DNA from: Falsiroseomonas oleicola
Lineage (GTDB): Bacteria > Pseudomonadota > Alphaproteobacteria > Acetobacterales > Acetobacteraceae
DNA: 64,000 nucleotides
NCBI RefSeq assembly: GCF_019029495.1
Contig: NZ_JAERQM010000001.1
Coordinates: 310,001 to 374,000, forward strand
Reading direction: 5' to 3'
The position numbers and the translations under genes were made by a program. This document shows positions 1 through 64,000 of the stretch, in pieces; position 1 is the stretch's first letter, and every line of letters starts with the position of its first letter. The notes below the pieces were generated by a model that saw only the letters and a program-made list of their open reading frames with translations, had not been told where the DNA came from and made no database searches.

Positions 1-921
1 TCCGAGGTACGGCTGATGCCGGTGACCGCCGCCGGGCCGCGCCTGGCCGGGCTGCTGGCCGGTGACCATGATGTGGTCGAGGCACCCGCCACCGGCGACA
101 TCCCACGCCTCCGCGCCAACGCCGCCATGCGGCTCGCCATCGCGCCGACCACGCGCTTGATCTTCCTGCAGCTCGACCAGCGCCAGCCCGCGCCCTTCGT
201 GGCTGGCGGCACGGGGGAAAACCCGCTGCGGGATGCGCGGGTGCGCCAGGCGCTGTCGCTCGCCATCGACCGCAACGCCATCGCCAGCCGGGTGATGGAT
301 GGGCTCGCCTTGCCCGCCACGCAATTCCTGCCGGAGGGCATGTTCGGCACCCTCCCCGGCCTGCCCGTGCTGCCCTATGACCCGGCCCGCGCCCGCGCAT
401 TGCTGGCGGAGGCCGGCTACGCGAACGGCTTCGCGCTGACGCTGCACGCCACCAACAACCGCTACGTCAACGACTCCCGGGTCATCCAGGCGATCGGCCA
501 GTACCTCAACCGCATCGGGGTTCGGGCGGAGGTGGATGCCATGCCGTCGAACGTCTTCTTCGGCCGCCGCGCGCGGCGCGAATTCTCGGTGCCGATGGGC
601 GGCTGGGCGGCGAGCGCGGAGGAGACGCTGCTGTTCTTCCGCACCTGGATGACCACCACGAACCGGGAGCGCGGCCTCGGCGGCAGCAACTACGGCAACT
701 GGTCGAACGCGGCCTTCGACGCCGCCGCCGTCACCGCCGTCACCACCATGGACGATGCGGAGCGCGGCCGTCTGCTGCGGGAGGCGTCCCGCATCGCACT
801 CGAGGAAATGCCGATCCTGCCGATCCACTTCGAAAGCGCCGTCTGGGCCTTTCGCCGCGGCCTGACCTATGCCGGGCGCATGGACCAGCAGACCCTGGCG
901 CAGGAGGTCCACCCCGAATGA
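1..921 (+). CDS. ABC transporter substrate-binding protein, family 5 (5' truncated)
   Basis: The C-terminal ~306 residues of a peptide/nickel/opine-type periplasmic binding protein (SBP_bac_5 family). The frame is open from base 1, so the start and signal peptide lie outside the window. Seen: VRQALSLAIDRNAIA followed by the ARALLAEAGY segment, the order typical of domain III of family 5 binding proteins. The C-terminus EMPILPIHFESAVWAFR is also family-like. The stop overlaps the start of the next gene (ATGA at 918-921), so the two are probably co-transcribed with transporter genes upstream of the window. The ligand cannot be told from sequence. Confidence 0.85.
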   Translation, partial: SEVRLMPVTAAGPRLAGLLAGDHDVVEAPATGDIPRLRANAAMRLAIAPTTRLIFLQLDQRQPAPFVAGGTGENPLRDARVRQALSLAIDRNAIASRVMDGLALPATQFLPEGMFGTLPGLPVLPYDPARARALLAEAGYANGFALTLHATNNRYVNDSRVIQAIGQYLNRIGVRAEVDAMPSNVFFGRRARREFSVPMGGWAASAEETLLFFRTWMTTTNRERGLGGSNYGNWSNAAFDAAAVTAVTTMDDAERGRLLREASRIALEEMPILPIHFESAVWAFRRGLTYAGRMDQQTLAQEVHPE

Positions 922-1802
922 CTCTTCTTCCTCTCGCCCAGGCTTTTTCCACCACGGGCCGCAGCGCGATTCCCTGGGCGGACGCCGATTGCGACCTGGC
1001 GCGGCCGCTGACGCTGCACGGCTATCGCCCGGCCAATCACCGCCCGGAGAACCCGGTGGTGATCGTGCAGCACGGCATGCTGCGCAACGGCGACGACTAT
1101 CGCGACTTCTGGATCCCGGCGGCCGACAAGCACGGCCTGCTGATCGTCGCCCCCACCTATGGCAAGAAGGCCTGGCCGGAAGCCGAGCATTACAACAACG
1201 GCCTGGTGCTGGACGATCGCGGCCAGCCGCGGCCGCGCGAGTCCTGGGGCTACGCCATTCCCGGCCGCGTCTTTGCGGCACTGCGCGAGGCCGGCGTCAC
1301 CACCCGGACCCGCGCCCATCTGTTCGGCCATTCCGCCGGCGGCCAGTTCGGCCATCGGCTGATGTCCACCCAACCGCATGACTGGCTGGAGGCCGCGACC
1401 ATCGGCAATCCCGGCTGGTACACCCTGCCGACGCTGGAAAAACCCTTTCCGGAGGGCATGGGCGGCATCGGGCTCGGCGCGGCGGAGGTCGAGGCATTGC
1501 TCGCCTTCCCCATGACGATCCTGGCCGGCGACCAGGATATCGAGACTGACGGCCCCTCCCTGCCCTCGCAGCCCGCGGCGCTGGCCCAGGGGCCGCATCG
1601 CTTCGCCCGCGCCCATAACTACCTGGCCGCCGGCCAGGCGGAAGCCGCGCGGCGCGGTGTGGCCTGCAACTGGAAGCTGGTGCCGGTGGCTGGCGTCGGC
1701 CATGACGGGCGCGCCATGTCGGCCATCTGCGCGGCGCTGTGGTTCGAAGGCCGCCTGATTTCGGCGGCGGAGGCGGGGGTTTCGGCCGAGAAGGTGGCGT
1801 GA
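918..1802 (+). CDS. alpha/beta hydrolase (PHB-depolymerase/esterase-like)
   Basis: 294 residues with an alpha/beta-hydrolase fold. The nucleophile elbow is GHSAGG (HLFGHSAGGQFGHRL, about residue 136), the oxyanion strand is VVIVQHGMLRNGDDY, and a late Asp (AGDQD) and His (VGHDGRAM) can complete the triad. No signal peptide is evident, so a cytoplasmic enzyme is likely. The start ATG overlaps the stop of the preceding binding protein by the ATGA arrangement, which supports coupled translation with that transporter. A role in cleaving an imported ester or amide is possible but is inference. The substrate is unknown. Confidence 0.75.
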   Translation: MTLLPLAQAFSTTGRSAIPWADADCDLARPLTLHGYRPANHRPENPVVIVQHGMLRNGDDYRDFWIPAADKHGLLIVAPTYGKKAWPEAEHYNNGLVLDDRGQPRPRESWGYAIPGRVFAALREAGVTTRTRAHLFGHSAGGQFGHRLMSTQPHDWLEAATIGNPGWYTLPTLEKPFPEGMGGIGLGAAEVEALLAFPMTILAGDQDIETDGPSLPSQPAALAQGPHRFARAHNYLAAGQAEAARRGVACNWKLVPVAGVGHDGRAMSAICAALWFEGRLISAAEAGVSAEKVA

Positions 1803-1809
1803 CCCCGCG

Positions 1810-1849
1810 TTGACGCCGGGCGGCGCAGCTTGTCATATCATATGATGAC
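1810..1849 (+). promoter_or_regulatory. candidate promoter with overlapping palindromic operator of the GntR gene
   Basis: TTGACG at 1810-1815 is a good -35 hexamer. After 17 bases comes TCATAT (1833-1838), a weak -10 match. A perfect 10-bp palindrome, ATCATATGAT, occupies 1837-1846 and is flanked by GTCAT/ATGAC arms (1832-1836, 1845-1849). Short AT-rich palindromes of this kind are typical GntR/FCD operators. Its position over the -10 and probable start of transcription suggests autorepression. This is inference from position. Confidence 0.4.
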
Positions 1850-1882
1850 CTGCGCCGCACTGACGACCCGGAAGCCCAGCCC

Positions 1883-2623
1883 ATGATGCGCCGCGACATC
1901 GGCATGCCGCCGCTGCGCCCCGCCGCCAATCTGACCGGCGCGCTGGTGCACCGCCTGGCCGAGGAAATCCGCTCCGGCCGCCTGTCCCCCGGCGCCCGGC
2001 TGCCCACCGAACAGGACCTGATGCGCGAAGCCGGCGTCAGCCGCACCGTGGTGCGGGAGGCTGTGGCGGCGCTTCGGGCCGAGGGGCTGGTCTTCACCCG
2101 CCAGGGCGTCGGCGCCTTCGTCACCGAACGCCCCGGCGAGGGCATCTTCCGCCTCACCCCCAGCGAGGCCGAGGGGCTGCAACAGGTCATCCAGGTGCTG
2201 GAGCTGCGCCTGGCGCTGGAGGTGGAGGCCGCGGGCCTCGCCGCCGAGCGCCGCAGCCCCGCCGCCTTGGCCCTGATTGGCGAGGCGGAGGCCGTGTTCG
2301 ATGCCGCCGTGGCCGCCGGCGGCGATGCGGCGGAGGCGGATTTCGCCCTGCATCGCGCCATCTTCATGGCCACCGGCAACCCGCATTTCCTGCGCTTCCT
2401 GGAAGTGCTCGGCCGGCACGCGATTCCGCGCCGGGCGCTCGGCCTTGTGGAGCGCAGCGAGGCGGAGCGGAAGCAGTACCTGGCCCAGGTGCGCGGCGAG
2501 CACCGGCTGGTCGCGCAGGCCATCGAGGCCAGCGACCCCGAGGCCGCCCGCGCCGCCATGCGGCAGCATCTGGAAGCGGCACGCGAACGCTACCGCAGGC
2601 TGGCGGCGCAGGCCGCCGCCTGA
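1883..2623 (+). CDS. FadR/GntR-family transcriptional regulator (FCD domain)
   Basis: 246 residues. An N-terminal winged helix of GntR type (about residues 10-75) includes the LPTEQDLMREAGVSRTVVRE recognition region and a wing FTRQGVGAFV. A helical FCD effector domain follows, with ADFALHRAIFMATGNPHF and the late EHRLVAQAIEASDPEAARAA helix; the Asp and His residues there usually bind a metal and a carboxylate effector. It lies after the transporter/hydrolase pair and converges on gatB with a 9-base gap. A palindrome upstream suggests autoregulation. FCD regulators usually sense organic acids, but the effector here is unknown. Confidence 0.9.
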   Translation: MMRRDIGMPPLRPAANLTGALVHRLAEEIRSGRLSPGARLPTEQDLMREAGVSRTVVREAVAALRAEGLVFTRQGVGAFVTERPGEGIFRLTPSEAEGLQQVIQVLELRLALEVEAAGLAAERRSPAALALIGEAEAVFDAAVAAGGDAAEADFALHRAIFMATGNPHFLRFLEVLGRHAIPRRALGLVERSEAERKQYLAQVRGEHRLVAQAIEASDPEAARAAMRQHLEAARERYRRLAAQAAA

Positions 2624-2632
2624 GGCTGCGGG

Positions 2633-4084
2633 TCAGCCGGCCAGCTTCGCCTTCACCACCTCATTCACCAGGGCCGGATTCCCCTTGCCCTGCATCGCCT
2701 TCATGGTCTGGCCGACGAAGAAGCCGAACAGCTTGTCCTTGCCGCTGCGATACTCCGCGACCTTGTCGGCATTGGCCGCCATCACCTGCGCCACAACCGC
2801 CTCGATCGCGCCGGTATCGGTCACCTGCTTCAACCCGCGCTCCTCGACGATCTCGCCAGGGGCCTTGCCGGTCTCCAGCATCGCCTCGAAGACCTGCTTG
2901 GCGAGGCTGCCGGAGAGGGTCTTGTCGGCGATCAGGTCCAGCAGGCCGCCGAGGTTCTCGGCAGTGACCGGCGGGTCCGCCACGTCGCGCTTCAGGCGGT
3001 TCAAGGCCGCGAAGAAATCGCCCGTCACCCAATTCGCGGCGAGCTTGGGGTCGCGGCCCTTGGCCACCGTCTCGAAGAAGACGGCCGTCTCCTTCTCCAG
3101 TGTCAGCACATGGGCATCATAGGCCGTCAGGCCCATGGCGGTGTAGCGCGCGCGCCTTGCATCCGGCAGTTCCGGCAGGGCGGCCTTCAGCGCCGCCACC
3201 CAATCCGATTCCAGCACCAGCGGAGGCAGGTCGGGCTCGGGGAAGTAGCGGTAGTCATGCGCATCCTCCTTGGAGCGCATGGACCGCGTGATGCCGCGGG
3301 CGGTGTCGAACAGGCGGGTTTCCTGGAACACCTCCTCGCCCGCCTCCCAGACCTCGATCTGCCGCCGCGCCTCGGCCTCCACCGCCTGCATGACGAAGCG
3401 GATGGAATTGACGTTCTTCACCTCGCAGCGCGTGCGGAAGCCCTCGCCGGCCTTGCGGACGGAGACATTGACGTCGGCCCGCATCGAGCCCTCGTCCATA
3501 TTGCCGTCGCAGGTGCCGAGGTAGCGCAGGATCTGCCGGATTTTTGTGAGGTACGCGCCGGCTTCCTCGGGGGACCGCATGTCGGGCTCGGAGACGATCT
3601 CCATCAGCGCGACGCCCGAGCGGTTCAGGTCGATGAAGGATTTGGTCGCATGCTGGTCATGCAGCGACTTGCCCGCATCCTGCTCCAGATGCAGCCGCGT
3701 GATGCCGATGGTCTTCGTCGCGCCATCCGCCAGCGTGATCTCCACCGCGCCCTCCCCGATGATGGGGTGGGCGAACTGGCTGATCTGATAGCCCTGCGGC
3801 AGGTCGGCGTAGAAGTAGTTCTTGCGGTCGAACCGCGACCAGAGGTTCACCTGCGCATTCAGCCCAAGGCCCGTGCGCACCGCCTGCGCCACGCATTCCG
3901 CGTTGATGACGGGCAGCATGCCGGGGAAGCCGGCATCGATGAAGGACACCTGGCTGTTCGGCTCCGCGCCGAAGGCCGTGGCGGCGCCGGAGAACAGCTT
4001 TGCCTCACTGATGACCTGGGCATGGATTTCCAGGCCGATCACCAGTTCCCAGGGGCCGGTGCGGCCTTCGATCGTGTAGGTCAC
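2633..4084 (-). CDS. gatB: Asp-tRNA(Asn)/Glu-tRNA(Gln) amidotransferase subunit B
   Basis: 483 residues. GatB carries the kinase/tRNA-binding cradle of GatCAB, which converts misacylated Glu-tRNA(Gln) or Asp-tRNA(Asn) to the amide. Seen: the opening [13 protein letters not shown], the [15 protein letters not shown] segment, the [12 protein letters not shown] signature, [17 protein letters not shown], and the C-terminal YqeY-like helical domain ending [14 protein letters not shown]. The start is GTG at 4084 with a GGAGAG ribosome site 8 bases upstream. Its normal partner gatA is not adjacent: a low-GC gene (4111-5025) lies between them in the same direction. Confidence 0.97.
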
Positions 4085-4110
4085 GTCACATACTCTCCAA
4101 TTTGGAAAAA

Positions 4111-5025
4111 TTATGTTCGATCTAAAGGTTGGTTTGGCGGGCGTCGAATTCGAGGAAGTGTTGATGACTTTATCTGACGCTTTGCGAGAGCCTTCAAAAG
4201 TAGCCGAGACTCTCGCTCGATAGTCGCCAAAAGTTTGGGAAAATGCTTAAGCGTGCACACGATTACCGGCTGATGAGCAAATTTATATGCCGGCGATGAA
4301 TATCGAACAGGCAAAACAGCGCATTCAGTTTCGATGAAGTCAAAGTCAAAGTCAAACGTTTCCCAGGAAAATTCCTGCTGCACCAAAAGGATCGGACCAT
4401 CACATACCAGAAAAGCCATCGAAAAATTTTCGAAAAGATACCTCTTATTTCTGGCTGCCAATCTACGCAGATGCTCTTTCGACCATTTTTGCCAGCCATC
4501 ATTCGCTGGCTCTCGTTCTTCCTGTAGATGATATGAAGCCTTAATTACTTGAAGAAGCCCCCCGAATGTCTTTAGCGCCCTGTCGGTTCCAGAAGCTGAT
4601 TTCGGTTTATGTACAAGAAAATCGCCTGGAGGCAGCTTGATTCGCCGGAGCAAGTCGCGCTTGGTGCCGCTTACCGCTTCATGGTCCGTTTTGAGAGTGG
4701 AATACCTCCACGAATAAGGAACTAGATCGTAATATTGATCACTATGCCTCCCCCGAAAAACAAAAAATGGCTCTTTCGATGCTTTAATCTCGATGGCGAT
4801 TTCAACGTCGATCGCAACGTACGATTTTTGATCGGCGGCAAACCGTTTGTTAGCGACAATATCGATCTCGCGTGCCTTATTTTCATCTAGGTCGTGAAAG
4901 AAGGCATGTAGATTAACTCGCCATCCAGCGCGATGCAGGTCACCGGCGGCAACGATTTCCTGACCAAACCCGGAAGATGCCAGAAGTTTCTTCAGAGAAG
5001 CCTTCGCCTCACTATCAAGATCCAT
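4111..5025 (-). CDS. low-GC islet gene: PD-(D/E)XK-nuclease-like protein of unknown role
   Basis: 304 residues, rich in Lys, Ile and Phe, and clearly lower in GC than its neighbours (26 of 60 G/C at 4741-4800 versus 40 of 60 at 5701-5760). Residues 20-85 read like the core of a restriction-endonuclease fold: a helix with E23, then REIDIVA with D55, then AIEIKAS with E79-x-K81. That order (E, D, ExK) is the PD-(D/E)XK pattern. Downstream is an unrecognised domain with [13 protein letters not shown] and an aromatic/acidic [12 protein letters not shown] stretch. The start ATG at 5025 has an AAAGGCGG ribosome site. It sits between gatA and gatB, co-directional, with no methylase or transposase nearby. 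The nuclease assignment is from motif order only; a defence or repair role is a guess. Confidence 0.7.
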
Positions 5026-5069
5026 GGCAATGCCGCCTTTCTGCCGTCGGATCAGATATCAGTCTCTAG

Positions 5070-6557
5070 TCAGGCTCCCGCGCGCAGCCGCGGCAGCGCC
5101 GAAAAACCGGCCGCCCGTTCCAGCGCTCGCCCCACAGCGAACACCGTCTCCTCGTCAAACGCCCGCCCGATCACCTGCAACCCGAGCGGCAGCCCCTGCG
5201 CGTCCAGCCCGGCCGGCACCGCCAGCCCCGGCAACCCGGCCAGGTTCGCGGTCACCGTGAAGATGTCGTTCAGATACATCGCCACCGGGTCGTCCTGCTT
5301 CTCATCCATCCCGAAGGCGGCGGAGGGTGTGGCCGGCGTCACGATGGCGTCCACATCGGCATAGGCGTTCTCAAAATCGCGGCGAATCAGCGCGCGGACC
5401 TTCTGGGCCTTCAGGTAATAGGCGTCGTAATAGCCGGCGCTCAGCACATAGGTGCCGATCATGATGCGCCGGCGCACCTCCGCGCCGAAGCCGGCGGCAC
5501 GGGTGCGCTCATACAGGTCGCGCAGGTCGGAACCTGGCTCCGTCACCCGCATGCCGAAGCGCACGCCGTCATAGCGGGCGAGGTTGGACGAAGCCTCGGC
5601 CGGCGCCACGATGTAGTAGGTGGGCAGCGCGTATTTGGCGTGCGGCAGGCTGATCTCGACGGTCTCGGCACCGGCATCGCGGAGCCATTGCAGGCCCTGT
5701 TCCCACAGCGCCACGATCTCGGGCGCCATGCCATCCAGCCGGTATTCCTTCGGCACGCCGATCCGCAGGCCCTTCACGCCACGCTCGCAGGCGCGGGCGA
5801 AGTCGGGCACCGGCAGGTCGGCGCTGGTCGAATCCTTCGGGTCGAAGCCGGCCATCGACTTCAGCAGGATGGCGCAATCCTCCACCGTGCGTGCCACCGG
5901 CCCGGCCTGGTCGAGGCTGGAGGCGAAGGCCACGATCCCGAAGCGGGAGCACCGCCCATAGGTCGGCTTGATCCCGGCGATGCCGCAGAAGGCCGCCGGC
6001 TGGCGGATGGAGCCGCCCGTATCGGTGGCCGTCGCGCCCAGCGCCAGCCGCGCCGCGACCGCGGCCGCGGACCCGCCGGAGGACCCGCCAGGGACCAGCC
6101 GCGTATCCGGGTCATTCGCCCGCGACCAGGGATTCTCGACAGGCCCGGATGCGCTGGTCGTGTTGGAGGACCCCATGGCGAATTCGTCGAGATTCGCCTT
6201 CCCCAAAAACACCGCGCCGTCATCCAGCAGCTTCTGCGACACCGTGCTCTCATAGGGCGGCACGAAGCTGTCGAGGATGCGGCTGCCGGCCGTGGTGCGG
6301 GTGCCCGCCGTGCAGAACAGGTCCTTGATGGCGAGGGGAATGCCCTCCAGCGCCCCCACCTGCCCCGCCGCGCGGCGCTCGTCGCTGGCCTTGGCCGCCG
6401 CCAGCGCCTTCTCCGCCGTCACGGTGACATAGGCGTTCAGGCGCGGGTTGAGCTTGGCGATGCCGTCCAGATGCGCCTGGGTCAGTTCGACGCTGCTGAT
6501 GGTGCCCTCGGTCAGCGCATCGAGCGCGCCGCGCAGGGTGAAATCGGTCGGATGCAT
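5070..6557 (-). CDS. gatA: Asp-tRNA(Asn)/Glu-tRNA(Gln) amidotransferase subunit A
   Basis: About 495 residues. This is the amidase subunit of GatCAB and releases ammonia from glutamine. The amidase-signature triad is visible: Lys in [17 protein letters not shown], the cis-Ser in [15 protein letters not shown], and the nucleophile Ser in [15 protein letters not shown] chose ATG at 6557 because it overlaps the gatC stop (TGATG); an in-frame GTG one codon upstream (6560) is possible. The gatC-gatA coupling is intact, while gatB is displaced by the islet gene downstream. Confidence 0.97.
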
Positions 6558-6853
6558 CACTCAACCACCTTCGGAACGCCGAAATATTCGCCCTGGCGAT
6601 CCGGGGCATTGGCCAGGATGGCATCAGCCTGGCCGCCATCCGTCACCGCATCCGGCCGCAGCCGGGCCTTCGCCTGGGCCACCGGGCTGCCGCCGGCCAT
6701 CGGCTCCACGCCGTCCGTGTCCACTTCCTGCAATTGCTCGATCCAGCCCAGGATGCCGTTGATCTCGGCCTGCGCCTGTTCCACCTCGCTGTCGTCCAGC
6801 CTGATGCGGGCGAGCGAGGCGATGCGCCGGATGGTGGCGGTATCGAGGGACAT
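6557..6853 (-). CDS. gatC: Asp-tRNA(Asn)/Glu-tRNA(Gln) amidotransferase subunit C
   Basis: 98 residues from ATG 6853 ([17 protein letters not shown]). GatC is the small belt subunit wrapping GatA and GatB. The frame is open 13 codons further to an ATG at 6892, but family members begin at MSLD, and GAAG a few bases before 6853 can serve as ribosome site. Typical features are the N-terminal [17 protein letters not shown] helix and the C-terminal [18 protein letters not shown], which nearly all GatC proteins share. Its stop overlaps the gatA start. It diverges from ruvX across an 81-base gap. Confidence 0.95.
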
Positions 6854-6934
6854 TTTCTTCAAGAAATCCTTGATCGGACTGGATTTGCCCAAGGGGGCTT
6901 TGCCAGGGTGGGCCGCGGGAACATAACGGTCGCC

Positions 6935-7402
6935 ATGCCCGCCATCAACATGCGCGACCTACGCGCCGCCCTGCCCCGCCATGCGCGCCTCATCGGGCTG
7001 GACCCGGGGGCGCGGATCATCGGGGTCGCGCTCTCCGATGTCTCGCTGATGCTGGCCTCGCCCTATGGGGCCATCGCGCGGGGCAAGCTGGCGGCGAATG
7101 CGGCGGAGATCGGCGCGATTGCGCGGAAGGAGGGTGCCGGCGGGCTGGTGGCGGGGCTGCCGCTGTCGATGGACGGCAGCTTCGGCCCGGCGGCCCAGGC
7201 GGCGAAGGACTGGGCGTTGGCCGTCTCCCAGGCCACCGGCCTGCCGCTGGCGCTGTGGGATGAGCGGCTGTCCTCGGCGGCAGTCAACCGCATGATGATC
7301 CAGGCCGATCTGACGCGGGCCAAGCGGGCCAAGGCCGTGGATGCGGCGGCGGCGGCCTATATGCTCCAGGCGGCTCTGGATGCCAGCGCGGGCCCGGCGT
7401 AG
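6935..7402 (+). CDS. ruvX: Holliday junction resolvase-like protein (YqgF family)
   Basis: 155 residues from ATG 6935. RuvX/YqgF is an RNase H-fold nuclease implicated in Holliday-junction processing and pre-16S rRNA maturation. The three acidic motifs are present: [16 protein letters not shown], the [13 protein letters not shown] motif, and the final [11 protein letters not shown] with its Asp. The frame is open upstream to 6734, but that part overlaps gatC antisense and lacks family similarity. pyrB follows after 10 bases, so the two are probably co-transcribed. Confidence 0.93.
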
Positions 7403-7412
7403 GTTCCGCTCC

Positions 7413-8351
7413 ATGCTCCCCTATCCGCACCGCCACCTGCTCGCCATCGAGGGCCTAGAGCCCCCCTACATCGCCGATCTTCTGGATCTGGCGGAGAACT
7501 ACGCGCTGCTGAACCGCCAGGGCAAAACCCAGCGGGACCTGCTGAAGGGGCGCACGCTGATAAACCTGTTCTTCGAGGACAGCACCCGCACCCGCACCAG
7601 CTTCGAGCTGGCCGGCAAGCGGTTGGGGGCGGATATCGTCAATATGACGGTGTCCAACAGCTCGGTGAACAAGGGCGAGACGCTGCTGGATACGGCCTCC
7701 ACCCTCAACGCCATGCACACCGACCTGCTTGTGGTGCGCCATGCGCAATCCGGCGCGCCGGCGCTGCTGGCCCAGAAGGTCGATGCGGCGGTGATCAATG
7801 CCGGCGACGGCACGCATGAGCATCCGACCCAGGCGCTGCTGGATGCCCTGACCATCCGCCGCCGCAAGGGCAGCCTGGAGGGGCTGACCGTCGCCATCTG
7901 CGGCGACGTGCTGCATTCCCGCGTCGCGCGGTCCAACATCCATCTGCTGCTGGCGATGAATTCGCGCGTCCGACTCGTCGGCCCGCCGACGCTGATCCCG
8001 TCGGAGGTCGCGCAGCTCGGTGTCGAGGTGCATCACAGCATGAAGACCGGCCTGGCCGATGCCGACGTGGTCATGATGCTGCGCCTGCAGAAGGAGCGCA
8101 TGACCTCCGGCCTCGTCCCCTCCTCCCGCGAATTCTTCCGCTTCTATGGGCTGGATGCGGAGAAGCTGGCCTATGCCAGGCCCGACGCCATCGTCATGCA
8201 TCCCGGCCCGATGAACCGCGGCGTCGAGATCGACAGCGCCATCGCCGATGATCCGCTGCGCAGCGTGATCGGGGAACAGGTGGAGATGGGTGTCGCGGTG
8301 CGCATGGCCGTGCTGGACATCCTGGCCCGCAACCAGCGCCGCAACGCCTGA
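7413..8351 (+). CDS. pyrB: aspartate carbamoyltransferase catalytic subunit
   Basis: 312 residues from ATG 7413. PyrB condenses carbamoyl phosphate and aspartate in de novo pyrimidine synthesis. The carbamoyl-phosphate loop [20 protein letters not shown], the [12 protein letters not shown] motif and the [12 protein letters not shown] motif are intact. In relatives with this ATCase type, the next gene is a non-catalytic dihydroorotase homolog that completes the complex. Here that homolog starts 2.3 kb downstream, after rpmG, tctC and a membrane-protein gene. A multi-hairpin repeat begins 9 bases after the stop. Confidence 0.97.
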
Positions 8352-8359
8352 TTCTGGGC

Positions 8360-8471
8360 CTCAGGCGCCGGCGCGGCCTCCGGCCACTTGGCTACGCGAC
8401 ACTCGTCCCACTTGGCTACGCGACACTCGTCGCGGCGGCCATTCGGCCGCTCGCCCGCCACTGGCGGGCGC
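8360..8471 (-). repeat. multi-hairpin dispersed repeat, copy A
   Basis: Read on the minus strand, this has the same order of hairpins as 35472-35560. Stem 1 (8453-8469) is 7 bp with a 3-base loop. Stem 2 (8435-8450) is GCGGCC-GAAT-GGCCGC. Stem 3 (8419-8434) is CGCGAC-GAGT-GTCGCG. A conserved AGCCAAG spacer follows, then stem 4 (8373-8387), then an end reading GCCGGCGCCTGAG. Without an internal 24-nt duplication it is 88 nt, against 89 for the other copy. Stems 2, 3 and 4 differ between copies by paired changes that keep base pairing. It lies directly 3' of pyrB. Confidence 0.8.
8384..8431. repeat. perfect 2 x 24-bp tandem duplication inside repeat copy A
   Basis: Two adjacent identical 24-base units (8384-8407 and 8408-8431), each beginning CCACTTGGCTACGCGAC. 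The unit covers the AGCCAAG spacer and part of stem 3 of the hairpin repeat, so this copy carries one complete and one partial stem 3. The other copy in the window has a single unit. Confidence 0.95.
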
Positions 8472-8559
8472 CTGGCGTCTCAACTCATGCGCGGATGAAG
8501 CGCCCATACGAAAGCCGCGCCCGACCCATGGTCAGGCGCGGCCCCTGCGCGCAATCAGC

Positions 8560-8576
8560 GGGGGCGCGAGGCCCCC
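8560..8576 (-). terminator. hairpin downstream of rpmG
   Basis: GGGGGC-GCGAG-GCCCCC, a 6-bp all-GC stem beginning 8 bases past the rpmG stop on the minus strand. There is no clear U-run, so intrinsic termination is uncertain. Confidence 0.4.
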
Positions 8577-8583
8577 GGCCGGA

Positions 8584-8757
8584 TCACTTGATCTTGGACT
8601 CGCGGAACAGCACGTGCTTCCGGGCGACCGGGTCGTACTTCTTCATCTCGAGCTTGCCGGTCGCGTTCCGGGTGTTTTTCTTGGTCACGTAGAAGTAGCC
8701 CGTCGACGGCTCGGCCGTGCTGATGAGCTTAATCAGGATGGTATTGGCCTTGGCCAT
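8584..8757 (-). CDS. rpmG: 50S ribosomal protein L33
   Basis: 57 residues from ATG 8757 ([14 protein letters not shown]...). It contains the family signature [23 protein letters not shown] and the C-terminal [11 protein letters not shown]. The two CxxC zinc motifs found in some L33 proteins are absent, so this is the zinc-independent form. It is a single gene on the minus strand, interposed between pyrB and the pyrC homolog. Confidence 0.97.
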
Positions 8758-8867
8758 CTTACGAATTCCAGCACAGGAAACGGGTTGCGGGCAGACCTCA
8801 CGGTCCACCCGTCACAGGGGGGCGTTCTAGCCCGGTGGGGGCTCAGGTCAAGGGTTGATTGGGTGCA

Positions 8868-9848
8868 TCAGTTCGCCGTGGCGCCGCTGGCGCGTACCAC
8901 GGGCACCCATTCGGCCAGTTCGCGCCGCAGGAAAGCAGCGAATTCGGCCGGACTGCCCTCAGCGATCGGCGGCAGGTCCTGCTCCACCAGCCGGGCGGCG
9001 GTGGCCGGGTCCAGCAGGGCGGTGCGGATCGCGCCGTTCATCTTCGTGACGATCGCATCCGGAGTCCCCGCCGGGGCGAAGAGGCCGAACCAGGAATAGG
9101 CCTTGTAGCCGGGCAGCCCCGCCTGCGCCGCCGTTGGCACATCGGGCATCAAGCCGGAACGCGACTCGGTGGCCACCGCCAGGCAGCGCAGCTTGCCGGC
9201 GGCGTGATGCGGCGCGATCAGCGCCGGTGTGTCGAAGCACAGCGTCACCTGGCCGGCCAGCATATCCGCCAGCATCGGCGCGCTGCCGCGATAGGGCACA
9301 TGCGTCGCCTCCGCCCCGATGGCGTTCAGGAAAGCCACCGCGCCGATATGCGCCGACCCGCCGGCGCCGCCGGTGCCATAGGCATACTTCCCCGGATTGG
9401 CCTTCAGCAGCGCGATCAGCCCCGCCAGGTCGTTCACGCCCATACTGGGATGCACCGTGATGCAGATCGGCACCATCACGGTCGGCGCCACCGCCACGAA
9501 ATCCCGCTCCGGATCATAGGGCAGCCGATCACCATACAGCCCCACGGCCAGCACATGGGTGGAGATGGTGCCCATCAGGAAGACCGAGCCATCCCGCGGC
9601 CCCTTGGCCACGGCGTCGGAGCCGATGGTGCCCCCCGCCCCGCCCCGATTCTCGATCACCACCGGCTGGCCGAGAATCTGCTGCACCCGCGGCGCCAGCA
9701 GGCGGGTGGAGACATCCGTGCTGCCGCCGGCCGCGAACGGCACCACGATCCGCACCGGCCGGGTCGGCCAATCGGTCTGGGCCATGACGGTCTGGGCCGG
9801 GGCGGCGAGCAGGGCCGCGGGAACGGCGAGGAGGGATCGGCGGCGCAT
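8868..9848 (-). CDS. Bug/TctC-family tripartite tricarboxylate transporter binding protein
   Basis: 326 residues. The N-terminus MRRRSLLAVPAALLAAPAQT is a signal peptide ending near VMAQ. The mature part opens with the family signature WPTRPVRIVVPFAAGGSTDV, then VIENRGGAGGTIGSDAVAKG, YGTGGAGGSAHIG and VPYRGSAPMLADMLAGQV. Such proteins capture carboxylates in the periplasm for TctAB permeases. No tctA or tctB is near, so it is an orphan receptor, as in many species with expanded Bug families. The ligand is unknown. Confidence 0.92.
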   Translation of the reverse strand: MRRRSLLAVPAALLAAPAQTVMAQTDWPTRPVRIVVPFAAGGSTDVSTRLLAPRVQQILGQPVVIENRGGAGGTIGSDAVAKGPRDGSVFLMGTISTHVLAVGLYGDRLPYDPERDFVAVAPTVMVPICITVHPSMGVNDLAGLIALLKANPGKYAYGTGGAGGSAHIGAVAFLNAIGAEATHVPYRGSAPMLADMLAGQVTLCFDTPALIAPHHAAGKLRCLAVATESRSGLMPDVPTAAQAGLPGYKAYSWFGLFAPAGTPDAIVTKMNGAIRTALLDPATAARLVEQDLPPIAEGSPAEFAAFLRRELAEWVPVVRASGATAN

Positions 9849-10064
9849 TCGGGAACCTCATCCAGGGCGCAGGAACATATGCCACGATGCCCTTCGCGCC
9901 ATCGCCCCAATCAGCGCATCCGGGCTGTGGCGAGGCCGTGATCGCCTCGGTATCGTCCATCCGGCCGCATGCCGTGCCGCATAACGAGGCAGGACCACTC
10001 GATGGGCAAGGCGCTGCGTGAGGACAGGCCCGGCAGTCCACCCTTCCCTGGGCGATCCGGTTTC

Positions 10065-10553
10065 ATGAAGATCGCCCCGTCGGCGGTGCTGGCGATCCTG
10101 CTGGCCGCGCTGCCGGTCGGACTTCTGGGCCGGAGCATGGAGATCGCCTGGATCCGCCTCGTCGGAATCCAGGCCGAGGCGGTCATCGTCGGACAGCCCC
10201 GCAGCGTGCCCGCCAAAGGTGGCCCCGATTACTGGGCGGAACTGCACGTCGCGCTGCCCGATGGCCGCGATCTGCACGGCGCCGCATCCCACCCCATCCG
10301 TGCCGCGATGATCGCCCCCGCGAATGGCGCCCTCGCGCGCCGCGCGCCGCAGGCAGGGGACAGGTTGGCGATCCGCCTCCATGGGCGCGACCCCGTCCGG
10401 CTGACACCGGAAAGCGCCCTGGCCTACGGGCCCGCACCCTTCATCGAGGCGCTGGTCGTCATCCTTCTCACGCCACTTCTCTACCGGCTCTTCCGCAGTC
10501 ACACGCCGCTGAATACCGTCCGACGCAGGCCGGACAGAAACAGGGCAAGCTGA
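10065..10553 (+). CDS. two-TM membrane protein, possibly DUF3592-like
   Basis: 162 residues from ATG 10065. A hydrophobic N-terminal segment (APSAVLAILLAALPVGLLG) and a C-terminal one (FIEALVVILLTPLLYRLF) flank a soluble part of about 100 residues. That part contains GIQAEAVIVGQPRSVPAKGG, ELHVALPDGRDLHG and GDRLAIRLHGRDPVRLTPE. The plan (TM, small beta-rich domain, G-D-x-[LV] turn, TM) resembles DUF3592 proteins, but similarity is weak. The frame is open to 9969, but the residues before the first TM look non-coding. Function unknown. Confidence 0.6.
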   Translation: MKIAPSAVLAILLAALPVGLLGRSMEIAWIRLVGIQAEAVIVGQPRSVPAKGGPDYWAELHVALPDGRDLHGAASHPIRAAMIAPANGALARRAPQAGDRLAIRLHGRDPVRLTPESALAYGPAPFIEALVVILLTPLLYRLFRSHTPLNTVRRRPDRNRAS

Positions 10554-10622
10554 CGATGGAAGATCGCATGCCGGCCCGTGCCGCCCGATGGCGGGACTCG
10601 GCCGGCGGGCTATAAGCGCGAT

Positions 10623-11891
10623 ATGGCCGAGACCCTGATAACCCATGCCCGCCTGATCGACCCCGCCTCCGGCCTCGATGCGCCAGGCGCGCTGCTGGTG
10701 CGCGATGGCCTCATCCTGGACCACGGCAGCAACCTCGGCGTGCCGGATGGCGCGACGGTGGTGGATGCCGGCGGTGCCTGCCTCGCCCCGGGTCTGATCG
10801 ACCTGCGTGCCGCCCTCGGCGAGCCGGGCGCCGAGCACCGGGAGACCATCGCCTCCGCCGCCCAGGCCGCGGCGGCGGGCGGCATCACCACCCTCTGCGC
10901 CCTGCCCGACACGACGCCGGCCATCGACGACCCGGCGCTGGTCGCCTTCCTGGCCCGGCAGGCGAGCGCCAGCCTGACCATCCTGCCCTATGGCGCCGCC
11001 ACCCATGGCTGCGCCGGCAAGGATATTTCCGAGTTCGGCCTGCTGCGGGAGGCGGGGGCGGTTGCCTTCACCGATGGCAGGCGGGCGATCGGCCCGGCGC
11101 GGCTGATGCGCCTGGCGCTGTCCTATGCCCGCGCCTTCGGCAGTTTCATCGTGCAGCACCCGGAGGAGCCGAGCCTGGCCGGCGGCGGTGCCGCGACCGA
11201 GGGCGAGCGCGCCACCCGCATGGGCCTGGCCGGCATTCCGCCCGCCGCCGAATCGATGATGGTGGAGCGCGACATCGCGCTGGCCCGGTTGACTGGCGGC
11301 CATGTCCACTTCGCCCATGTCAGCACCGCCGCGGCGCTGGAGGCGATCCGGCGCGCCAAGGCGGAGGGGTTGCGCGTCACCTGCGACACGGCGCCGCCCT
11401 ATTTCGACCTGAACGAGACGGCGATCGGCGAATACCGCACCTATGCCAAGCTCTCCCCACCCCTACGCGTGGAGGCCGACCGGCTGGCGGTGGTGGCAGC
11501 GCTGGCGGATGGCACCATCGATGCCGTGGCCTCCGACCACCAGCCGCATGATGCCGACGACAAGCGCCTGCCCTTCGCCCAGGCCGAGCCCGGCGGCACC
11601 GGCCTCGCCACGCTGCTGGCGGTGACGCTGGCGCAGGTGCATGGCGGCAGGCTGGGCCTGCTGGAGGCGCTCGGCCTGATGACGGCCAGGCCCGCGGCGC
11701 TGCTGGGGCTGGACAGCGGCGTGCTGAAGAAGGGTGCGCCGGCCGACCTGGTGCTGTTCAGCCTGGAACGCGGCTGGCAGGTCCATTCCGGAAAGCTGCC
11801 CGGCAAGGCCCAGAACACGCCCTTCGACGGGCGGGCGCTGGAGGGCCGTGTGCTCGGCACCTGGAAAGCCGGGCGGAGGGTGTTCGGGTGA
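10623..11891 (+). CDS. pyrX: dihydroorotase-like, non-catalytic PyrC homolog (PyrX type)
   Basis: 422 residues from ATG 10623. The fold is a class I dihydroorotase amidohydrolase: APGLIDL near residue 60, GEPGAEHRETI, GGITTLCALPDTTPAIDDP and ASDHQPHDADDKRLPF. Key metal ligands are missing. The usual HxH after the GLIDL strand is RAA (residues 62-64), and the usual PHH motif reads PPYF. This matches the inactive dihydroorotase homologs known, for example, from Pseudomonas putida, which assemble with PyrB as scaffold. An active PyrC should lie elsewhere. The stop overlaps the GTG of plsY. Confidence 0.88.
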   Translation: MAETLITHARLIDPASGLDAPGALLVRDGLILDHGSNLGVPDGATVVDAGGACLAPGLIDLRAALGEPGAEHRETIASAAQAAAAGGITTLCALPDTTPAIDDPALVAFLARQASASLTILPYGAATHGCAGKDISEFGLLREAGAVAFTDGRRAIGPARLMRLALSYARAFGSFIVQHPEEPSLAGGGAATEGERATRMGLAGIPPAAESMMVERDIALARLTGGHVHFAHVSTAAALEAIRRAKAEGLRVTCDTAPPYFDLNETAIGEYRTYAKLSPPLRVEADRLAVVAALADGTIDAVASDHQPHDADDKRLPFAQAEPGGTGLATLLAVTLAQVHGGRLGLLEALGLMTARPAALLGLDSGVLKKGAPADLVLFSLERGWQVHSGKLPGKAQNTPFDGRALEGRVLGTWKAGRRVFG

Positions 11892-12478
11892 ATACCGGCC
11901 TGCTGATCGCCGCGGCGCTGGGCTATCTGCTGGGCTCCGTGCCCTATGGGCTGCTGCTGACCAAGGCGGCCGGGCTGGGCGATGTGCGCGCCATCGGCTC
12001 CGGCAGCATCGGCGCCACCAATGTGCTGCGCACCGGCAACAAGAAGCTGGCGGCGGCAACGCTGCTGCTGGATGCGGCGAAGGGCGCCGTGGCCCTGCTG
12101 CTGGCCCGCTGGATTTTTGGCGAGGATGCGGCGCTGCTGGCGGGCTTCTGCGCGCTGCTGGGGCACACCTTTCCCATCTGGCTCGGTTTTCGGGGCGGCA
12201 AGGGCGTGGCCACGGGGGCTGGCGTCATTCTCGCCGCCCAGCCCGGCCTTGGCCTGCTGCTGCTGGGCGTCTGGCTGGCCATGGCGGTGCTGACGCGCAT
12301 CTCCTCGCTCAGCGCGCTGACCGTCTGCGCCCTGGCGCCGGTCGTGGCGGCGCTGTCGGGCGACTGGCGGCTGGCCGGCTTCTGCCTGGGCGTGGCCCTG
12401 CTGATCGCCATCCGCCACCACGCCAATATCCGCCGCCTGATCGCCGGCACCGAACCCAAGATCGGCCGCAAGGCCTGA
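11888..12478 (+). CDS. plsY: glycerol-3-phosphate acyltransferase
   Basis: 196 residues, starting GTG at 11888 and overlapping the preceding stop. PlsY transfers an acyl group from acyl phosphate to glycerol 3-phosphate in the inner membrane, the first step of phosphatidic acid synthesis. The three cytoplasmic motifs are visible: LGSVPYGLLLTK, GSGSIGATNVLRTGNKK and LGHTFPIWLGFRGGKGVATG. Five hydrophobic segments can be drawn. It runs into dprA with one base between stop and ATG, a common arrangement in this family of genomes. Confidence 0.95.
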   Translation: MNTGLLIAAALGYLLGSVPYGLLLTKAAGLGDVRAIGSGSIGATNVLRTGNKKLAAATLLLDAAKGAVALLLARWIFGEDAALLAGFCALLGHTFPIWLGFRGGKGVATGAGVILAAQPGLGLLLLGVWLAMAVLTRISSLSALTVCALAPVVAALSGDWRLAGFCLGVALLIAIRHHANIRRLIAGTEPKIGRKA

Positions 12479-12479
12479 G

Positions 12480-13589
12480 ATGCGCCCGGCGGAGGCCCTG
12501 GCGCGGCTCAGCCTCGCGCGCACCGACGGCATCGGTCCTGCAACATTCCGCCGTCTGATCGCACGCCACGGCAATGCGGAGGCTGCCATGGCCGCCCTGC
12601 CCCAGCACGCCGCCCGCAGCGGCCGCAGCTTCACAGCGCCCCCGCGGGACGCCGTGGCGCGGGAGATGGAGGCGGTGGCCCGGATGGGCGGCAGCTTCCT
12701 GTTCCTGGATGACCAGGGCTACCCGCCGCTGCTCGCCTTGCTGGAGGATGCGCCGCCCGTCCTGGCCCTGCTGGGACCGCCCGAGGTGCTGCGCCGCCGC
12801 CAGGTCGGCGTGGTCGGCGCCCGCGCCGCCTCCGCCGCCGGGCGGCGGGTGGCGGAGGAGTTGGCGGCGGGGCTGTGTTCGGCCGGCATCGCCGTCACCT
12901 CTGGCCTCGCCAGGGGAATCGACGCGGCGGCGCATCTGGGCGCGCTGAATGTGCAGGGCCGCACGGTGGCCGTGGTCGCCGGCGGGCTCGACATGCCCTA
13001 TCCGCCGGAGAATGCCGCGCTTCAGGGCCGCATCGCGGCCGAGGGCGGGGTGGTGGTCAGTGAGGCGCCGCTCGGCACCGCGCCCCAAGCCCGCCACTTC
13101 CCCCGCCGCAACCGCATCGTCGCCGGGCTGGTGCTGGGGCTGGTGGTCGTGGAAGCGGCGCAGCGGTCCGGCAGCCTCATCACCGCCCGCCTGGCCCTGG
13201 AAGCCGGGCGGGAGCTGTTCGCGGTGCCCGGCAACCCGCTGGACCCGCGGGCACGGGGTGGCAATGATCTGATTCGCCAGGGCGCTCATCTGACCGAAAC
13301 GGCGGAGGATGTGCTGGCCAACCTGCCCGCCCAGCCGCTGGTCCTGCCGCTTTTCAGCCTGGCCCCGCTTGCGGATAAAATAACTGCACCCGCCCCAGCG
13401 GCCGCGCCACCGCCGGAATCGGTGGGACAAGTGCTTGAGTTGATTGGCACGACACCGGTTGCCGTTGACGATCTGGTCCGCCGCTGCCAGCTATCAGCGC
13501 CATCCATCCAGGCGATCCTGCTTGACCTGGAGTTGTCGGGGCTGGTGGAAACCCTGCCTGGCAACCGGGTCGTCCGGTCGGTTACGTGA
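12480..13589 (+). CDS. dprA: DNA processing protein DprA
   Basis: 369 residues. DprA binds incoming single-stranded DNA and loads RecA during natural transformation. The Rossmann-like core shows VGVVGARAASAAGRR, SGLARGIDAAAHLGAL, VVAGGLDMPYPPEN, FPRRNRIVAGL, QRSGSLITARLALEAGRE and the VPGNP motif. A C-terminal winged-helix part follows a Pro/Ala linker (about 265-300) and ends LSGLVETLPGNRVVRSVT. It is followed after about 50 bases by topA, a conserved dprA-topA pairing. Confidence 0.95.
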   Translation: MRPAEALARLSLARTDGIGPATFRRLIARHGNAEAAMAALPQHAARSGRSFTAPPRDAVAREMEAVARMGGSFLFLDDQGYPPLLALLEDAPPVLALLGPPEVLRRRQVGVVGARAASAAGRRVAEELAAGLCSAGIAVTSGLARGIDAAAHLGALNVQGRTVAVVAGGLDMPYPPENAALQGRIAAEGGVVVSEAPLGTAPQARHFPRRNRIVAGLVLGLVVVEAAQRSGSLITARLALEAGRELFAVPGNPLDPRARGGNDLIRQGAHLTETAEDVLANLPAQPLVLPLFSLAPLADKITAPAPAAAPPPESVGQVLELIGTTPVAVDDLVRRCQLSAPSIQAILLDLELSGLVETLPGNRVVRSVT

Positions 13590-13638
13590 CCGCACGGAAT
13601 TTCGGGCGGGAAAAGCGCGCGAAGGCGAACAGATAAAG

Positions 13639-16431
13639 ATGCCTGATGTCGTCGTGGTCGAGAGCCCCGCAAAGGCCAAGACCATCAACAAGTACCTCGG
13701 CGACGACTTCACCGTCCTCGCCTCCTTCGGCCATGTCCGCGACCTGCCCGCCAAGGATGGCAGCGTCCGGCCGGATGAGGATTTCGCCATGGACTGGGAA
13801 GCGGATGAGCGGGGCGACCGTCAGGTTGCCGCCATCGCCAAGTCCCTGAAGGGCGCCCGCCGCCTGTTCCTGGCCACCGACCCGGACCGGGAAGGGGAGG
13901 CGATTTCCTGGCATGTGAAGGACATGCTGGCCCGCCGCGGCGTCCTCAAGGGCGTCGAGGTGCATCGCATCACCTTCAACGAGATCACCAAGCGCGCCGT
14001 GCAATACGCCGTGGCGCATCCGCGCGACCTCGATGTGCCGCTGATCGACGCCTATCTGGCACGCCGCGCGCTGGACTATCTGGTGGGCTTCAACCTCTCG
14101 CCCGTGCTGTGGCGAAAGCTGCCCGGCAGCCGCTCCGCCGGCCGGGTGCAGTCGGTTGCCCTGCGCCTGATCTGCGAGCGCGAAGCCGAGATCGAAGCCT
14201 TCCGGGCGCGCGAATACTGGACGGTGGAAGGCCGTTTCGCGACCCCCTCCGGCGCCGGCTTCTCCGCCCGCCTGACCCATCATGAGGGCAGGAAGCTCGA
14301 TCAGTTCGACCTGCCGAACGAGGCGACCGCGATGGCCGCCAAGGCCGCGGTCGAGGCGGGCAAGTTCAGCGTGGCTTCCGTCGAGAAGCGCCGCACCAAG
14401 CGAAACCCGCCACCGCCCTTCACCACCTCCACCCTGCAGATGGAGGCGTCCCGCAAGCTGGGCATGGGCGCGCAGGCGGCGATGCGGGTGGCGCAGCAGC
14501 TGTATGAGGGCACCGATATCGGCGGCGAGACCGTCGGCCTCATCACCTATATGCGAACCGACGGCGTGCAGATGGCGCGGGAGGCGATGTTCGCCATCCG
14601 CGACCATGTGAAGGAGGCCTTTGGCGACAACTACGTACCGGGCGCGCCGCGCGAATACTCCTCCAAGGCCAAGAACGCCCAGGAGGCGCACGAAGCCATT
14701 CGCCCAACGGACGTCTCCCGCACGCCGGAACAGGTGGCCCGCTTTCTCGATGACCGGCAGCGCAAGCTCTATGAGCTGATCTGGAAGCGCGCCGTCGCCA
14801 GCCAGATGCAATCTGCTGAGATCGACCAGACGGCGGTGGAGCTGGTGGAGCCCTCGGGCAAGACCAAGCTGCGCGCCACCGGCTCCGTCATCGCCTTCGA
14901 CGGCTTCCTGCGCCTGTACCGGGAGGATGAGGACGACCGCGCGGCCGATGCGCGCGCCGGTATCGCCACTGCCGGGCCGGAACCCGACGACGAGAGCAAG
15001 ACGCTGCCGCCGATGCGAGAGGGGGATGCGGCAAAGTCCGGCCCCGTCACCGCCAGCCAGCATTTCACCCAGCCGCCGCCGCGTTTCTCCGAAGCGACAC
15101 TGGTCAAGCGGCTGGAGGAGCTGGGGATCGGCCGGCCCTCCACCTATGCCTCGATCCTCCAGGTCCTGCAGGACCGGGACTATGTGAAGCTGGACAAGCG
15201 GCGCTTCGTGCCGGAGGACCGCGGCCGGCTGGTCACCGCCTTCCTGGTCGCCTTCTTCGAACGCTATGTCGATACCGGCTTCACCGCCGGGCTCGAGGAG
15301 AAGCTGGACGATATCTCGGGCGGCCGGGCCGATTGGCGCGCGGTGATGCGCGCCTTCTGGGAGGACTTCTCCAAGGCCATCTCCTCGACCAGCGAGCTGA
15401 CCATCAGCGACGTCATCGACGCGCTGGACGAGGATCTGGGCCCCCACTTCTTCCCCGCCCGCGCCGATGGCGTGGACCCGCGCGGCTGCCCGGCCTGTTC
15501 CGGCGGCCGGCTGGGCCTGCGGCTGGGACGGACGGGCGCCTTCATCGGCTGCTCCAACTATCCCGAATGCCGCTACACCCGGCCCCTGGTCGCGCCGGGG
15601 GCGGAGGCCGATGGCGCCGCCGGCTTCAATGAGGGCCAGCGCGAGCTTGGCGTCGATCCGGCGACCGGCAAGAACATCAGCCTGCGGCGCGGCCCCTACG
15701 GCCTCTACGTCCAGCTCGGCGAGGAAACCCTCGACGAGAAGGGCAAAAAGGTCAAACCGCGCAGGGCCAGCCTGGCCAAGGGCATGGACCCGGATGGGCT
15801 GACGCTGGAACGCGCCCTCGCGCTGCTCTCCCTGCCCCGCATCGTCGGCGTGCATCCGGAGACGGCGGAGGAGATCGTCGCGGCCATCGGGCGCTTCGGC
15901 CCCTATGTGAAGATGGGGCAGTTGTTCAAGTCGCTGGACCCGGATGACGACGTTCTGGTCATCGGCCTGAACCGCGCCATGGCGTTGCTGGCGGATGTGA
16001 AGCCGCGCGGGCGGGCGCTGGGGGATCATCCCTCCGGCGGCAATGTCGATGTGCGGCGCGGGCGCTTCGGGCCCTTCGTCATGCATGGCAGCCGCGTCGC
16101 CTCCATGCCGCGGACCATGGATTTCGACACGGTGACGCTGGAGGAGGCGGTGAAGCTGCTGGCCGAGAAGGGCAAGGAGCTGCCGCCGCTGACCAAGGGC
16201 AAGAAGGGCGCGAAGAAGGCGCCGGCGAAGAAGGCCGCTGCCCCGGCGGGCGAGGAGGCCGCGCCGAAGGTGAAGGCCTCCGCCAAGGCCAAGGCCCCCG
16301 CGAAGCCGAAGGCCGCTGTCGCATCGACCGCCAAGCCCAAGGCGGCGGCAAAGCCCAAGGCCGCGGCCAAGCCGAAGACCGCCGCGAAGCCCGCGGCCAA
16401 AAAGCCGGCGGCGCGCAAGGCCGCCGGCTGA
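13639..16431 (+). CDS. topA: DNA topoisomerase I
   Basis: 930 residues from ATG 13639 (MPDVVVVESPAKAKTINKYLG). Type IA topoisomerase that relaxes negative supercoils. The Toprim domain has VVESPAKAKT and DPDREGEAISWH. The active-site tyrosine lies in LITYMRTDG, and PGSRSAGRVQSVALRLI is present. After the core, one zinc-ribbon (CPACSGGRL ... CSNYPEC, about residue 615) is followed by topoisomerase C-terminal repeats (GRFGPFV). The last ~75 residues are a Lys/Ala/Pro tail likely to bind DNA nonspecifically. The frame is open upstream to 13444, inside dprA, but the VVESPAK start is standard. Confidence 0.97.
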   Translation: MPDVVVVESPAKAKTINKYLGDDFTVLASFGHVRDLPAKDGSVRPDEDFAMDWEADERGDRQVAAIAKSLKGARRLFLATDPDREGEAISWHVKDMLARRGVLKGVEVHRITFNEITKRAVQYAVAHPRDLDVPLIDAYLARRALDYLVGFNLSPVLWRKLPGSRSAGRVQSVALRLICEREAEIEAFRAREYWTVEGRFATPSGAGFSARLTHHEGRKLDQFDLPNEATAMAAKAAVEAGKFSVASVEKRRTKRNPPPPFTTSTLQMEASRKLGMGAQAAMRVAQQLYEGTDIGGETVGLITYMRTDGVQMAREAMFAIRDHVKEAFGDNYVPGAPREYSSKAKNAQEAHEAIRPTDVSRTPEQVARFLDDRQRKLYELIWKRAVASQMQSAEIDQTAVELVEPSGKTKLRATGSVIAFDGFLRLYREDEDDRAADARAGIATAGPEPDDESKTLPPMREGDAAKSGPVTASQHFTQPPPRFSEATLVKRLEELGIGRPSTYASILQVLQDRDYVKLDKRRFVPEDRGRLVTAFLVAFFERYVDTGFTAGLEEKLDDISGGRADWRAVMRAFWEDFSKAISSTSELTISDVIDALDEDLGPHFFPARADGVDPRGCPACSGGRLGLRLGRTGAFIGCSNYPECRYTRPLVAPGAEADGAAGFNEGQRELGVDPATGKNISLRRGPYGLYVQLGEETLDEKGKKVKPRRASLAKGMDPDGLTLERALALLSLPRIVGVHPETAEEIVAAIGRFGPYVKMGQLFKSLDPDDDVLVIGLNRAMALLADVKPRGRALGDHPSGGNVDVRRGRFGPFVMHGSRVASMPRTMDFDTVTLEEAVKLLAEKGKELPPLTKGKKGAKKAPAKKAAAPAGEEAAPKVKASAKAKAPAKPKAAVASTAKPKAAAKPKAAAKPKTAAKPAAKKPAARKAAG

Positions 16432-16432
16432 G

Positions 16433-18655
16433 ATGGTCCGGCGCGGTCCGCCGCCCAAGGGCCATGCCGCGCGCAGGCCCCCGGCGACGGGGACCGCGCC
16501 TTTGCCAAGCCTGGTCGCGCTGCGGGATTTTCTGGCCGACCAGCCGGGCCGGGTCGGCAAGACCGAAATCTCGCGGCATTTCGGCCTCTCGACCGACCAG
16601 CGCCCGGCGCTGCGCGAATTGCTGCGGCAGTTGAAGGAATCCGGCCAGGCGGCCGGCGTCGGCCGCAAGGGCCTGGCCGCGCCCGACCGCCTGCCGGATA
16701 TGGCGCCGGTGGAGGTCACCGGCACCGACCCCGATGGCGACCCCATCGCCCGCCCCCTGCAATGGGACAGCACGGCCGGCCCGCCGCCCGTCATCTATAT
16801 GCAGCGCGAGGCCGCCGGGCAGCCGGCGCTGGCTCCCGGCGAGCGGGTGCTGGCGCGGCTGAAATTCATCGGCGGCAACAAATATGAGGGCCGCACCTTC
16901 AAGCGCATCGGCCGCGGCGTGCCCACGCGCATCCTCGGCGTCTTCGAGGAAGGCGGCATCATCCCCACCGACCGGCGGCAGAAGGGCGAATGGCGCGTCG
17001 CCTCCGATGGGCTGAACGGCGCCCGCCCCGGCGACATCGTCCTCGCCGAGCCCCTGCCCCGCCACCATGTCCTCGGCCCCGGCCTGGTGCGGATTGTGGA
17101 AGTGCTGGGCCGCATGGGGGAGGCGCGCTCCGTCTCGCTGATCTGCATCCACGCCCATGGCATCCCCGACATCTTCCCCGCCGAGGCGCTGGAGGAGGCG
17201 GAGCGGGCGCGCGAGGTTGGGCTGAAGGGGCGGGAGGACCTGACCGCCCTCCCTTTGGTCACCATCGATGGCGAGGATGCGCGGGATTTCGACGATGCCG
17301 TCTGGGCCGAGCCGGATGGCGATGGCTGGCGCTGCCTCGTCGCCATCGCCGACGTCGCGCATTACGTACCGACCGACAGCGCGCTGGACCGCGAGGCCTG
17401 GGCACGCGGCAATTCGGTCTATTTCCCCGACCGCGTCGTGCCGATGCTGCCGGAGGCGCTATCGAATGGCTGGTGCAGCCTGCGCCCGGGCGAGAATCGG
17501 GGCTGCCTCTTCGTCGAATTCCACATCGACGCCGCCGGCCGAAAGCAGCGCCACCGCTTCGGCCGCGGACTGATGCGCAGCGCCGCGCGGCTGACCTATG
17601 ACCAGGTGCAGACGGCGCGGGACGAGGGCGGCGGGCTGGAAGGCGTGCCGGACGATCTGCTGGGCCATCTCTACGGCGCCTTCAGCGCGTTGCTCACCGA
17701 ACGCGACCGGCGCGGCACGCTGGAGCTCGACATGCCCGAGCGCCGCGTGATCCTGGACGAGGCCGGCGAGGTCACGGATATCCGCCCGCGGGAGCGGCGC
17801 GATTCGCACCGGCTGATCGAGGAATTCATGGTCGCCGCCAATGTCTGCGCGGCGGAGGAGCTGGAACGGCTGGGCCAGCCCTGCATGTACCGGATCCATG
17901 ACCGCCCCTCCGACGCCAAGCTGGAAGGGCTGCGGCAGTTTCTCGAGTCGCTGGAACTGCAACTGCCCGCCCGCGACCGCCTGCATCCGCGCGACTTCGC
18001 CGGAATCCTGGCGGCGGTGAAGGACCGGCCGGAGGCGCGGCTGGTGCATGAGGCGGTGCTGCGCGGCCAGTCCCAGGCTGAATACAGCCCCGACAATATC
18101 GGCCATTTCGGACTTGCCCTGGCCCGCTACGCGCATTTCACCAGCCCGATTCGCCGCTATGCTGACCTGCTGGTGCATCGCGCGCTGATCGCCGGCCTCG
18201 CCTGGGGCACGGATGGGCTGCAACCGGCGGAGATCGCACGCTTCCCGGACACCGGGGAGCACATCACCCAGACCGAAAGACGGGCGGCGATGGCGGAACG
18301 AGACGCCATCGAACGCTATCTTGCTGCTTTCATGGCAACACGTCTGGGAGAAGTGTTCGAGGCACGGATTTCCGGGGTGACACGCTTCGGCCTGTTCGTC
18401 ACCGTGCAGGAGAACGGCGCCAGCGGAATTGTTCCCCTCGCGACCTTGCCGGACGACAAATGGCAGTTGGATCAGGCAGGGCATGCGATGTCCGGCCGCA
18501 AGACGAGGCTGACCTTCTCCCTGGGCCAAGCGGTCGAGGTGAGGCTGACGGAGGCTGTTCCACGCACCGGCGGGATGGTCTTCGCCATCATGCAGGGCGA
18601 TCCGCGCGCGCAATCCTCCGCGCGGCGCTCCGCAAAGGTGCGCGAACGGCGCTGA
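16433..18655 (+). CDS. rnr: ribonuclease R
   Basis: 740 residues; one base separates the topA stop from the ATG. RNase R is a processive 3'-5' exonuclease that degrades structured RNA. Seen: an N-terminal winged helix (KTEISRHFGLSTDQRPALRELLRQL), cold-shock domains, and the RNB catalytic region with DARDFDDAVWAE carrying the metal-binding Asp residues. AHYVPTDSALDREAWARGNS and the ARYAHFTSPIRRYADLLVHR signature follow. A C-terminal S1 domain and a short basic tail (RSAKVRERR) close it. The end overlaps the presumed signal-peptide region of the next gene. Confidence 0.96.
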   Translation: MVRRGPPPKGHAARRPPATGTAPLPSLVALRDFLADQPGRVGKTEISRHFGLSTDQRPALRELLRQLKESGQAAGVGRKGLAAPDRLPDMAPVEVTGTDPDGDPIARPLQWDSTAGPPPVIYMQREAAGQPALAPGERVLARLKFIGGNKYEGRTFKRIGRGVPTRILGVFEEGGIIPTDRRQKGEWRVASDGLNGARPGDIVLAEPLPRHHVLGPGLVRIVEVLGRMGEARSVSLICIHAHGIPDIFPAEALEEAERAREVGLKGREDLTALPLVTIDGEDARDFDDAVWAEPDGDGWRCLVAIADVAHYVPTDSALDREAWARGNSVYFPDRVVPMLPEALSNGWCSLRPGENRGCLFVEFHIDAAGRKQRHRFGRGLMRSAARLTYDQVQTARDEGGGLEGVPDDLLGHLYGAFSALLTERDRRGTLELDMPERRVILDEAGEVTDIRPRERRDSHRLIEEFMVAANVCAAEELERLGQPCMYRIHDRPSDAKLEGLRQFLESLELQLPARDRLHPRDFAGILAAVKDRPEARLVHEAVLRGQSQAEYSPDNIGHFGLALARYAHFTSPIRRYADLLVHRALIAGLAWGTDGLQPAEIARFPDTGEHITQTERRAAMAERDAIERYLAAFMATRLGEVFEARISGVTRFGLFVTVQENGASGIVPLATLPDDKWQLDQAGHAMSGRKTRLTFSLGQAVEVRLTEAVPRTGGMVFAIMQGDPRAQSSARRSAKVRERR

Positions 18656-20163
18656 TCCTGCTGTCCCCGCTCCTGTTCGCCGGGGCCAGCGGTGCCAGGG
18701 CGGAGCAGGCGGCGACGGTCGATACCAGCGCGCTGCGCGCGGTGCTGCTGCCCAGCCATCGGCTGATCCTGGAACGGCATCTGGAACCGGTGAGCCCTGC
18801 CAACCTCGTGCTGTGGTCGCTGCGCGGCCTGACCGTGCTGGACACGCGCTTCAACGCCGAAATACGCGCCGACCGCATCCTGCTGCTGGGCGAGGACCGT
18901 GTCCTGGCCGGCACGCCGCTGGCACCGCTGGCCAGCGGCACGTCGCCAGCGGTTCTCGGTGCCGCGGTGGCGGAGGCGCTGGACGGGCTCTACACCGCCG
19001 CCTGGCGCGACTCACCGGCCTTGCGCCGGGCCGGGGCGGAACGGTTGCTCGCCTCAGGCTTCGACGAGCTGTTCAACCACCTCGATCCCTATAGCCGCTA
19101 CGTCTCCGCCGAGGATGCGCGTATGGCGCGCGAAAGGCGGGTCGGGCAGTCCGGCCTCGGCCTGCGCGTCGCGGCGCAGCGCAATGCCCTGGTGATCGAC
19201 GAAATCACCCGGGATGGGCCGGCGGCCGCGGCCGGCATCCGCGCCGGGGACCGGCTGCTGGCCGTGGAAGGGCGCCGCCTCGGCCCACGCGACCCCGGCC
19301 TCGCCGCCACCCTGCTGGAAGGGCCGGAGGGCAGCGAGGTGACGCTGACCCTGATGCGCGGCAACCGCCGGCGCGTGGTGACCCTGGTCCGGGAAAGGGT
19401 GGTGCCGGAAACGGTCACGGCCGAGTTGGGCCAGAACATTCTCTATGTCCGCCTGACCGGTTTCTCCGCCGTGACCGACAGGCGCCTAACCCAGGTGCTG
19501 CGGGATGGCTTCGCCGAAGGCGCGCCGCGCGGCGTGGTGCTTGACCTGCGCGGCAATCGCGGTGGGTTGCTGAGCCAGGCGGTGGCCGTGGCCGACGCCT
19601 TCCTGACCGATGGCGACGTGATGCGCACGGAAGGCCGGCACCCGGAGGCCAACCGCCGCTACACCGCCGGCGGGCAGGACCTGGCGGAGGGCCGGCCCGT
19701 GGTGGTGCTGGTCGATGGCCGCACCGCCTCCTCCGCCGAGATCGTCGCCTCCGCCCTGGCGGAGCGTGGCCGTGCCGTGGTGGTGGGCAGCGCCACCATG
19801 GGCAAGGGCCTGATCCAGCTTCTGGCGCCGCTGCCCAACGGCGCCGAGATCCTGGTGACATGGTCGCGCATCGTCGCGATCTCCGGCTGGCCGATCCAGG
19901 GCATCGGGGTGCTGCCATCCCTCTGCACCAGCCTGGGGCCGGAGGTGGTGGCACAGGGGCTGGCGCAGCTTCGCCAGGGCCAGGCGCCGATGGGCGCGGC
20001 GCTGGCCCGCCAGCGCGCTGCCCGGGCGCCGGTGCTGGCGAGCGAGATGACGGCCTTGCGCAATGCCTGTCCGCCGGCAGAAGGGCGGGAGGACGACCAG
20101 TTGGCGGCGCGCGCCCTGATCGAAACGCCGGAGGCCTATGCGACGGCGGTGCGGATTCCGTAG
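18613..20163 (+). CDS. S41-family C-terminal processing peptidase with PDZ domain (start uncertain)
   Basis: About 516 residues. The catalytic Ser is in DGRTASSAEIVASAL and the Lys in ATMGKGLIQ, the CtpA Ser-Lys dyad. A PDZ domain (GLGLRVAAQRNALVI ... GDRLLAVEGRRL) precedes them, and NHLDPYSRYVSAED is family-typical. A good signal peptide (RAALRKGARTALILLSP ... GARA) is coded at 18613-18711. No in-frame ATG, GTG or TTG exists between the ATG at 18460 (deep inside rnr) and the GTG at 18742 (after the signal peptide). The entry starts at ATC 18613, where the signal peptide would begin; CTG 18652 is another non-standard choice. Probably periplasmic and coupled to rnr. Confidence 0.8.
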   Translation: MLRAALRKGARTALILLSPLLFAGASGARAEQAATVDTSALRAVLLPSHRLILERHLEPVSPANLVLWSLRGLTVLDTRFNAEIRADRILLLGEDRVLAGTPLAPLASGTSPAVLGAAVAEALDGLYTAAWRDSPALRRAGAERLLASGFDELFNHLDPYSRYVSAEDARMARERRVGQSGLGLRVAAQRNALVIDEITRDGPAAAAGIRAGDRLLAVEGRRLGPRDPGLAATLLEGPEGSEVTLTLMRGNRRRVVTLVRERVVPETVTAELGQNILYVRLTGFSAVTDRRLTQVLRDGFAEGAPRGVVLDLRGNRGGLLSQAVAVADAFLTDGDVMRTEGRHPEANRRYTAGGQDLAEGRPVVVLVDGRTASSAEIVASALAERGRAVVVGSATMGKGLIQLLAPLPNGAEILVTWSRIVAISGWPIQGIGVLPSLCTSLGPEVVAQGLAQLRQGQAPMGAALARQRAARAPVLASEMTALRNACPPAEGREDDQLAARALIETPEAYATAVRIP

Positions 20164-20173
20164 ATCACCGCGA

Positions 20174-21574
20174 TCAGCGGCTGTTCCGGCCCGCCGGCTT
20201 GCCCTGTTCCGCCGTGGGGGGCCAATCCTCCGGCACCGCCGCCTCCACCCGGTTGCGGCCATTGTTCTTGCCGCGATACAGCGCCGCGTCGGCGGCGCTC
20301 AGCACGTCATCCGCCAGCGCGCCGATGCCGCCCGCCGCGACGCCGATGCTCATGGTGATGCTGAGCGGCACGCCCTCCGCCAGGATCGGTACATTGGCGA
20401 TGGCGGTGCGCAGTCGCTCGGCCACCAGCATGCCATCCTCAGTCGCCGCGCCGGACATCACCACCAGGAATTCTTCCCCGCCATAGCGGGCGACCACGTC
20501 GGCGGCGCGCAGATGTCCGCGCACACGCTCCGCCACCTCCCGCAGCACGATGTCACCGGCGGCGTGGCCATGGGTGTCGTTCACCGCCTTGAAGCGGTCC
20601 ACATCCATCAGCAGCAAGGCCGCCCCGGAATTGCGCAACACACCTTCCAGATGGCGCCGGACATATCTTCGGTTGCGCAAACCGGTCAGCGGATCGGTCA
20701 CTGCCATTTCCAGGCTGCGGTCCAGGTCGGCGCGCAGCCTTTCCTGGTAGCGCTTGCGACGGATCTGATTACGCACCCGGGCACGCAACTCGTTCGGATC
20801 GACCGGGCGAATCACATGGTCATTGGCACCGAGGTCGAAGCCGCGCAGCACCAGGTTCTTCTGCCCCGGATCGGCGACCAGCAGCACCGGCAGGTCCCGC
20901 GTGCTGGCATGGGCGCGCAGGCGGGAGGCAAGGCGCAGCGCATCGCCGCCATCCAGCGACAGGCTCAGCAGCACCACATCATGCAGGCCGTCCTGCAGGA
21001 TGTCCCAGGATTCGCCCGGATCGGCGCAGTGCGCCGCCTCGATGCCATCGGCACCCAGCACCAGGGCCAGGGCCTCCGCCTCCCCGGCATCCTCGTTCAC
21101 GATCAGGGCGCGGGCGCCGGCGACACTGGGAGACGGACCCGGGGGGGGTTCGAACCCAAGGTCGCGCGCGGTCTCCGCCCGCAGCCGCCAGGCGTCCAGC
21201 ACCTGCTTCATGCGCAGCAGGGCGCGCAGCCGGGCGAAGAGCGTGGCGTCGTCGACAGGCTTGGACAGGAAGTCATCCGCCCCCGCCTCCAGCCCCCGCA
21301 CCCGCTCCGCCGGGTCGGTCAGCGCGGTGATCATGACGACAGGGATATGGGCGGTACCCGGCTGCGCCTTCAGCCGGCGGCAGACCTCGTAGCCATCCAT
21401 GCCCGGCATCATGACGTCCAGAAGAACGACATCGGGCATCCAGCGTTGCACCGTGGTCAGCGCTTCGGGACCCGAGGCGGCAATGGCCACCTCGTAATAT
21501 TCGTTCAGCAGCTTGATCTCGAGCAGACGGAGATTCGCCTGGATGTCGTCCACGACCAGGATGCGTGCGGTCAT
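20174..21574 (-). CDS. pleD: PleD-type response regulator / diguanylate cyclase (REC-REC-GGDEF)
   Basis: 466 residues from ATG 21574. The first receiver is complete: DD at 9-10, phospho-acceptor D53 (LLDVMMPGMDG), the T in MITALTD and the K in LSKPVD. The second receiver is degenerate, with Ser in place of the Asp (VVLLSLSLDG), as in Caulobacter PleD. The GGDEF domain has GGEEF at 365 and an inhibitory-site RAAD five residues before it, so c-di-GMP synthesis with product inhibition is expected. It converges with the S41 gene (10-base gap). A DivK-like partner gene is not next to it. Confidence 0.92.
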   Translation of the reverse strand: MTARILVVDDIQANLRLLEIKLLNEYYEVAIAASGPEALTTVQRWMPDVVLLDVMMPGMDGYEVCRRLKAQPGTAHIPVVMITALTDPAERVRGLEAGADDFLSKPVDDATLFARLRALLRMKQVLDAWRLRAETARDLGFEPPPGPSPSVAGARALIVNEDAGEAEALALVLGADGIEAAHCADPGESWDILQDGLHDVVLLSLSLDGGDALRLASRLRAHASTRDLPVLLVADPGQKNLVLRGFDLGANDHVIRPVDPNELRARVRNQIRRKRYQERLRADLDRSLEMAVTDPLTGLRNRRYVRRHLEGVLRNSGAALLLMDVDRFKAVNDTHGHAAGDIVLREVAERVRGHLRAADVVARYGGEEFLVVMSGAATEDGMLVAERLRTAIANVPILAEGVPLSITMSIGVAAGGIGALADDVLSAADAALYRGKNNGRNRVEAAVPEDWPPTAEQGKPAGRNSR

Positions 21575-21702
21575 CCGGCCACACCCCCGGCATTGGCCAC
21601 GACGAGGTTGGCGCCGATGGTCTGGCGACCCGACAACAAACCGTCTAGATGCTGCAACGCTGGCCTGATGCACATGGTCACAAATCTGTCAAGGAGAAAT
21701 CT

Positions 21703-22314
21703 ATGTCGGATATCGCACGCGACGATTCAGGCCTGCCCACCGCTGCGCATCGGGAGGTCGCCAATTCAAGCCTGTTCTTCAAGCGCTGGCTGGCAAACCC
21801 CTTGCAGATGGGCTCCATCATCCCGTCCTCGGACACGCTGTGCCGGCGAATCGCGGCCCTGGTCGAACGGAAGGACGATGAGGTGGTGGTGGAACTCGGC
21901 GCCGGCACGGGCGTGATTTCCCGCGCCCTCCTCGCCGCCGGCGTGCCGCCGGAGAAGCTGGTGGTGGTCGAGATTGTGCGCGACATGGCCGAGCACCTCC
22001 GCGCATCGCTGCCGGGGGTGAACGTCATCCAGGGTGACGCCTTCGAACTGGCGAAGGCGCTGCCGGCGGCGATGCATGGGAAAGTGGGCACGGCGATCTG
22101 CGGGATTCCCCTGGTGTTGTTGCCGCAGGCGGACCAGCAGCGATTCGTCTCGGCGGTGGAGGCGGTCGCCCCCGGCAAGGGATTTCTCCTGTACACCTAC
22201 TGCATCACCTCGCCGCTGCCTTACCGCAAGCTGGGCCTGACGGCGAAAAGGGAGGTCTGGACCCCCCTCAACTTCCCCCCGGCCAGCGTCTGGCGCTACC
22301 AGCCTGCCCGGTAG
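21703..22314 (+). CDS. SAM-dependent methyltransferase, PmtA/phospholipid N-methyltransferase-like
   Basis: 203 residues from ATG 21703, preceded by a consensus AAGGAG at 21691-21696. Motif I (VVELGAGTGVISRAL) binds S-adenosylmethionine, and VVVEIVRDMAEHLR is the acidic loop. The N-terminal FFKRWLANPLQMGSIIPSS and the late LLYTYCITSPLP fit the short PmtA-type phospholipid methyltransferases, which make phosphatidylcholine from phosphatidylethanolamine. rRNA dimethylase-like enzymes share motif I and are the alternative. It is divergent from the PleD-like gene. Confidence 0.72.
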   Translation: MSDIARDDSGLPTAAHREVANSSLFFKRWLANPLQMGSIIPSSDTLCRRIAALVERKDDEVVVELGAGTGVISRALLAAGVPPEKLVVVEIVRDMAEHLRASLPGVNVIQGDAFELAKALPAAMHGKVGTAICGIPLVLLPQADQQRFVSAVEAVAPGKGFLLYTYCITSPLPYRKLGLTAKREVWTPLNFPPASVWRYQPAR

Positions 22315-22351
22315 TGGCGCGCGCCGCAATGTCTGAGCTTGCGGCGCCTGC

Positions 22352-22387
22352 GAAGCCCTGGAAACCGGACCCGGCTTCCAGGGCTTC
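22352..22387. terminator. bidirectional hairpin between convergent genes
   Basis: A 12-bp perfect stem (22352-22363 with 22376-22387) that extends by CCG/CGG after one mismatch. It lies between the convergent methyltransferase and VOC genes. There is no U-tract on either side. Confidence 0.6.
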
Positions 22388-22391
22388 CGCA

Positions 22392-23036
22392 TCAGCCGCT
22401 GCTCAGCGCGACCTCGGCGCCGTCCGGGCGAGCGATCCGCGCCAGCAGGCGCGGATGCGGGCTGCGGCGAACCTTCAGTGCGTCCTCCAACCCGCGTTGG
22501 AGCAACTGCTCACGCAGCTGGTCAGCCTCCGGATGCTCCGCCTCCAGGGCCAGCAGCTTGCAGCCGGATTTCTTCAGCCGCGGCGCCGCGCCCTTGCCGT
22601 CATCCCACTGGATCAGTGACGGGATCAGGTTGCGCATGTCCTGGCGCTGCGGCGGCATGGCCATGCGCCAGGTCAGCTCACCGCGGGACCAGGCCTTCAC
22701 CTCGCCCGCCTGGCTGGCGCCGAGGCGGGTGACGACGGCATCCAGCACCGGCGTGCGGGCCACCCAGCCCAGCAGGCGCGGGCCGGCTTCCAGCATCATG
22801 CTCACACCGGCATCGTCCAGGTCGAAGGGGCGCGGATGCGGCGGTGTCTCCTGCCCCGGATCGACGGCAATCACCTCCAGATACTGCTGCGGCCCCAGGC
22901 TGAGCAGCATGTTGTGCGTGCCGATGCCGGGATGGCTGCCGCCCTTGGTGGGGCGCACGCCGAGCTGCGCCTCGATATAGTCGGCACCTTCCTCCAGCGT
23001 GCGGGCGCCGACGACGATGTGGTCGATCTCGGCCAT
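22392..23036 (-). CDS. VOC-family (glyoxalase-like) protein
   Basis: 214 residues. It opens MAEIDHIVVGARTLEEGADYIEAQLG, the typical start of a glyoxalase_3/VOC half-barrel with the metal-ligand His in DHIVV. GTHNMLLSLGPQQYLEVIAVDP supplies the second strand set with its Glu. The region after residue 100 is less conserved, and the substrate cannot be named. The gene lies immediately downstream of the GST gene on the same strand (1-base gap), so the two are probably one transcript. Confidence 0.75.
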   Translation of the reverse strand: MAEIDHIVVGARTLEEGADYIEAQLGVRPTKGGSHPGIGTHNMLLSLGPQQYLEVIAVDPGQETPPHPRPFDLDDAGVSMMLEAGPRLLGWVARTPVLDAVVTRLGASQAGEVKAWSRGELTWRMAMPPQRQDMRNLIPSLIQWDDGKGAAPRLKKSGCKLLALEAEHPEADQLREQLLQRGLEDALKVRRSPHPRLLARIARPDGAEVALSSG

Positions 23037-23037
23037 C

Positions 23038-23736
23038 TCAGCGGGCCTGGAACTGGGTATTGCCGAACAGCACTTCGCGTTCCTTTTCCGTCATCGATCC
23101 GACACGCTGGTTCTGCGCCAGCACCTGCACGCCGCGCTGCACCGCCGGCCGCGCCGCGATGGCATCGTGCCAGCGCTTCACGTTGGGGTAGTCGGCCAGG
23201 TCGATGTTCCGTCGCTCCGGATTGCGGATCCAGGGGAAGGTGGCGATGTCGGCGATGGAATATTCCTCCCCGGCCAGATAGGCGGCATCGGACAGGCGCT
23301 TGTCGAGCACCCGGTGCAGGCGGCCGACTTCCTTGGCGTAGCGTTCCTTGGCGTAGGGAATCTGTTCCGGCGCATAGGCGTGGAAATGGCCGTACTGGCC
23401 GAACATCGGCCCGACGCCGCCCATCTGGAACATCAGCCATTCCAGCGCGCGATAGCGCCCGGCGGGGTCGGCCGGCAGCAGCTTGCCGGTCTTCTCCGCC
23501 AGATAGATCAGGATGGCGCCCGATTCGAACAGGGTCAGGCGCTGGCCGCCCGGCCCGTCCGGATCGACGATGGCGGGGATGCGGTGGTTCGGCGTGATGG
23601 CGAGGAAGTCGGGCTTGAACTGCTCACCGGCCCCGATGTTCACCGGCACGACCGTATAGGGCAGGCCGAGTTCCTCCAGCGCGATATGCACCTTGTGGCC
23701 ATTCGGCGTCGGCCAGGTCCAGACCTCGATCGGCAT
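23038..23736 (-). CDS. glutathione S-transferase family protein (YfcG/YghU-like)
   Basis: 232 residues from ATG 23736. The thioredoxin-like N-terminal domain contains WPTPNGHKVHIALEELGLPY, NHRIPAIVD and FESGAILIYLAEKTG, the glutathione-binding pattern of Nu-class enzymes (TPNG with the following Lys). The helical C-terminal domain carries YSIADIATFPWI, the N-capping motif common to GSTs. Nu-class enzymes act as disulfide-bond reductases or peroxidases on glutathionylated substrates. The frame is open upstream to 23856, but those residues are not GST-like. Confidence 0.88.
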   Translation of the reverse strand: MPIEVWTWPTPNGHKVHIALEELGLPYTVVPVNIGAGEQFKPDFLAITPNHRIPAIVDPDGPGGQRLTLFESGAILIYLAEKTGKLLPADPAGRYRALEWLMFQMGGVGPMFGQYGHFHAYAPEQIPYAKERYAKEVGRLHRVLDKRLSDAAYLAGEEYSIADIATFPWIRNPERRNIDLADYPNVKRWHDAIAARPAVQRGVQVLAQNQRVGSMTEKEREVLFGNTQFQAR

Positions 23737-23889
23737 GCGCTTCTCCCGGAATGCAAAGTGGCGGCGCGGCGACCTCCCCGAAGGGCGGCCCGCGCACAAT
23801 CCATTGCAGGCAGGGTGGGCCTGCCGGGGCGCGGTTGCAAGACGGGCCGGGGCCACACGCCCCGGCCCGGCCTTGCCGGCGCCTTTGCC

Positions 23890-24969
23890 TCAGCAGAAAT
23901 GCGCGCCGCGCGTCTCCACCGGCACCATGTACAGCGACTGGCTGGCGCACATGAACAGCCGGTTCCGCCGGGCGCCGCCGAAGCAGAGATTGGCGCAGAT
24001 CTCGGGCAGGCGGATCTGGCCGATGCGGGCGCCGTCGGGGGCGAAGACATGCACCCCGTCATAGCCCTCCCCCACCCAGCCCATGGCGGCCCAGACATTC
24101 CCCGCCTCGTCGCAGCGGATGCCGTCCACCATGCCGGTGCGGCCCTCCAGCGTCATCTCCGCAAAGCGGCGCGGGTTGCGCAGGCGGGGGCCGTCCACCT
24201 CATAGGCCCAGATCTGGCTGGCGGCGTCGGGGTAGTGGCTGCGGCCGGTATCGGCGACATACAGGGTGCGATAGTCGGGCGAGAAGCACAGGCCGTTGGG
24301 CTTGAACACATCATCCGCCACCTTCGCCACCTGGCCGGATTGCGCGTCGATCCGATAGATCGCCTCCTTGATGAAGGGGCGCGGGGAGCGGGCGGATTCG
24401 GGCACGCGGTTGCCCTCGTAATCCATCAGCCCACCATAGCCTGGGTCGGTGAACCACAGCGCGCCATCCTCGGGGTGGACCACGCCGTCATTCGGCGCGT
24501 TGAAGGCGCCGTCGGGGCCACGATCGGCCAGCACCGTCATGCGGCCATCGGGCTCGTAGCGCACCACGTCGCGGTGGAAATGCCGAAAGGCAATCTGGCG
24601 CCCCTCGCGATCAAAGGTGTTGCCGTTGGAATAGCCGGAGGGGCTGCGGAAGCGGCGATGGGTGGTCAGGTCCTCCTCCACCAGCCGCAGGCATTCGTCG
24701 TTGGGGATGTCCGACCAGATCAGGAATCGTCCCGTCGCGTGCCAGGCGGGACCCTCGGCCCAGCCCATGCCGGTGTGCAGCCGGGTGATCGCGGAATTCC
24801 CCAGCTTCGCCGTGAAGCGGCGCGGGTCGATGGCGATGATGTCGGGGTCGGGGTAGCGCTGCGGCGGGGCGTTGGGGCCATAGCTGCGCTGCGCCAAGGC
24901 GGGTGCCGCGGCCAGCGCGGCCGCCGCGCCGAGCAGGGCGCGGCGCGACGGATCGGGGAGAGGCTTCAT
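23890..24969 (-). CDS. SMP-30/gluconolactonase-family protein, exported
   Basis: 359 residues from ATG 24969. The N-terminus has a twin-Arg-like export signal (DPSRRALLGAAAALAAAPALA). The beta-propeller shows GMGWAEGPAWHATGRFLIWSD, GNTFDREGRQIAFRH, FNAPNDGVVHPEDGALWFTD, KPNGLCFSPDYRTLYVADT and DGIRCDEAGNVWAAM, which supply the Glu/Asn/Asp metal ligands of lactonases. A periplasmic sugar-lactone hydrolase is likely. It is not overlapped with its neighbours. Confidence 0.85.
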   Translation of the reverse strand: MKPLPDPSRRALLGAAAALAAAPALAQRSYGPNAPPQRYPDPDIIAIDPRRFTAKLGNSAITRLHTGMGWAEGPAWHATGRFLIWSDIPNDECLRLVEEDLTTHRRFRSPSGYSNGNTFDREGRQIAFRHFHRDVVRYEPDGRMTVLADRGPDGAFNAPNDGVVHPEDGALWFTDPGYGGLMDYEGNRVPESARSPRPFIKEAIYRIDAQSGQVAKVADDVFKPNGLCFSPDYRTLYVADTGRSHYPDAASQIWAYEVDGPRLRNPRRFAEMTLEGRTGMVDGIRCDEAGNVWAAMGWVGEGYDGVHVFAPDGARIGQIRLPEICANLCFGGARRNRLFMCASQSLYMVPVETRGAHFC

Positions 24970-25077
24970 GCTGTTTCCTCCATTGGCCCTGTTCGGGCGA
25001 TCGGAGGATGGCATGCGGTCGCTACGGGCGCGCAACCCCCGCGTGCATCATCCCGAAGGCGTGATGATCGCTCGCCG

Positions 25078-26262
25078 TCAGGCGTTGCCGCCGAGATAGT
25101 CCATCGCCACCTGCACGCCGCCCGCCTGATGCGGCACGCCGGCCGCGCGCAGCCCCATCTCCACGCCGCCCAGCGCGCCCACCAGCTGCAAGGGCGAGAT
25201 GTCGCCGAGATGGCCGATGCGGAAGACGCGGTCGTTCAACTGGCCGAGCCCATTGCCGAGCGACATGTTGAACTTTTCCAGGATGGTCGCGCGCAGCGCA
25301 TTGGCGCTGTGCCCCTCCGGCAGCCGCACCGCCGTGAGAACGGAGGAATAGTGCCGCGGGTCCTGGCACTGCACCTCCAGCCCCCAATGCCGCACGGCGC
25401 GCCGCGTCGCTTCCGCCATCCGGTCGTGGCGCGCAAAGACGTTGTCGAGGCCTTCCTCCAGCAGCATGTCGCAGGCGGTGTCGAAGGCGTAGAGCATGTT
25501 GGTCGCCGGCGTGTAGGGGAAGTAGCCGGTGGCGTTCGACGCCAGCATCGGCTTCCAGTCCCAGAAGCTACGCGTCAGTTTTGCGGTCTTGCTGGCCTCG
25601 ATCGCCTTGGCGCTGATCGCGTTGAAGGACAGGCCCGGCGGCAGCATCAGCCCCTTCTGGCTGCCGGAGACGGTGACATCCACGCCCCATTCGTCATGCC
25701 GGTAGTCCATCGAGCCGAGGCCGGAGATCGTGTCCACCAGCAGCAGAGCGGGGTGGCCGGCGGCATCCATGGCGGCGCGGACTTCGCTGATCCGCGAGGT
25801 GGCGCCGGTGCTGGTCTCGTTGTGGACGACGCAGACGGCCTTGATGGCGTGGGACTTGTCGTCGCGCAGCTTGCGCTCGATGGCCTCCACATCGGCGCCG
25901 CGGCGCCAGTCGGTCTTCACGAAGTCGGCCACGATGCCGAGGCGCTCCGCCATCTCGTTCCACAGATGCGCGAACCAGCCGGTCTCGCACATCACCACGC
26001 GGTCGCCGGGGGAGAGGGTGTTGACCAGCGCCGCTTCCCACGCCCCCGTTCCGGAAGCGGGATAGATCACCACGTGGGACTTGGTCTTGAAGATGGCCTT
26101 GGCCTTCTCCAGCACCTGGGCGCCGAGCTTGCCGAAATCCGGGCCGCGATGGTCCATGGTCGGGTGGTCCATGGCGCGCAGGATGCGGTCCGGCACGTTG
26201 GAGGGCCCGGGAATCTGCAGGAAATGGCGACCGGAATTCGGCTTGGACTGGAAATAGGCCAT
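25078..26262 (-). CDS. sgaA: serine-glyoxylate aminotransferase
   Basis: 394 residues, a class V PLP aminotransferase (AGXT-like). Seen: the opening LQIPGPSNVPDRILRAMDHPTMDHRGPDF, YPASGTGAWEAALVN, HNETSTG, LLVDTISGLGSMDYR, and the PLP-lysine in VSGSQKGLMLPPG. It converts serine and glyoxylate to hydroxypyruvate and glycine, a serine-cycle or photorespiratory step. Members also accept alanine or aspartate, so the donor is not fixed. It is divergent from the 971-residue FAD/Fe-S oxidoreductase across 141 bases. Confidence 0.88.
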   Translation of the reverse strand: MAYFQSKPNSGRHFLQIPGPSNVPDRILRAMDHPTMDHRGPDFGKLGAQVLEKAKAIFKTKSHVVIYPASGTGAWEAALVNTLSPGDRVVMCETGWFAHLWNEMAERLGIVADFVKTDWRRGADVEAIERKLRDDKSHAIKAVCVVHNETSTGATSRISEVRAAMDAAGHPALLLVDTISGLGSMDYRHDEWGVDVTVSGSQKGLMLPPGLSFNAISAKAIEASKTAKLTRSFWDWKPMLASNATGYFPYTPATNMLYAFDTACDMLLEEGLDNVFARHDRMAEATRRAVRHWGLEVQCQDPRHYSSVLTAVRLPEGHSANALRATILEKFNMSLGNGLGQLNDRVFRIGHLGDISPLQLVGALGGVEMGLRAAGVPHQAGGVQVAMDYLGGNA

Positions 26263-26339
26263 GGCGGTGGGGCTCCCTCGGTTGGGTCCATCTAACCCCC
26301 AGCATTGCCTGCCGCCAATGAGTAACCCTTGTGGAATTG

Positions 26340-26350
26340 ATAAGCGTTAT
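26340..26350. promoter_or_regulatory. candidate operator between sgaA and the FAD/Fe-S oxidoreductase
   Basis: ATAA-GCG-TTAT, an 11-bp AT-rich palindrome in an otherwise GC-rich divergent intergenic region. It could be a regulator site shared by both genes. There is no known consensus to match it to. Confidence 0.3.
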
Positions 26351-26403
26351 AGATCGGACAGCCGTGCCAACCCGCGCTACATCGTGGGCATGGGAGACGC
26401 CGC

Positions 26404-29319
26404 ATGAATGCCAGCACCGGAATCGCCGACAGCCGCCTCGCGCAGCGCCTGAAGCGGGAGACGGAGGGGGAGGTGTTGTTCTCCGCCGGCGACCGCGGCC
26501 GCTATGCCACCGATGCCTCGATCTACCAGCAGATGCCGATCGGCGTGCTGGTGCCGCGCAGCCTGGCGGATGTGGCGGCCGCCATGGCGATCTGCCGGGA
26601 GGAAGGCGTGCCAGTGCTGCCGCGCGGCGGCGGCACCAGCCAGTGCGGCCAGACGGTGAACCGCGCGCTGGTGCTGGACTGCACGCCGCATCTGCGCCGG
26701 GTGCTGAAGGTGGAGGGCGACACCGCGACGGTCGAGCCCGGCATCACCCTCGGCGCGCTGAACGAAGCGCTGAAGGCGACGAAGCAGTTTTATCCCGTCG
26801 ATCCTTCCACCTGGCAGCGCTGCACCATCGGCGGCATGGCGGGGAACAATTCCTGCGGCTCGAAATCAATCCGCTACGGGCTGATGGCCGACAATGTCCG
26901 CGCCATCGATGCGCTGCTGGCGGATGGCACGCGCTTCCGCTTTGGCGACATTCCCGAAAACCTCGGCCCCGACGTGCCCGGCTCCGTCGCCGACCTGGTG
27001 GCAAAGCTGCGCGCGATCGGGGCGCGGGAGGCGGAGGAGATCGCGGCGCGATTCCCGACCCAGCTCCGCCGCGTCGGCGGCTACAACCTGGATGCGCTGA
27101 CCCCCGAGGGCCGCGCTGCCGGCCGCGGCAGCCTGGCGCGGCTGCTGGTGGGCAGCGAGGGCACGCTGGCCTTCTCGGCGTCCCTCGACCTGAAGCTCTG
27201 GCCGATCAAGCCGCGCAAGGTTTTGGGGATCTGCCAGTTTCCGTCCTTCCGCCAGGCGATGGCGGCCTCGCAGCATCTGGTAACGCTGAACCCGGAGGCG
27301 GTCGAGCTGGTGGACCGCACCATGATCGACCTCGGCCGTTCCATCCCGATCTACCGCGACACCATCGACCAGATCGTCATCGGCGAGCCGGACAGCCTGC
27401 TGATCGTGGAATTCCACGGCCATGACGACGCGACCCTGCTGCAGGGCCTGGACCGGCTGGAGGAAATGATGGGCGCCCTCGGCCTGCCCGGCCAGGTGGT
27501 GCGCATCACCGATGCCGGCTTCCAGGCGCGCGTGGCCGAAGTGCGCGAGGCCGGCCTCAACATCATGATGAGCATGAAGGGCGACGGCAAACCCGTCTCC
27601 TTCATCGAGGATTGCGCCGTCCCGCTCGAGGACCTGGCCGACTACACCGAGCGCCTGAACGACGTCTTTGCCAAATACGGCACCAAGGGCACCTGGTACG
27701 CCCATGCCAGCGTCGGCTGCCTGCATGTGCGCCCCGTGCTGAACATGAAGTCGGGCGAGGACGTCACGAAGATGCGCGCCATCGCGGAGGAGTGCTTCGC
27801 GCTCGTCCGTGAATACAAGGGCTCGCATTCGGGCGAGCATGGCGACGGCATCGTGCGTTCCGAATTCCACGAACCCATGTTCGGCGCCCGCATCGTCAAA
27901 GCCTTCGAAGCGGTGAAGGAGGCCTTCGATCCGGGGACCGCCGAGCTGCCGCACGGCCTGCTGAACCCCAACCGCGTCGTGCATCCGCCGCGCATGGATG
28001 ATCGGACGCTGTTCCGCTACGGCCCCGACTATGCGGCCGATCCTGGCGTGACGCCCTCGCTCGACTGGTCCGCCTGGCCGGGCCCGCAGGGCGGCCTGCT
28101 GGGCGCCGTCGAGATGTGCAACAACAACGGCACTTGCCGGAAATTCGACGCCGGCTCCATGTGCCCCTCCTACCGCGCCACGCGCCAGGAACAGCACCTG
28201 ACGCGCGGCCGCGCGAACACGCTGCGCCTTGCGCTGACCGGGCAACTCGGCCCCGAGGGCCTGGCCTCCGATGACGTCGCGGAAGCCATGTCCCTCTGCG
28301 TCGGCTGCAAGGCCTGCAAGCGGGAATGCCCGACCGGCGTGGACATGGCCAAGATGAAGATCGAGGCCGCCCATGCCCGCAGCCGCGCGCGCGGCGTGGC
28401 CCTGCGCGACCGGCTGATCGCCGAGATGCCACGCTGGGCCCCCTTCGCCGCGATCGCGCCCATCCTGTTCAACGCGCGCGACCTGATCCCCGGCATGGCA
28501 AAGCTGACGGAGCGCCTCACCGGCCTCGCCGCCGGCCGCACCCTGCCCCGCTTCCGCAGCGATGCCTTCCACGATGCCGAACTGCGCGCCCCCGATGGCC
28601 GCGCGAACGAAGTCATCCTGCTGCCCGACCTCTTCAACCGCTACTTCGAGCCCGAGAATCTACGAGCTGCCATCCGCGTCCTGCGCGCCGCCGGCGCCGA
28701 TCCGGCCGTGGCCCGCCCGCCGCGCGGATCTCGTCCGCTGGATGACGGCCGCACCTACCTCGCTGCCGGCATGGTCGAGCAGGCCCGCGCCGAAGCCCGC
28801 CGCACCCTCACGGCCCTGTCCGCCTGGGACAGCCCCGTGCTCGGCCTGGAACCCTCCTGCCTGCTCACGCTGCGCGACGAATTTTTGTCTCTGCTCCCCG
28901 GCGAGCCGGCCCAGAAACTGGCCGCCCGCGCGATGCTCGTCTCCGAATGGCTCACAAAGACCAAGGCGCCGCTGAAGCTGAAATCCATCGGCGCCGAGGC
29001 GCATATCCACGGCCACTGCCACCAGAAGGCCGTCGGCGACTTCCCCGCCGCGGTCGCCACCCTCACCCGCATCCCCGGCCTGAAGGTGACGCCCATCACC
29101 TCCGCCTGCTGCGGCATGGCCGGCGCCTTCGGCTATGATGCGGAAAAGCTGCCAACCTCCATCGCCATGGCCGAGCTTTCCCTCCTCCCCCACATCCGGC
29201 GCACCGCGCCGACGGCGCTGATCGTCGCCGACGGCACATCCTGTCGCCACCAGATCACCGACCTGGCAAAGCGCCCGGCCTTGCACTCCATCCGACTTCT
29301 CGACATGTCCCTGGCATGA
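26404..29319 (+). CDS. fused FAD-binding / Fe-S oxidoreductase (D-2-hydroxyacid dehydrogenase type)
   Basis: 971 residues. The N-terminal half is a FAD_binding_4 plus FAD-oxidase C domain (VPVLPRGGGTSQCGQ, FYPVDPSTWQRCTIGG, NSCGSKSIRYGL, GSEGTLAF). The heme-independent His/Glu region includes HSGEHGDG. The C-terminal half has ferredoxin motifs (CNNNGTCRK ... CP and CVGCKACKRECPTGVDM) and CCG-domain cysteines (GHCHQKAVG, SACCGMAGAFGY). This is GlcD and GlcF fused in one chain, as in YdiJ-like enzymes. The substrate is probably D-lactate, D-2-hydroxyglutarate or a related acid. Its stop overlaps the next gene's ATG. Confidence 0.9.
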   Translation: MNASTGIADSRLAQRLKRETEGEVLFSAGDRGRYATDASIYQQMPIGVLVPRSLADVAAAMAICREEGVPVLPRGGGTSQCGQTVNRALVLDCTPHLRRVLKVEGDTATVEPGITLGALNEALKATKQFYPVDPSTWQRCTIGGMAGNNSCGSKSIRYGLMADNVRAIDALLADGTRFRFGDIPENLGPDVPGSVADLVAKLRAIGAREAEEIAARFPTQLRRVGGYNLDALTPEGRAAGRGSLARLLVGSEGTLAFSASLDLKLWPIKPRKVLGICQFPSFRQAMAASQHLVTLNPEAVELVDRTMIDLGRSIPIYRDTIDQIVIGEPDSLLIVEFHGHDDATLLQGLDRLEEMMGALGLPGQVVRITDAGFQARVAEVREAGLNIMMSMKGDGKPVSFIEDCAVPLEDLADYTERLNDVFAKYGTKGTWYAHASVGCLHVRPVLNMKSGEDVTKMRAIAEECFALVREYKGSHSGEHGDGIVRSEFHEPMFGARIVKAFEAVKEAFDPGTAELPHGLLNPNRVVHPPRMDDRTLFRYGPDYAADPGVTPSLDWSAWPGPQGGLLGAVEMCNNNGTCRKFDAGSMCPSYRATRQEQHLTRGRANTLRLALTGQLGPEGLASDDVAEAMSLCVGCKACKRECPTGVDMAKMKIEAAHARSRARGVALRDRLIAEMPRWAPFAAIAPILFNARDLIPGMAKLTERLTGLAAGRTLPRFRSDAFHDAELRAPDGRANEVILLPDLFNRYFEPENLRAAIRVLRAAGADPAVARPPRGSRPLDDGRTYLAAGMVEQARAEARRTLTALSAWDSPVLGLEPSCLLTLRDEFLSLLPGEPAQKLAARAMLVSEWLTKTKAPLKLKSIGAEAHIHGHCHQKAVGDFPAAVATLTRIPGLKVTPITSACCGMAGAFGYDAEKLPTSIAMAELSLLPHIRRTAPTALIVADGTSCRHQITDLAKRPALHSIRLLDMSLA

Positions 29320-29888
29320 CCCAGCCCCAAGACATCCTCGCCTTCTGGTTCTCCGAAGGCCCCGACACCGCCCGCAAGGCCTGGTTCCTCAAGGATGACG
29401 CCTTCGACGCCAGCATCCGCGCCCAGTTCGGCGACCTGCTGGTCCCGGCCCGCGAAGGCGCCCTTGATTCCTGGGCCGAAACCCCGGACGGCGCCCTCGC
29501 CCTCCTCCTCATCCTCGACCAGTTCCCCCGCAACCTGCACCGCGGCCACGCCGACGCCTTCGCCAGCGACTCCCACGCCCTCACCATCGCCCGCCAGACC
29601 GTCCTCACCCGCCGCTTCGACCTCGCCGTCACCCCCACCCAACGCAGCTTCCTCTACCTCCCCTTCGAACACAGCGAAGCCATGGCCGACCAGAACCTGT
29701 CCGTCGCCCTCTTCGAAGGCCTGCGCGACCACCCCGCCATGGCCGCCCCCAACGGCGTCATCGACTACGCCTGGCGCCACCGCATCGTCATCCAACGCTT
29801 CGGCCGCTACCCCCACCGCAACACCCCCCTCGGCCGCCCCTCCACACCCGCCGAACAAGCCTGGCTCGACGCGGGCGGGGGGTTCTGA
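29316..29888 (+). CDS. DUF924 family protein
   Basis: 190 residues; the ATG at 29316 overlaps the preceding stop (ATGA). It starts TQPQDILAFWFSEGPDTARKAWFLKDDAFD, the DUF924 hallmark, and contains ALLLILDQFPRNLHRGHADAF and RSFLYLPFEHSE. The fold is an all-helical TPR-like bundle of unknown biochemical role. It is followed by a palindromic intergenic element. Codon use is strongly C-biased at third positions (Pro/Ser/Ala runs in other frames), but this frame clearly matches the family. Confidence 0.9.
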   Translation: MTQPQDILAFWFSEGPDTARKAWFLKDDAFDASIRAQFGDLLVPAREGALDSWAETPDGALALLLILDQFPRNLHRGHADAFASDSHALTIARQTVLTRRFDLAVTPTQRSFLYLPFEHSEAMADQNLSVALFEGLRDHPAMAAPNGVIDYAWRHRIVIQRFGRYPHRNTPLGRPSTPAEQAWLDAGGGF

Positions 29889-29907
29889 GGGACGGCACTG
29901 GGTGAAT

Positions 29908-30118
29908 TGCAGGAGGGGCGCTGCCCCTCCCGCACCCTCCCCGCCAGGAGGCAGTGGCCTCCTGGACCTCAGGACCTTGAAGGGAAATGGAGAGGGGCCA
30001 GCGGTACCGCATGTTCAGCGGTCCCTCCGGCCCCTCTCCATTTCCCTTCATGAATCAAAGGGTTCCAAGGGTCCACTGACCCTTGGCAGGGGGTGCAGGG
30101 GGACAGCGTCCCCCTGCG
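29908..30118. repeat. 211-bp palindromic element with five perfect hairpins
   Basis: Stems: 29912-29930 (8 bp), 29944-29965 (9 bp), a 21-bp inverted repeat (29979-29999 with 30029-30049), 30065-30086 (9 bp) and 30095-30117 (10 bp). The right arm, reverse-complemented, aligns with the left along its length: GCAGGGGGACGCTG against GCAGGAGGGGCGCTG, and CCAAGGGTCAGTGG against CCAGGAGGCAGTGG. The whole is thus one imperfect inverted repeat of ~100-nt arms, each holding two hairpins. It lies between the convergent DUF924 and oxyR genes and may terminate both. Confidence 0.85.
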
Positions 30119-30133
30119 AACCACCCAGCGCCA

Positions 30134-31045
30134 TCACCCCAGTGCCACCGCCACGGTCGGGGCCAGTCCGGCAAATTCGGCGGCGCGGGGGCTGCGGGGG
30201 CGCCAGGCGAGGGCGAGCATGCGGCCGGGGGTGGCGGCGCCGGAGAGGCGTCGGATGTCGACGGGGGCGTCGCCGAGGATGCCGCCGTGGATGGCGAGTT
30301 GGGGCAGCAAGGTGACGCCCAGGCCGCCGGCGACCATTTGCACCAGGGTGTGGAGGCTGGTGGCGGAGAAGCCTTCCTCGGCGGTGGCGGCCAGGTTGCG
30401 GGGCAGGCCGCAGGCGGCTTCGGCGTGGTCGCGCAGGCAGTGGCCGTCTTCCAGCAGCAGCAGGCGTTCGCCGGACAGGGCGGAGATGGGCACCGGGTCG
30501 CGGGCCGCGAGGTGGTGGCCGCGCGGCAGGGCCAGGTGGAAGGCGTCCTCGGCCAGCGGCAGGGTTTCCATGTTGCCGGCGGCCGGAAGGGCGAGAATCA
30601 GAAGGTCGAGCTTGCCGGCATCGAGGCCGGCGACCAGACGCTCCGTCAGATCCTCCCGTAGCCAAAGGCGCAGGCGGGGATAGGCCTGGCGCAGGGCGGG
30701 CATCAGGCGCGGCAGCAGGAAGGGGCTGATGGTGGGGATGATGCCCAGGCGCAGCGGGCCGGAGAGTGGGTCGCGCGCGATCGCCGCCGTCTCCGCCACC
30801 GCTTCCAGCGCCGCCAAGGCGGTGCGGGCGCGGGCGACGAGTTCGAGGCCGAGCGGCGTGAAGACGGGGCGCTTCACGGCCGTGCCGCGTTCCAGCAGCC
30901 CGGCGGCGAGCTGGCGTTCCAGCGCGATCAGGCCGGCGGAGAGGGTAGATTGCGTGACCGCGCAGGCGGCGGCGGCGCGGCCGAAATGCCCGTGATCCGC
31001 CAGGGCCACCAGGTAGCGGAGCTGTTGCGGGCTGGGCAGGAGCAT
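30134..31045 (-). CDS. oxyR: LysR-family peroxide sensor OxyR
   Basis: 303 residues. The N-terminal LysR helix-turn-helix (FGRAAAACAVTQSTLSAGLIALERQL) is followed by the effector domain. The redox pair lies in LLLLEDGHCLRDHAEAAC, C203 and C212, spaced as E. coli C199/C208 in the near-identical LEDGHCLRD context. It should form an intramolecular disulfide with peroxide and activate target promoters. It is divergent from ahpC across 125 bases, the expected target. I could not fit a full OxyR consensus in that gap. Confidence 0.93.
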   Translation of the reverse strand: MLLPSPQQLRYLVALADHGHFGRAAAACAVTQSTLSAGLIALERQLAAGLLERGTAVKRPVFTPLGLELVARARTALAALEAVAETAAIARDPLSGPLRLGIIPTISPFLLPRLMPALRQAYPRLRLWLREDLTERLVAGLDAGKLDLLILALPAAGNMETLPLAEDAFHLALPRGHHLAARDPVPISALSGERLLLLEDGHCLRDHAEAACGLPRNLAATAEEGFSATSLHTLVQMVAGGLGVTLLPQLAIHGGILGDAPVDIRRLSGAATPGRMLALAWRPRSPRAAEFAGLAPTVAVALG

Positions 31046-31170
31046 GATCGATGGAACCGATTGAAACCTGGAAAACTATTCATTGGCACATGATGCTGCA
31101 CTGCGCCATATGACAGTCGTTCTGGCGTATGCTGCGCCGCGACATAGCCAAACCTCGAGGAGTGCCGAAC

Positions 31171-31746
31171 ATGCTGACCGTTGGCGATAAGTTTCCCGCC
31201 TTCAAGCTGACCGCCGTCAAGGGCGGCAAGGAGGGCCTGATGGGCCCGGGCAAGTCCTTCACCGAGGTGACGGAGACCACCGACGCCGGCAAGTGGAAGG
31301 TCGTGTTCTTCTGGCCGAAGGACTTCACCTTCATCTGCCCGACCGAGATCGCCGCTTTCGGCAAGCTGAACGGCGAGTTCGCCGACCGTGACACCGTGCT
31401 CTACGGCGCCTCCACGGACAGCGAGTTCGTGCACCTGAACTGGCGCGTCTACAACGAGGACATCCGCAACCTCGAGATCCCGATGCTCGCCGACACGAAG
31501 CGCGAGCTGTCCGAGGCGCTCGGCATCCTCGACAAGAATGAGGGCGTGCCGCTGCGCGCGACCTTCATCGTGGACCCGGAGGGCACGATCCAGTGGGCCG
31601 CCGTGAACGGCCTGAATGTCGGCCGCAACCCACAGGAAGTGCTGCGCGTGCTCGACGCGTTGCAGACGGATGAGCTGTGCCCCTGCAACTGGGAGAAGGG
31701 CAAGGACGTCCTGAACCCGCAGGCGCTGTTCGAGAAGGCGGCCTGA
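31171..31746 (+). CDS. ahpC: alkyl hydroperoxide reductase AhpC (2-Cys peroxiredoxin, AhpD-linked type)
   Basis: 191 residues from ATG 31171, with GAGGAG at 31157-31162. It is thiol peroxidase subunit AhpC. The peroxidatic cysteine is C56 (DFTFICPTEIAAF). Two C-terminal cysteines, C170 and C172 (DELCPCNW), match the three-cysteine form known from Mycobacterium tuberculosis, where AhpD rather than AhpF is the reductant. ahpD follows after 118 bases. OxyR is encoded divergently upstream, so peroxide induction is expected. The frame is open to 31129, but family members start MLTVGDKFP. Confidence 0.96.
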   Translation: MLTVGDKFPAFKLTAVKGGKEGLMGPGKSFTEVTETTDAGKWKVVFFWPKDFTFICPTEIAAFGKLNGEFADRDTVLYGASTDSEFVHLNWRVYNEDIRNLEIPMLADTKRELSEALGILDKNEGVPLRATFIVDPEGTIQWAAVNGLNVGRNPQEVLRVLDALQTDELCPCNWEKGKDVLNPQALFEKAA

Positions 31747-31763
31747 TTTCAGCCGCTGACCGA

Positions 31764-31779
31764 GGGGCCGGAAGGCCCC
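31764..31779 (+). terminator. hairpin 1 between ahpC and ahpD
   Basis: GGGGCC-GGAA-GGCCCC, a 6-bp stem with a GNRA-type tetraloop, 17 bases after the ahpC stop. It may attenuate read-through to ahpD or protect the ahpC mRNA end. Confidence 0.45.
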
Positions 31780-31805
31780 GAGGTTGCAGGTGCTGACGGC
31801 GGGAT

Positions 31806-31824
31806 GGGGGGCTTCCGGCCCCCC
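31806..31824 (+). terminator. hairpin 2 between ahpC and ahpD
   Basis: GGGGGGC-TTCCG-GCCCCCC followed by TTT: a 7-bp stem and a short T-run. With hairpin 1 it suggests lower expression of ahpD than of ahpC from a shared promoter. Confidence 0.45.
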
Positions 31825-31864
31825 TTTCCAATCCACGTGCCCCCCTCCCATGAGGTCCCCCACC

Positions 31865-32416
31865 ATGTCGCTCGAATCCATCCGTGGCCGGCTGCCCGAC
31901 TATGCCAAGGACCTGAAGCTGAACCTCGGCTCCCTGGCCAGCGAGCCGGTGTTGAACCAGCAGCAGCGCGCCGGCACCTTCGTTGCTTCCGCCATCGCCA
32001 GCCGCAATGCCGAGCTGACCGCGGCGCTGATCGCCGAATTCGGCCCGCAGCTTTCGCCGGAGGCGCTGACCGCCGCCAAGGCCGCCGCCGCGATCATGGG
32101 CATGAACAATGTCTATTACCGCTTCACCCACCTGGTGGGCGGCGACTACGCCAGCATGCCGGCGAAGCTGCGCATGAACGTCATGGCCAAGCCGGGCGTG
32201 GAGAAGGTGGATTTCGAGCTGTGGTCGCTCGCCGTCTCCGCCATCAATGGCTGCGGCATGTGCATGGAAAGCCATGAGAAGATCGTGCTGCATGGCGGGC
32301 TGAGCAAGGAACAGGTCCAGGCCGCCGTGCGCATCGCCGCCGTGGTGCATGCCACCGCCGCGACGCTGGATGCCGAGGATGCCTTGGCTGGCGGGGTCCA
32401 GGCCGTCGCCGCCTGA
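31865..32416 (+). CDS. ahpD: alkylhydroperoxidase AhpD
   Basis: 183 residues from ATG 31865 ([21 protein letters not shown]). AhpD is a lipoyl-coupled adaptor that reduces AhpC. The active-site CxxC-H is C130, C133 and H137 ([12 protein letters not shown]). [11 protein letters not shown] and [11 protein letters not shown] are typical of the helical family. It is paired with the AhpD-dependent form of AhpC just upstream. The last seven codons and the stop belong to a 21-nt unit that is repeated in tandem after the gene. Confidence 0.96.
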
Positions 32417-32461
32417 GACCAGGCCGTCGCCGCCTGAGACCAGGCCGTCGCCGCCTGAGAC
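32399..32461 (+). repeat. 3 x 21-bp tandem repeat spanning the 3' end of ahpD
   Basis: Three identical 21-base units (32399-32419, 32420-32440, 32441-32461; CAGGCCGTCGCCGCCTGAGAC), then degenerate copies to about 32500. Each unit carries the ahpD stop codon TGA in the same frame, so the gene has serial in-frame stops. Replication slippage is the simple explanation. Confidence 0.95.
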
Positions 32462-32585
32462 AGGCAGAGATCGTCGCCGCCTGAGACAGGAACAGATCGC
32501 CGCCGTCAGAGCCGGGAAAGGGCTGCCGCCTTCCATGGCAGCCCTGCATACCTTTCGGAAAGGCATGCACGCCTAACCTGCGCGC

Positions 32586-34130
32586 ATGAGCCCAGCCCGC
32601 CACCGAATCCTCGGCGACCGAGAGCGCTTCGTTGCCTTCGCTTTCGCCGCGGCGGATTTGCTGGTGGAGGTGGCGCAGGACGGCCGTATCGGCTTCGCCG
32701 CTGGCGCTTTCCGCGCCCGGCTTGGCAAGCCCCCGGAAAGCTTCGTGGGCACCGACCCGGTTCGCCTGGTGGCGCCGGAGGATCGGCGCCTGTTCGCCAC
32801 CGCGCTGGCCATGCTGCCGGGCCGCGGCCGGCTGGCGCCCACCGCCTTCCGGCTGGCGGATGGCGACCACACGCCCTTCTCGGTCTCCGGCCTGCATATC
32901 CTGTCTTCCGATTCCTCGGCCCGGCTTTGCCTCGCCTTCTCCCCCCTCCCCGCCGCCCCGGATCTCCGCCCCGCCGACGCTGCCGCCCTGCTGCGGGAGG
33001 CTGAGCAGCGACTGCGCGCCGGGACGGCCGAACACCTCACACTCATCGAGACCGGCAACGCCATCTGTTCGGCCACGACGGAACGCGTGGAGCAGGCCCT
33101 GCGGGAGGAAGCGGGGGCGGAGGCCCTGGCCGCACAGCTCGGCCCAGGCCGCTATGGTGTGCTGGCCGGGGAGGATCAGGCCCTGCCCGATCTCGGCGCC
33201 CTGGCGGCGAGGCTGGAGCGGCTTCTGGGGACACAGGCCGGGGCGCTGCTGTCGGTGACGCAGGTCGAGCTGGCGGGCGGTGCGCTCACGGCCTCCCAGG
33301 CCGCGCGCGCGCTGCGCCATGGGCTGGGCGCCTTCGCCCGCTTCGGGGCGGCGGGGCTGCGCGATGCCGGCTTCGCCCAGGGTCTGGGCGGCGTGGTGGC
33401 ACGGGTCACCGAACGGGCCGGGGCGCTGCGACGAATAATCGCGGATCGCCGCTTCCGGCTGGAATTCCAGCCCATCGTCGACCTCGGCACCCGCCAGGTG
33501 CATCACCATGAGGCGCTGCTGCGCTTGGCCCCAGGTGCCCTGGCGCCAGGCGAGGGGCCGCAGGAATTCGTCTCCCTCGCCGAGACGATCGGGCTGACGG
33601 AGGAGCTGGACCTCGCCGTGGCCAGCATGGCGCTCGCCGCGGCCCATGCGGTGCCGGAGGGCCGGCATGTGGCCTTCAATCTGTCCGGCCTTTCGGTGCA
33701 GTCAGCCGGCTTTCGCAAGCGGCTGCTGGCGGCGCTGGACCGCGACCCGCGCGGCACCCGGCGGGTGATGGTGGAGCTGACGGAAAGCGTCGAGATCGAG
33801 GATGAGGAAGCCGCCGCCACCACGCTGCGTGGCTTGCGCAAGCGCGGCGTGCCGGTCTGCATCGATGATTTCGGCGCAGGCGCCGCCGCCTTCCGCTATC
33901 TGAAGGCCTTCCCCACCGACTATGTGAAGGTCGATGGCAGCTATGTGCAGGCGGCGCTGACCAGCGAACGCGACCGCAGCTTCGTCGCCGCCATGGTCGA
34001 CCTGTCGCTGGCCGTCGGCGCCCAGGTGGTGGCCGAGCGTATCGAAACGGAAGCCGCCGCCCAGGCGATGCAGGCGCTGGGCGTGCATTACGGCCAGGGC
34101 TGGCTGTTCGGGAAGCCGGGGCCGCTGTAG
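32586..34130 (+). CDS. EAL-domain c-di-GMP phosphodiesterase with PAS-like N-terminus
   Basis: 514 residues. Residues ~15-120 look like a PAS sensor (VAQDGRIGFAAGAFRARLG). Residues ~130-280 may be a degenerate GGDEF remnant, with no GG[DE]EF. The EAL domain from ~285 is complete: EALLR at 309-313, the metal-site Glu in MVELTESVEI, IDDFGAGAAAFRYLKAF, VKVDGSYV and ERIETEAAA, then YGQGWLFGKPGPL. It should hydrolyse c-di-GMP. The start ATG follows the ahpD tandem repeats. No TM segment is seen, so it is probably cytoplasmic. Confidence 0.9.
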   Translation: MSPARHRILGDRERFVAFAFAAADLLVEVAQDGRIGFAAGAFRARLGKPPESFVGTDPVRLVAPEDRRLFATALAMLPGRGRLAPTAFRLADGDHTPFSVSGLHILSSDSSARLCLAFSPLPAAPDLRPADAAALLREAEQRLRAGTAEHLTLIETGNAICSATTERVEQALREEAGAEALAAQLGPGRYGVLAGEDQALPDLGALAARLERLLGTQAGALLSVTQVELAGGALTASQAARALRHGLGAFARFGAAGLRDAGFAQGLGGVVARVTERAGALRRIIADRRFRLEFQPIVDLGTRQVHHHEALLRLAPGALAPGEGPQEFVSLAETIGLTEELDLAVASMALAAAHAVPEGRHVAFNLSGLSVQSAGFRKRLLAALDRDPRGTRRVMVELTESVEIEDEEAAATTLRGLRKRGVPVCIDDFGAGAAAFRYLKAFPTDYVKVDGSYVQAALTSERDRSFVAAMVDLSLAVGAQVVAERIETEAAAQAMQALGVHYGQGWLFGKPGPL

Positions 34131-34143
34131 CGCTGCCCTCCCC

Positions 34144-35424
34144 CTACCCGCCATAGCCCGAGATACGCGGCAGCCACAGCGCGATGTCGGGGAAGGCGAT
34201 CAGCATCAGGGTGCCGAAGGCCAGCATCAGCATATAGGGCAGGATGGAACGATTCACCTCGCCCAGCGGCGCGCCGGTGATGGCCTTGATGACCACCAGG
34301 TTCAGCGCCACGGGTGGGGAGATCAGCGCCATCTCCAGGCTCAGCGTCAGCAGCACGCCGTACCAGACCTTGTCGATGCCGAGCACGTCGAGCAGCGGCA
34401 GGATGGCCGGCATGGTCAGCAGGATGATGGAAAAGCTCTCCAGCACCAGCCCCAGCAGGAACAGCAGCACCATCATGGCGATCAGGAAGCCGGTGCGCGA
34501 CAGGCCGAGATCGGCGACGAGCTGCGTCAACTGCTGCGGGACCAGCAGCTTGGTCAGCATGTAGCCATAGATCGCCGCGCCGGCGATGATCAGCAGCAGC
34601 ATGGCGGAGGTCCGCGTCGCCTCCTGCACCCCATGCACCAGGTCACGCCAGGTCAGGGTACGGTAGATCACCGCGGCGATGAACAGGGCATAGAGCGTGC
34701 CGGTGCCGGCCGCCTCGGTGGCCGTGAAGACGCCGAGGTAGATGCCGCCCAGCACGAAGATCGGCAGCGACAGCGACCAGCCGGCCCGGGCCAGGGCCAG
34801 ATGCGCGGCCTCCGGCGGCGGGTCATCGGCCGGCACCACGGCGCGGCCCTCGGTGATGAAGCAATAGGCGGCGAACATCAGCGCCATCAGCAGGCCAGGA
34901 ACCAGCCCGGCCAGGAACAGCGCGGCGACCGAGGTCTCGGTCACATAGGCATAGAGCACCATGGGCGCCGAGGGCGGGATCAGGATGCCCAGCGTGCCGC
35001 CGCCCGCCACCACGCCGAAGGCGCCCTTGCGGGACATGCCGTAGCGCAGCATCTGCGGAATCGCGATCTTGCCGATGGTCAGCGCAGTGGCGACGGAGCT
35101 GCCGCTGATCGCGGCGAAGATGGTGCAGGCGGCGACGGTGGCGATACCCACGCCACCCCGCACCCGCCGCAGCAGCACGAAGGCGGCGTTGTACAGGTCG
35201 TCGACGACCTTCCCGCGCACCATCACATGCGCCATCAGCATGAACAGCGGGATGGCCACCAGCAGATAGCCGTCCAGCTTGCCCACCACCATCTCGCCCA
35301 GCGCCGGCACCGCGCCCTCGACCTGGAACAGGATGGCGAGCGGCAGCACGAACAGCGCCGCGAACATCGGCATGCCGAGCCAGAGCAGGGCGATCAGCGC
35401 GCCGAGCAGCAGGAAGAAGGTCAC
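34144..35424 (-). CDS. dctM: TRAP transporter large permease (DctM/SiaM type)
   Basis: 426 residues, almost wholly hydrophobic, consistent with about 12 membrane segments. Typical elements are MPMFAALFVLPLAILFQVEG, YLLVAIPLFMLMAHVMV, ISGSSVATALTIGKIAIPQML, GTLGILIPPSAPMVLYAY and the late PPVALNLVVIKAI. It is the Na+-coupled permease subunit taking ligand from the binding protein encoded two genes upstream. It converges on the EAL gene. A repeat copy and a hairpin fill the 169 bases between it and the small permease gene. Confidence 0.95.
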   Translation of the reverse strand: MTFFLLLGALIALLWLGMPMFAALFVLPLAILFQVEGAVPALGEMVVGKLDGYLLVAIPLFMLMAHVMVRGKVVDDLYNAAFVLLRRVRGGVGIATVAACTIFAAISGSSVATALTIGKIAIPQMLRYGMSRKGAFGVVAGGGTLGILIPPSAPMVLYAYVTETSVAALFLAGLVPGLLMALMFAAYCFITEGRAVVPADDPPPEAAHLALARAGWSLSLPIFVLGGIYLGVFTATEAAGTGTLYALFIAAVIYRTLTWRDLVHGVQEATRTSAMLLLIIAGAAIYGYMLTKLLVPQQLTQLVADLGLSRTGFLIAMMVLLFLLGLVLESFSIILLTMPAILPLLDVLGIDKVWYGVLLTLSLEMALISPPVALNLVVIKAITGAPLGEVNRSILPYMLMLAFGTLMLIAFPDIALWLPRISGYGG

Positions 35425-35471
35425 GCGCCTCGTACTCCGTTGGCTATCCCGAATCTCATTGATCGCAACCT

Positions 35472-35560
35472 GCGCCCGCCGCAGGTGGGCGAGCGCCCGA
35501 ATGGGCGCCGCGGCTTGTGCCGCGCAGCCAAGCCCGCGGATGCGGGCGCCGGCGCCTGAG
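35472..35560 (+). repeat. multi-hairpin dispersed repeat, copy B
   Basis: Four consecutive stems: 35474-35490 (7 bp, one G-T wobble), 35493-35508 (GCGCCC-GAAT-GGGCGC), 35509-35524 (CGCGGC-TTGT-GCCGCG) and, after an AGCCAAG spacer, 35532-35547 (GCCCGC-GGAT-GCGGGC). It ends GCCGGCGCCTGAG. It matches 8360-8471 (minus strand) along its length, with compensatory differences in stems 2, 3 and 4. It lies between the two TRAP permease genes, in the orientation opposite to their transcription, as copy A does relative to pyrB. Confidence 0.8.
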
Positions 35561-35561
35561 G

Positions 35562-35583
35562 CGTGGATCGGTCACGATCCACG
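35562..35583. terminator. perfect 9-bp hairpin after the small TRAP permease gene
   Basis: CGTGGATCG-GTCA-CGATCCACG. It starts 10 bases past the stop of the 35594-36136 gene on the minus strand, between it and the repeat copy. It may set the ratio of the permease subunits. Confidence 0.6.
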
Positions 35584-35593
35584 GGACTTGGCA

Positions 35594-36136
35594 CTATTCC
35601 GCCCGGGCCAGCGGGTCGCGCGGGATCTCGTCCTTGTCGTCCGGAAGATAGGCCGGATCACGGCCCAGCAGCAGCAGCAGCGACTGGCAGGCGGCGACCA
35701 GCAGCAGCAGCGCGGCACCCACCGGCAGCAGCGCCTGCACCCACCAGGCCGGTACGCCTTCGAGATCGGTCATCATGCCGACCATGCGGCTGAAGGAGAC
35801 CATCTCGATCCCCGCATCCAGCAGCACGGCGGCGACCGCGACGACGGAAAGCGTGCCCACCAGATGCACCACCCGCGCCAGCCGCGGCCCGGCGCGTTTC
35901 CGGGCGATATCGACGCCGATATGCTCGAAGCGGCGCTGCGCCTCCGGCGAGGCCAGCATCACCACGCCCACCACCAGCCAGCCCGCCACCTTGTCGGTCC
36001 AGGGCACCGGCTGGCCGAGCAGGTAGCGCATGCCCACCGCATAGCCGACCAGCACCACGCAGAGCACGGTCAGCACACTGCCCAATCCGCCGGCGAAGCG
36101 CGCCACCAGCGCGACGGCGCGCTCCAGCCCGCGCAT
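35594..36136 (-). CDS. dctQ: TRAP transporter small permease (DctQ type)
   Basis: 180 residues with four hydrophobic segments: LTVLCVVLVGYAVGMRYLLG, KVAGWLVVGVVMLAS, VVHLVGTLSVVAVAAVLLDAG and ALLPVGAALLLLVAACQSLLLLL. The family motif QPVPWTDKVAGWL is present. Its start overlaps the stop of the binding-protein gene (TGATG at 36134-36138). It is the small membrane subunit that pairs with DctM. Confidence 0.92.
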   Translation of the reverse strand: MRGLERAVALVARFAGGLGSVLTVLCVVLVGYAVGMRYLLGQPVPWTDKVAGWLVVGVVMLASPEAQRRFEHIGVDIARKRAGPRLARVVHLVGTLSVVAVAAVLLDAGIEMVSFSRMVGMMTDLEGVPAWWVQALLPVGAALLLLVAACQSLLLLLGRDPAYLPDDKDEIPRDPLARAE

Positions 36137-37137
36137 CAGGCGGCGGGGATGGCGCGCAGCAGTTCGACGGCGCGCGGGCCGCCCTCCGGCGCCAGGCGGT
36201 TGAAGGCGGTGATGACGGGCGGCTGCATCGCCGCCTGCCAGGTCGCGGCCTCGGCCGGCGTCTGCTCATGCACCGTCATGCCGCGTTCCCGCAGCGTGAC
36301 CAGCGCGGCCGTCGCGGTGTCTTCCGTGATCTGCATCTGGTCCTGTTCCGCCTTGCGGGCGGCGGCCTCGATGGCCGTGCGGTGCGCCGCGTTCAGCCCG
36401 TTCCACCAGCGCGGATTCACATAGACATGGCTGATGACGGAGAAATACGGCGCGACCGTGCCGAACTTCTGGATCTCATAGTAGCGGCGCGACACGGCGG
36501 CGGAGATGTCGGTCAGCCCGGCATCCAGCACGCCGGACTGCAGGGCCTGGGAGACTTCCGGCCCCGGCATGGCGGAAGGCGCGGCGCCGACGGCGGACAG
36601 CGCATGGTCGGTCAGCGCGTTCAGCCCGCGGATCTTGAGGCCCTGGAAATCGGCCAGGTTGATGATCGGCTTGCGGTTGGAGGTGAAGATGCTCTGCCGC
36701 GTCGTGTAGAGCCACATCAGGTTGCGCACCGCGCGCCGTTCCAGAAGGCCTTCCATGAACTTCGCGGCGTCGCTGCCGGGGAAGCGGCGGATGCGGGCGA
36801 TATCGGTGAACAGATAGGGCAGCGTCGGCGCGTTCATCTCGGGGATGGTCGTGCCCCACTGGAAGTTCACCGCCGCCGCCGCCTCGAAGGCCCCGCGCGC
36901 CACACCCGGAAAATTCTCGCCGGCCTTGGCGAGCTGTTCCGCCGGGAAGACCTGCACATCCACCTGGCCATTGCTGCGCGCTTTCACATCCTCGGCGAAG
37001 GCGGCGATGACGCGGGCATTGTGGTGGGAGGGCGGAAACTGGTGCGACAGCCGCATGGTCACCGCCGCCTGGGCCGCGGCGAGGCGCGGCAGGGCGGGCG
37101 TGGCGAGGGCGGCGGCAAGCAGGTGGCGGCGACGCAT
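36136..37137 (-). CDS. dctP: TRAP transporter substrate-binding protein (DctP type)
   Basis: 333 residues from ATG 37137. The signal peptide is RRRHLLAAALATPALPRLAAAQA. The mature part shows MRLSHQFPPSHHNARVIAAFAEDVKARS, VQVFPAEQL, PTLPYLFTD, GLKIRG (the Arg that binds the carboxylate) and ALQSGVLDAGLTDIS. It is first in a dctP-dctQ-dctM operon. The ligand is a small carboxylic acid by family; which one is not readable. The frame is open to 37197, but the export signal fixes the start. Confidence 0.93.
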   Translation of the reverse strand: MRRRHLLAAALATPALPRLAAAQAAVTMRLSHQFPPSHHNARVIAAFAEDVKARSNGQVDVQVFPAEQLAKAGENFPGVARGAFEAAAAVNFQWGTTIPEMNAPTLPYLFTDIARIRRFPGSDAAKFMEGLLERRAVRNLMWLYTTRQSIFTSNRKPIINLADFQGLKIRGLNALTDHALSAVGAAPSAMPGPEVSQALQSGVLDAGLTDISAAVSRRYYEIQKFGTVAPYFSVISHVYVNPRWWNGLNAAHRTAIEAAARKAEQDQMQITEDTATAALVTLRERGMTVHEQTPAEAATWQAAMQPPVITAFNRLAPEGGPRAVELLRAIPAA

Positions 37138-37221
37138 GGCAGCGAACTCCTCCGTTGATTTGCCCGGACCTTTGCGGCAGAGCGCGATCCGGGTCAACCA
37201 TTCGCGAGGCTTCGCGGCCCT

Positions 37222-38595
37222 TCAGCCCGCCAGGCTGTCCGGCACCCCGGCGGCCAGCACGGCGGCCCGCTGGCGTTCCGCCACCGCCTCCTCCGTGAAG
37301 TCCTCCACCAGTTCCATGAACAGCCGGTGCCAGTTGGCCTGGGCCTTGAGGCGGAAGAAGACGCTGCCGAGGCCGATCGCGGCGCGGTCCATCAGCGGGA
37401 ATTCGCGGGGGATCTTCACCCCGCCAGTGCGCTTCAGCCCCTCATGCACCGTCTGCGCGATCTTCCGACCATAGCTGGGGTCGTCGGAGGGGGTGATCGG
37501 GCGCACCTTGTCCTCCACCAGCGGCTCGTACAGGAAGCGCGCCCAGAGGTTCAGGACCTCCATGGTTTCCTTGGAGAGGTTGCGGAAACCCCAGATGCCA
37601 TAGGCATGGGCGGCCTTCTCGCGATCGTCGTCGCGCACCGCCTCATACAGCATCACCACGCCGGTGACGAAGCTGGCGGGGAAGATGCGGATGACGCCGA
37701 AATCGAGCAGGTTCACGCCGAAGCCGACCTCGGCATCCGGGCGCACCTGGTAGTTGCCCAGATGCGGGTCGCCATGGATCACGCCGTAGCGGTAGAAGGG
37801 CACATACCAAGCGCGGAACAGGGCGCGGGCATAGGCATTGCGCTCCTCCTCCGGCGGGTTTTCCTCCAGCCGGCGGAGAATCGGTCGGCCTTCCAGCCAG
37901 GACATGGTCAGCAGGCGCTTGGTGGTCAGCTCCGGCACCGCGGTCGGCACCGTGACGCCGGGCGTATTGGCCAGGATCGCGCCGTAAAGCCGCATGTGGC
38001 TGGCCTCGCGCTCATAGTCGAGTTCCTCCCGCAGCCGGGCGGACATCTCGTTATAGGCCTCGGCATTGTCGAGCGTGCTGTCCATGCGGCGATACAGGCT
38101 CAGCGCCATCTTCAACTGCCGCAGATCGGCTTCGACGATGCTGGGCATGTCCGGATATTGCAGCTTGCAGGCCACGTCCCGCCCATCCGGCAAGGTGCCG
38201 CGATGCACCTGGCCGAGGCTGGCGGCGGCCACCGCCTCCTGGCTGAAGGTGGTGAAGCGGGACTGCCAAGCGGGGCCGAGTTCGCCCTGCATGCGGCGGC
38301 GCACGAAGGCCCAGCCCATCGGCGGGGCATTGGATTGCAGGGTCGCCAGTTCCTGGGCGTATTCCTCCGGCAGCGCATCCGGCACGGTGGCCAGGAACTG
38401 CGCCACCTTCATCAACGGCCCCTTCAGCCCGCCGAGGACCTGCTTCAGGCCATCCGCATGCGCGGCCTTGTCGGTCTTCAGGCCGAGGAAGCGTTCCCCG
38501 GCCACCCGCGCGGCGATGCCGCCGACGGCGCCGGAGGTGCGGACCATGCGGCGCATCTCGCCGAACAGGGTGGAGCCTTTGTCGTCCTCGGCCAT
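37222..38595 (-). CDS. ABC1/ADCK-family atypical kinase (UbiB-related)
   Basis: 457 residues. Kinase-like motifs: AAASLGQVHRG (the Ala-rich loop replacing the P-loop), VACKLQYPD with the Lys, YREASHM-like acidic region, VIHGDPHLGN and LLDFG. The N-terminal KxGQ signature of the family is altered to KVAQ (GPLMKVAQFLAT). Members act in ubiquinone synthesis or lipid metabolism as ATPases. There is no C-terminal TM pair as in UbiB, so this is nearer to the cytoplasmic AarF-like group. It lies between the TRAP operon and pepF. Confidence 0.85.
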   Translation of the reverse strand: MAEDDKGSTLFGEMRRMVRTSGAVGGIAARVAGERFLGLKTDKAAHADGLKQVLGGLKGPLMKVAQFLATVPDALPEEYAQELATLQSNAPPMGWAFVRRRMQGELGPAWQSRFTTFSQEAVAAASLGQVHRGTLPDGRDVACKLQYPDMPSIVEADLRQLKMALSLYRRMDSTLDNAEAYNEMSARLREELDYEREASHMRLYGAILANTPGVTVPTAVPELTTKRLLTMSWLEGRPILRRLEENPPEEERNAYARALFRAWYVPFYRYGVIHGDPHLGNYQVRPDAEVGFGVNLLDFGVIRIFPASFVTGVVMLYEAVRDDDREKAAHAYGIWGFRNLSKETMEVLNLWARFLYEPLVEDKVRPITPSDDPSYGRKIAQTVHEGLKRTGGVKIPREFPLMDRAAIGLGSVFFRLKAQANWHRLFMELVEDFTEEAVAERQRAAVLAAGVPDSLAG

Positions 38596-38599
38596 GCGG

Positions 38600-40414
38600 T
38601 CAGGTGGCCTTCTCTAGTTCATCGATGAAGCCCGAGATCACGTCCAGCCCCTTGTTCCAGAAGGCGGGGTCGGAGGCGTCGAGGCCGAAGGGCGCCAGCA
38701 ATTCCTGGTGCCGCTTGGTGCCGCCGGCACGCAGCATCTCCAGGTACTTCTCCTGGAAGCGCGGATGCCCGTCCCGGAACACGCCATAAAGCGCATTCAC
38801 CAGGCAGTCCCCGAAGGCATAGGCATAGACGTAGAAGGGCGTGTGCACGAAATGCGGGATATAGGCCCAGTAGACGCTGTAATCCGGCGTGAAGTCGAAG
38901 GCCGGGCCCAGGCTCTCGGTCTGGATCTGCATCCAGATCTCGCCGATCCGCTCATGCGAGAGCTCACCCTTGCGGCGTTCGTCATGCAGCAGCGTCTCGA
39001 AGCGGTAGAAGGCGATCTGGCGGACGACGGTGTTCAGCATGTCCTCCACCTTGCCGGCCAGCAGCATGCGCCGCTTGCGGGGATCGGTCTCAGCATCCAG
39101 CACGGCGCGGAAGGTCAGCATCTCGCCGAAGACGCTGGCGGTCTCGGCCAGCGTCAGCGGCGTGGAGGACATCAGGTAGCCCTGGTCCGCGGCCAGCACC
39201 TGGTGCACGCCATGCCCCAGCTCATGCGCCAGCGTCATCACGTCCCGCGCCTTGCCGTGATAATTCAGCAGCAGATAGGGGTGGGCGGAGGGCACGGTGG
39301 GGTGGGCGAAGGCGCCGCTGGCCTTGCCGGGGCGCAGCGCCGCGTCGATCCAGGGCTTGTCGAAGAAGGGCGCGGCGATGCGTTCCAGCTCCGGGCTGAA
39401 GGCGCCATAGGCGGCGCGGACCCGGGCCACGGCCTCCGGCCAGGGGATGGTGCTGTCGCTGTCCTCGGGCAGCGGCGCGTTGCGGTCCCAGTGCTGGAGC
39501 TTCTCCAGCCCCAGCCACTTCGCTTTCATGGCGTAGTAGCGGTGGGAGAGGCGCGGCAGGCTGGTCCAGACGGCGGAGACCAGCGCATCCACCACCTCAT
39601 CCTCGACCATATTGGCGCGGTTGCGGGCGGAGGTGGGGCGCTTGTACTGGCGCCAGCCGTCGATGATCTCCTTGTCCTTCGCCAGGGTGTTGGTGATGAG
39701 GGAGAACAGCCGCACCCGATCGCCGAAGGCGGCCGAGATGCCCTTCGCCGCGGCGGCGCGGGCGGCGCGGTCGCCTGACGAAAGATTGTTCAGCGCGGCG
39801 GAGACAGTCAGCTCCTCCCCACCCACCGGCACCCGCATGCCGGCGATGGTCTCGTCGAACAGGCGGTTCCAGGCGGAGCGGCCGGTGACCTCCTTCTCAT
39901 GCAGCAGCTTTTCCAGCTCGTCCGAAAGCTGGTGCGGGCGGAACACCCGCAGGTCGCGCAGCCAGGGCTGCCAGCGGCGCAGCGCCGCCGAATCGCGCAG
40001 CTTCGGCGCCAGGGCCGCATCCTCCAGCCGGTTCAGCTCCAGCGTCAGGAACAGCAGGTGGCTGCTGATCGCCGTCACCTTCTCCTGCACCGTCTGGTAG
40101 AAGCGGCCGTTTTCCGCCGATTGCGCATCGCCGGAGAAGACAAGCTGGGCATAGGACATGGCCCGGCCGAGGATTTCCTCGATCCGCTCATAGGTCGCGA
40201 TGGCGTTGGCCAGGGCGTCGCCGGACAGCCCGGCAAGGCGGCCGGCATGGGCGGCCTCGAAGGCACGCGCCTCGGCCTGGGCACGGTCGAGATCGGCGGC
40301 CAGGCGCGGATCATCCGGCGCGGCATACAGATCAGAGAGGTCCCAGGCCGGAAGCGGCAGGGCGACGGCTTGCGCCGGATCGGGGGCGGGGTGGGGGGCG
40401 CTGTTCTGGGTCAC
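38600..40414 (-). CDS. pepF: oligoendopeptidase F (M3 family)
   Basis: 604 residues from GTG 40414 ([13 protein letters not shown]), a usual length for PepF. The zinc site is [12 protein letters not shown] with a downstream Glu in [11 protein letters not shown]. The N-terminal [13 protein letters not shown] motif is typical. Upstream reading to 40684 lacks family similarity and overlaps the divergent receptor gene's leader. It hydrolyses oligopeptides of about 7-17 residues in the cytoplasm. It is 4 bases from the ABC1 gene and likely co-transcribed with it. Confidence 0.93.
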
Positions 40415-40574
40415 GTCCCTGCATATAGCCCGGCCGGGCGCGAGGCCAACGGGCACCCCCGCAATCTGCCGTTCCGCAGCCCGCCGGTGCCGATTTGGCA
40501 ATCTTCGTTCGCTAAGCTTCGACCAGGCGGCATGCCCGCCACTGCCCACGCAGCGAAGTATCCAAGGACCATCC

Positions 40575-42641
40575 ATGCGCATCCGCACCATGTTCATCCT
40601 GGGCTTCTGCCTGGTCGCGATCCCGGGGCTTGTCGCCTCGCTCTGGCTGGCGACGGGGGCGGCGCGGGATCTCGGGCGAATCACCCAGGCCGTCGCGGCC
40701 CTGCAGGCGGCGAGCGACGCCCAGCGCGCGGTCAGCGCCGTGGCAGTGGAGGTCGGCGGCTACAGCAGCGTGCTGCGCCAGCCCAATCCCGACCGCGCCC
40801 AGGTGGCCGGCGACGCCGCCGCGACCATCCGGCTTCTGGAGGCCAGCATCGCCAGCGCCGACCGCGCCGGGCTGGACGCCGAAGCGGTGCGCCAGGTGGC
40901 AGGGCAGCTCACCGCCTTCCGCGGCCGGGTCGACCAGGCCCTGGCGCTGGCGCCGGATCGCCGTGATGCCAGCCTGCCCGCCGCCGGCACCGCCGCGCGC
41001 AACGCCGCAGTGGCGACGCTGCTCGGAGTTTCCGCCGCCGCCGCACGGGATGTCGCCCGCACCGCGCCGGAACTGGCGCTGCTGATCGAGGCTTCCTCCA
41101 CCGTGATGGACATGCGCGACCAGGCCGGGCGCCGCAACGCGCTGATCTCCACCTGGCTCAGCGGCTCGGCGGTGACACCGCAGGCGGTGCAGACGGCCGA
41201 AGCCCTGACGGCCGGTGTGGCGCAGGCCTGGAGCTCCGTGCAGCGGCTGCTGGCGGCGAGCCCCGCCTCCACCGCGCTGGAGGCCGCGCTGGCCGAACAG
41301 AAGCAGAGCTTCGTGGCGCGGAACGAGCCGCATTGGCGCAAGCAGGTGGAAACCGCCCGCCTGCGCCTGACCGCGCCGGACACCGCCTGGACCACCAGCT
41401 TCGCCGAGTTCCGGACCTGGTCGCGCCCGGCGCAGGCCGAGATCCTGGCACTGCGCGACGCCGCGCTGGATGAGGCGGCGGCCAGCGCCGACCGCGCCAT
41501 CGCCCAAGCGCAAGCCGGGCTGGCCCTGGCGCTGGGCCTCGCCGGACTCTGTTTCGTCGCCGCGCTCGGCGGCGCGGTGCTGCTGCTGCGCCGGCTGGTC
41601 GCCCCGATCCGCGCGCTGACCGCCAGCGTCGGTCGCATCGCCGCAGGTGAGCTGACGGTCGCCGTGCCGGGCCGTGGCCGCAGCGACGAGGTCGGCGAGA
41701 TGGCGGAGGCGGTGGAGACGCTGCGCGCCGGTTCGCTGGAACGGGTGGCGGAAACCGAGGCGCGTGCGCGGGAACAGGCCCTGCGCCTGGCCCGGGTGGA
41801 ACGCGTGGATGCGCTGCTGCGGCAGTTCGAGGAACAGGCCGGCAGCATGCTGGAAGCCGTGGCCGCGGCCTCCACCGAGCTGGATGCGACCGCCCGCAGC
41901 ATGGCCGGCATCGCCGCCGATGGCACCGCCCATGCCGCCGCGGTGGCCGATGCGGCCTCCCGCGCCAATGGCAGCGTCGAGACGGTGGCCGGCGCGGCGG
42001 AGGAACTGGCGGCCTCCTTCAACGCGGTGACGCAGCAGATCCGCCATGGCGCCGACCAGGCCCGCGCAGCCACCGGCGCGGCGCAGGAGGCGGACCGCAC
42101 CGTGCGCGGCCTGTCCGACGCCGCCGACCGGATCGGCGCCGTGGTGCAGATGATCACCGCCATCGCAGGCCAGACCAACCTGCTGGCGCTCAACGCCACC
42201 ATCGAGGCCGCCCGCGCCGGGGAGGCCGGCAAGGGCTTCGCGGTCGTGGCCGGGGAGGTGAAGGCGCTGGCGGCGCAGACCGCCAAGGCGACCGACGAGA
42301 TCAGCGGCCAGATCGCCGCCATGCAGGCCGAGACGGGCCGCACGGTGACCGCGATTTCCGACATCGCGCGGATCATCGCCGCCGTGGGCGAAGCCACCAG
42401 CCAGGTGGCCGAGACCGCCGCCCAGCAGGCGGAGGCGACGCAGGCGATCAACCAGGCGGTGTCGGAAGCCGCCCGCGGCACCGCCGCCGCCGCCGATCAT
42501 GCCAATGGCGTGAACGCCGATGCCGAGCGCACCGGCCATGCGGCGGGCGAAGTGCGCGAAGCCTCCGGCGAGCTGTCGCGGCAGGCGGAGAAGCTGCGCG
42601 CGGAGGTCTCGCGCTTCATGCTGGAGCTGCGCGCCGCCTGA
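40575..42641 (+). CDS. methyl-accepting chemotaxis protein
   Basis: 688 residues from ATG 40575. TM1 is at ~6-26 ([20 protein letters not shown]). A helical periplasmic sensor of ~285 residues contains [18 protein letters not shown]2 is [30 protein letters not shown] domain follows, then the signalling domain with the hairpin tip [20 protein letters not shown] and [17 protein letters not shown]. No C-terminal CheR-docking pentapeptide is seen. No che genes lie nearby. The sensed ligand is unknown. It is divergent from pepF. Confidence 0.94.
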
Positions 42642-42732
42642 TCCCCTCCCCCACGGTCCCCCGCACCCCCATTTGGCCCGGGGTGGGCGCGCATGGCATC
42701 ATGCCGCCAAGAACCGGGAGACCATCGAGGGA

Positions 42733-44433
42733 ATGCAAAGCGCCAAGCCGGGCGGCTGGACCAGCCTGCCGCATATGATGCTGGACCTGGCCCGGGGCTG
42801 GGGCGCCAGGCCCATGTTGCGGCACTGGCAGGGGGGCGGCTGGCAGCGCACGAGCTGGGCCGACTTCGCTCGCCAGGTCGCCGCCATCGCCGCCTTCCTG
42901 CGCGCGCAGGGGGTGATGCCGGGGGACCGGGTACTTCTGGTGTCCGAGAACCGGCCGGAATTCCCCATTGCCGACACCGCCATCATGGCGATCGGCGCCG
43001 TCACCGTGCCGACCTACACCACCAACACCGTGGGCGACCACGCGCATATCCTGCGTGACAGCGGCGCCACCTCCGCCATCGTGTCCACCGCGAAGCTGGC
43101 GGAACGTGTCGCCCAGGCGGCCGCGCAGGCCGGGATAACCCTGGACCGGATCATCTGCATGGATGCGGCGGAGGGCTGCCTGGACTGGTCCCTGGCGGCC
43201 GCGACGCCTGCCGATGTGGACATGCTGGCGGCGGAGGCGGAGCAGATTCCGCCCGGCCGGCTGGCCTGCCTCGTCTATACCAGCGGCACCGGCGGCCTGC
43301 CCAAAGGGGTGATGCTGCCGCATCGCGCCATGCTGGCGAACCGCGAAGGCGTCGCCCGCATCGCCACGCGTCTGCACCTGGATGGCACCCCCTATCTCTC
43401 CTTCCTGCCGCTTTCGCACAGCTATGAGCACACGGTGGGCGGCTTCCTGCTGCCCTCGCTGGGGCTGGAGGTGGTCTATTCCCGCGGCGCCGACCGACTG
43501 GCGGCCGAGTTGAAGGAGGTGCAGCCCACCGTCATCACCGCCGTCCCCCGCCTGTTCGAGGTTTTGCGGGGGCGCATCGAGGCGCAGGTGGAGAAGGACG
43601 GTGGCTTCAAGGCGAAGCTGTTCGCGCAGGCGCTGGCACTCGGCCTGAAACGGCTCGACGGGCGGCTTTCACTGTTCGAGCGCGCCCAGCATGCGGTGCT
43701 GGACCGGGTGGTGGGCGCGAAGATACGGGACCGGTTCGGCGGCAAGCTGCTGGCGCTGGTCTCGGGCGGCGCGCGGCTGGACCCGGACCTCTCGGGCTTC
43801 TTCCTGGCCTTCGGCCTGCCGGTGATCCAGGGCTACGGCCAGACCGAGGCCGGTCCCGTCATCAGCGTGAACCCGCCCTGGGAAAACCGCCGCGTGACCG
43901 TCGGCCCGCCTTTGCCGGGGGTGGAAACCCGGTTCGGCGCGGATGGCGAGCTTTGCGTGCGGGGCGAGTTGGTGATGGACGGCTACTGGAACGACCCCGA
44001 CAGCACCGCCCGCGCCGTGATCGACGGCTGGCTGCACACCGGCGATGTGGGGGAGATGGTGGATGGCTATATCCGCATCACCGACCGCAAGCGCGACTTC
44101 ATCAAGACCCTCGGCGGCGACATGGTCAGCCCGGCCAAGCTGGAAGGCCTGCTGATGGCGGAACCCGAGATCGCCCAGGCGGTCGTGGCCGGCGAGGGCC
44201 GCCCCGCCATCGTCGCGCTGGTGGTGCCGGCCGATGGCGCCGCGGAAAAGGTGCAGGCCGCCATCGGCCGGGTGAACGGCAAGCTCTCCAACATCGAGCG
44301 CATCCGCGCCAGCACGCTGGTCGAGCCCTTCACGGTGGAGAACGGGTTGCTGACACCGACCATGAAGGTGAAGCGCCGGCTGGTGCTGGAGCGTCATGCC
44401 GCGGCGGTGGAGGGGCTGGCCAAGCGCGGCTGA
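42733..44433 (+). CDS. AMP-dependent acyl-CoA synthetase (long-chain type)
   Basis: 566 residues from ATG 42733 with GAGGG just upstream. The adenylation motifs are all present: LVYTSGTGGLPKGVMLPHRAML, GYGQTEAGPVISVN, DGWLHTGDVGEM and RKRDFIKTLGGDMVSP, which carries the catalytic Lys context. FLPLSHSYEHTVGGFLLPSLG is typical of long-chain FadD15/FAA-like enzymes. It activates a fatty acid to its CoA thioester via acyl-AMP. It stands alone, after the chemotaxis receptor. Confidence 0.9.
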   Translation: MQSAKPGGWTSLPHMMLDLARGWGARPMLRHWQGGGWQRTSWADFARQVAAIAAFLRAQGVMPGDRVLLVSENRPEFPIADTAIMAIGAVTVPTYTTNTVGDHAHILRDSGATSAIVSTAKLAERVAQAAAQAGITLDRIICMDAAEGCLDWSLAAATPADVDMLAAEAEQIPPGRLACLVYTSGTGGLPKGVMLPHRAMLANREGVARIATRLHLDGTPYLSFLPLSHSYEHTVGGFLLPSLGLEVVYSRGADRLAAELKEVQPTVITAVPRLFEVLRGRIEAQVEKDGGFKAKLFAQALALGLKRLDGRLSLFERAQHAVLDRVVGAKIRDRFGGKLLALVSGGARLDPDLSGFFLAFGLPVIQGYGQTEAGPVISVNPPWENRRVTVGPPLPGVETRFGADGELCVRGELVMDGYWNDPDSTARAVIDGWLHTGDVGEMVDGYIRITDRKRDFIKTLGGDMVSPAKLEGLLMAEPEIAQAVVAGEGRPAIVALVVPADGAAEKVQAAIGRVNGKLSNIERIRASTLVEPFTVENGLLTPTMKVKRRLVLERHAAAVEGLAKRG

Positions 44434-44549
44434 GCATCCCGTCGCGTGTGAAACATCACGCAATCCGGGTTTCATGACTTCCATGCAACCATTCCGCGTC
44501 CGGTCAGCGGTGACCCATCGGCACCGGCCGGCGCGCGGGAGTGGAAGCA

Positions 44550-45173
44550 ATGTCCTGGCATGTGGATTTCACACGCTTCGCCACGGTGCACATGGTGAAG
44601 AAGCAGGACCAGGTGAATTCCTGCGGCATCGCCTGCGTGCTGATGATCAATTTCAAGATCAAGAAGGGCCTGATGGCCCAGGGCACGTCCGCTGGCAGCC
44701 GCGTCGCCGCATCGGGCCTTCCGGGCGGCGGCCTCGTCGGTGCCGGGCTGGCGAAGATGGCGGTCAGCTGGGCCATGAAGTCCGAGCCGGAGATCTACCG
44801 CATCTACAGCCAGGTCGTCGGCACGGTGTATGACGGCACCACCTATTCCGACGGGATGCGTCACCCGGCGGTGCTGGAACGCATCGGCCTCGGCCGCTGG
44901 GAATGCGTCAATGTCGGCCAGAACAACGTCCCCGCCGCCCTCCGCCGCGCCGTCAACCGCGGCCAGCCCTGCATCGCCCATGTGGCCTGGCGGGCGGGCG
45001 GTGCGCATTTCGTGGTGGTGGACGATGTGGTGCAGCCGGGGCAGAGCACCTTCGTCCTGGTCAACGACCCCGGCGATGGCTGCGTGGTGGTCACCAAGGT
45101 CACCGGGGACGGTGCCCTGTCCTACCGCAACAATGCCGGCGTCTTCAGCGGCTGGATCATCCGCCGCGCCTGA
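44550..45173 (+). CDS. papain-like cysteine protease (C39/C70-like), orphan
   Basis: 207 residues from ATG 44550, with GGAAG 4 bases upstream (GTG 44541 is an alternative start). Catalytic elements in papain order: Q19/Q21 and C25 (QDQVNSCGIACVLM), H153 (GGAHFVVVDDV), and N172-D173 (LVNDPGDG). Such folds include bacteriocin-exporter C39 and AvrRpt2-like C70 domains. There is no signal peptide, no ABC-transporter fusion and no bacteriocin precursor next to it. A short Gly/Ala-rich insertion (residues 45-75) could pack on a membrane. Substrate unknown. Confidence 0.65.
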   Translation: MSWHVDFTRFATVHMVKKQDQVNSCGIACVLMINFKIKKGLMAQGTSAGSRVAASGLPGGGLVGAGLAKMAVSWAMKSEPEIYRIYSQVVGTVYDGTTYSDGMRHPAVLERIGLGRWECVNVGQNNVPAALRRAVNRGQPCIAHVAWRAGGAHFVVVDDVVQPGQSTFVLVNDPGDGCVVVTKVTGDGALSYRNNAGVFSGWIIRRA

Positions 45174-45176
45174 ATC

Positions 45177-45872
45177 TCAGACGTGGCGGGTCAGCCCGCC
45201 ATCCACGCGCAGGCTCTGCCCGGTGACGTAGGAGGCCTGGTCGGACACCAGCCAGGCCACCGCCGCCGCGATCTCCTCCGCCCGCGCATAGCGGCCCAGC
45301 GGGATGCGGGCGCGACGTGCCTCCTTTTCCGGCAGGCTGTCGACGAAGCCGGGCAGCACGGCGTTCACGCGGATGCCGGCGGGCGCCAGCTCATCCGCCG
45401 CCAGCTTGGTCCAGGCGCCGAGCGCCGCGCGCAGCGTGGTCGCCGGGAAATCGGATTCCGGCTCCAGCGCCGCATAGGAGGACAGGTTCACCACCGAACC
45501 AGCGCCCGCCGCCTTCATCCCCGGCAGCACCAGCCGCAGCGCGCGGATGGCCGAGAGCATCACCATGTCGAAGCCGGCATGCCACTGCGTATCCGTCAGA
45601 TCGAACAGCGGCGCCTTGGGCGGGTGGCCGGCATTGTTCACCAGCGCGTCGATCCTGCCGAAGCGGTCCAGCGTACCCTGCACCAGCCGCTCCAGGTCGG
45701 CGGGCTCCGTGACCGAACCGGTGACGCCAAGCGCATCCGGCAACGCCGCCGCCAGTTTCTCGGCATTGCCGGAGGGCGACATCACCGCAACCCGGAAACC
45801 ATCTGCCGAAAGCCGCCGCGCGACGGCGGCCCCGATGCCACGGCCCGCCGCCGTGATGATCGCGGTCTTCAT
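45177..45872 (-). CDS. SDR-family protein with non-canonical active site
   Basis: 231 residues. The Rossmann motif is TAAGRGIGAAVARRL, with NNAG at 79-82 and a Ser in NLSSYAAL. The YxxxK catalytic pair is absent: the helix reads FPATTLRAALGAW, so A144 and R148 occupy the Tyr and Lys positions. The end GIRVNAVLPGFVDSLPEKE ... YVTGQSLRVDGG is typical of SDRs. It may be a reductase of an atypical subgroup or a non-catalytic member. Its ATG overlaps the stop of the flavin reductase gene upstream, so the two are coupled. Confidence 0.82.
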   Translation of the reverse strand: MKTAIITAAGRGIGAAVARRLSADGFRVAVMSPSGNAEKLAAALPDALGVTGSVTEPADLERLVQGTLDRFGRIDALVNNAGHPPKAPLFDLTDTQWHAGFDMVMLSAIRALRLVLPGMKAAGAGSVVNLSSYAALEPESDFPATTLRAALGAWTKLAADELAPAGIRVNAVLPGFVDSLPEKEARRARIPLGRYARAEEIAAAVAWLVSDQASYVTGQSLRVDGGLTRHV

Positions 45873-46513
45873 GTGCGGTCGCTCGTCGTCGGCGTGAAGG
45901 CGCCACCATCGGTGGGGCGCAGCGCCTCGAACATCTCGGTTACCTGACTGTAGTCGCGATAGCCGCAGCGGGCGATGGTCTGGGCGGCGACGGCATCGAA
46001 GCGGCCATCGACGATGTAACGTTCGTCGATATGGATGCCGACCACCTGGCCGAGCACCAGGAAACCATCGGTCGGATTGCCGTCCAGGTCGTTCAGCTCC
46101 ATCGCCTGCAACACCTTGCATTCGAAGCTGGCCGGGCTTTCCAGCACGCGCGGCGCCTTGACGAAGTTGCAGGGCGCCATGGTCAGCCCCGCCGCCTCGA
46201 ACTCATTCTCCCCGGCCTCGAGCGCGGCGGAGGAGGCGTTCATCGCCTCGAACAGCGGCCGGGTGACCAGGTTGAAGACGAATTCCCGCGTCTCGAAGGC
46301 ATTGGCGGCGGAATGCTTCAGCCCCTCGCTGCCGAAGACCACGATCGGCGGGGCGCCCTTGACCAGGTTGAAGAAGCTGTAGGGCGCCAGGTTGGGGCGC
46401 CCCTTGGTGTCCAGGCTGGAAATCCAGCCGATCGGCCGCGGCGCGACGATGGCCTTGATCGGGTCGAAGGGCAGGCCGTGGCCCCGCTTGCCGTGCTTCG
46501 GTTCGTAGAACAT
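45869..46513 (-). CDS. flavin reductase-like FMN-binding protein
   Basis: 214 residues from ATG 46513 (MFYEPKHGKRGHGLPFDPIKAIVAPRPIGWIS). The split-barrel FMN-binding family shows VAPRPIGWISSLDTKG, NLAPYSFFN and a late AVAAQTIARCGYRDYSQV. These proteins reduce flavin for a monooxygenase or carry FMN themselves. It is paired with the atypical SDR gene by a 4-base overlap (ATGA). Confidence 0.87.
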   Translation of the reverse strand: MFYEPKHGKRGHGLPFDPIKAIVAPRPIGWISSLDTKGRPNLAPYSFFNLVKGAPPIVVFGSEGLKHSAANAFETREFVFNLVTRPLFEAMNASSAALEAGENEFEAAGLTMAPCNFVKAPRVLESPASFECKVLQAMELNDLDGNPTDGFLVLGQVVGIHIDERYIVDGRFDAVAAQTIARCGYRDYSQVTEMFEALRPTDGGAFTPTTSDRT

Positions 46514-46544
46514 CGCGCCGCCTCTTCCGCTGGACGGCCTCTGC

Positions 46545-46847
46545 CTACATCCCCAGGGCGCGGCGGTATAGATCGAGCAGCGTCTCCTGCTCCTCAACCT
46601 CGGCCGGCTCCTTCTTCCGCAGCGAGATGATCTGCTTGATCACCTTCACGTCGAAGCCGGCCGACTTGGCCTCGGAGAAGATGTCCTTGATGTCGCCGGC
46701 CAGCGCCTTGCGCTCCTCCTCCAGCCGCTCGACCCGCTCGATGATGGACCGCAGGCGGTCGACGGCAATGCCGCCGACCTCGGGGTCCGGGTCCTTTTCC
46801 TGGCGGTCGCGGCTGGCCTGGGCCTCCTGCGCGTCGAAATCACTCAT
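46545..46847 (-). CDS. gapR: GapR-family DNA-binding protein (DUF2312)
   Basis: 100 residues from ATG 46847. The conserved core is VDRLRSIIERVERLEEERK, DIKDIFSEAKSAGFDVKVIKQIISLRKK, ETLLDLYRRALGM. GapR in Caulobacter clamps overtwisted DNA ahead of polymerases and supports replication and cell-cycle control. It is nearly universal in Alphaproteobacteria, which supports the taxonomic placement. The N-terminal ~20 residues are acidic and variable. Confidence 0.95.
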   Translation of the reverse strand: MSDFDAQEAQASRDRQEKDPDPEVGGIAVDRLRSIIERVERLEEERKALAGDIKDIFSEAKSAGFDVKVIKQIISLRKKEPAEVEEQETLLDLYRRALGM

Positions 46848-46920
46848 CGAAGGCCTCCGGGGCACGAGTTGAGGCGCGGCGTATAGCCCTGGGGCGGGGG
46901 TGGCGCAAACCGGAGGAAAG

Positions 46921-47051
46921 GAAGGCCGGGGAGAAGGTATTCTCCCCGGACCCCTCATCTATTTTTGGGACCTTGGATCGGGGCGCAAACTAAAAGGTCC
47001 CAAAAAACAAAGGAGGGGTTAGGAGAGGGAATGCTTCCCTCCCCGACCTTC
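46921..47051. repeat. 131-bp palindromic element with nested hairpins
   Basis: The ends are 11-nt inverted repeats with one mismatch (GAAGGCCGGGG at 46921, CCCCGACCTTC at 47041). Inside: a 10-bp hairpin (46926-46949), a 7-bp pairing of ACCCCTC (46950) with GAGGGGT (47013), a 13-bp stem (46962-46974 with 46994-47006) and a 7-bp hairpin (47025-47041). The right arm, reverse-complemented, aligns with the left along ~56 nt. It lies between the DUF1244 stop and the gapR start, both on the minus strand. The 13-bp stem has an A/T-run and could terminate transcription. Confidence 0.85.
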
Positions 47052-47054
47052 TTA

Positions 47055-47354
47055 TCAATGTCCCGTATTACTGGCAGCGAACTTCGCCTTCTGCTCCGCA
47101 GTCGCTTGCTTCTGGTGCAGCGCCTGCCATTCCTTGTAGGGCATGCCGTAGACGATCTCCCGCGCCTCCGGGTCGGTGATGGTGGTGCCCTGCTCGGCCG
47201 CGGCCTCCCGGTACCAGCGCGACAGGCAGTTGCGACAGAAGCCGGCCAGGTTCATCAGGTCGATGTTCTGCACATCGCTGCGCTCCCGCAGATGCTGCAC
47301 CAGGCGGCGGAAGGCGGCGGCTTCGAGCTGGGTCTGCTGATCGAGGTCGGTCAT
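47055..47354 (-). CDS. DUF1244 family protein
   Basis: 99 residues from ATG 47354, chosen over ATG 47360 because AGGAG is 7 bases upstream of it and only one base from the other. The family pattern is FRRLVQHLRERSDVQNIDLMNLAGFCRNCLSRWY ... EIVYGMPYKEWQALHQ. It is a small helical protein with a CxxC pair (FCRNC), known mainly from Alpha- and Gammaproteobacteria, of unknown role. It is divergent from the glycerate kinase gene. Confidence 0.92.
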   Translation of the reverse strand: MTDLDQQTQLEAAAFRRLVQHLRERSDVQNIDLMNLAGFCRNCLSRWYREAAAEQGTTITDPEAREIVYGMPYKEWQALHQKQATAEQKAKFAASNTGH

Positions 47355-47430
47355 CGGCATTCTCCTGCAGGCGATGGCGGGTAGATGGTCCATCCCGCAC
47401 CGCTTCGCCATACTGCGCGCGAATTGGGGG

Positions 47431-48720
47431 ATGCGGATGGCCTGGACCGATGCGGCGGCGCGGACGGCGCTGGAGATGATCTTCAAGGCGGCGGTGGCGA
47501 GCGCCGATCCACGCATCGTGCTGGCCCGGCACCTGCCCGAGCCGCCGGCCGGCGGCCGCGTGGTGGTGGTGGGCGCCGGCAAGTCCGCGGCGGTGATGGC
47601 GGCGGCGGTCGAGGACGCCTGGCCGGAGGTGAAGCTCTCCGGCCTCGTCGTCACCCGCTATGGCCATGGCCATCCGACCCGGCGGATCGAGGTGCTGGAA
47701 GCCTCCCACCCCGTGCCGGATGCCGCGGGTGCGGCAGCAGCCGAGCGGATCCTGGCGGCGGTGGAAGGGCTGACGCCGCGCGACCTGGTGCTGTTCCTGG
47801 TCTCCGGCGGCGGCTCCGCGCTGACCACCCTGCCGGCGCCGGGGCTGACGCTGGATGCGCTGATGGCTGTGAATCGGGCGCTGCTGGCCTCCGGCGCCAC
47901 GATCAACGAGATGAACTGCATCCGCCGCCACCTCTCGGCCTTTTCCGGCGGGCGGCTGGCCCTGGCGGCGGCGCCGGCGCGGGTGGTGACGCTGGCGATC
48001 TCCGACGTTCCCGGCGACGACCCGGCCGCCATCGCCTCCGGCCCCACCGTGCCGGACCCGACCAGCTTCGCCGAAGCCCGCGCGCTGGTCGCGCATTACC
48101 GCATGGACCTGCCGGCGGCCGTCAGGGCGCATCTGGAAAAGGCGGCGGACGAAACCCCGAAGCCGGGCGATCCGCGTCTCGGCGCGGTGGACTACCGCTT
48201 CATCGCCACCCCCCGCATGGCGCTGGAAGCCGCCGCCCAGGCCGCGCGCGGCTTCGGGCTGACGCCGCTGATCCTGGGCGACGCGCTGGAAGGCGAGGCG
48301 CGGGAGCTCGGCAAGACCATGGCCGGCATCGCGCTCTCGGCCAGTGCCCATGGCCACCCTCTGCCCGCCCCCTGCCTGCTGCTCTCGGGCGGGGAGACCA
48401 CGGTGACCATCGGGGCGGAAGGCGGCGGGCGCGGCGGCCGCAACAGCGAATCCCTGCTGGGCTGCGCCGTGGCCCTGGCCGGCGCCCCCGGCATCTGGGC
48501 GCTGATGGGCGATACGGACGGCATCGACGGGTCCGAGGACAATGCCGGCGCCCTCATCACCCCCGACAGCCTGGCCCGCGCCCGCGCCGCCGGGATGGAC
48601 CCGCGCGCGGTGCTGGGGCGGCATGACAGCTACAGCCTGTTCGCGAAGCTGGGCGACCTGCTGGTGACCGGGCCGACGCTGACCAATGTGAACGACCTGC
48701 GGGCCGTGCTGGTGGCCTGA
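47431..48720 (+). CDS. glycerate 2-kinase (GckA/TtuD, MOFRL family)
   Basis: 429 residues from ATG 47431. It contains VVVVGAGKSAAVMAAAVE, ASHPVPDAAG, LVSGGGSALTTLPAPG, INCIRRHLS-like MNCIRRHLSAFSGGRL, SDVPGDDPAAIASGPT, and in the C-terminal MOFRL domain LLLSGGETTVTI and GDTDGIDGSEDNAGA. It phosphorylates D-glycerate to 2-phosphoglycerate. Older annotation calls this family hydroxypyruvate reductase. It fits with serine-glyoxylate aminotransferase and glycolate oxidase in this window as a C2-acid assimilation set. Confidence 0.92.
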   Translation: MRMAWTDAAARTALEMIFKAAVASADPRIVLARHLPEPPAGGRVVVVGAGKSAAVMAAAVEDAWPEVKLSGLVVTRYGHGHPTRRIEVLEASHPVPDAAGAAAAERILAAVEGLTPRDLVLFLVSGGGSALTTLPAPGLTLDALMAVNRALLASGATINEMNCIRRHLSAFSGGRLALAAAPARVVTLAISDVPGDDPAAIASGPTVPDPTSFAEARALVAHYRMDLPAAVRAHLEKAADETPKPGDPRLGAVDYRFIATPRMALEAAAQAARGFGLTPLILGDALEGEARELGKTMAGIALSASAHGHPLPAPCLLLSGGETTVTIGAEGGGRGGRNSESLLGCAVALAGAPGIWALMGDTDGIDGSEDNAGALITPDSLARARAAGMDPRAVLGRHDSYSLFAKLGDLLVTGPTLTNVNDLRAVLVA

Positions 48721-48784
48721 GCACGGATCGACGGCGCGGCGGCGGGCGACCACACTCGCAACCGAATCGAACAGGTCTGGTTGC

Positions 48785-49453
48785 ATGAGTTTCCTGTCGC
48801 GCATCCCGGGCCTATTGCTGTCGCCCCGCGCAACCTGGGTGGCCATCGCGGCCGAGCCGGCGCCGGGCCTGATGCGCAGCCTGCTGCCGCTGGCGGCGGG
48901 GGCCTGCCTGGTCAATCTGGCCGTGGCGATGACCCGGCCGGGTGGCTGGTACACCGCGGTGCCGGGCCGCGGCGGCGGGTCCGGCCTGGGGCTGGGGGCC
49001 AGCGCCGATTCCCTGACGGTCCATATCGGGCTGGGACCGGCGGCGCTCAGCTATATCCTGTTCATGCTGCTGGGCGTCGTGCTGCTGCGTCGGTCGCTCC
49101 GGCGCCGTGCGGCGCTCCATGGCGGGGTGCAGGATGCGGCGGCGGCGCAGAAGCTGGCGGTGCATGCGCCCTTCGCCATGTGGATCGCGCTGTTCCTGCT
49201 GCCGCTGGGACAGGGTTGGCTGACGCTGCTGGCAGGGCTGCATGGCATGGCGATGCTCGCCATCGGCGCCCCGATCCTGATGCCGCCCTCGCCGGGGGAG
49301 GAGCGACGCTGGGGGCGGGCGGCCGCCTTCCGGGGCCTGATGATCGCCATTGGGACAATGGTGCTGCAATTCGCGCTCTACGCTGCGGCGCTTCTCATCT
49401 GGGCGCTTTTCGTCGCCCTGCGCCAGATGCCGGCGCCGGGGATCAGCACCTGA
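48785..49453 (+). CDS. Yip1-like membrane protein 1
   Basis: 222 residues with about five hydrophobic segments. It begins SFLSRIPGLLLSPRATWVAIAAEPAP, the usual opening of YIP1-domain proteins. SYILFMLLGVVLLRRSL, WIALFLLPLGQGWLTLLAG and the IGAPILMPPSPGEERRWGRAAAFRG segment follow. The next gene is a paralog sharing both the opening and the GAPILxPPxPG block. Role unknown. Confidence 0.8.
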   Translation: MSFLSRIPGLLLSPRATWVAIAAEPAPGLMRSLLPLAAGACLVNLAVAMTRPGGWYTAVPGRGGGSGLGLGASADSLTVHIGLGPAALSYILFMLLGVVLLRRSLRRRAALHGGVQDAAAAQKLAVHAPFAMWIALFLLPLGQGWLTLLAGLHGMAMLAIGAPILMPPSPGEERRWGRAAAFRGLMIAIGTMVLQFALYAAALLIWALFVALRQMPAPGIST

Positions 49454-49479
49454 CATCACATCCCAAGGGGAACACCCTC

Positions 49480-50112
49480 ATGCGGTTCTGGCCAAGACTG
49501 CGCGGCCTGCTGCTGTCGCCGCGCGCCACCTGGCATGCGATCGCGGCGGAGCCGGCGCCCTCGCTTGCCCGCGCCATTCCGTTGCTGCTGCTGCCCTGGC
49601 TGCTGCTGGTGCTCGCCACGACCCTGATGGGCGAGCCGGTGCTGCCGCATCGCCAGGCCCATGCGCTGATGATGCAGCGTCCGGATGGCACCCTGGTGCA
49701 GATTGGCACGCAGACCGTGACCCGCACCGGCAGCCTGGCCGTAGGGCTGGGCGGGATGGCCTTTACGCTGGCCTGGCTGTTCCTGCTGCAGCGCATGATC
49801 CTGGACAGCGCGGCGCGCTACCTGGCGGTGCCGGACCGTGCGGCGGCGCGCAAGTTGCTGCTGTACGCGCCCTGCAGCCTGTGGCTGGCGCTGTACCTGC
49901 TCCCGGTCGGGCTCGCCATTCTCCTGCCCCTGGCCCTGGTCCATACGATCGTGCTGGCCCGGCTCGGCGCGCCGATCCTGCTGCCGCCGCATCCAGGGCA
50001 GGAAGCAGGCTTCGGCCGGTCCGTCGCCTTCCGCGCGGCCTTGCTGGCGCTTGCGGTGGCGGGCGCCACCATCGCCGCGGTGGTCTGGGTGGTGAACATC
50101 AGCCTGGGGTAG
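49480..50112 (+). CDS. Yip1-like membrane protein 2 (tandem paralog)
   Basis: 210 residues from ATG 49480, preceded by AAGGGG. It opens RFWPRLRGLLLSPRATWHAIAAEPAP, almost the same as the preceding gene, and shares the GAPILLPPHPGQE block near the C-terminus. Segments ALPLLLLPWLLLVLA-like, FTLAWLFLLQRMIL, CSLWLALYLLPVGLAILLPLAL and ALLALAVAGATIAAVVWVV are membrane-spanning. A 26-base gap suggests an operon with the first copy. Role unknown. Confidence 0.8.
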   Translation: MRFWPRLRGLLLSPRATWHAIAAEPAPSLARAIPLLLLPWLLLVLATTLMGEPVLPHRQAHALMMQRPDGTLVQIGTQTVTRTGSLAVGLGGMAFTLAWLFLLQRMILDSAARYLAVPDRAAARKLLLYAPCSLWLALYLLPVGLAILLPLALVHTIVLARLGAPILLPPHPGQEAGFGRSVAFRAALLALAVAGATIAAVVWVVNISLG

Positions 50113-50121
50113 AAGGGGTGA

Positions 50122-50141
50122 GGAGGGGCCGAAGCCCCTCC
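50122..50141. terminator. bidirectional hairpin between convergent genes
   Basis: GGAGGGGC-CGAA-GCCCCTCC, 8-bp perfect stem between the end of the second Yip1-like gene and the end of the OmpA-like gene. CCC follows rather than a T-run. Confidence 0.6.
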
Positions 50142-50151
50142 CCCGTCACGC

Positions 50152-51282
50152 TCAGCGCAGAACGATTTCCACGCGGCGGTTCTGCGGCTCGCGCACGCCA
50201 TCGGCGGTCGGAACCAGCGGACGGCTCTCGCCGAAGGCCTGGACGGTGATCTGGCTGCGCTGGATGCCACGGCGCTCCAGCTCGGAGGCCACGGCGCCGG
50301 CGCGGCGCTCGGACAGGCGCTGGTTGTACTGCGGCGAGCCCGAGCGGTCGGCATGGCCGGCCACTTCGATGCGCGTCACGCCCTGGCTGGTCGCGCTCTG
50401 CGCCGCGTCGCCGATGATCTGGCGGGCGCGGTCGGTCAGGTCGGCGCGGTCGAAGTCGAAGAACACCAGGTAGGTCCGGGCCGGCGCCGGGGCGGCGGCG
50501 GGCATCGGCGCGGGCGCCGGAGCCACCACCGGAGCTGCGCTGGTCTGGCCGAAGGCGTAGCGCAGGCCGATCAGGATGGAGTGGTTGTAGTTCTCCGACT
50601 TCGTGCCGGTGCGCGCCACGTTGAAGGAACCACCGCCGCTGCTGGTGTCGACATCATGCTCCATCGTGCCGAGGAAGCGGTATTCCGCGGTCAGGGCCAG
50701 GCCCGGCGCCACATTGGTCAGCGGCATGGCTGCGCCGACGATCGCCTGATAGGCGAAGCGGCCATCCGTGCCATCGCTGTTCACGGTGCCGCCGAGGACA
50801 TTGGCGCGGACGCCGTCGAATTCGCGCCAGATATAGCCGGCACCGACGCCGACATAAGGCACCAGCGCCATGCCGCCGACATGGCCACCCAGGTCGAAGT
50901 CGTACAGCACATTGGCCATCACGCCGTAGCTGCGGGCGGTGCCGGAAGCGCGAACCTGGCCGGCGCCGCGGAAGCCGCTGATGGTGTCGACTTCATTCTC
51001 GCGGTAGCTGCCCTCGATCTCGGTGCGCAGGCCGTTGCCGAAGCCGTAGCCGAGGCTGACCACGCCGACCCAGCCCATGTCGAAGGAGACATCGCCGCCG
51101 ACCGTGTTGCCGCGCGCGCGCAGGGTATCGGCCAACTGGCCGGTCGCATTGATATTGGCGTCCTGAAGCCAGTTCACGCCGGCGCCGGCGCCGATATACA
51201 CGCCGCTCACGGGCTGCGCCTGCGCTACGGCAAACGGCACCAGCAGCATCGTGGTGGCGAGCAAGGTCTTCCGGAAGTTCAT
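50152..51282 (-). CDS. OmpA-family outer-membrane protein
   Basis: 376 residues from ATG 51282. The signal peptide is NFRKTLLATTMLLVPFAVAQAQ. A beta-barrel region (~25-255) starts GVYIGAGAGVNWLQD and has alternating aromatic/Gly strands (GWVGVVSLGYGFGNGLRTEIEG). A Pro/Ala hinge (~265-285, APAPAPMPAAAPAPA) leads to the OmpA peptidoglycan-binding domain: YLVFFDFDRADLTD, VAGHADRSGSPQYNQRLSERRA and QNRRVEIVL. It tethers the outer membrane to the wall. Confidence 0.94.
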   Translation of the reverse strand: MNFRKTLLATTMLLVPFAVAQAQPVSGVYIGAGAGVNWLQDANINATGQLADTLRARGNTVGGDVSFDMGWVGVVSLGYGFGNGLRTEIEGSYRENEVDTISGFRGAGQVRASGTARSYGVMANVLYDFDLGGHVGGMALVPYVGVGAGYIWREFDGVRANVLGGTVNSDGTDGRFAYQAIVGAAMPLTNVAPGLALTAEYRFLGTMEHDVDTSSGGGSFNVARTGTKSENYNHSILIGLRYAFGQTSAAPVVAPAPAPMPAAAPAPARTYLVFFDFDRADLTDRARQIIGDAAQSATSQGVTRIEVAGHADRSGSPQYNQRLSERRAGAVASELERRGIQRSQITVQAFGESRPLVPTADGVREPQNRRVEIVLR

Positions 51283-51393
51283 ACGACATTCTCCATGGCT
51301 GGACGTGCCGCTGCGCGCCGGTGGGTGGAAGTCCGGCAGCGTCGTCCTGCATCTGGAACGCGAGTTCCCCGGGAAAGGCGGCATCGCCGAAAG

Positions 51394-51419
51394 ATTTCTG
51401 ACAGGCCTGTGGCAGAAAT
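51394..51419. promoter_or_regulatory. dyad in the ompA-like / pyk intergenic region
   Basis: ATTTCTG (51394-51400) is complementary to CAGAAAT (51413-51419), with a perfect palindrome ACAGGCCTGT (51401-51410) between. It lies about 110 bases upstream of the OmpA-like start. It may be an operator or an mRNA leader structure; no assignment can be made. Confidence 0.3.
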
Positions 51420-51460
51420 ACCGCAGCGCGGCCCATCGGCCAGATGCGCGACGCCAATCC

Positions 51461-51523
51461 TTACCTAAGCTAAGAAACAAGAAGTCTCTGGCGTCGATGA
51501 CTTAGATTGACTAACTTACCTGC
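51461..51523 (+). promoter_or_regulatory. AT-rich leader with CTAAG/CTTAG motifs before the HTH-pyruvate kinase gene
   Basis: CTAAG at 51465-51469 and 51470-51474, CTTAG at 51501-51505 and CTAAC at 51511-51515 lie within 51 bases, directly upstream of ATG 51524. CTTACC occurs twice (at 51460 and 51514). The stretch is AT-rich in a GC-rich setting. Such repeated half-sites suit an operator for the HTH encoded next. I found no convincing -35/-10 pair. Confidence 0.35.
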
Positions 51524-51745
51524 ATGCGCGACCCCACCCTCGAAGCCCTGCTGACCCAGCGCGGCGCCGTCACCCGTATCGCAACCGCCCTCGGCATCTC
51601 GACCGCCGCCGTCTCCCAATGGCGAAAAGTGCCGGAGGATCGCGTGGCCGAAGTCGCCCGCGCCCTGGGCGTACCACCCGCCACGGTGCGCCCCGACGTT
51701 CCCGAGCCGCCCGAATCCCCCCGCCGCGAAGGATTTGCCCGCCCC
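51524..51745 (+). other. HTH module upstream of and in frame with pyruvate kinase
   Basis: 74 codons coding a YdaS/Cro-like DNA-binding domain plus a Pro-rich linker (DVPEPPESPRREG). Free-standing proteins of this kind are about 60-80 residues long, so this is a whole domain joined to the enzyme by read-through of its usual stop. Recognition-helix residues STAAVSQW are intact. Confidence 0.75.
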
Positions 51746-53179
51746 ATGTCGAATCGGGTTCCCCTGCGGCGTCGTCGGCGCACCAAGATCATCGCCACCC
51801 TCGGCCCGGCCTCCTCCTCGCCGGAGGTGATCGAGCGCCTGTTCCGTGCCGGGGCGGATGTGTTCCGACTGAACTTCAGCCATGGCAGCCATGAGGACCA
51901 TGCCGCGCGCATCGCCACCATCCGCGCGCTGGAGGAAAAGGTTGGCCGCCCGATCGGCATCCTGGCCGATGTGCAGGGGCCGAAGCTGCGCGTCGGCAAG
52001 TTCCAGGCCGGGCGCGTGCAGTTGCAGACCGGCCAAAGCTTCCGGCTCGACCTCTCCCCCACCCCCGGCGATGTCCGCCGTGTGCAGCTTCCGCATCCCG
52101 AGATCATCGCCGCCGCCGGCATCGGCACCACCCTGCTGCTGGATGACGGCAAGCTGCGCCTGCGCGTGACCCGGAAGCGGGAGGACCACCTGGAGACGGA
52201 GGTGGTGGTCGGCGGCCCCCTGTCGGACCGCAAGGGCGTGAACGTGCCCGATGTGGTGCTGCCGATTCCGGCGCTGACGGAAAAGGACCGCATCGACCTC
52301 GACTTCGTGCTGGCGCAGGGCGTCGAATATATCGGCCTGTCCTTCGTCCAGCGGCCGGAAGACGTGGTGGAGGCCAAGGCCATCGCCGCCGGCCGCGCCT
52401 GGATCATGGTGAAGATGGAAAAGCCCCAGGCGGTCGAGAATCTCGACGCCATCCTGGCGGAGGCGGATTGCGTCATGGTCGCCCGCGGCGACCTCGGCGT
52501 GGAATGCCCGCCGGAGGAAGTGCCGCTGATCCAGAAGCAGATTGTCCGCGCCGCCAAGGCGCTGGGCAAGCCGGTGGTCGTCGCCACCCAGATGCTGGAA
52601 AGCATGATCACCGCCCCCTCCCCCACCCGGGCGGAGGCGCAGGACGTGGCCACCGCCGTCTTCGACGGCGCCGATTGCGTCATGCTCTCGGCCGAGACCG
52701 CCGCCGGGCAGTTCCCCTTCGAGGCGGTGAACATCATGGACCGCATCATCGCCCGGGTGGAGTCCGACCCGGACTGGCGCAAGCTGACCGATGCCAACCG
52801 CCCCGCGCCAGAGCCCAATTCCGCGAGCGCCATCGCCGCCGCCGCTCGCCAGGTGGCGCAGACCATCGGGGCGGAGGCGATCGCCACCTTCACCTCCACC
52901 GGCTCCACCATGCTGCGCGTGGCGCGGGAACGGCCGAGCTGCCCGATCCTGGGCCTGACCGCCAGCATGCAGACCGCGCGGCGCATGGCCGTGGTCTGGG
53001 GCGTGCATCCGGTGACGACGGTGGAGCTGCACTCCATGACCGACATGGTGGCCAAGGCGATCCGCGCCGCCAGCCAGGAAGGTTTCGCCACTTCGGGCGA
53101 TGAGGTGGTGGTGACGGCGGGTGTTCCCTTCGGCACACCGGGCACCACCAACGCCTTGCGGGTCGCCATTGTGAAGTGA
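51524..53179 (+). CDS. pyk: pyruvate kinase with in-frame N-terminal YdaS-like HTH
   Basis: 551 residues if read from ATG 51524. Residues ~76-551 are a full pyruvate kinase: RTKIIATLGPASSSPEVIERL, FRLNFSHGSHEDH, ILADVQGPKLRVG, MVKMEKPQAVENLD, MVARGDLGVECPPEEVPLIQK and VATQMLESMITAPSPTRAE. Residues 1-58 are a Cro/YdaS-like helix-turn-helix (GAVTRIATALGISTAAVSQW, then VPEDRVAEVARALGV). No stop separates them. An internal ATG at 51746 (residue 75) gives a normal-length 477-residue enzyme, with GAAGGA 14 bases upstream. Either a fusion or two products from one frame is possible. Confidence 0.93.
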   Translation: MRDPTLEALLTQRGAVTRIATALGISTAAVSQWRKVPEDRVAEVARALGVPPATVRPDVPEPPESPRREGFARPMSNRVPLRRRRRTKIIATLGPASSSPEVIERLFRAGADVFRLNFSHGSHEDHAARIATIRALEEKVGRPIGILADVQGPKLRVGKFQAGRVQLQTGQSFRLDLSPTPGDVRRVQLPHPEIIAAAGIGTTLLLDDGKLRLRVTRKREDHLETEVVVGGPLSDRKGVNVPDVVLPIPALTEKDRIDLDFVLAQGVEYIGLSFVQRPEDVVEAKAIAAGRAWIMVKMEKPQAVENLDAILAEADCVMVARGDLGVECPPEEVPLIQKQIVRAAKALGKPVVVATQMLESMITAPSPTRAEAQDVATAVFDGADCVMLSAETAAGQFPFEAVNIMDRIIARVESDPDWRKLTDANRPAPEPNSASAIAAAARQVAQTIGAEAIATFTSTGSTMLRVARERPSCPILGLTASMQTARRMAVVWGVHPVTTVELHSMTDMVAKAIRAASQEGFATSGDEVVVTAGVPFGTPGTTNALRVAIVK

Positions 53180-53261
53180 AGGGCGGGGTGGCGGTTGACC
53201 TTGGGGCCGCGCCCGCCTTTGGTGCGCGTTCCTTCCGCCATGCCGGCACGGAGCAGCCCCG

Positions 53262-53783
53262 ATGACCTTCCGCCGCCTCGCCTTCGCCCTGCCGCTGCTG
53301 GCGGCCCTGCCCTTGGCGAGCCCCGCCCAGGCGCAGCGCGCCGGCCTCTATGACGTGACCGGCACCAATCTGGACGGCACGACCTATACCGGCCTGGCCC
53401 AGATCCAGACCGCCGGCCTCGCCTCCTTCGCCATCCGCTGGCGGATCGGCAACCAGACGGTGGAGGGGGTGGGCTTCGCCTCCGGCCGCACCGTGACCGT
53501 GGCCTATGGGCTGCAGCAGCGGCCCGGCCTCGGCATCTATACGCTGAACGCGGATGGCAGCCTGGAGGGGGAGTGGACCATCGTTGGCGCCAATGCCAAC
53601 GGGACCGAACGACTGGTTCCGCGCGACGCAGCGCCGACCGCCACTCCGGCACCCACCACGCCGGCACCCACCACGCCGGCACCCGCCACGCCGGCGCCCA
53701 CCACGCCGGCAACGCCAGCCGTACCTGCCCCCGCCGCACCGGCAGAGGCGGCACCCGCACCAACCACACCCGCACCGCAATAA
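53262..53783 (+). CDS. secreted protein with Pro/Thr-repeat tail (paralog 1)
   Basis: 173 residues. The signal peptide is TFRRLAFALPLLAALPLASPAQA, cut before QRAGLYDV. A domain of ~95 residues contains GTNLDGTTYTGLAQIQTAG, IRWRIGNQTVEGVGF and TLNADGSLEGEWT. After residue 125 a low-complexity tail repeats TPAP[TA]. The domain is shared with the truncated gene at 63649. A periplasmic or surface role is likely; function unknown. Confidence 0.8.
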   Translation: MTFRRLAFALPLLAALPLASPAQAQRAGLYDVTGTNLDGTTYTGLAQIQTAGLASFAIRWRIGNQTVEGVGFASGRTVTVAYGLQQRPGLGIYTLNADGSLEGEWTIVGANANGTERLVPRDAAPTATPAPTTPAPTTPAPATPAPTTPATPAVPAPAAPAEAAPAPTTPAPQ

Positions 53784-53787
53784 GCAG

Positions 53788-54861
53788 CTACCGCCCGCGC
53801 GCGCGCCGCTCCCCCGCCAGCAGCGCCGCCTTGCGCGGCACGCCCCAGCGATAGCCCGTCAGGTCGCCACTTGCCCCCACCACCCGATGGCAGGGCACAG
53901 CGAGGGAAACCGGGTTGCGGGCGCAGGCGCGGGCCACGGCGCGGGTCGCGGCGGGCATGCCCATCTCGGCCGCCAGACCCGAATAGGTGCGGGTCTCGCC
54001 CAGGGGGATCTTGGTCAGCGCCTCCCACACCCGACGCTGAAACGCCGTGCCCCGCAGATCCAGGGGCAAGGCCAGGGCGGCGGCAGGTTCCGACAGGAAG
54101 GCCACCACCTGCCGGACCTCGGCCGCCAGATCCGCTGGCGCCGGCTCGATCCTCGCCTGCGGGAAGCGGGTGCGCAGGTCACCCTCCAGCGCCTCGGGCG
54201 GCTCGGCGAAGCCGATGAAACAGATGCCGGCCGCCGTGGCGGCGACCAGAAGCGGTCCCATGGCGCTGTCGGCATGGGCGATGCGGATAACCTCCCCCGC
54301 CCCGCCCCTCCGGGCCGCGCCGGGGGTCATGCCGAGATGCCGCGCGGTGTCCTCATAGACGCGGCTCTCGCTGCCGAAGCCGGCGCCGGCCACCGCCTCC
54401 GCCACCCGGTCGCCGGCCGCCAGCGCCGCCTGCAGGCGGCGGCCGCGCACGCCTTCGGCATAGCTGCGGGGGGTGACGCCGGTGATGTCGCGGAACAGGC
54501 GCAGGAAATGGTGGCGGGCATAGCCGGCGCGGGCGGCCAGGGTTTCGAGACTGGGGATGGTCTCCGCCGCCTCGATCAGGGAGCAGGCGGCGGCCACCGC
54601 CTCCGCCTGCATCCGGGCACGATCGCCCTTGGGGTCGCAGCGCTTGCAGGCGCGGAAGCCGGCGACCTCCGCGCTGGCGGCATCGGCGAAGAAGCGGGTG
54701 TTGCGGCGCAGCGGCGGGCGGGCCGGGCAGCCAGGGCGGCAGAACACGCCCTGGGTGATGACGGCATAGCGGAAATCGCCGCAACCGGGCGCCGCCACCC
54801 GCGCCAGCACCGCCTGCCAGCGCAGCTCATCCAGCGGGTCGATCATCGGGGCTTCGGGCAT
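53788..54861 (-). CDS. ada: Ada: methylphosphotriester/O6-methylguanine-DNA methyltransferase and regulator
   Basis: 357 residues from ATG 54861, with GAGGAG nine bases upstream. The N-terminal zinc domain has C41, C45, C72 and C75 (FCRPGCPAR, ACKRCDP); C41 is expected to take methyl groups from phosphotriesters. An AraC-type HTH follows (LAARAGYARHHFLRLFRDITGVTPRSY). The C-terminal methyltransferase has the acceptor Cys in VPCHRVVGASG. It repairs alkylated DNA and activates the adaptive response. All three domains look intact. It converges with the secreted-protein gene. Confidence 0.95.
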   Translation of the reverse strand: MPEAPMIDPLDELRWQAVLARVAAPGCGDFRYAVITQGVFCRPGCPARPPLRRNTRFFADAASAEVAGFRACKRCDPKGDRARMQAEAVAAACSLIEAAETIPSLETLAARAGYARHHFLRLFRDITGVTPRSYAEGVRGRRLQAALAAGDRVAEAVAGAGFGSESRVYEDTARHLGMTPGAARRGGAGEVIRIAHADSAMGPLLVAATAAGICFIGFAEPPEALEGDLRTRFPQARIEPAPADLAAEVRQVVAFLSEPAAALALPLDLRGTAFQRRVWEALTKIPLGETRTYSGLAAEMGMPAATRAVARACARNPVSLAVPCHRVVGASGDLTGYRWGVPRKAALLAGERRARGR

Positions 54862-54926
54862 GGCGGGGTACTCCTCGGCCTCGCTTTTCGCCGACGCGGC
54901 CACCGGCCCGCCATCCGGCCGTTGCG

Positions 54927-55502
54927 CTACAGCGCATCACCCTCCACCTGCCGCGCCAGTTCCCGCCGGCGCAGGGTGCCTCCCGGCATCTGCGGGTGCA
55001 GCGCCAGCGCCGCATCCAGGCTGCGCAGCGCGCCGGCCAGGTCGCCCGCCTCCTCCTGCAATTCGGACAATTGCAACAGGGCGCCGAAATGCCGGGGTTC
55101 CAACAGCAGCGCCTGCTGCAGGTCCCGCGCCGCGGCGGGGCGGTCGCCGAGCCGGGCATAGGCGCGGGCACGGGCCAGCCAGGCGTCGGGCGCGGCCGGT
55201 TCCAGCACGATGGCGGCGTCGAAATCCTCCAGCGCTTCCGCGGCCTCCTCGGCCCGCAGGTTGCGCAGGCCGCGGTTCAGCAGCAGGGCGGCGGCGGGGG
55301 AGACGGCCTGGCCCCAGAGGGCGCGGATGCGCGCCTCCACCATCTGGCCGCCGCCCTGGTCGGGGGCGGATTGCAGCGCCTCGAACAGCCGGTCCAGCTC
55401 CGCCTGCCGCGCGGCGGCGGGGCCGGAGCGCGGGGCGGGCGCCGTGGGCTGCGCCCAGACAGGGGTGGCGAGAAGCAGAAGCAGGGCGACGAGACGGGTC
55501 AT
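54927..55502 (-). CDS. exported tetratricopeptide-repeat protein
   Basis: 191 residues from ATG 55502. The signal peptide is TRLVALLLLLATPVWAQ. About four TPR units follow: ALLLNRGLRNLRAEEAAEALEDFD, AWLARARAYARLGDRPAAARDLQ, FGALLQLSELQEEAGDLAGALRSLD. It ends in a charged helix. Probably a periplasmic scaffold; partners unknown. It lies between the TctC gene and ada on the same strand. Confidence 0.82.
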   Translation of the reverse strand: MTRLVALLLLLATPVWAQPTAPAPRSGPAAARQAELDRLFEALQSAPDQGGGQMVEARIRALWGQAVSPAAALLLNRGLRNLRAEEAAEALEDFDAAIVLEPAAPDAWLARARAYARLGDRPAAARDLQQALLLEPRHFGALLQLSELQEEAGDLAGALRSLDAALALHPQMPGGTLRRRELARQVEGDAL

Positions 55503-55550
55503 GCGCCCAGCCTCCGGCATCCCCACCCCCCCATGCAAGGCCTATCGGGC

Positions 55551-56540
55551 CTATCGGCCGAGCGCGATTCCCGCCTCCTGCACAATGCCGCGGAACTTGG
55601 CGAACTCGGCCGCCAGGAAGGCGCGGGTCTGCGCCGGTGTGCTCGGCGCGGCGGCGTCGACCCCGGCGCCGGCCAGGCGCTGGCGCACCGCCGGATCGGC
55701 CAGCACCTCATTTGCCGCGCGGTTCACCGGCTCCAGGATCTCCGGCGGCAGGCCCTTCGGACCGAGCAGGACGTTCCAGGTGGTGACATCGAAACCCGCC
55801 AGCCCGGATTCCGCCAAAGTGGGGATTTCCGGCATCAGCGGGTGGCGCTGCGGAATGGTGACGGCCAGGCCGCGGGAGGTGCCGTCGCGCAGATGCGGCG
55901 CGGCGGAGGCCAGCACCTCCACCGAGAACTGCACATCGCCCGAGGCCATCGCCGTCATCACCTGCGCCCCGCCGCGATAGGGGATGTGCTCCGCCCGCAG
56001 CCGCCCGGCGCGGGAGAGCAGGAATTCCCCCGTCAGATGCCCGATGCCGCCGGCGCCGGAGGTGGCGAAGGACAAGGCGCCCGGCTTTTCCTTGATCTCG
56101 GCCAGCAGGCTCTGGATGGTCCGGTGCGGCGAACGGCCGGCAGCCACGATCACCATCGGCCCACCGCCGACGATGGCCACCGGGGTGAAATCCTCCACCG
56201 GGTCATAGGGCGTGGTGGCCGGCAGCGCCGCCGGGTTGGTGGCGTGGGAGGAAGCGGTGCCGATCAGGAAGTTGTAGCCATCCGGCGCCTGCCGCCGCAC
56301 ATGATCGGCGCCCAGCGAGCCCCCGGCCCCGGCGCGGTTCTCCACCACGATGCGGACGCCACTGCCGAGACGGGCGGCCATGCCCTCCGCCAGGAAACGG
56401 GCGGCAATGTCGGTGGACCCGCCGGCGGTGAAGGGCACCACCAGCGCGATCGGCCGGGCCGGCCATGCGGACTGGGCCTGGGCGTTGCGAAGGGTGGCCG
56501 GCGCGGCGAGGCCGGCGGCGAGCAAGGTCCTGCGGTACAT
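55551..56540 (-). CDS. Bug/TctC-family tripartite tricarboxylate transporter binding protein
   Basis: 329 residues. The signal peptide is YRRTLLAAGLAAPATLRNAQA. The family signatures are WPARPIALVVPFTAGGSTDIAA, VVENRAGAGGSLGAD, TSGAGGIGHLTGE and HIPYRGGAQVMTAM. It is downstream of glcF on the same strand (86-base gap), so it may serve glycolate or related carboxylate uptake, which is inference. There is no tctAB nearby. Confidence 0.92.
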   Translation of the reverse strand: MYRRTLLAAGLAAPATLRNAQAQSAWPARPIALVVPFTAGGSTDIAARFLAEGMAARLGSGVRIVVENRAGAGGSLGADHVRRQAPDGYNFLIGTASSHATNPAALPATTPYDPVEDFTPVAIVGGGPMVIVAAGRSPHRTIQSLLAEIKEKPGALSFATSGAGGIGHLTGEFLLSRAGRLRAEHIPYRGGAQVMTAMASGDVQFSVEVLASAAPHLRDGTSRGLAVTIPQRHPLMPEIPTLAESGLAGFDVTTWNVLLGPKGLPPEILEPVNRAANEVLADPAVRQRLAGAGVDAAAPSTPAQTRAFLAAEFAKFRGIVQEAGIALGR

Positions 56541-56626
56541 TCTGGTGGTCGTTTCCCTGAGTCATCCAAGCCCCTCGCAACCGAAGGACCGGGAATGGCT
56601 GTAGAGAATTTTGAATTTATCGCAAG

Positions 56627-57961
56627 TTACAGGACTTCCGTCCCGCGCTGCCGGACGCGGATGGGTGCGATGGCAGCCGGCTCCGGCCCGCCGGCCATCC
56701 AGTCCAGCAGTTCCACCGTATGCACCGTCGGCCGGTCGCCGCCGGAAAGCTGGGTCAGGCAGCCGATATTGCCGGCGGCGATCAGATCCGCCCCGGTGCG
56801 GTCGAGATGGGCCAGCTTGCGGTCGCGCAACTGCCCCGCGATCTCGGGCTGCATCAGGTTGTAGGTGCCGGCGCTGCCGCAGCAGATATGGCTCTCCGCC
56901 GGTTCCTTCACGGTGAAGCCGGCGCGCTTCAGCAGGTCCTTCGGCGCGGCCGTCACCTTCTGGCCGTGCTGGAGGGAACAGGCGGCGTGGTAGGCGACCG
57001 TCAGGCCCGGTCTCTCCCGGCTCGGCGCATAGCCGAACTTCACCAGCACCTCGGAGACATCCATCGCCAGGGCCGAGAGCCGGGCGGCGGCCTCCGCCTC
57101 CGGCTCGGTCCGGAACATGAAGCCGTAATCCTTCACCGTGGTGCCGCAGCCGGAGGTGTTGATGACGACAGCGTCCAGCCCTTCCCCCGCCAGTTCCGCG
57201 CCCCAGGCGGCGATATTGGCACGGGCCAGGCGCATGGCCGGGTCGTGATGGCCCATATGGTGGTCCAGCGCGCCGCAGCAGCCCTGGGCGCGCGGCACCA
57301 CCACCTCCAGCCCCATCCGTGTCAGCAGCCGGATGGTGGCGTCGTTGATGGAGGGGGCGAGCACCCGCTGGGCGCAGCCGGTCAGCAGCGCCACGCGGCC
57401 GCGCCGCGCGCCCTCCGCCTTGAACACGCCGGGCCGGTCCATCGCACTCGGCCCGGGCACCTGGGCCGGCGCCAGTTTCAGCATCGCCCGCAGCCGCTGT
57501 GCCGCCATGGATCCGCCGGGCACGAAGCGGGAAAAATGGCGGCCGAGGGAGGCGCCGATCAGCGCCAGCCGGAACCGCCCCGGATGGGGCAGCAGCGCGG
57601 AAAGCAGCCGGCGCAAGGCGCGTTCGGCGGGGGGGCGCTCATAGGTTTCCTCGATATGCCGCCGGGCATGGTCCACCAGGTGCATGTAGTTCACGCCGGA
57701 TGGGCAGGTGGTCATGCAGGACAGGCAGGAGAGGCAGCGATCGACATGCTTGACCACTTCCGCCGTCGCCGGCCGGTCGTTCTCCAGCATGTCCTTGATG
57801 AGGTAGATGCGGCCCCGGGGGCTGTCGAGTTCATCGCCCAGCAGCAGGAAGGTTGGGCAGGTGGCGGTGCAGAAGCCGCAATGCACGCAGGTGCGCAGGA
57901 TACGGTTGCTCTCGGCCGTATCCGGGTCACGAAGCTGCGCCTCGGTGAAGCTGGTCTGCAT
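56627..57961 (-). CDS. glcF: glycolate oxidase iron-sulfur subunit
   Basis: 444 residues from ATG 57961. Two 4Fe-4S motifs are seen near the N-terminus: CVHCGFCTATCP and CLSCLSCMTTCPSG. Two CCG domains follow with TGCAQRVLAP, QGCCGALDHH, YHAACSLQHGQ and SHICCGSAGTYN. It relays electrons from the FAD subunits to the quinone pool. It is separated from glcE by the M81 peptidase gene and a small plus-strand gene, so the usual contiguous glcDEF order is broken. Confidence 0.95.
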   Translation of the reverse strand: MQTSFTEAQLRDPDTAESNRILRTCVHCGFCTATCPTFLLLGDELDSPRGRIYLIKDMLENDRPATAEVVKHVDRCLSCLSCMTTCPSGVNYMHLVDHARRHIEETYERPPAERALRRLLSALLPHPGRFRLALIGASLGRHFSRFVPGGSMAAQRLRAMLKLAPAQVPGPSAMDRPGVFKAEGARRGRVALLTGCAQRVLAPSINDATIRLLTRMGLEVVVPRAQGCCGALDHHMGHHDPAMRLARANIAAWGAELAGEGLDAVVINTSGCGTTVKDYGFMFRTEPEAEAAARLSALAMDVSEVLVKFGYAPSRERPGLTVAYHAACSLQHGQKVTAAPKDLLKRAGFTVKEPAESHICCGSAGTYNLMQPEIAGQLRDRKLAHLDRTGADLIAAGNIGCLTQLSGGDRPTVHTVELLDWMAGGPEPAAIAPIRVRQRGTEVL

Positions 57962-58179
57962 CTGGGTCCCCCGCCTCGCTGAACATAGGGTGCGCCGATG
58001 CGCGGCGAAAGCGCCACGAGGCGCATCCGACATGCGGTTCCGGGAACCAAATGGATGGCACGACGCTTGCCTCATGGACGCCACGAACGCCACAGGCGGG
58101 GCACCGGCGACGCGATGCGTCGCGAGTTGCAAGCTCGGACCCGCCCTTCGCCGCCGCACCGTTCAGGAGGAGTCGCAAA

Positions 58180-58362
58180 ATGCAGAATCCCAGCCAGGAC
58201 CCCATCCCCCCGCAGGTCATCCAGCCCAGCCAGATCGCATGGCTCGGCGCCGTGGAGATCGCGCGCCAGCAGGCGCTGCTGCGCTTCGGCGGGACCGTTG
58301 TCGGGCGAGGCACGTCCGAGGCGCGGCCGGAGCGCCGGACCGGCGACCGCCGCCAGGGCTGA
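58180..58362 (+). CDS. small hypothetical protein (60 aa)
   Basis: Starts at ATG 58180 behind a consensus AGGAGG (58165-58170, 9-base spacing). The sequence is QNPSQDPIPPQVIQPSQIAWLG, then EIARQQALLRFGGTVV, then a basic tail (RPERRTGDRRQG). No family is recognised. It lies on the opposite strand between glcF and the M81 gene, converging with the latter end to end (stop 58362, next stop 58363). The strong ribosome site is the main support. Confidence 0.55.
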   Translation: MQNPSQDPIPPQVIQPSQIAWLGAVEIARQQALLRFGGTVVGRGTSEARPERRTGDRRQG

Positions 58363-59892
58363 TCAGCCCCAGGCCGCCTCCGGGTCCAGCGGATAGACCG
58401 GGCGCGGCAGGCCCTCGAAGACAAAGCGGGACAGAACCGGGCTGACCAGCCCGGGGGCGTCCACTTCCAGGATGCGATCCGGCGTCGCGTAGATGTCGAA
58501 GCCGGCGCGGAAATGGCCGCGCGACTTCACCACGATGGTCCGCGCCGCCGCCACATCCACGCTGAGGATTTCGAGCATCGCCGGGTCGAGCAGTTGGCGG
58601 CGCAGCGACCCGACGGCCAGCAGGATGCCGCTGTCCTCCAGTTCCAGCAGCGCCGCCGGCCCGATGGAAAAGGCACGGCCCGCCAGGCTGCCGCGCCGGC
58701 CCACACCGCTGCCGTCCGACAGTGCGCGCACCGTCGCCATGGCCGCGAAGGTATCCGCGAAAGTGCTGGGCGTGGCATTGGCCACCGCCTCGAACCGCGT
58801 ACCCTCCCCGGCCGCATGGGCGGCGGCGGCCAGCACCGGGTCCACCAGGATGCCGAAGACCACGCCGCGCGCCTGCGCCTCATGCAGCGCGGCCAGCAGT
58901 GCCGTGGTGTTGCCGCCACCGCCGCCGCCGGGATTGTCCGCCACATCGGCCAGGATCAGCCGGGGCAGCCGCGGCCCATCGCCGGCCGCCACCGCCTGGG
59001 CCACCGCATCCTCGATCGGGGTCAGCGTCCGCATCAGTTCCTCCCGCCGCTGCCAGATGTCGTTGGACAGCTTCTCCGCCAGGTCCACCGCCTGGCCGAC
59101 ATGGCCGGGGCGGGCGGAGGCCCAGACGCAAAGGCCGCATTTGGCAATGTCGGTATAGACGAAGCCGCCGGTGACGGAGACGCCGAGCAGGTTCGGATCC
59201 TCCTGCCGCGCCTCCACCCCGGCCCGGATCGCCTCGGAATAGGGCGAATCCTCCGCGGTCAGCAGGGTGACGGTGGGGGGTGTCAGCGGCAGGCGCAGGA
59301 AATGCGTCTCGGGACGCTCCCCGGTCTCCAGGATGCGGCGGATGGCGTCGGCCGCCTCCGCCGCGCGTTCGCGCATATCGACATGCGGGTTGGTGCGATA
59401 GGCGATCAGCAGGTCGGCCAATGCGATCTGGCGGTCGGAGACATTGCAATGCAGGTCGAGCGTGCCGACGATCGGCACATCCGGCCCCAGGATATCGCGC
59501 AGCAATTGCAGGATGGCGCCGTCGGTATCGGCTTCCTCCGCCGCGCGGCTGGCGCCGTGGCTGGCGACATAGACGGCATCGATCCGCCCGGCCCCGGCCA
59601 GCCCGGCCTCCACGATCTGGAGGAATTCCGGAAAGATGCCGGGCGCCATGATGCCGCCGGGCGGGGCGGTGATGAGGATCAGCGGCACCGGCTCCCACTC
59701 CCCGGTGGCGTCCATGCGGGCATAGAAGCCGGGGATTTCGGCCGGCAGGGCGCTGACCGGGCTGCGCGCGGCCTGGGTGATCGCCTCGCCTTCCGCCCAG
59801 CTCTGCTGCTCGAAATCCCGCCGCGTGGTGGGGGGCGAGAAGGCGTTGACCTCCAGATGCAGGCCGAGGATGGCAATTCGGGGAATACTCAA
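58363..59892 (-). CDS. M81-family metallopeptidase (MlrC-like)
   Basis: 509 residues from TTG 59892, which overlaps the glcE stop (TTGA). MlrC-type proteins are zinc peptidases, named for microcystin breakdown. Seen: RIAILGLHLEVNAFSP, FPEFLQIVEAGL, YVASHGASRAAEEADTDG with metal-ligand His/Asp, VGTLDLHCNVSDRQ, ADVADNPGGGGGGNTTALL and VKSRGHFRAGFD. Being coupled to glcE suggests a shared operon. Its substrate is unknown and a link to glycolate is unclear. Nearby upstream reading in the same frame (to 60132) is not family-like. Confidence 0.9.
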   Translation of the reverse strand: MSIPRIAILGLHLEVNAFSPPTTRRDFEQQSWAEGEAITQAARSPVSALPAEIPGFYARMDATGEWEPVPLILITAPPGGIMAPGIFPEFLQIVEAGLAGAGRIDAVYVASHGASRAAEEADTDGAILQLLRDILGPDVPIVGTLDLHCNVSDRQIALADLLIAYRTNPHVDMRERAAEAADAIRRILETGERPETHFLRLPLTPPTVTLLTAEDSPYSEAIRAGVEARQEDPNLLGVSVTGGFVYTDIAKCGLCVWASARPGHVGQAVDLAEKLSNDIWQRREELMRTLTPIEDAVAQAVAAGDGPRLPRLILADVADNPGGGGGGNTTALLAALHEAQARGVVFGILVDPVLAAAAHAAGEGTRFEAVANATPSTFADTFAAMATVRALSDGSGVGRRGSLAGRAFSIGPAALLELEDSGILLAVGSLRRQLLDPAMLEILSVDVAAARTIVVKSRGHFRAGFDIYATPDRILEVDAPGLVSPVLSRFVFEGLPRPVYPLDPEAAWG

Positions 59893-61061
59893 AGGCTGGA
59901 TCTCATGCGGCCGGGGTTGAACAGGCCGAAGGGGTCGAGCGCCGCCTTCACCCGGGCGCCGATGGCGGCCAGGGCCGGCGCTTCCTCGGGCAGCACGGGC
60001 ACCGCGGCGCGCATCGGCGCGGGGGCGCGGAACAGGGTGAAGCTGCCGCGCGCGGCGGCGGCGGCGGCCATCACGGCCGCATGGGCCGCCTCCGTCGCCG
60101 GGCCGGCGATCCAGACCAGGCCACCGCCCCAATCCAGCAGCAGCCGCGCGCCGAAGGCCGCCTGCAGCGCGGCGGCGACGGCCGGCGCGGCGCTGGGGCG
60201 GATGGAGATGCGCCAGATCGCGTCCTCCGGCATCGCGCCCAGAGGCACCGCGTCGCGAACATCACGCCAGATCGCGGCCGAATCCTCGATGACCGTCACA
60301 TCGCCGAACGCCGCCAGATCGTCCCGCAGCCGGCCGGCGCGATAGGCGACGAAATCGGGAAAATCCTCCAGCCGCAGCAGCGCCACCGGGCCGGCGGCAT
60401 CGAGGCGCAGCGCCGCGCCGGTCACGCCGAAGGGGCTGGTGAGACCGGCCGACAGCGCCCGCACCCCGGTCGCCAGGTCCGGCACGGCGATGGCCAGGGT
60501 GGCGCTGGCGCGGGCGGCCGGCAGCACCTTCATGGTCACCTCGGTCATCACGCCCAGCGTGCCATGGCTGCCCGCCAGCAGCTTGCAGAGGTCGAGCCCG
60601 GTGACGTTCTTCAGCACCCGCCCGCCATTGCGCACCACCTCCCCCATCCCGTTGACGAAGCGGATGCCGAGCAGATGGTCCCGCATCGCGCCCGCCGTGA
60701 TGCGGCGCGGGCCGGAGAGATTCGTGGCGACGATGCCGCCGATGGTCGCCGGCAGCTCCGCGCCAAAAACCCCCCGCGTGTCCGGAGGTTCGGGCGCGAT
60801 CATCTGGCCGTGCTCGGCCAGCGCCGCCTCGATCTCCGGAAGCGGCGTGCCGGCGCGGGCCGAGAGCACCAGTTCGGTTGGCTTGTAGAGCGTGATGCCG
60901 GTCAGCCCGCGCGTGGTCAGGCCGCGCGCCGCCTGCACGGGCCGCAGCAGCCCGCGCTTGCTGCCATGCCCCTCGATGGACAGCGGCGCCCGCATGGCGC
61001 CGGCTTCCCGCACGGCGGCGGCGACGCCGGCCTCATTCAACGGGGCGATCAGATCACTCAT
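59889..61061 (-). CDS. glcE: glycolate oxidase FAD-binding subunit
   Basis: 390 residues. The FAD-binding_4 fold shows KPTELVLSARAGTPLPEIEAAL, GAELPATIGGIVATNLSGPRR, MRDHLLGIRFVNGMGE and VLKNVTGLDLCKLLAGSHGTLG. The end LDPFGLFNPGRM is typical of GlcE. It forms the flavoprotein core with GlcD. Its start overlaps the stop of the upstream dioxygenase (ATGA at 61058-61061), and its stop overlaps the start of the M81 gene, so all three are translationally coupled. Confidence 0.94.
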   Translation of the reverse strand: MSDLIAPLNEAGVAAAVREAGAMRAPLSIEGHGSKRGLLRPVQAARGLTTRGLTGITLYKPTELVLSARAGTPLPEIEAALAEHGQMIAPEPPDTRGVFGAELPATIGGIVATNLSGPRRITAGAMRDHLLGIRFVNGMGEVVRNGGRVLKNVTGLDLCKLLAGSHGTLGVMTEVTMKVLPAARASATLAIAVPDLATGVRALSAGLTSPFGVTGAALRLDAAGPVALLRLEDFPDFVAYRAGRLRDDLAAFGDVTVIEDSAAIWRDVRDAVPLGAMPEDAIWRISIRPSAAPAVAAALQAAFGARLLLDWGGGLVWIAGPATEAAHAAVMAAAAAARGSFTLFRAPAPMRAAVPVLPEEAPALAAIGARVKAALDPFGLFNPGRMRSSL

Positions 61062-62113
61062 GGCGTGGCCTTCCCCTCCGGCGGGTCGAAGGGCGAGCCG
61101 GGACGGGCCTCGTGCCAGACCGGGCGGGCGAGGGAAAGCCGTGCCAGCGCGTCATGCAGCAGCAGATGCAGCCGCGCCCGGCGGCGGGCCAGCGCCGGCC
61201 ACCAATCCGCCGGGCCGCGCAACAGCGGCAGATAGGGGTTGGGGCGGGAGATGGCGTAGATCTCCACCCGCATGGAGGCCTGTTCGGTGCGGGATCGCGC
61301 ATGAAAGCCGCGCACATCGGCCACCACCAGCGTATTCGCCGGCACCGCCAGGCGCCGCGGCGGCGGCAGGCGCAGGCGCGGCAGTTCCGCCTCCGTCACC
61401 CGGAAGGCGCCACCCACCCGGCCCTTGGCGGCAATGACGCTGCGGGCGCGTTCCCAGGCGAGGCGCCGTGGTGTCAGCCGGTGGGAGCCTGGGACATAGG
61501 CCAGCGGCCCGACCTCCGCCGCCACATCCTGCAGGTAGAACCAGGCCTTCATATTCGGATGGAAGGTGTCCATGTGCAGCGCGGTCTGCGGATCGGCCTC
61601 CGCCGCCGGGGCGGCATGGCTCAGGATGGTCTGCACATAGATCAGCGGCTCCGCCGCCGAACCCGCCACATAGCGCAGCGTGTCGCGCCAGGCGGGGCTT
61701 TCCAGCAAGGCGCGCAGGGCCGGCAGGCCGGCGAGAAGCTCAGGCGTGACGATGACGCGGCGGGTGATGGCATCGCCCTCCCGCATCTCCCGCATCGGCA
61801 CCTTGAGGCCGCGCAGTTCCGCCAGCAAAGCGGTGAATTGCGCGGGCGGGAGGACATCACCGCGCTGGACGAAACCCTGATCCTCGAACTGCGCGCGTTC
61901 CGCCGGGGCAATGCGCGGGGCGAGGCGGCGGCGGCGCCATTGCGTCATGCGTTCCGCCAGCCGGGCACGCGCCACATGCAGGCCGCGCCGGTTCAGCGCG
62001 ACGCTGCCGATCAGCGGATTGCCCCTGTAGTCCTTGCTGGCTGTCAGCAGCGCCGCCGCGTGCCAGGGCAGCAACAGCCAGCGAAGCATCCGGCGCATCG
62101 GCTCACGCCGCAT
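61058..62113 (-). CDS. PhyH-like Fe(II)/2-oxoglutarate dioxygenase inside the glc cluster
   Basis: 351 residues (an ATG five codons in, at 62098, is an alternative start). The N-terminus MRRMLRWLLLPWHAAALL is hydrophobic. The dioxygenase core has the HxD pair in LHMDTFHPNMKAWFYLQDV, GPLAYVPGSHRLTPRR, a late His in VADVRGFHARS and the Arg in MRVEIYA. This fits phytanoyl-CoA-hydroxylase-like enzymes. It overlaps glcD by 11 bases and glcE by 4, so it sits in the operon between two subunits of one enzyme. Substrate unknown. Confidence 0.82.
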   Translation of the reverse strand: MRREPMRRMLRWLLLPWHAAALLTASKDYRGNPLIGSVALNRRGLHVARARLAERMTQWRRRRLAPRIAPAERAQFEDQGFVQRGDVLPPAQFTALLAELRGLKVPMREMREGDAITRRVIVTPELLAGLPALRALLESPAWRDTLRYVAGSAAEPLIYVQTILSHAAPAAEADPQTALHMDTFHPNMKAWFYLQDVAAEVGPLAYVPGSHRLTPRRLAWERARSVIAAKGRVGGAFRVTEAELPRLRLPPPRRLAVPANTLVVADVRGFHARSRTEQASMRVEIYAISRPNPYLPLLRGPADWWPALARRRARLHLLLHDALARLSLARPVWHEARPGSPFDPPEGKATP

Positions 62114-63530
62114 CCAGCAGGGGAAAGACCTTGTGCGGGTTCAGCAGCCAGGCGGGGTCGAAGGCGGTCTTGATGGCGCGCTGCTGGTCCAGCTCATGCG
62201 GGGCGAATTGCACATGCATCAGGTCGCGCTTCTCAACGCCGACGCCATGTTCGCCGGTGAGGCAGCCGCCGACCTCGACGCAGAGCTTCAGGATATCCCC
62301 GCCAAAGGCCTCCGCCTTGTGAAAGCTGGAGGCATCGTTGGCGTCGAACATGATGAGCGGGTGCAGATTGCCGTCGCCGGCATGGAACACATTGGCCACC
62401 TGCAGGCCGTATTGCACACTCATCTCGCCGATGCGCTTCAGCACGAAGGGCAGCTCGCCGGTCGGGATGGTGCCATCCATGCAGAGATAGTCCGGGGAGA
62501 TGCGGCCGACTGCCCCGAAGGCGCCCTTGCGGCCCTTCCAGATCGCCATGGATTCCTCGGCGCTTGTCGCGACCTTCAGGCTGATCGGGTCGAAGCGGTT
62601 GCAGATCTCCTTGATGCGGTCGAGCAGCGAATCCTGTTCGGCGACGCTGCCCTCGACCTCGATAATCAGCATCGCCTCGGCGTCGAGAGGATAGCCGGCA
62701 TGGGCAAAGGCCTCGCAGGCATGGATGCAGGGCTTGTCCATGAATTCCAGCGCCACGGGGATGATGCCGGAGCCGATGATGGCATCCACCGCCGCGCCGG
62801 CAATCTCCGTGCCCTTGAAGGCGGCCAGCATGGCGCGCGCACCCTCGGGGCCGCGCAGGATGCGGACCGTGACCTCCGTGACGATGCCCAGCATGCCCTC
62901 GCTGCCCGTCATCAGGCCGAGCCAGTCATATCCGGCCGCGTCCAGGTGATCCCCGCCGAGGTCGATGATGTCGCCCTGCGGCGTCACCAGCTTCAGGCCG
63001 AGCAGGTTGTTGGCGGTGACGCCGTATTTCAGGCAATGCGCGCCCCCGGAATTCATCCCGACATTGCCGCCGATCATGCAGGCGAGCTGGCTGGAGGGGT
63101 CGGGCGCGTAGAAGAAGCCCTCATGCTCCACCGCCTTGGTGATGCCGAGATTGGTGACGCCGGCCTCCACCACCGCCAGGCGGTCGTCGAAATCGATTTC
63201 CAGGATGCGGTTCATCCGCATCATGCCGATCACCACCGCATCCTCCAGCGGCAGGGCGCCGCCCGAAAGGCTGGTGCCGGCGCCACGGGGCACCACGCGC
63301 ACGCCATTGTCGTGGCAGTAGCGCATGACCGCGGCGACCTGGGCGGTCGTCGAAGGCAGCACCACGGCCAGCGGCATCTGGCGATAGGCCGACAGGCCAT
63401 CGGTCTCATAGGGCCGCATGCGCAGCGCCTCATGGATCACGGCATCGGCGGGCAGCAGGGCGAGCAGGGCGGCCACGATCTCATCGCGGCGGGCCAGGAT
63501 CTCCGGCTTGGGCGGCGGCAGGGCGATCAT
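62103..63530 (-). CDS. glcD: glycolate oxidase subunit GlcD (FAD-linked)
   Basis: 475 residues from ATG 63530 (MIALPPPKPEILARRDEIV). FAD-binding_4: VVPRGAGTSLSGGALPLED, APDPSSQLACMIGGNVGMNSGG, LKLVTPQGDII and LTGSEGMLG-like MTGSEGMLGIVTEV. The C-terminal domain has HAGDGNLHPLIMFD and CLTGEHGVGVEKRDLM. It oxidises glycolate to glyoxylate with GlcE and GlcF. It is the first gene of the minus-strand cluster glcD, dioxygenase, glcE, M81, then glcF. Upstream reading to 63710 is not family-like. Confidence 0.95.
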   Translation of the reverse strand: MIALPPPKPEILARRDEIVAALLALLPADAVIHEALRMRPYETDGLSAYRQMPLAVVLPSTTAQVAAVMRYCHDNGVRVVPRGAGTSLSGGALPLEDAVVIGMMRMNRILEIDFDDRLAVVEAGVTNLGITKAVEHEGFFYAPDPSSQLACMIGGNVGMNSGGAHCLKYGVTANNLLGLKLVTPQGDIIDLGGDHLDAAGYDWLGLMTGSEGMLGIVTEVTVRILRGPEGARAMLAAFKGTEIAGAAVDAIIGSGIIPVALEFMDKPCIHACEAFAHAGYPLDAEAMLIIEVEGSVAEQDSLLDRIKEICNRFDPISLKVATSAEESMAIWKGRKGAFGAVGRISPDYLCMDGTIPTGELPFVLKRIGEMSVQYGLQVANVFHAGDGNLHPLIMFDANDASSFHKAEAFGGDILKLCVEVGGCLTGEHGVGVEKRDLMHVQFAPHELDQQRAIKTAFDPAWLLNPHKVFPLLDAA

Positions 63531-63648
63531 GACGTTCCTCGGCAGCGTGCGTGTGGAAGATGGCCCTGGCACGCCAAGCCGGCAAGCAGATGCGGATTTC
63601 GTCGTGCTTTCCTGGCAGGATCGGCGCGCAATGAAACGGAGCACTTCC

Positions 63649-64000
63649 ATGCGACGCCTTCTGGCCGTGGCCCTGCTGCTGACGGCCCCCCTTCTGGCAA
63701 ACCCTGCCATAGCGCAGCGTGCCGGCGCCTATGTGGTCGAGGGCAGCGGCGCGGATGGCAGCCGCTACACCGGCGCCGCGCAGATCGCCCCGAGCGGCCC
63801 GCAGACCTGGCTGGTCACCTGGCGGGTGGGTGGGGAGACGATCCAGGGCATCGGCGTGGACAATGGCAGCGTGCTTTCCGTCGCCTACAACCAAGGCGGC
63901 GTGCTGGGCAGCGCGCTGTATGAGGTGCGGCCGGATGGCAGCCTCGTCGGCCTCTGGACCTCCGGCCGCGACGGCGGCCTGGGGCGGGAGACGATGTCGC
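63649..64000 (+). CDS. secreted protein, 3' truncated (paralog 2)
   Basis: 117 codons to the window edge with no stop. I chose ATG 63649 for its ACGGAG site seven bases upstream; ATG 63631 is in frame too. Signal peptide RRLLAVALLLTAPLLANPAIA, cut before QRAGAYVV. The mature part GSGADGSRYTGAAQIAPSG, VTWRVGGETIQGIGV and VRPDGSLVGLWT matches the 53262-53783 protein position by position. Divergent from glcD. Function unknown. Confidence 0.8.
   Translation, partial: MRRLLAVALLLTAPLLANPAIAQRAGAYVVEGSGADGSRYTGAAQIAPSGPQTWLVTWRVGGETIQGIGVDNGSVLSVAYNQGGVLGSALYEVRPDGSLVGLWTSGRDGGLGRETMS

What the first reader, a model, noticed from the sequence alone, without database searches (positions are those of the whole stretch)
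8360..35560. An ~89-nt multi-hairpin repeat in two copies, with compensatory base changes in its stems
Copies at 8360-8471 (minus) and 35472-35560 (plus) share the order stem 1, stem 2, stem 3, AGCCAAG spacer, stem 4, GCCGGCGCCTGAG end. Stem 2 is GCGGCC/GGCCGC in one and GCGCCC/GGGCGC in the other with the same GAAT loop. Stem 3 is CGCGAC/GTCGCG versus CGCGGC/GCCGCG. Stem 4 also changes on both sides. The remaining imperfect pairs (one in each copy) are G-U wobbles only when both copies are read on the element strand, and mismatches on the other. That suggests selection at the RNA level on that strand. In both cases the element lies just 3' of a gene (pyrB; dctQ) and antisense to it. I know no named family that fits, and I saw no third copy here.
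Basis: seen in the sequence. Interest (0 to 1): 0.82.

Follow-up and report, generated by a model that had tools for sequence, protein, structure and literature searches.

The report
Multi-hairpin mobile element at stop codons
The two look-alike hairpin clusters belong to a large family, apparently not yet described, of small mobile DNA elements in Roseomonas-type and related bacteria that often sit exactly in the stop codons of genes, with hairpins that keep their pairing while their letters change.

Summary
Both copies are real (82 and 90 bits). The same genome holds 119 matches at E<=1; all 14 sampled congeners carry the family, and it recurs patchily across Alphaproteobacteria. Stems covary strongly: 99.0% of 1562 cells paired, 19 of 26 pairs changed on both sides, 0 of 500 shuffles as high.

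It is not best read as a strand-specific RNA: over 195 distinct copies G-U is 93 and A-C 75 (p=0.19; smaller sets lean to G-U), and copies between tandem genes point either way, 26 to 25.

Full copies have TACC...GGTA ends flanked by a 3-bp TNA duplication (identical in 19 of 26; shuffle mean 6.4, max 14). The TNA is often a neighbouring gene's stop codon, which the duplication regenerates. Relatives lack insertions at the same stops or carry different ones. So: a MITE-like element with a modular hairpin core, kept paired at DNA level by templated correction, selection or both. No mobilising transposase, Rfam match or description in the open papers searched was found.

The parts
8359..8471 (-). 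element copy 1, four-hairpin core
   Evidence: R2 82.3 bits, E 3e-12; sequence
8452..8470 (-). copy 1 stem 1 CGCCCGCC/GGCGGGCG
   Evidence: sequence
8435..8450 (-). copy 1 stem 2 GCGGCC-GAAT-GGCCGC
   Evidence: sequence
8419..8434 (-). copy 1 stem 3 CGCGAC-GAGT-GTCGCG
   Evidence: sequence
8384..8431 (-). 24-bp tandem duplication inside copy 1 (explains its extra length)
8373..8387 (-). copy 1 stem 4 GTGGCC-GGA-GGCCGC (one U-G pair)
   Evidence: sequence
8349..8351 (.). TNA target position of copy 1 = stop codon TGA of pyrB; the terminal repeat next to it is decayed here; congener G007 shows TGA-TACC at this place. The left end of copy 1 was not located
   Evidence: inference by comparison
7413..8351 (+). 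pyrB, neighbour of copy 1
   Evidence: Pfam OTCace_N/OTCace (on the frame from 7341); start from the gene finder
35472..35561 (+). element copy 2, four-hairpin core
   Evidence: R2 89.5 bits, E 1.8e-13; sequence
35473..35491 (+). copy 2 stem 1 (one G-U pair)
   Evidence: sequence
35493..35508 (+). copy 2 stem 2 GCGCCC-GAAT-GGGCGC
   Evidence: sequence
35509..35524 (+). copy 2 stem 3 CGCGGC-TTGT-GCCGCG
   Evidence: sequence
35532..35547 (+). copy 2 stem 4 GCCCGC-GGAT-GCGGGC
   Evidence: sequence
35562..35583 (+). copy 2 right-arm (fifth) hairpin CGTGGATCG-GTCA-CGATCCACG
   Evidence: sequence; like modules in L031, L034 and L056
35584..35593 (+). decayed right terminal repeat of copy 2 (related copies read ...GGGATTTGGTA). 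The left end of copy 2 was not located
   Evidence: inference by comparison
35594..35596 (.). triplet CTA in the TNA place = stop codon TAG of dctQ (minus strand)

Best explanation
It is a family of small non-autonomous (MITE-like) DNA elements. A full copy of the commonest own-genome type is about 140-190 bp: a 3-bp TNA target duplication, a terminal inverted repeat (TACCA...TGGTA), a core of four hairpins joined by constant linkers (GA, AGCCAAG, GCC(C)GGCGnnTGAGG), a right-arm hairpin, and the second terminal repeat. SHOWN: terminal repeats and TNA duplication in the copies that keep their ends, presence/absence between relatives, frequent placement on stop codons, loss of terminal repeats in many copies while the core stays paired, and covariation without a significant strand bias. 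INFERRED: a DDE-type transposase supplied in trans acts at TNA. Because TAA and TGA are TNA, an insertion into a stop codon regenerates the stop and is harmless, so such insertions, and insertions between convergent genes, survive. After the ends decay, the core hairpins stay paired through DNA-level events (templated correction between the two arms during replication) and/or selection on the folded DNA or on transcripts of either strand. The two window copies are old members inserted at the pyrB and dctQ stops.
For: 119 genome matches at E<=1; own genome and all 14 sampled congeners positive. TSD: of 323 loose core matches, 29 have both exact tips; left T in 29 of 29, right A in 26 of 29, TNA identical in 19 of 26 vs shuffle mean 6.4, max 14 of 5000. 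Stop codons: 19 of 34 left-tip copies have a predicted stop at the TNA of one end vs 43 of 210 noncoding TNA in the window (Fisher 6e-5); stop-to-core distances on the left peak at 5 nt (13) and 25 nt (9) of 68, the tip-to-core lengths of the two main types. Context: 42 convergent, 51 tandem, 6 divergent, 0 inside genes of 99 copies. Empty sites: at own insertions L125 and L120, G001, G002 and G007 show no element after the stop. Opposite-orientation insertions at one stop codon in own and G007 (L110/L385). The pyrB stop is followed by an element in 3 of 15 species, with differing copies. Mismatches near symmetric; at orthologous sites 18 two-sided vs 4 one-sided pair changes.
Against: No autonomous partner: only two PF01609 fragments in the genome; their 2.1-kb loci hold one lone TACCANCG match and no right tip. 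Only 29 of 323 loose core matches show both exact tips, and both window copies have decayed ends, so for most copies the insertion model rests on position and comparison. TSD letters differ in 7 of 26 TNA pairs. 2 of 34 left tips were called inside a predicted gene. G001 lacks the pyrB copy while G002 and G007 have ones with different right ends, so history at that site is unclear. The stop-codon and junction controls are one 64-kb window. Some subsets lean to G-U. What keeps the stems paired is not settled.
Confidence: 0.8

Rival explanations
1. A strand-specific structured RNA (3'-UTR or antisense regulatory RNA) whose fold is selected on the element strand.
For: Very strong covariation with constant loops and linkers; unpaired core positions 357 of 414 identical between orthologous copies vs 144 of 266 in the flank before the core (biased, relatives were picked by core matches); 93 of 99 copies lie 3' of at least one gene; G-U lean in the stricter set (46 vs 26, p=0.02) and own genome (37 vs 23, p=0.09).
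Against: Whole set G-U 93 vs A-C 75 (p=0.19); 26 sense vs 25 antisense in tandem contexts; copies come and go at sites; terminal repeats and TSD; no Rfam match.
Confidence: 0.1
2. A sub-version of the best explanation: dead MITE copies whose hairpins are kept perfect purely by replication template switching, with no function at all.
For: No significant strand bias of mismatches; 18 two-sided vs 4 one-sided changes over 182 stem pairs in 8 ortholog comparisons, not all independent; 225 of 266 two-sided cells are G-C to C-G swaps (my tally), not the G-U route of RNA genes (PMC8794818, section 8: 61% of instantaneous changes there could go via G-U). Local hairpins persist while terminal repeats decay (by eye).
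Against: Loops and linkers, which template switching would not preserve, are also conserved between orthologs (biased sample) and recur between genera; no inverted form of the GAA(N) loop among the 14 commonest stem-2 loops. High GC alone also favours G-C/C-G swaps.
Confidence: 0.35
3. REP/BIME elements mobilised by a RAYT (Y1 transposase).
For: High copy number, extragenic, palindromic, tandem arrays.
Against: No Y1_Tnp (PF01797) in the genome, while the search rings in 5 of 14 control genomes including E. coli; no constant GTAG/CGTC tag before stem 2 or stem 4, the two feet checked (tags as named in PMC3733652); TNA duplication and terminal inverted repeats.
Confidence: 0.03
4. Chance similarity of GC-rich palindromes.
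For: GC of the window is 70%.
Against: 119 matches; 41 tip matches vs 5 for the reversed control; covariation 0 of 500 shuffles and collapse when arms are slid.
Confidence: 0.01

Closest known systems
Bacterial MITEs in general (review PMC10969869, passages seen)
   Same: Short, terminal inverted repeats, target duplication, many intergenic copies, stable folds.
   Different: GC-rich (76% and 82% for the window cores) rather than the AT-rich form the review calls typical; modular four-hairpin core with constant linkers and covarying stems; 3-bp TNA duplication that often falls on stop codons; no partner transposase found.
ERIC / RUP / Correia repeats (from recall)
   Same: High-copy imperfect palindromes near gene ends in transcribed regions.
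   Different: Those duplicate TA (recalled); here TNA, with different sequence and architecture. No direct comparison was run.
REP/BIME (PMC3733652, passages seen)
   Same: Extragenic palindromes in high copy, also in tandem arrays.
   Different: No tag tetranucleotide at the two feet checked, no Y1 transposase in the genome; longer; terminal repeats and TSD. PMC3733652 reports CGTC repeats missing from Acetobacteraceae.
Integron attC sites (works-like analogy, from recall)
   Same: Constant unpaired bases with variable, compensated stems, read as folded DNA.
   Different: No gene cassettes seen, different site sequence; not tested further.

Membership tests
MITE | terminal inverted repeats | tested here: met
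   TACC/GGTA tips; 41 right-tip matches vs 5 control; 29 of 323 loose core matches with both exact tips. The window copies' own ends are decayed
MITE | target-site duplication | tested here: met
   TNA identical in 19 of 26, shuffle max 14
MITE | short | tested here: met
   143 bp including both TSDs in L100; tip distances of 113-192 bp printed for other core-bearing copies
MITE | non-coding | tested here: inconclusive
   one copy (L100) read in six frames: no frame exceeds 47 codons, but one is open throughout, so stops alone do not decide
MITE | insertion polymorphism between relatives | tested here: met
MITE | autonomous element with the same ends | tested here: inconclusive
   two PF01609 fragments without a pair of such ends; lone tip L285 lies at the stop of an Obg-type GTPase gene, and the other three ORFs scanned there match no Pfam family
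REP/RAYT | RAYT (Y1_Tnp) in genome | tested here: not met
   0 matches, control rings in 5 of 14
REP/RAYT | GTAG/CGTC-type tag at hairpin foot | tested here: not met
   feet of stems 2 and 4 only, 195 copies
Rfam RNA family | covariance-model match | tested here: not met
   0 at gathering score in the window; 0 at E<=1 in four loci
IS5-type (TNA-duplicating) insertion sequences | 3-bp TNA duplication | tested here: met
   the link of TNA to that group is recalled
IS5-type (TNA-duplicating) insertion sequences | DDE transposase between the ends | tested here: not met
   the copies seen are too short to hold one; so not filed as an IS

The most novel reading that the evidence does not exclude
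A widespread cassette-like mobile DNA element that favours stop codons and whose four-hairpin core is kept by the host after the ends die, because the folded DNA (or a transcript of either strand) does something at gene ends, such as bidirectional termination or 3'-end protection. Its hundreds of copies then record compensatory stem turnover by DNA template switching in bacteria.
Probability: 0.3. Interest if true: 0.8.

Novelty: new variant of a known kind. Interest (0 to 1): 0.62.

Why it matters
How stems change both sides together is an old puzzle, recently argued to involve replication template switching (PMC8794818, abstract and section 8 read). Here are many natural hairpin copies, some at orthologous sites and in both orientations, which lets DNA-level correction and RNA-level selection be told apart. 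It also suggests a simple way to insert without harm: duplicate a triplet that is itself a stop codon. It warns that covariation alone, even very strong, does not prove a strand-specific RNA.

Tried and rejected
RNA-strand selection by the G-U argument: not upheld on 195 copies (93 vs 75). A stricter set of 122 copies gave 46 vs 26 (p=0.02; distinct stems 33 vs 19, p=0.07) and the own genome alone 37 vs 23 (p=0.09); congeners 28 vs 24 and other genera 28 vs 28 show none. The looser set probably holds some rows that are not true copies. Rfam: nothing. Plasmid and phage records: no match with one 151-bp query. REP/RAYT: rejected. Source IS via PF01609 and via a lone right tip, L285: none found. 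Coding function: one full copy read in six frames; nothing over 47 codons, one frame open.

Literature: ten searches of the open-access library with terms for Roseomonas, Magnetospirillum, Azospirillum, Rhodospirillales, MITE, palindromic and extragenic repeats, stop codon and template switching. No description of this element seen in the listings; subscription papers are not held. Papers opened: PMC3733652 and PMC10969869 (passages), PMC8794818 (abstract, outline, section 8).

Limits: relatives' copies for one search were chosen by core matches, so core conservation there is overestimated; one row's 'post' flank (L062) is really coding (without it both flanks together are 218 of 365), which also makes the Fisher test printed there unsafe, and in two rows the segment that replaces stem 3 is counted as unpaired. 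One search used 99 of 119 hits: three weak matches (L146, L153, L155) and repeat views of the same copies were dropped, the rest not fetched. In one search, 8 ortholog pairs from 7 own copies were used of 15 groups viewed; one search uses 8 comparisons with stems copied. Site absence was judged by eye over 200-270 nt; one congener contig (L318) ends early. A4 rows were picked and aligned by the model.
Full report
OBSERVATION. Copy 1 (8359-8471, minus) and copy 2 (35472-35561, plus) read as described. Copy 1 carries a 24-bp internal tandem duplication. A model built from 63 matches, themselves found with a first model of four genome copies, scores the window copies 82.3 and 89.5 bits; the next best place in the window scores 20.7. 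Copy 1 lies between pyrB and a convergent small gene (rpmG by recall of its sequence); copy 2 lies between dctQ and dctM (Pfam for pyrB, dctQ and dctM).

A FAMILY. The same genome has 119 matches at E<=1, 107 at E<0.01, with 150 candidates scored, some in tandem arrays of about 105-bp period. The own genome and all 14 sampled congeners match, as do 3 of the 44 other genomes in that sample. An even draw over the class gives 18 of 289, own genome included, with at most 15 candidates scored per genome, so a lower bound. No Rfam match.

ANATOMY. Constant parts: GA between stems 1 and 2, loop GAA(T/C/G) of stem 2, loop NN(A/G)T of stem 3, AGCCAAG, loop GGA(T) of stem 4, and GCC(C)GGCGnnTGAGG. Variable parts: the stems. 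Extra hairpin modules are found after stem 3, in the loop of stem 2, or before TGAGG; a copy of about 40 bp keeps only the ends (L283). Full copies extend to TACC...GGTA ends. Of 323 loose core matches, 29 have both exact tips; the flanking triplet is TNA on both sides in 26 and identical in 19 (shuffle mean 6.4, max 14). That is a target-site duplication.

STOP CODONS. Of 34 own-genome copies with a left tip, 19 have a predicted stop codon at the TNA of one end, against 43 of 210 noncoding TNA in the window (Fisher 6e-5; the 19 is my tally of 13 left and 6 right rows, where 2 of 34 tips also fell inside a predicted gene). Where the left neighbour's stop faces the core (68 copies), distances peak at 5 and 25 nt (13 and 9 copies), the tip-to-core lengths of the two main types, also in copies with decayed ends. 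For copy 1 the pyrB stop TGA (8349-8351) stands in the TNA place, and congener G007 reads TGA-TACC there. For copy 2 the dctQ stop (CTA on plus, 35594-35596) follows GGCA. The left ends of both window copies were not located.

MOBILITY. At pyrB, 3 of 15 species show an element, with different right ends (by eye). At the own L125 insertion the three nearest relatives are empty, while three other species carry other subtypes just after the same stop; at L120 the same three relatives are empty (by eye). At L110, own and G007 carry elements in opposite orientation at the same TGA. These facts fit repeated insertion.

RNA OR DNA. Covariation is very strong: 99.0% of 1562 cells paired, 19 of 26 pairs changed on both sides, 266 such cells, 0 of 500 shuffles as high, and it collapses when arms are slid (rows were picked and aligned by the model, so this leans to the structure). 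But mismatches show no significant strand bias: G-U 93, A-C 75, other 116 of 4927 pairs (p=0.19). Against this, a smaller, stricter set leans to G-U (46 vs 26, p=0.02) and so does the own genome (37 vs 23, p=0.09), while congeners (28 vs 24) and other genera (28 vs 28) do not. Both strands fold better than shuffles. Orientation to genes is even, 26 vs 25, and 42 of 99 copies are between convergent genes, 6 between divergent ones, none inside genes; in the window 9 of 54 junctions are convergent and 9 divergent. Two-sided changes are mostly G-C/C-G swaps (225 of 266 cells, my tally), and in 8 comparisons of orthologous copies 18 pairs changed on both sides and 4 on one. This is what correction of one arm from the other during replication would give, a process argued for RNA genes in PMC8794818 (abstract and section 8 read). 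Against a purely neutral account, unpaired core positions are 86% identical between orthologous copies, near coding DNA (88%) and above the flank before the core (54%), though the relatives were chosen by core matches.

VERDICT. A family of MITE-like elements that I found no description of; a new variant of a known kind. Why the core stays folded is the open and testable question.

Noticed in passing
L283 (G000:C1:1274332): A minimal derivative of about 40 bp that keeps only the two terminal repeats and no hairpin core.
   Followed up: no
L134, L137, L103 (4450-4568), L159; also L162: A subtype in which stem 3 is replaced by a longer GCGC(C/A)CAGACC... segment before AGCCAAG or AGGCAAG; conserved between own genome and G001 at two sites.
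   Followed up: partly
L017 and L434: A similar nested hairpin module (GACGGGTGCCC...GGGGTCCCGGAA) sits in the stem 2 loop of copies in two species.
   Followed up: no
L048/L049 (G000:C12:757655-757853): Two identical copies in tandem, followed by a run of N: perhaps an array the assembly could not cross.
   Followed up: no
G045 contigs C31, C50, C7: Contigs start about 16 bases before high-scoring copies with repeated scores, so assemblies may break at this repeat; G045 and G077 look like recent expansions where a source transposase might be found.
   Followed up: no
window 8511-8542 (-): A hairpin followed by T residues downstream of the small minus-strand gene looks like its own terminator, seen by eye.
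   Followed up: no
window 45148-45235 (+): Weak model match (20.7 bits, E 0.065), probably chance.
   Followed up: no
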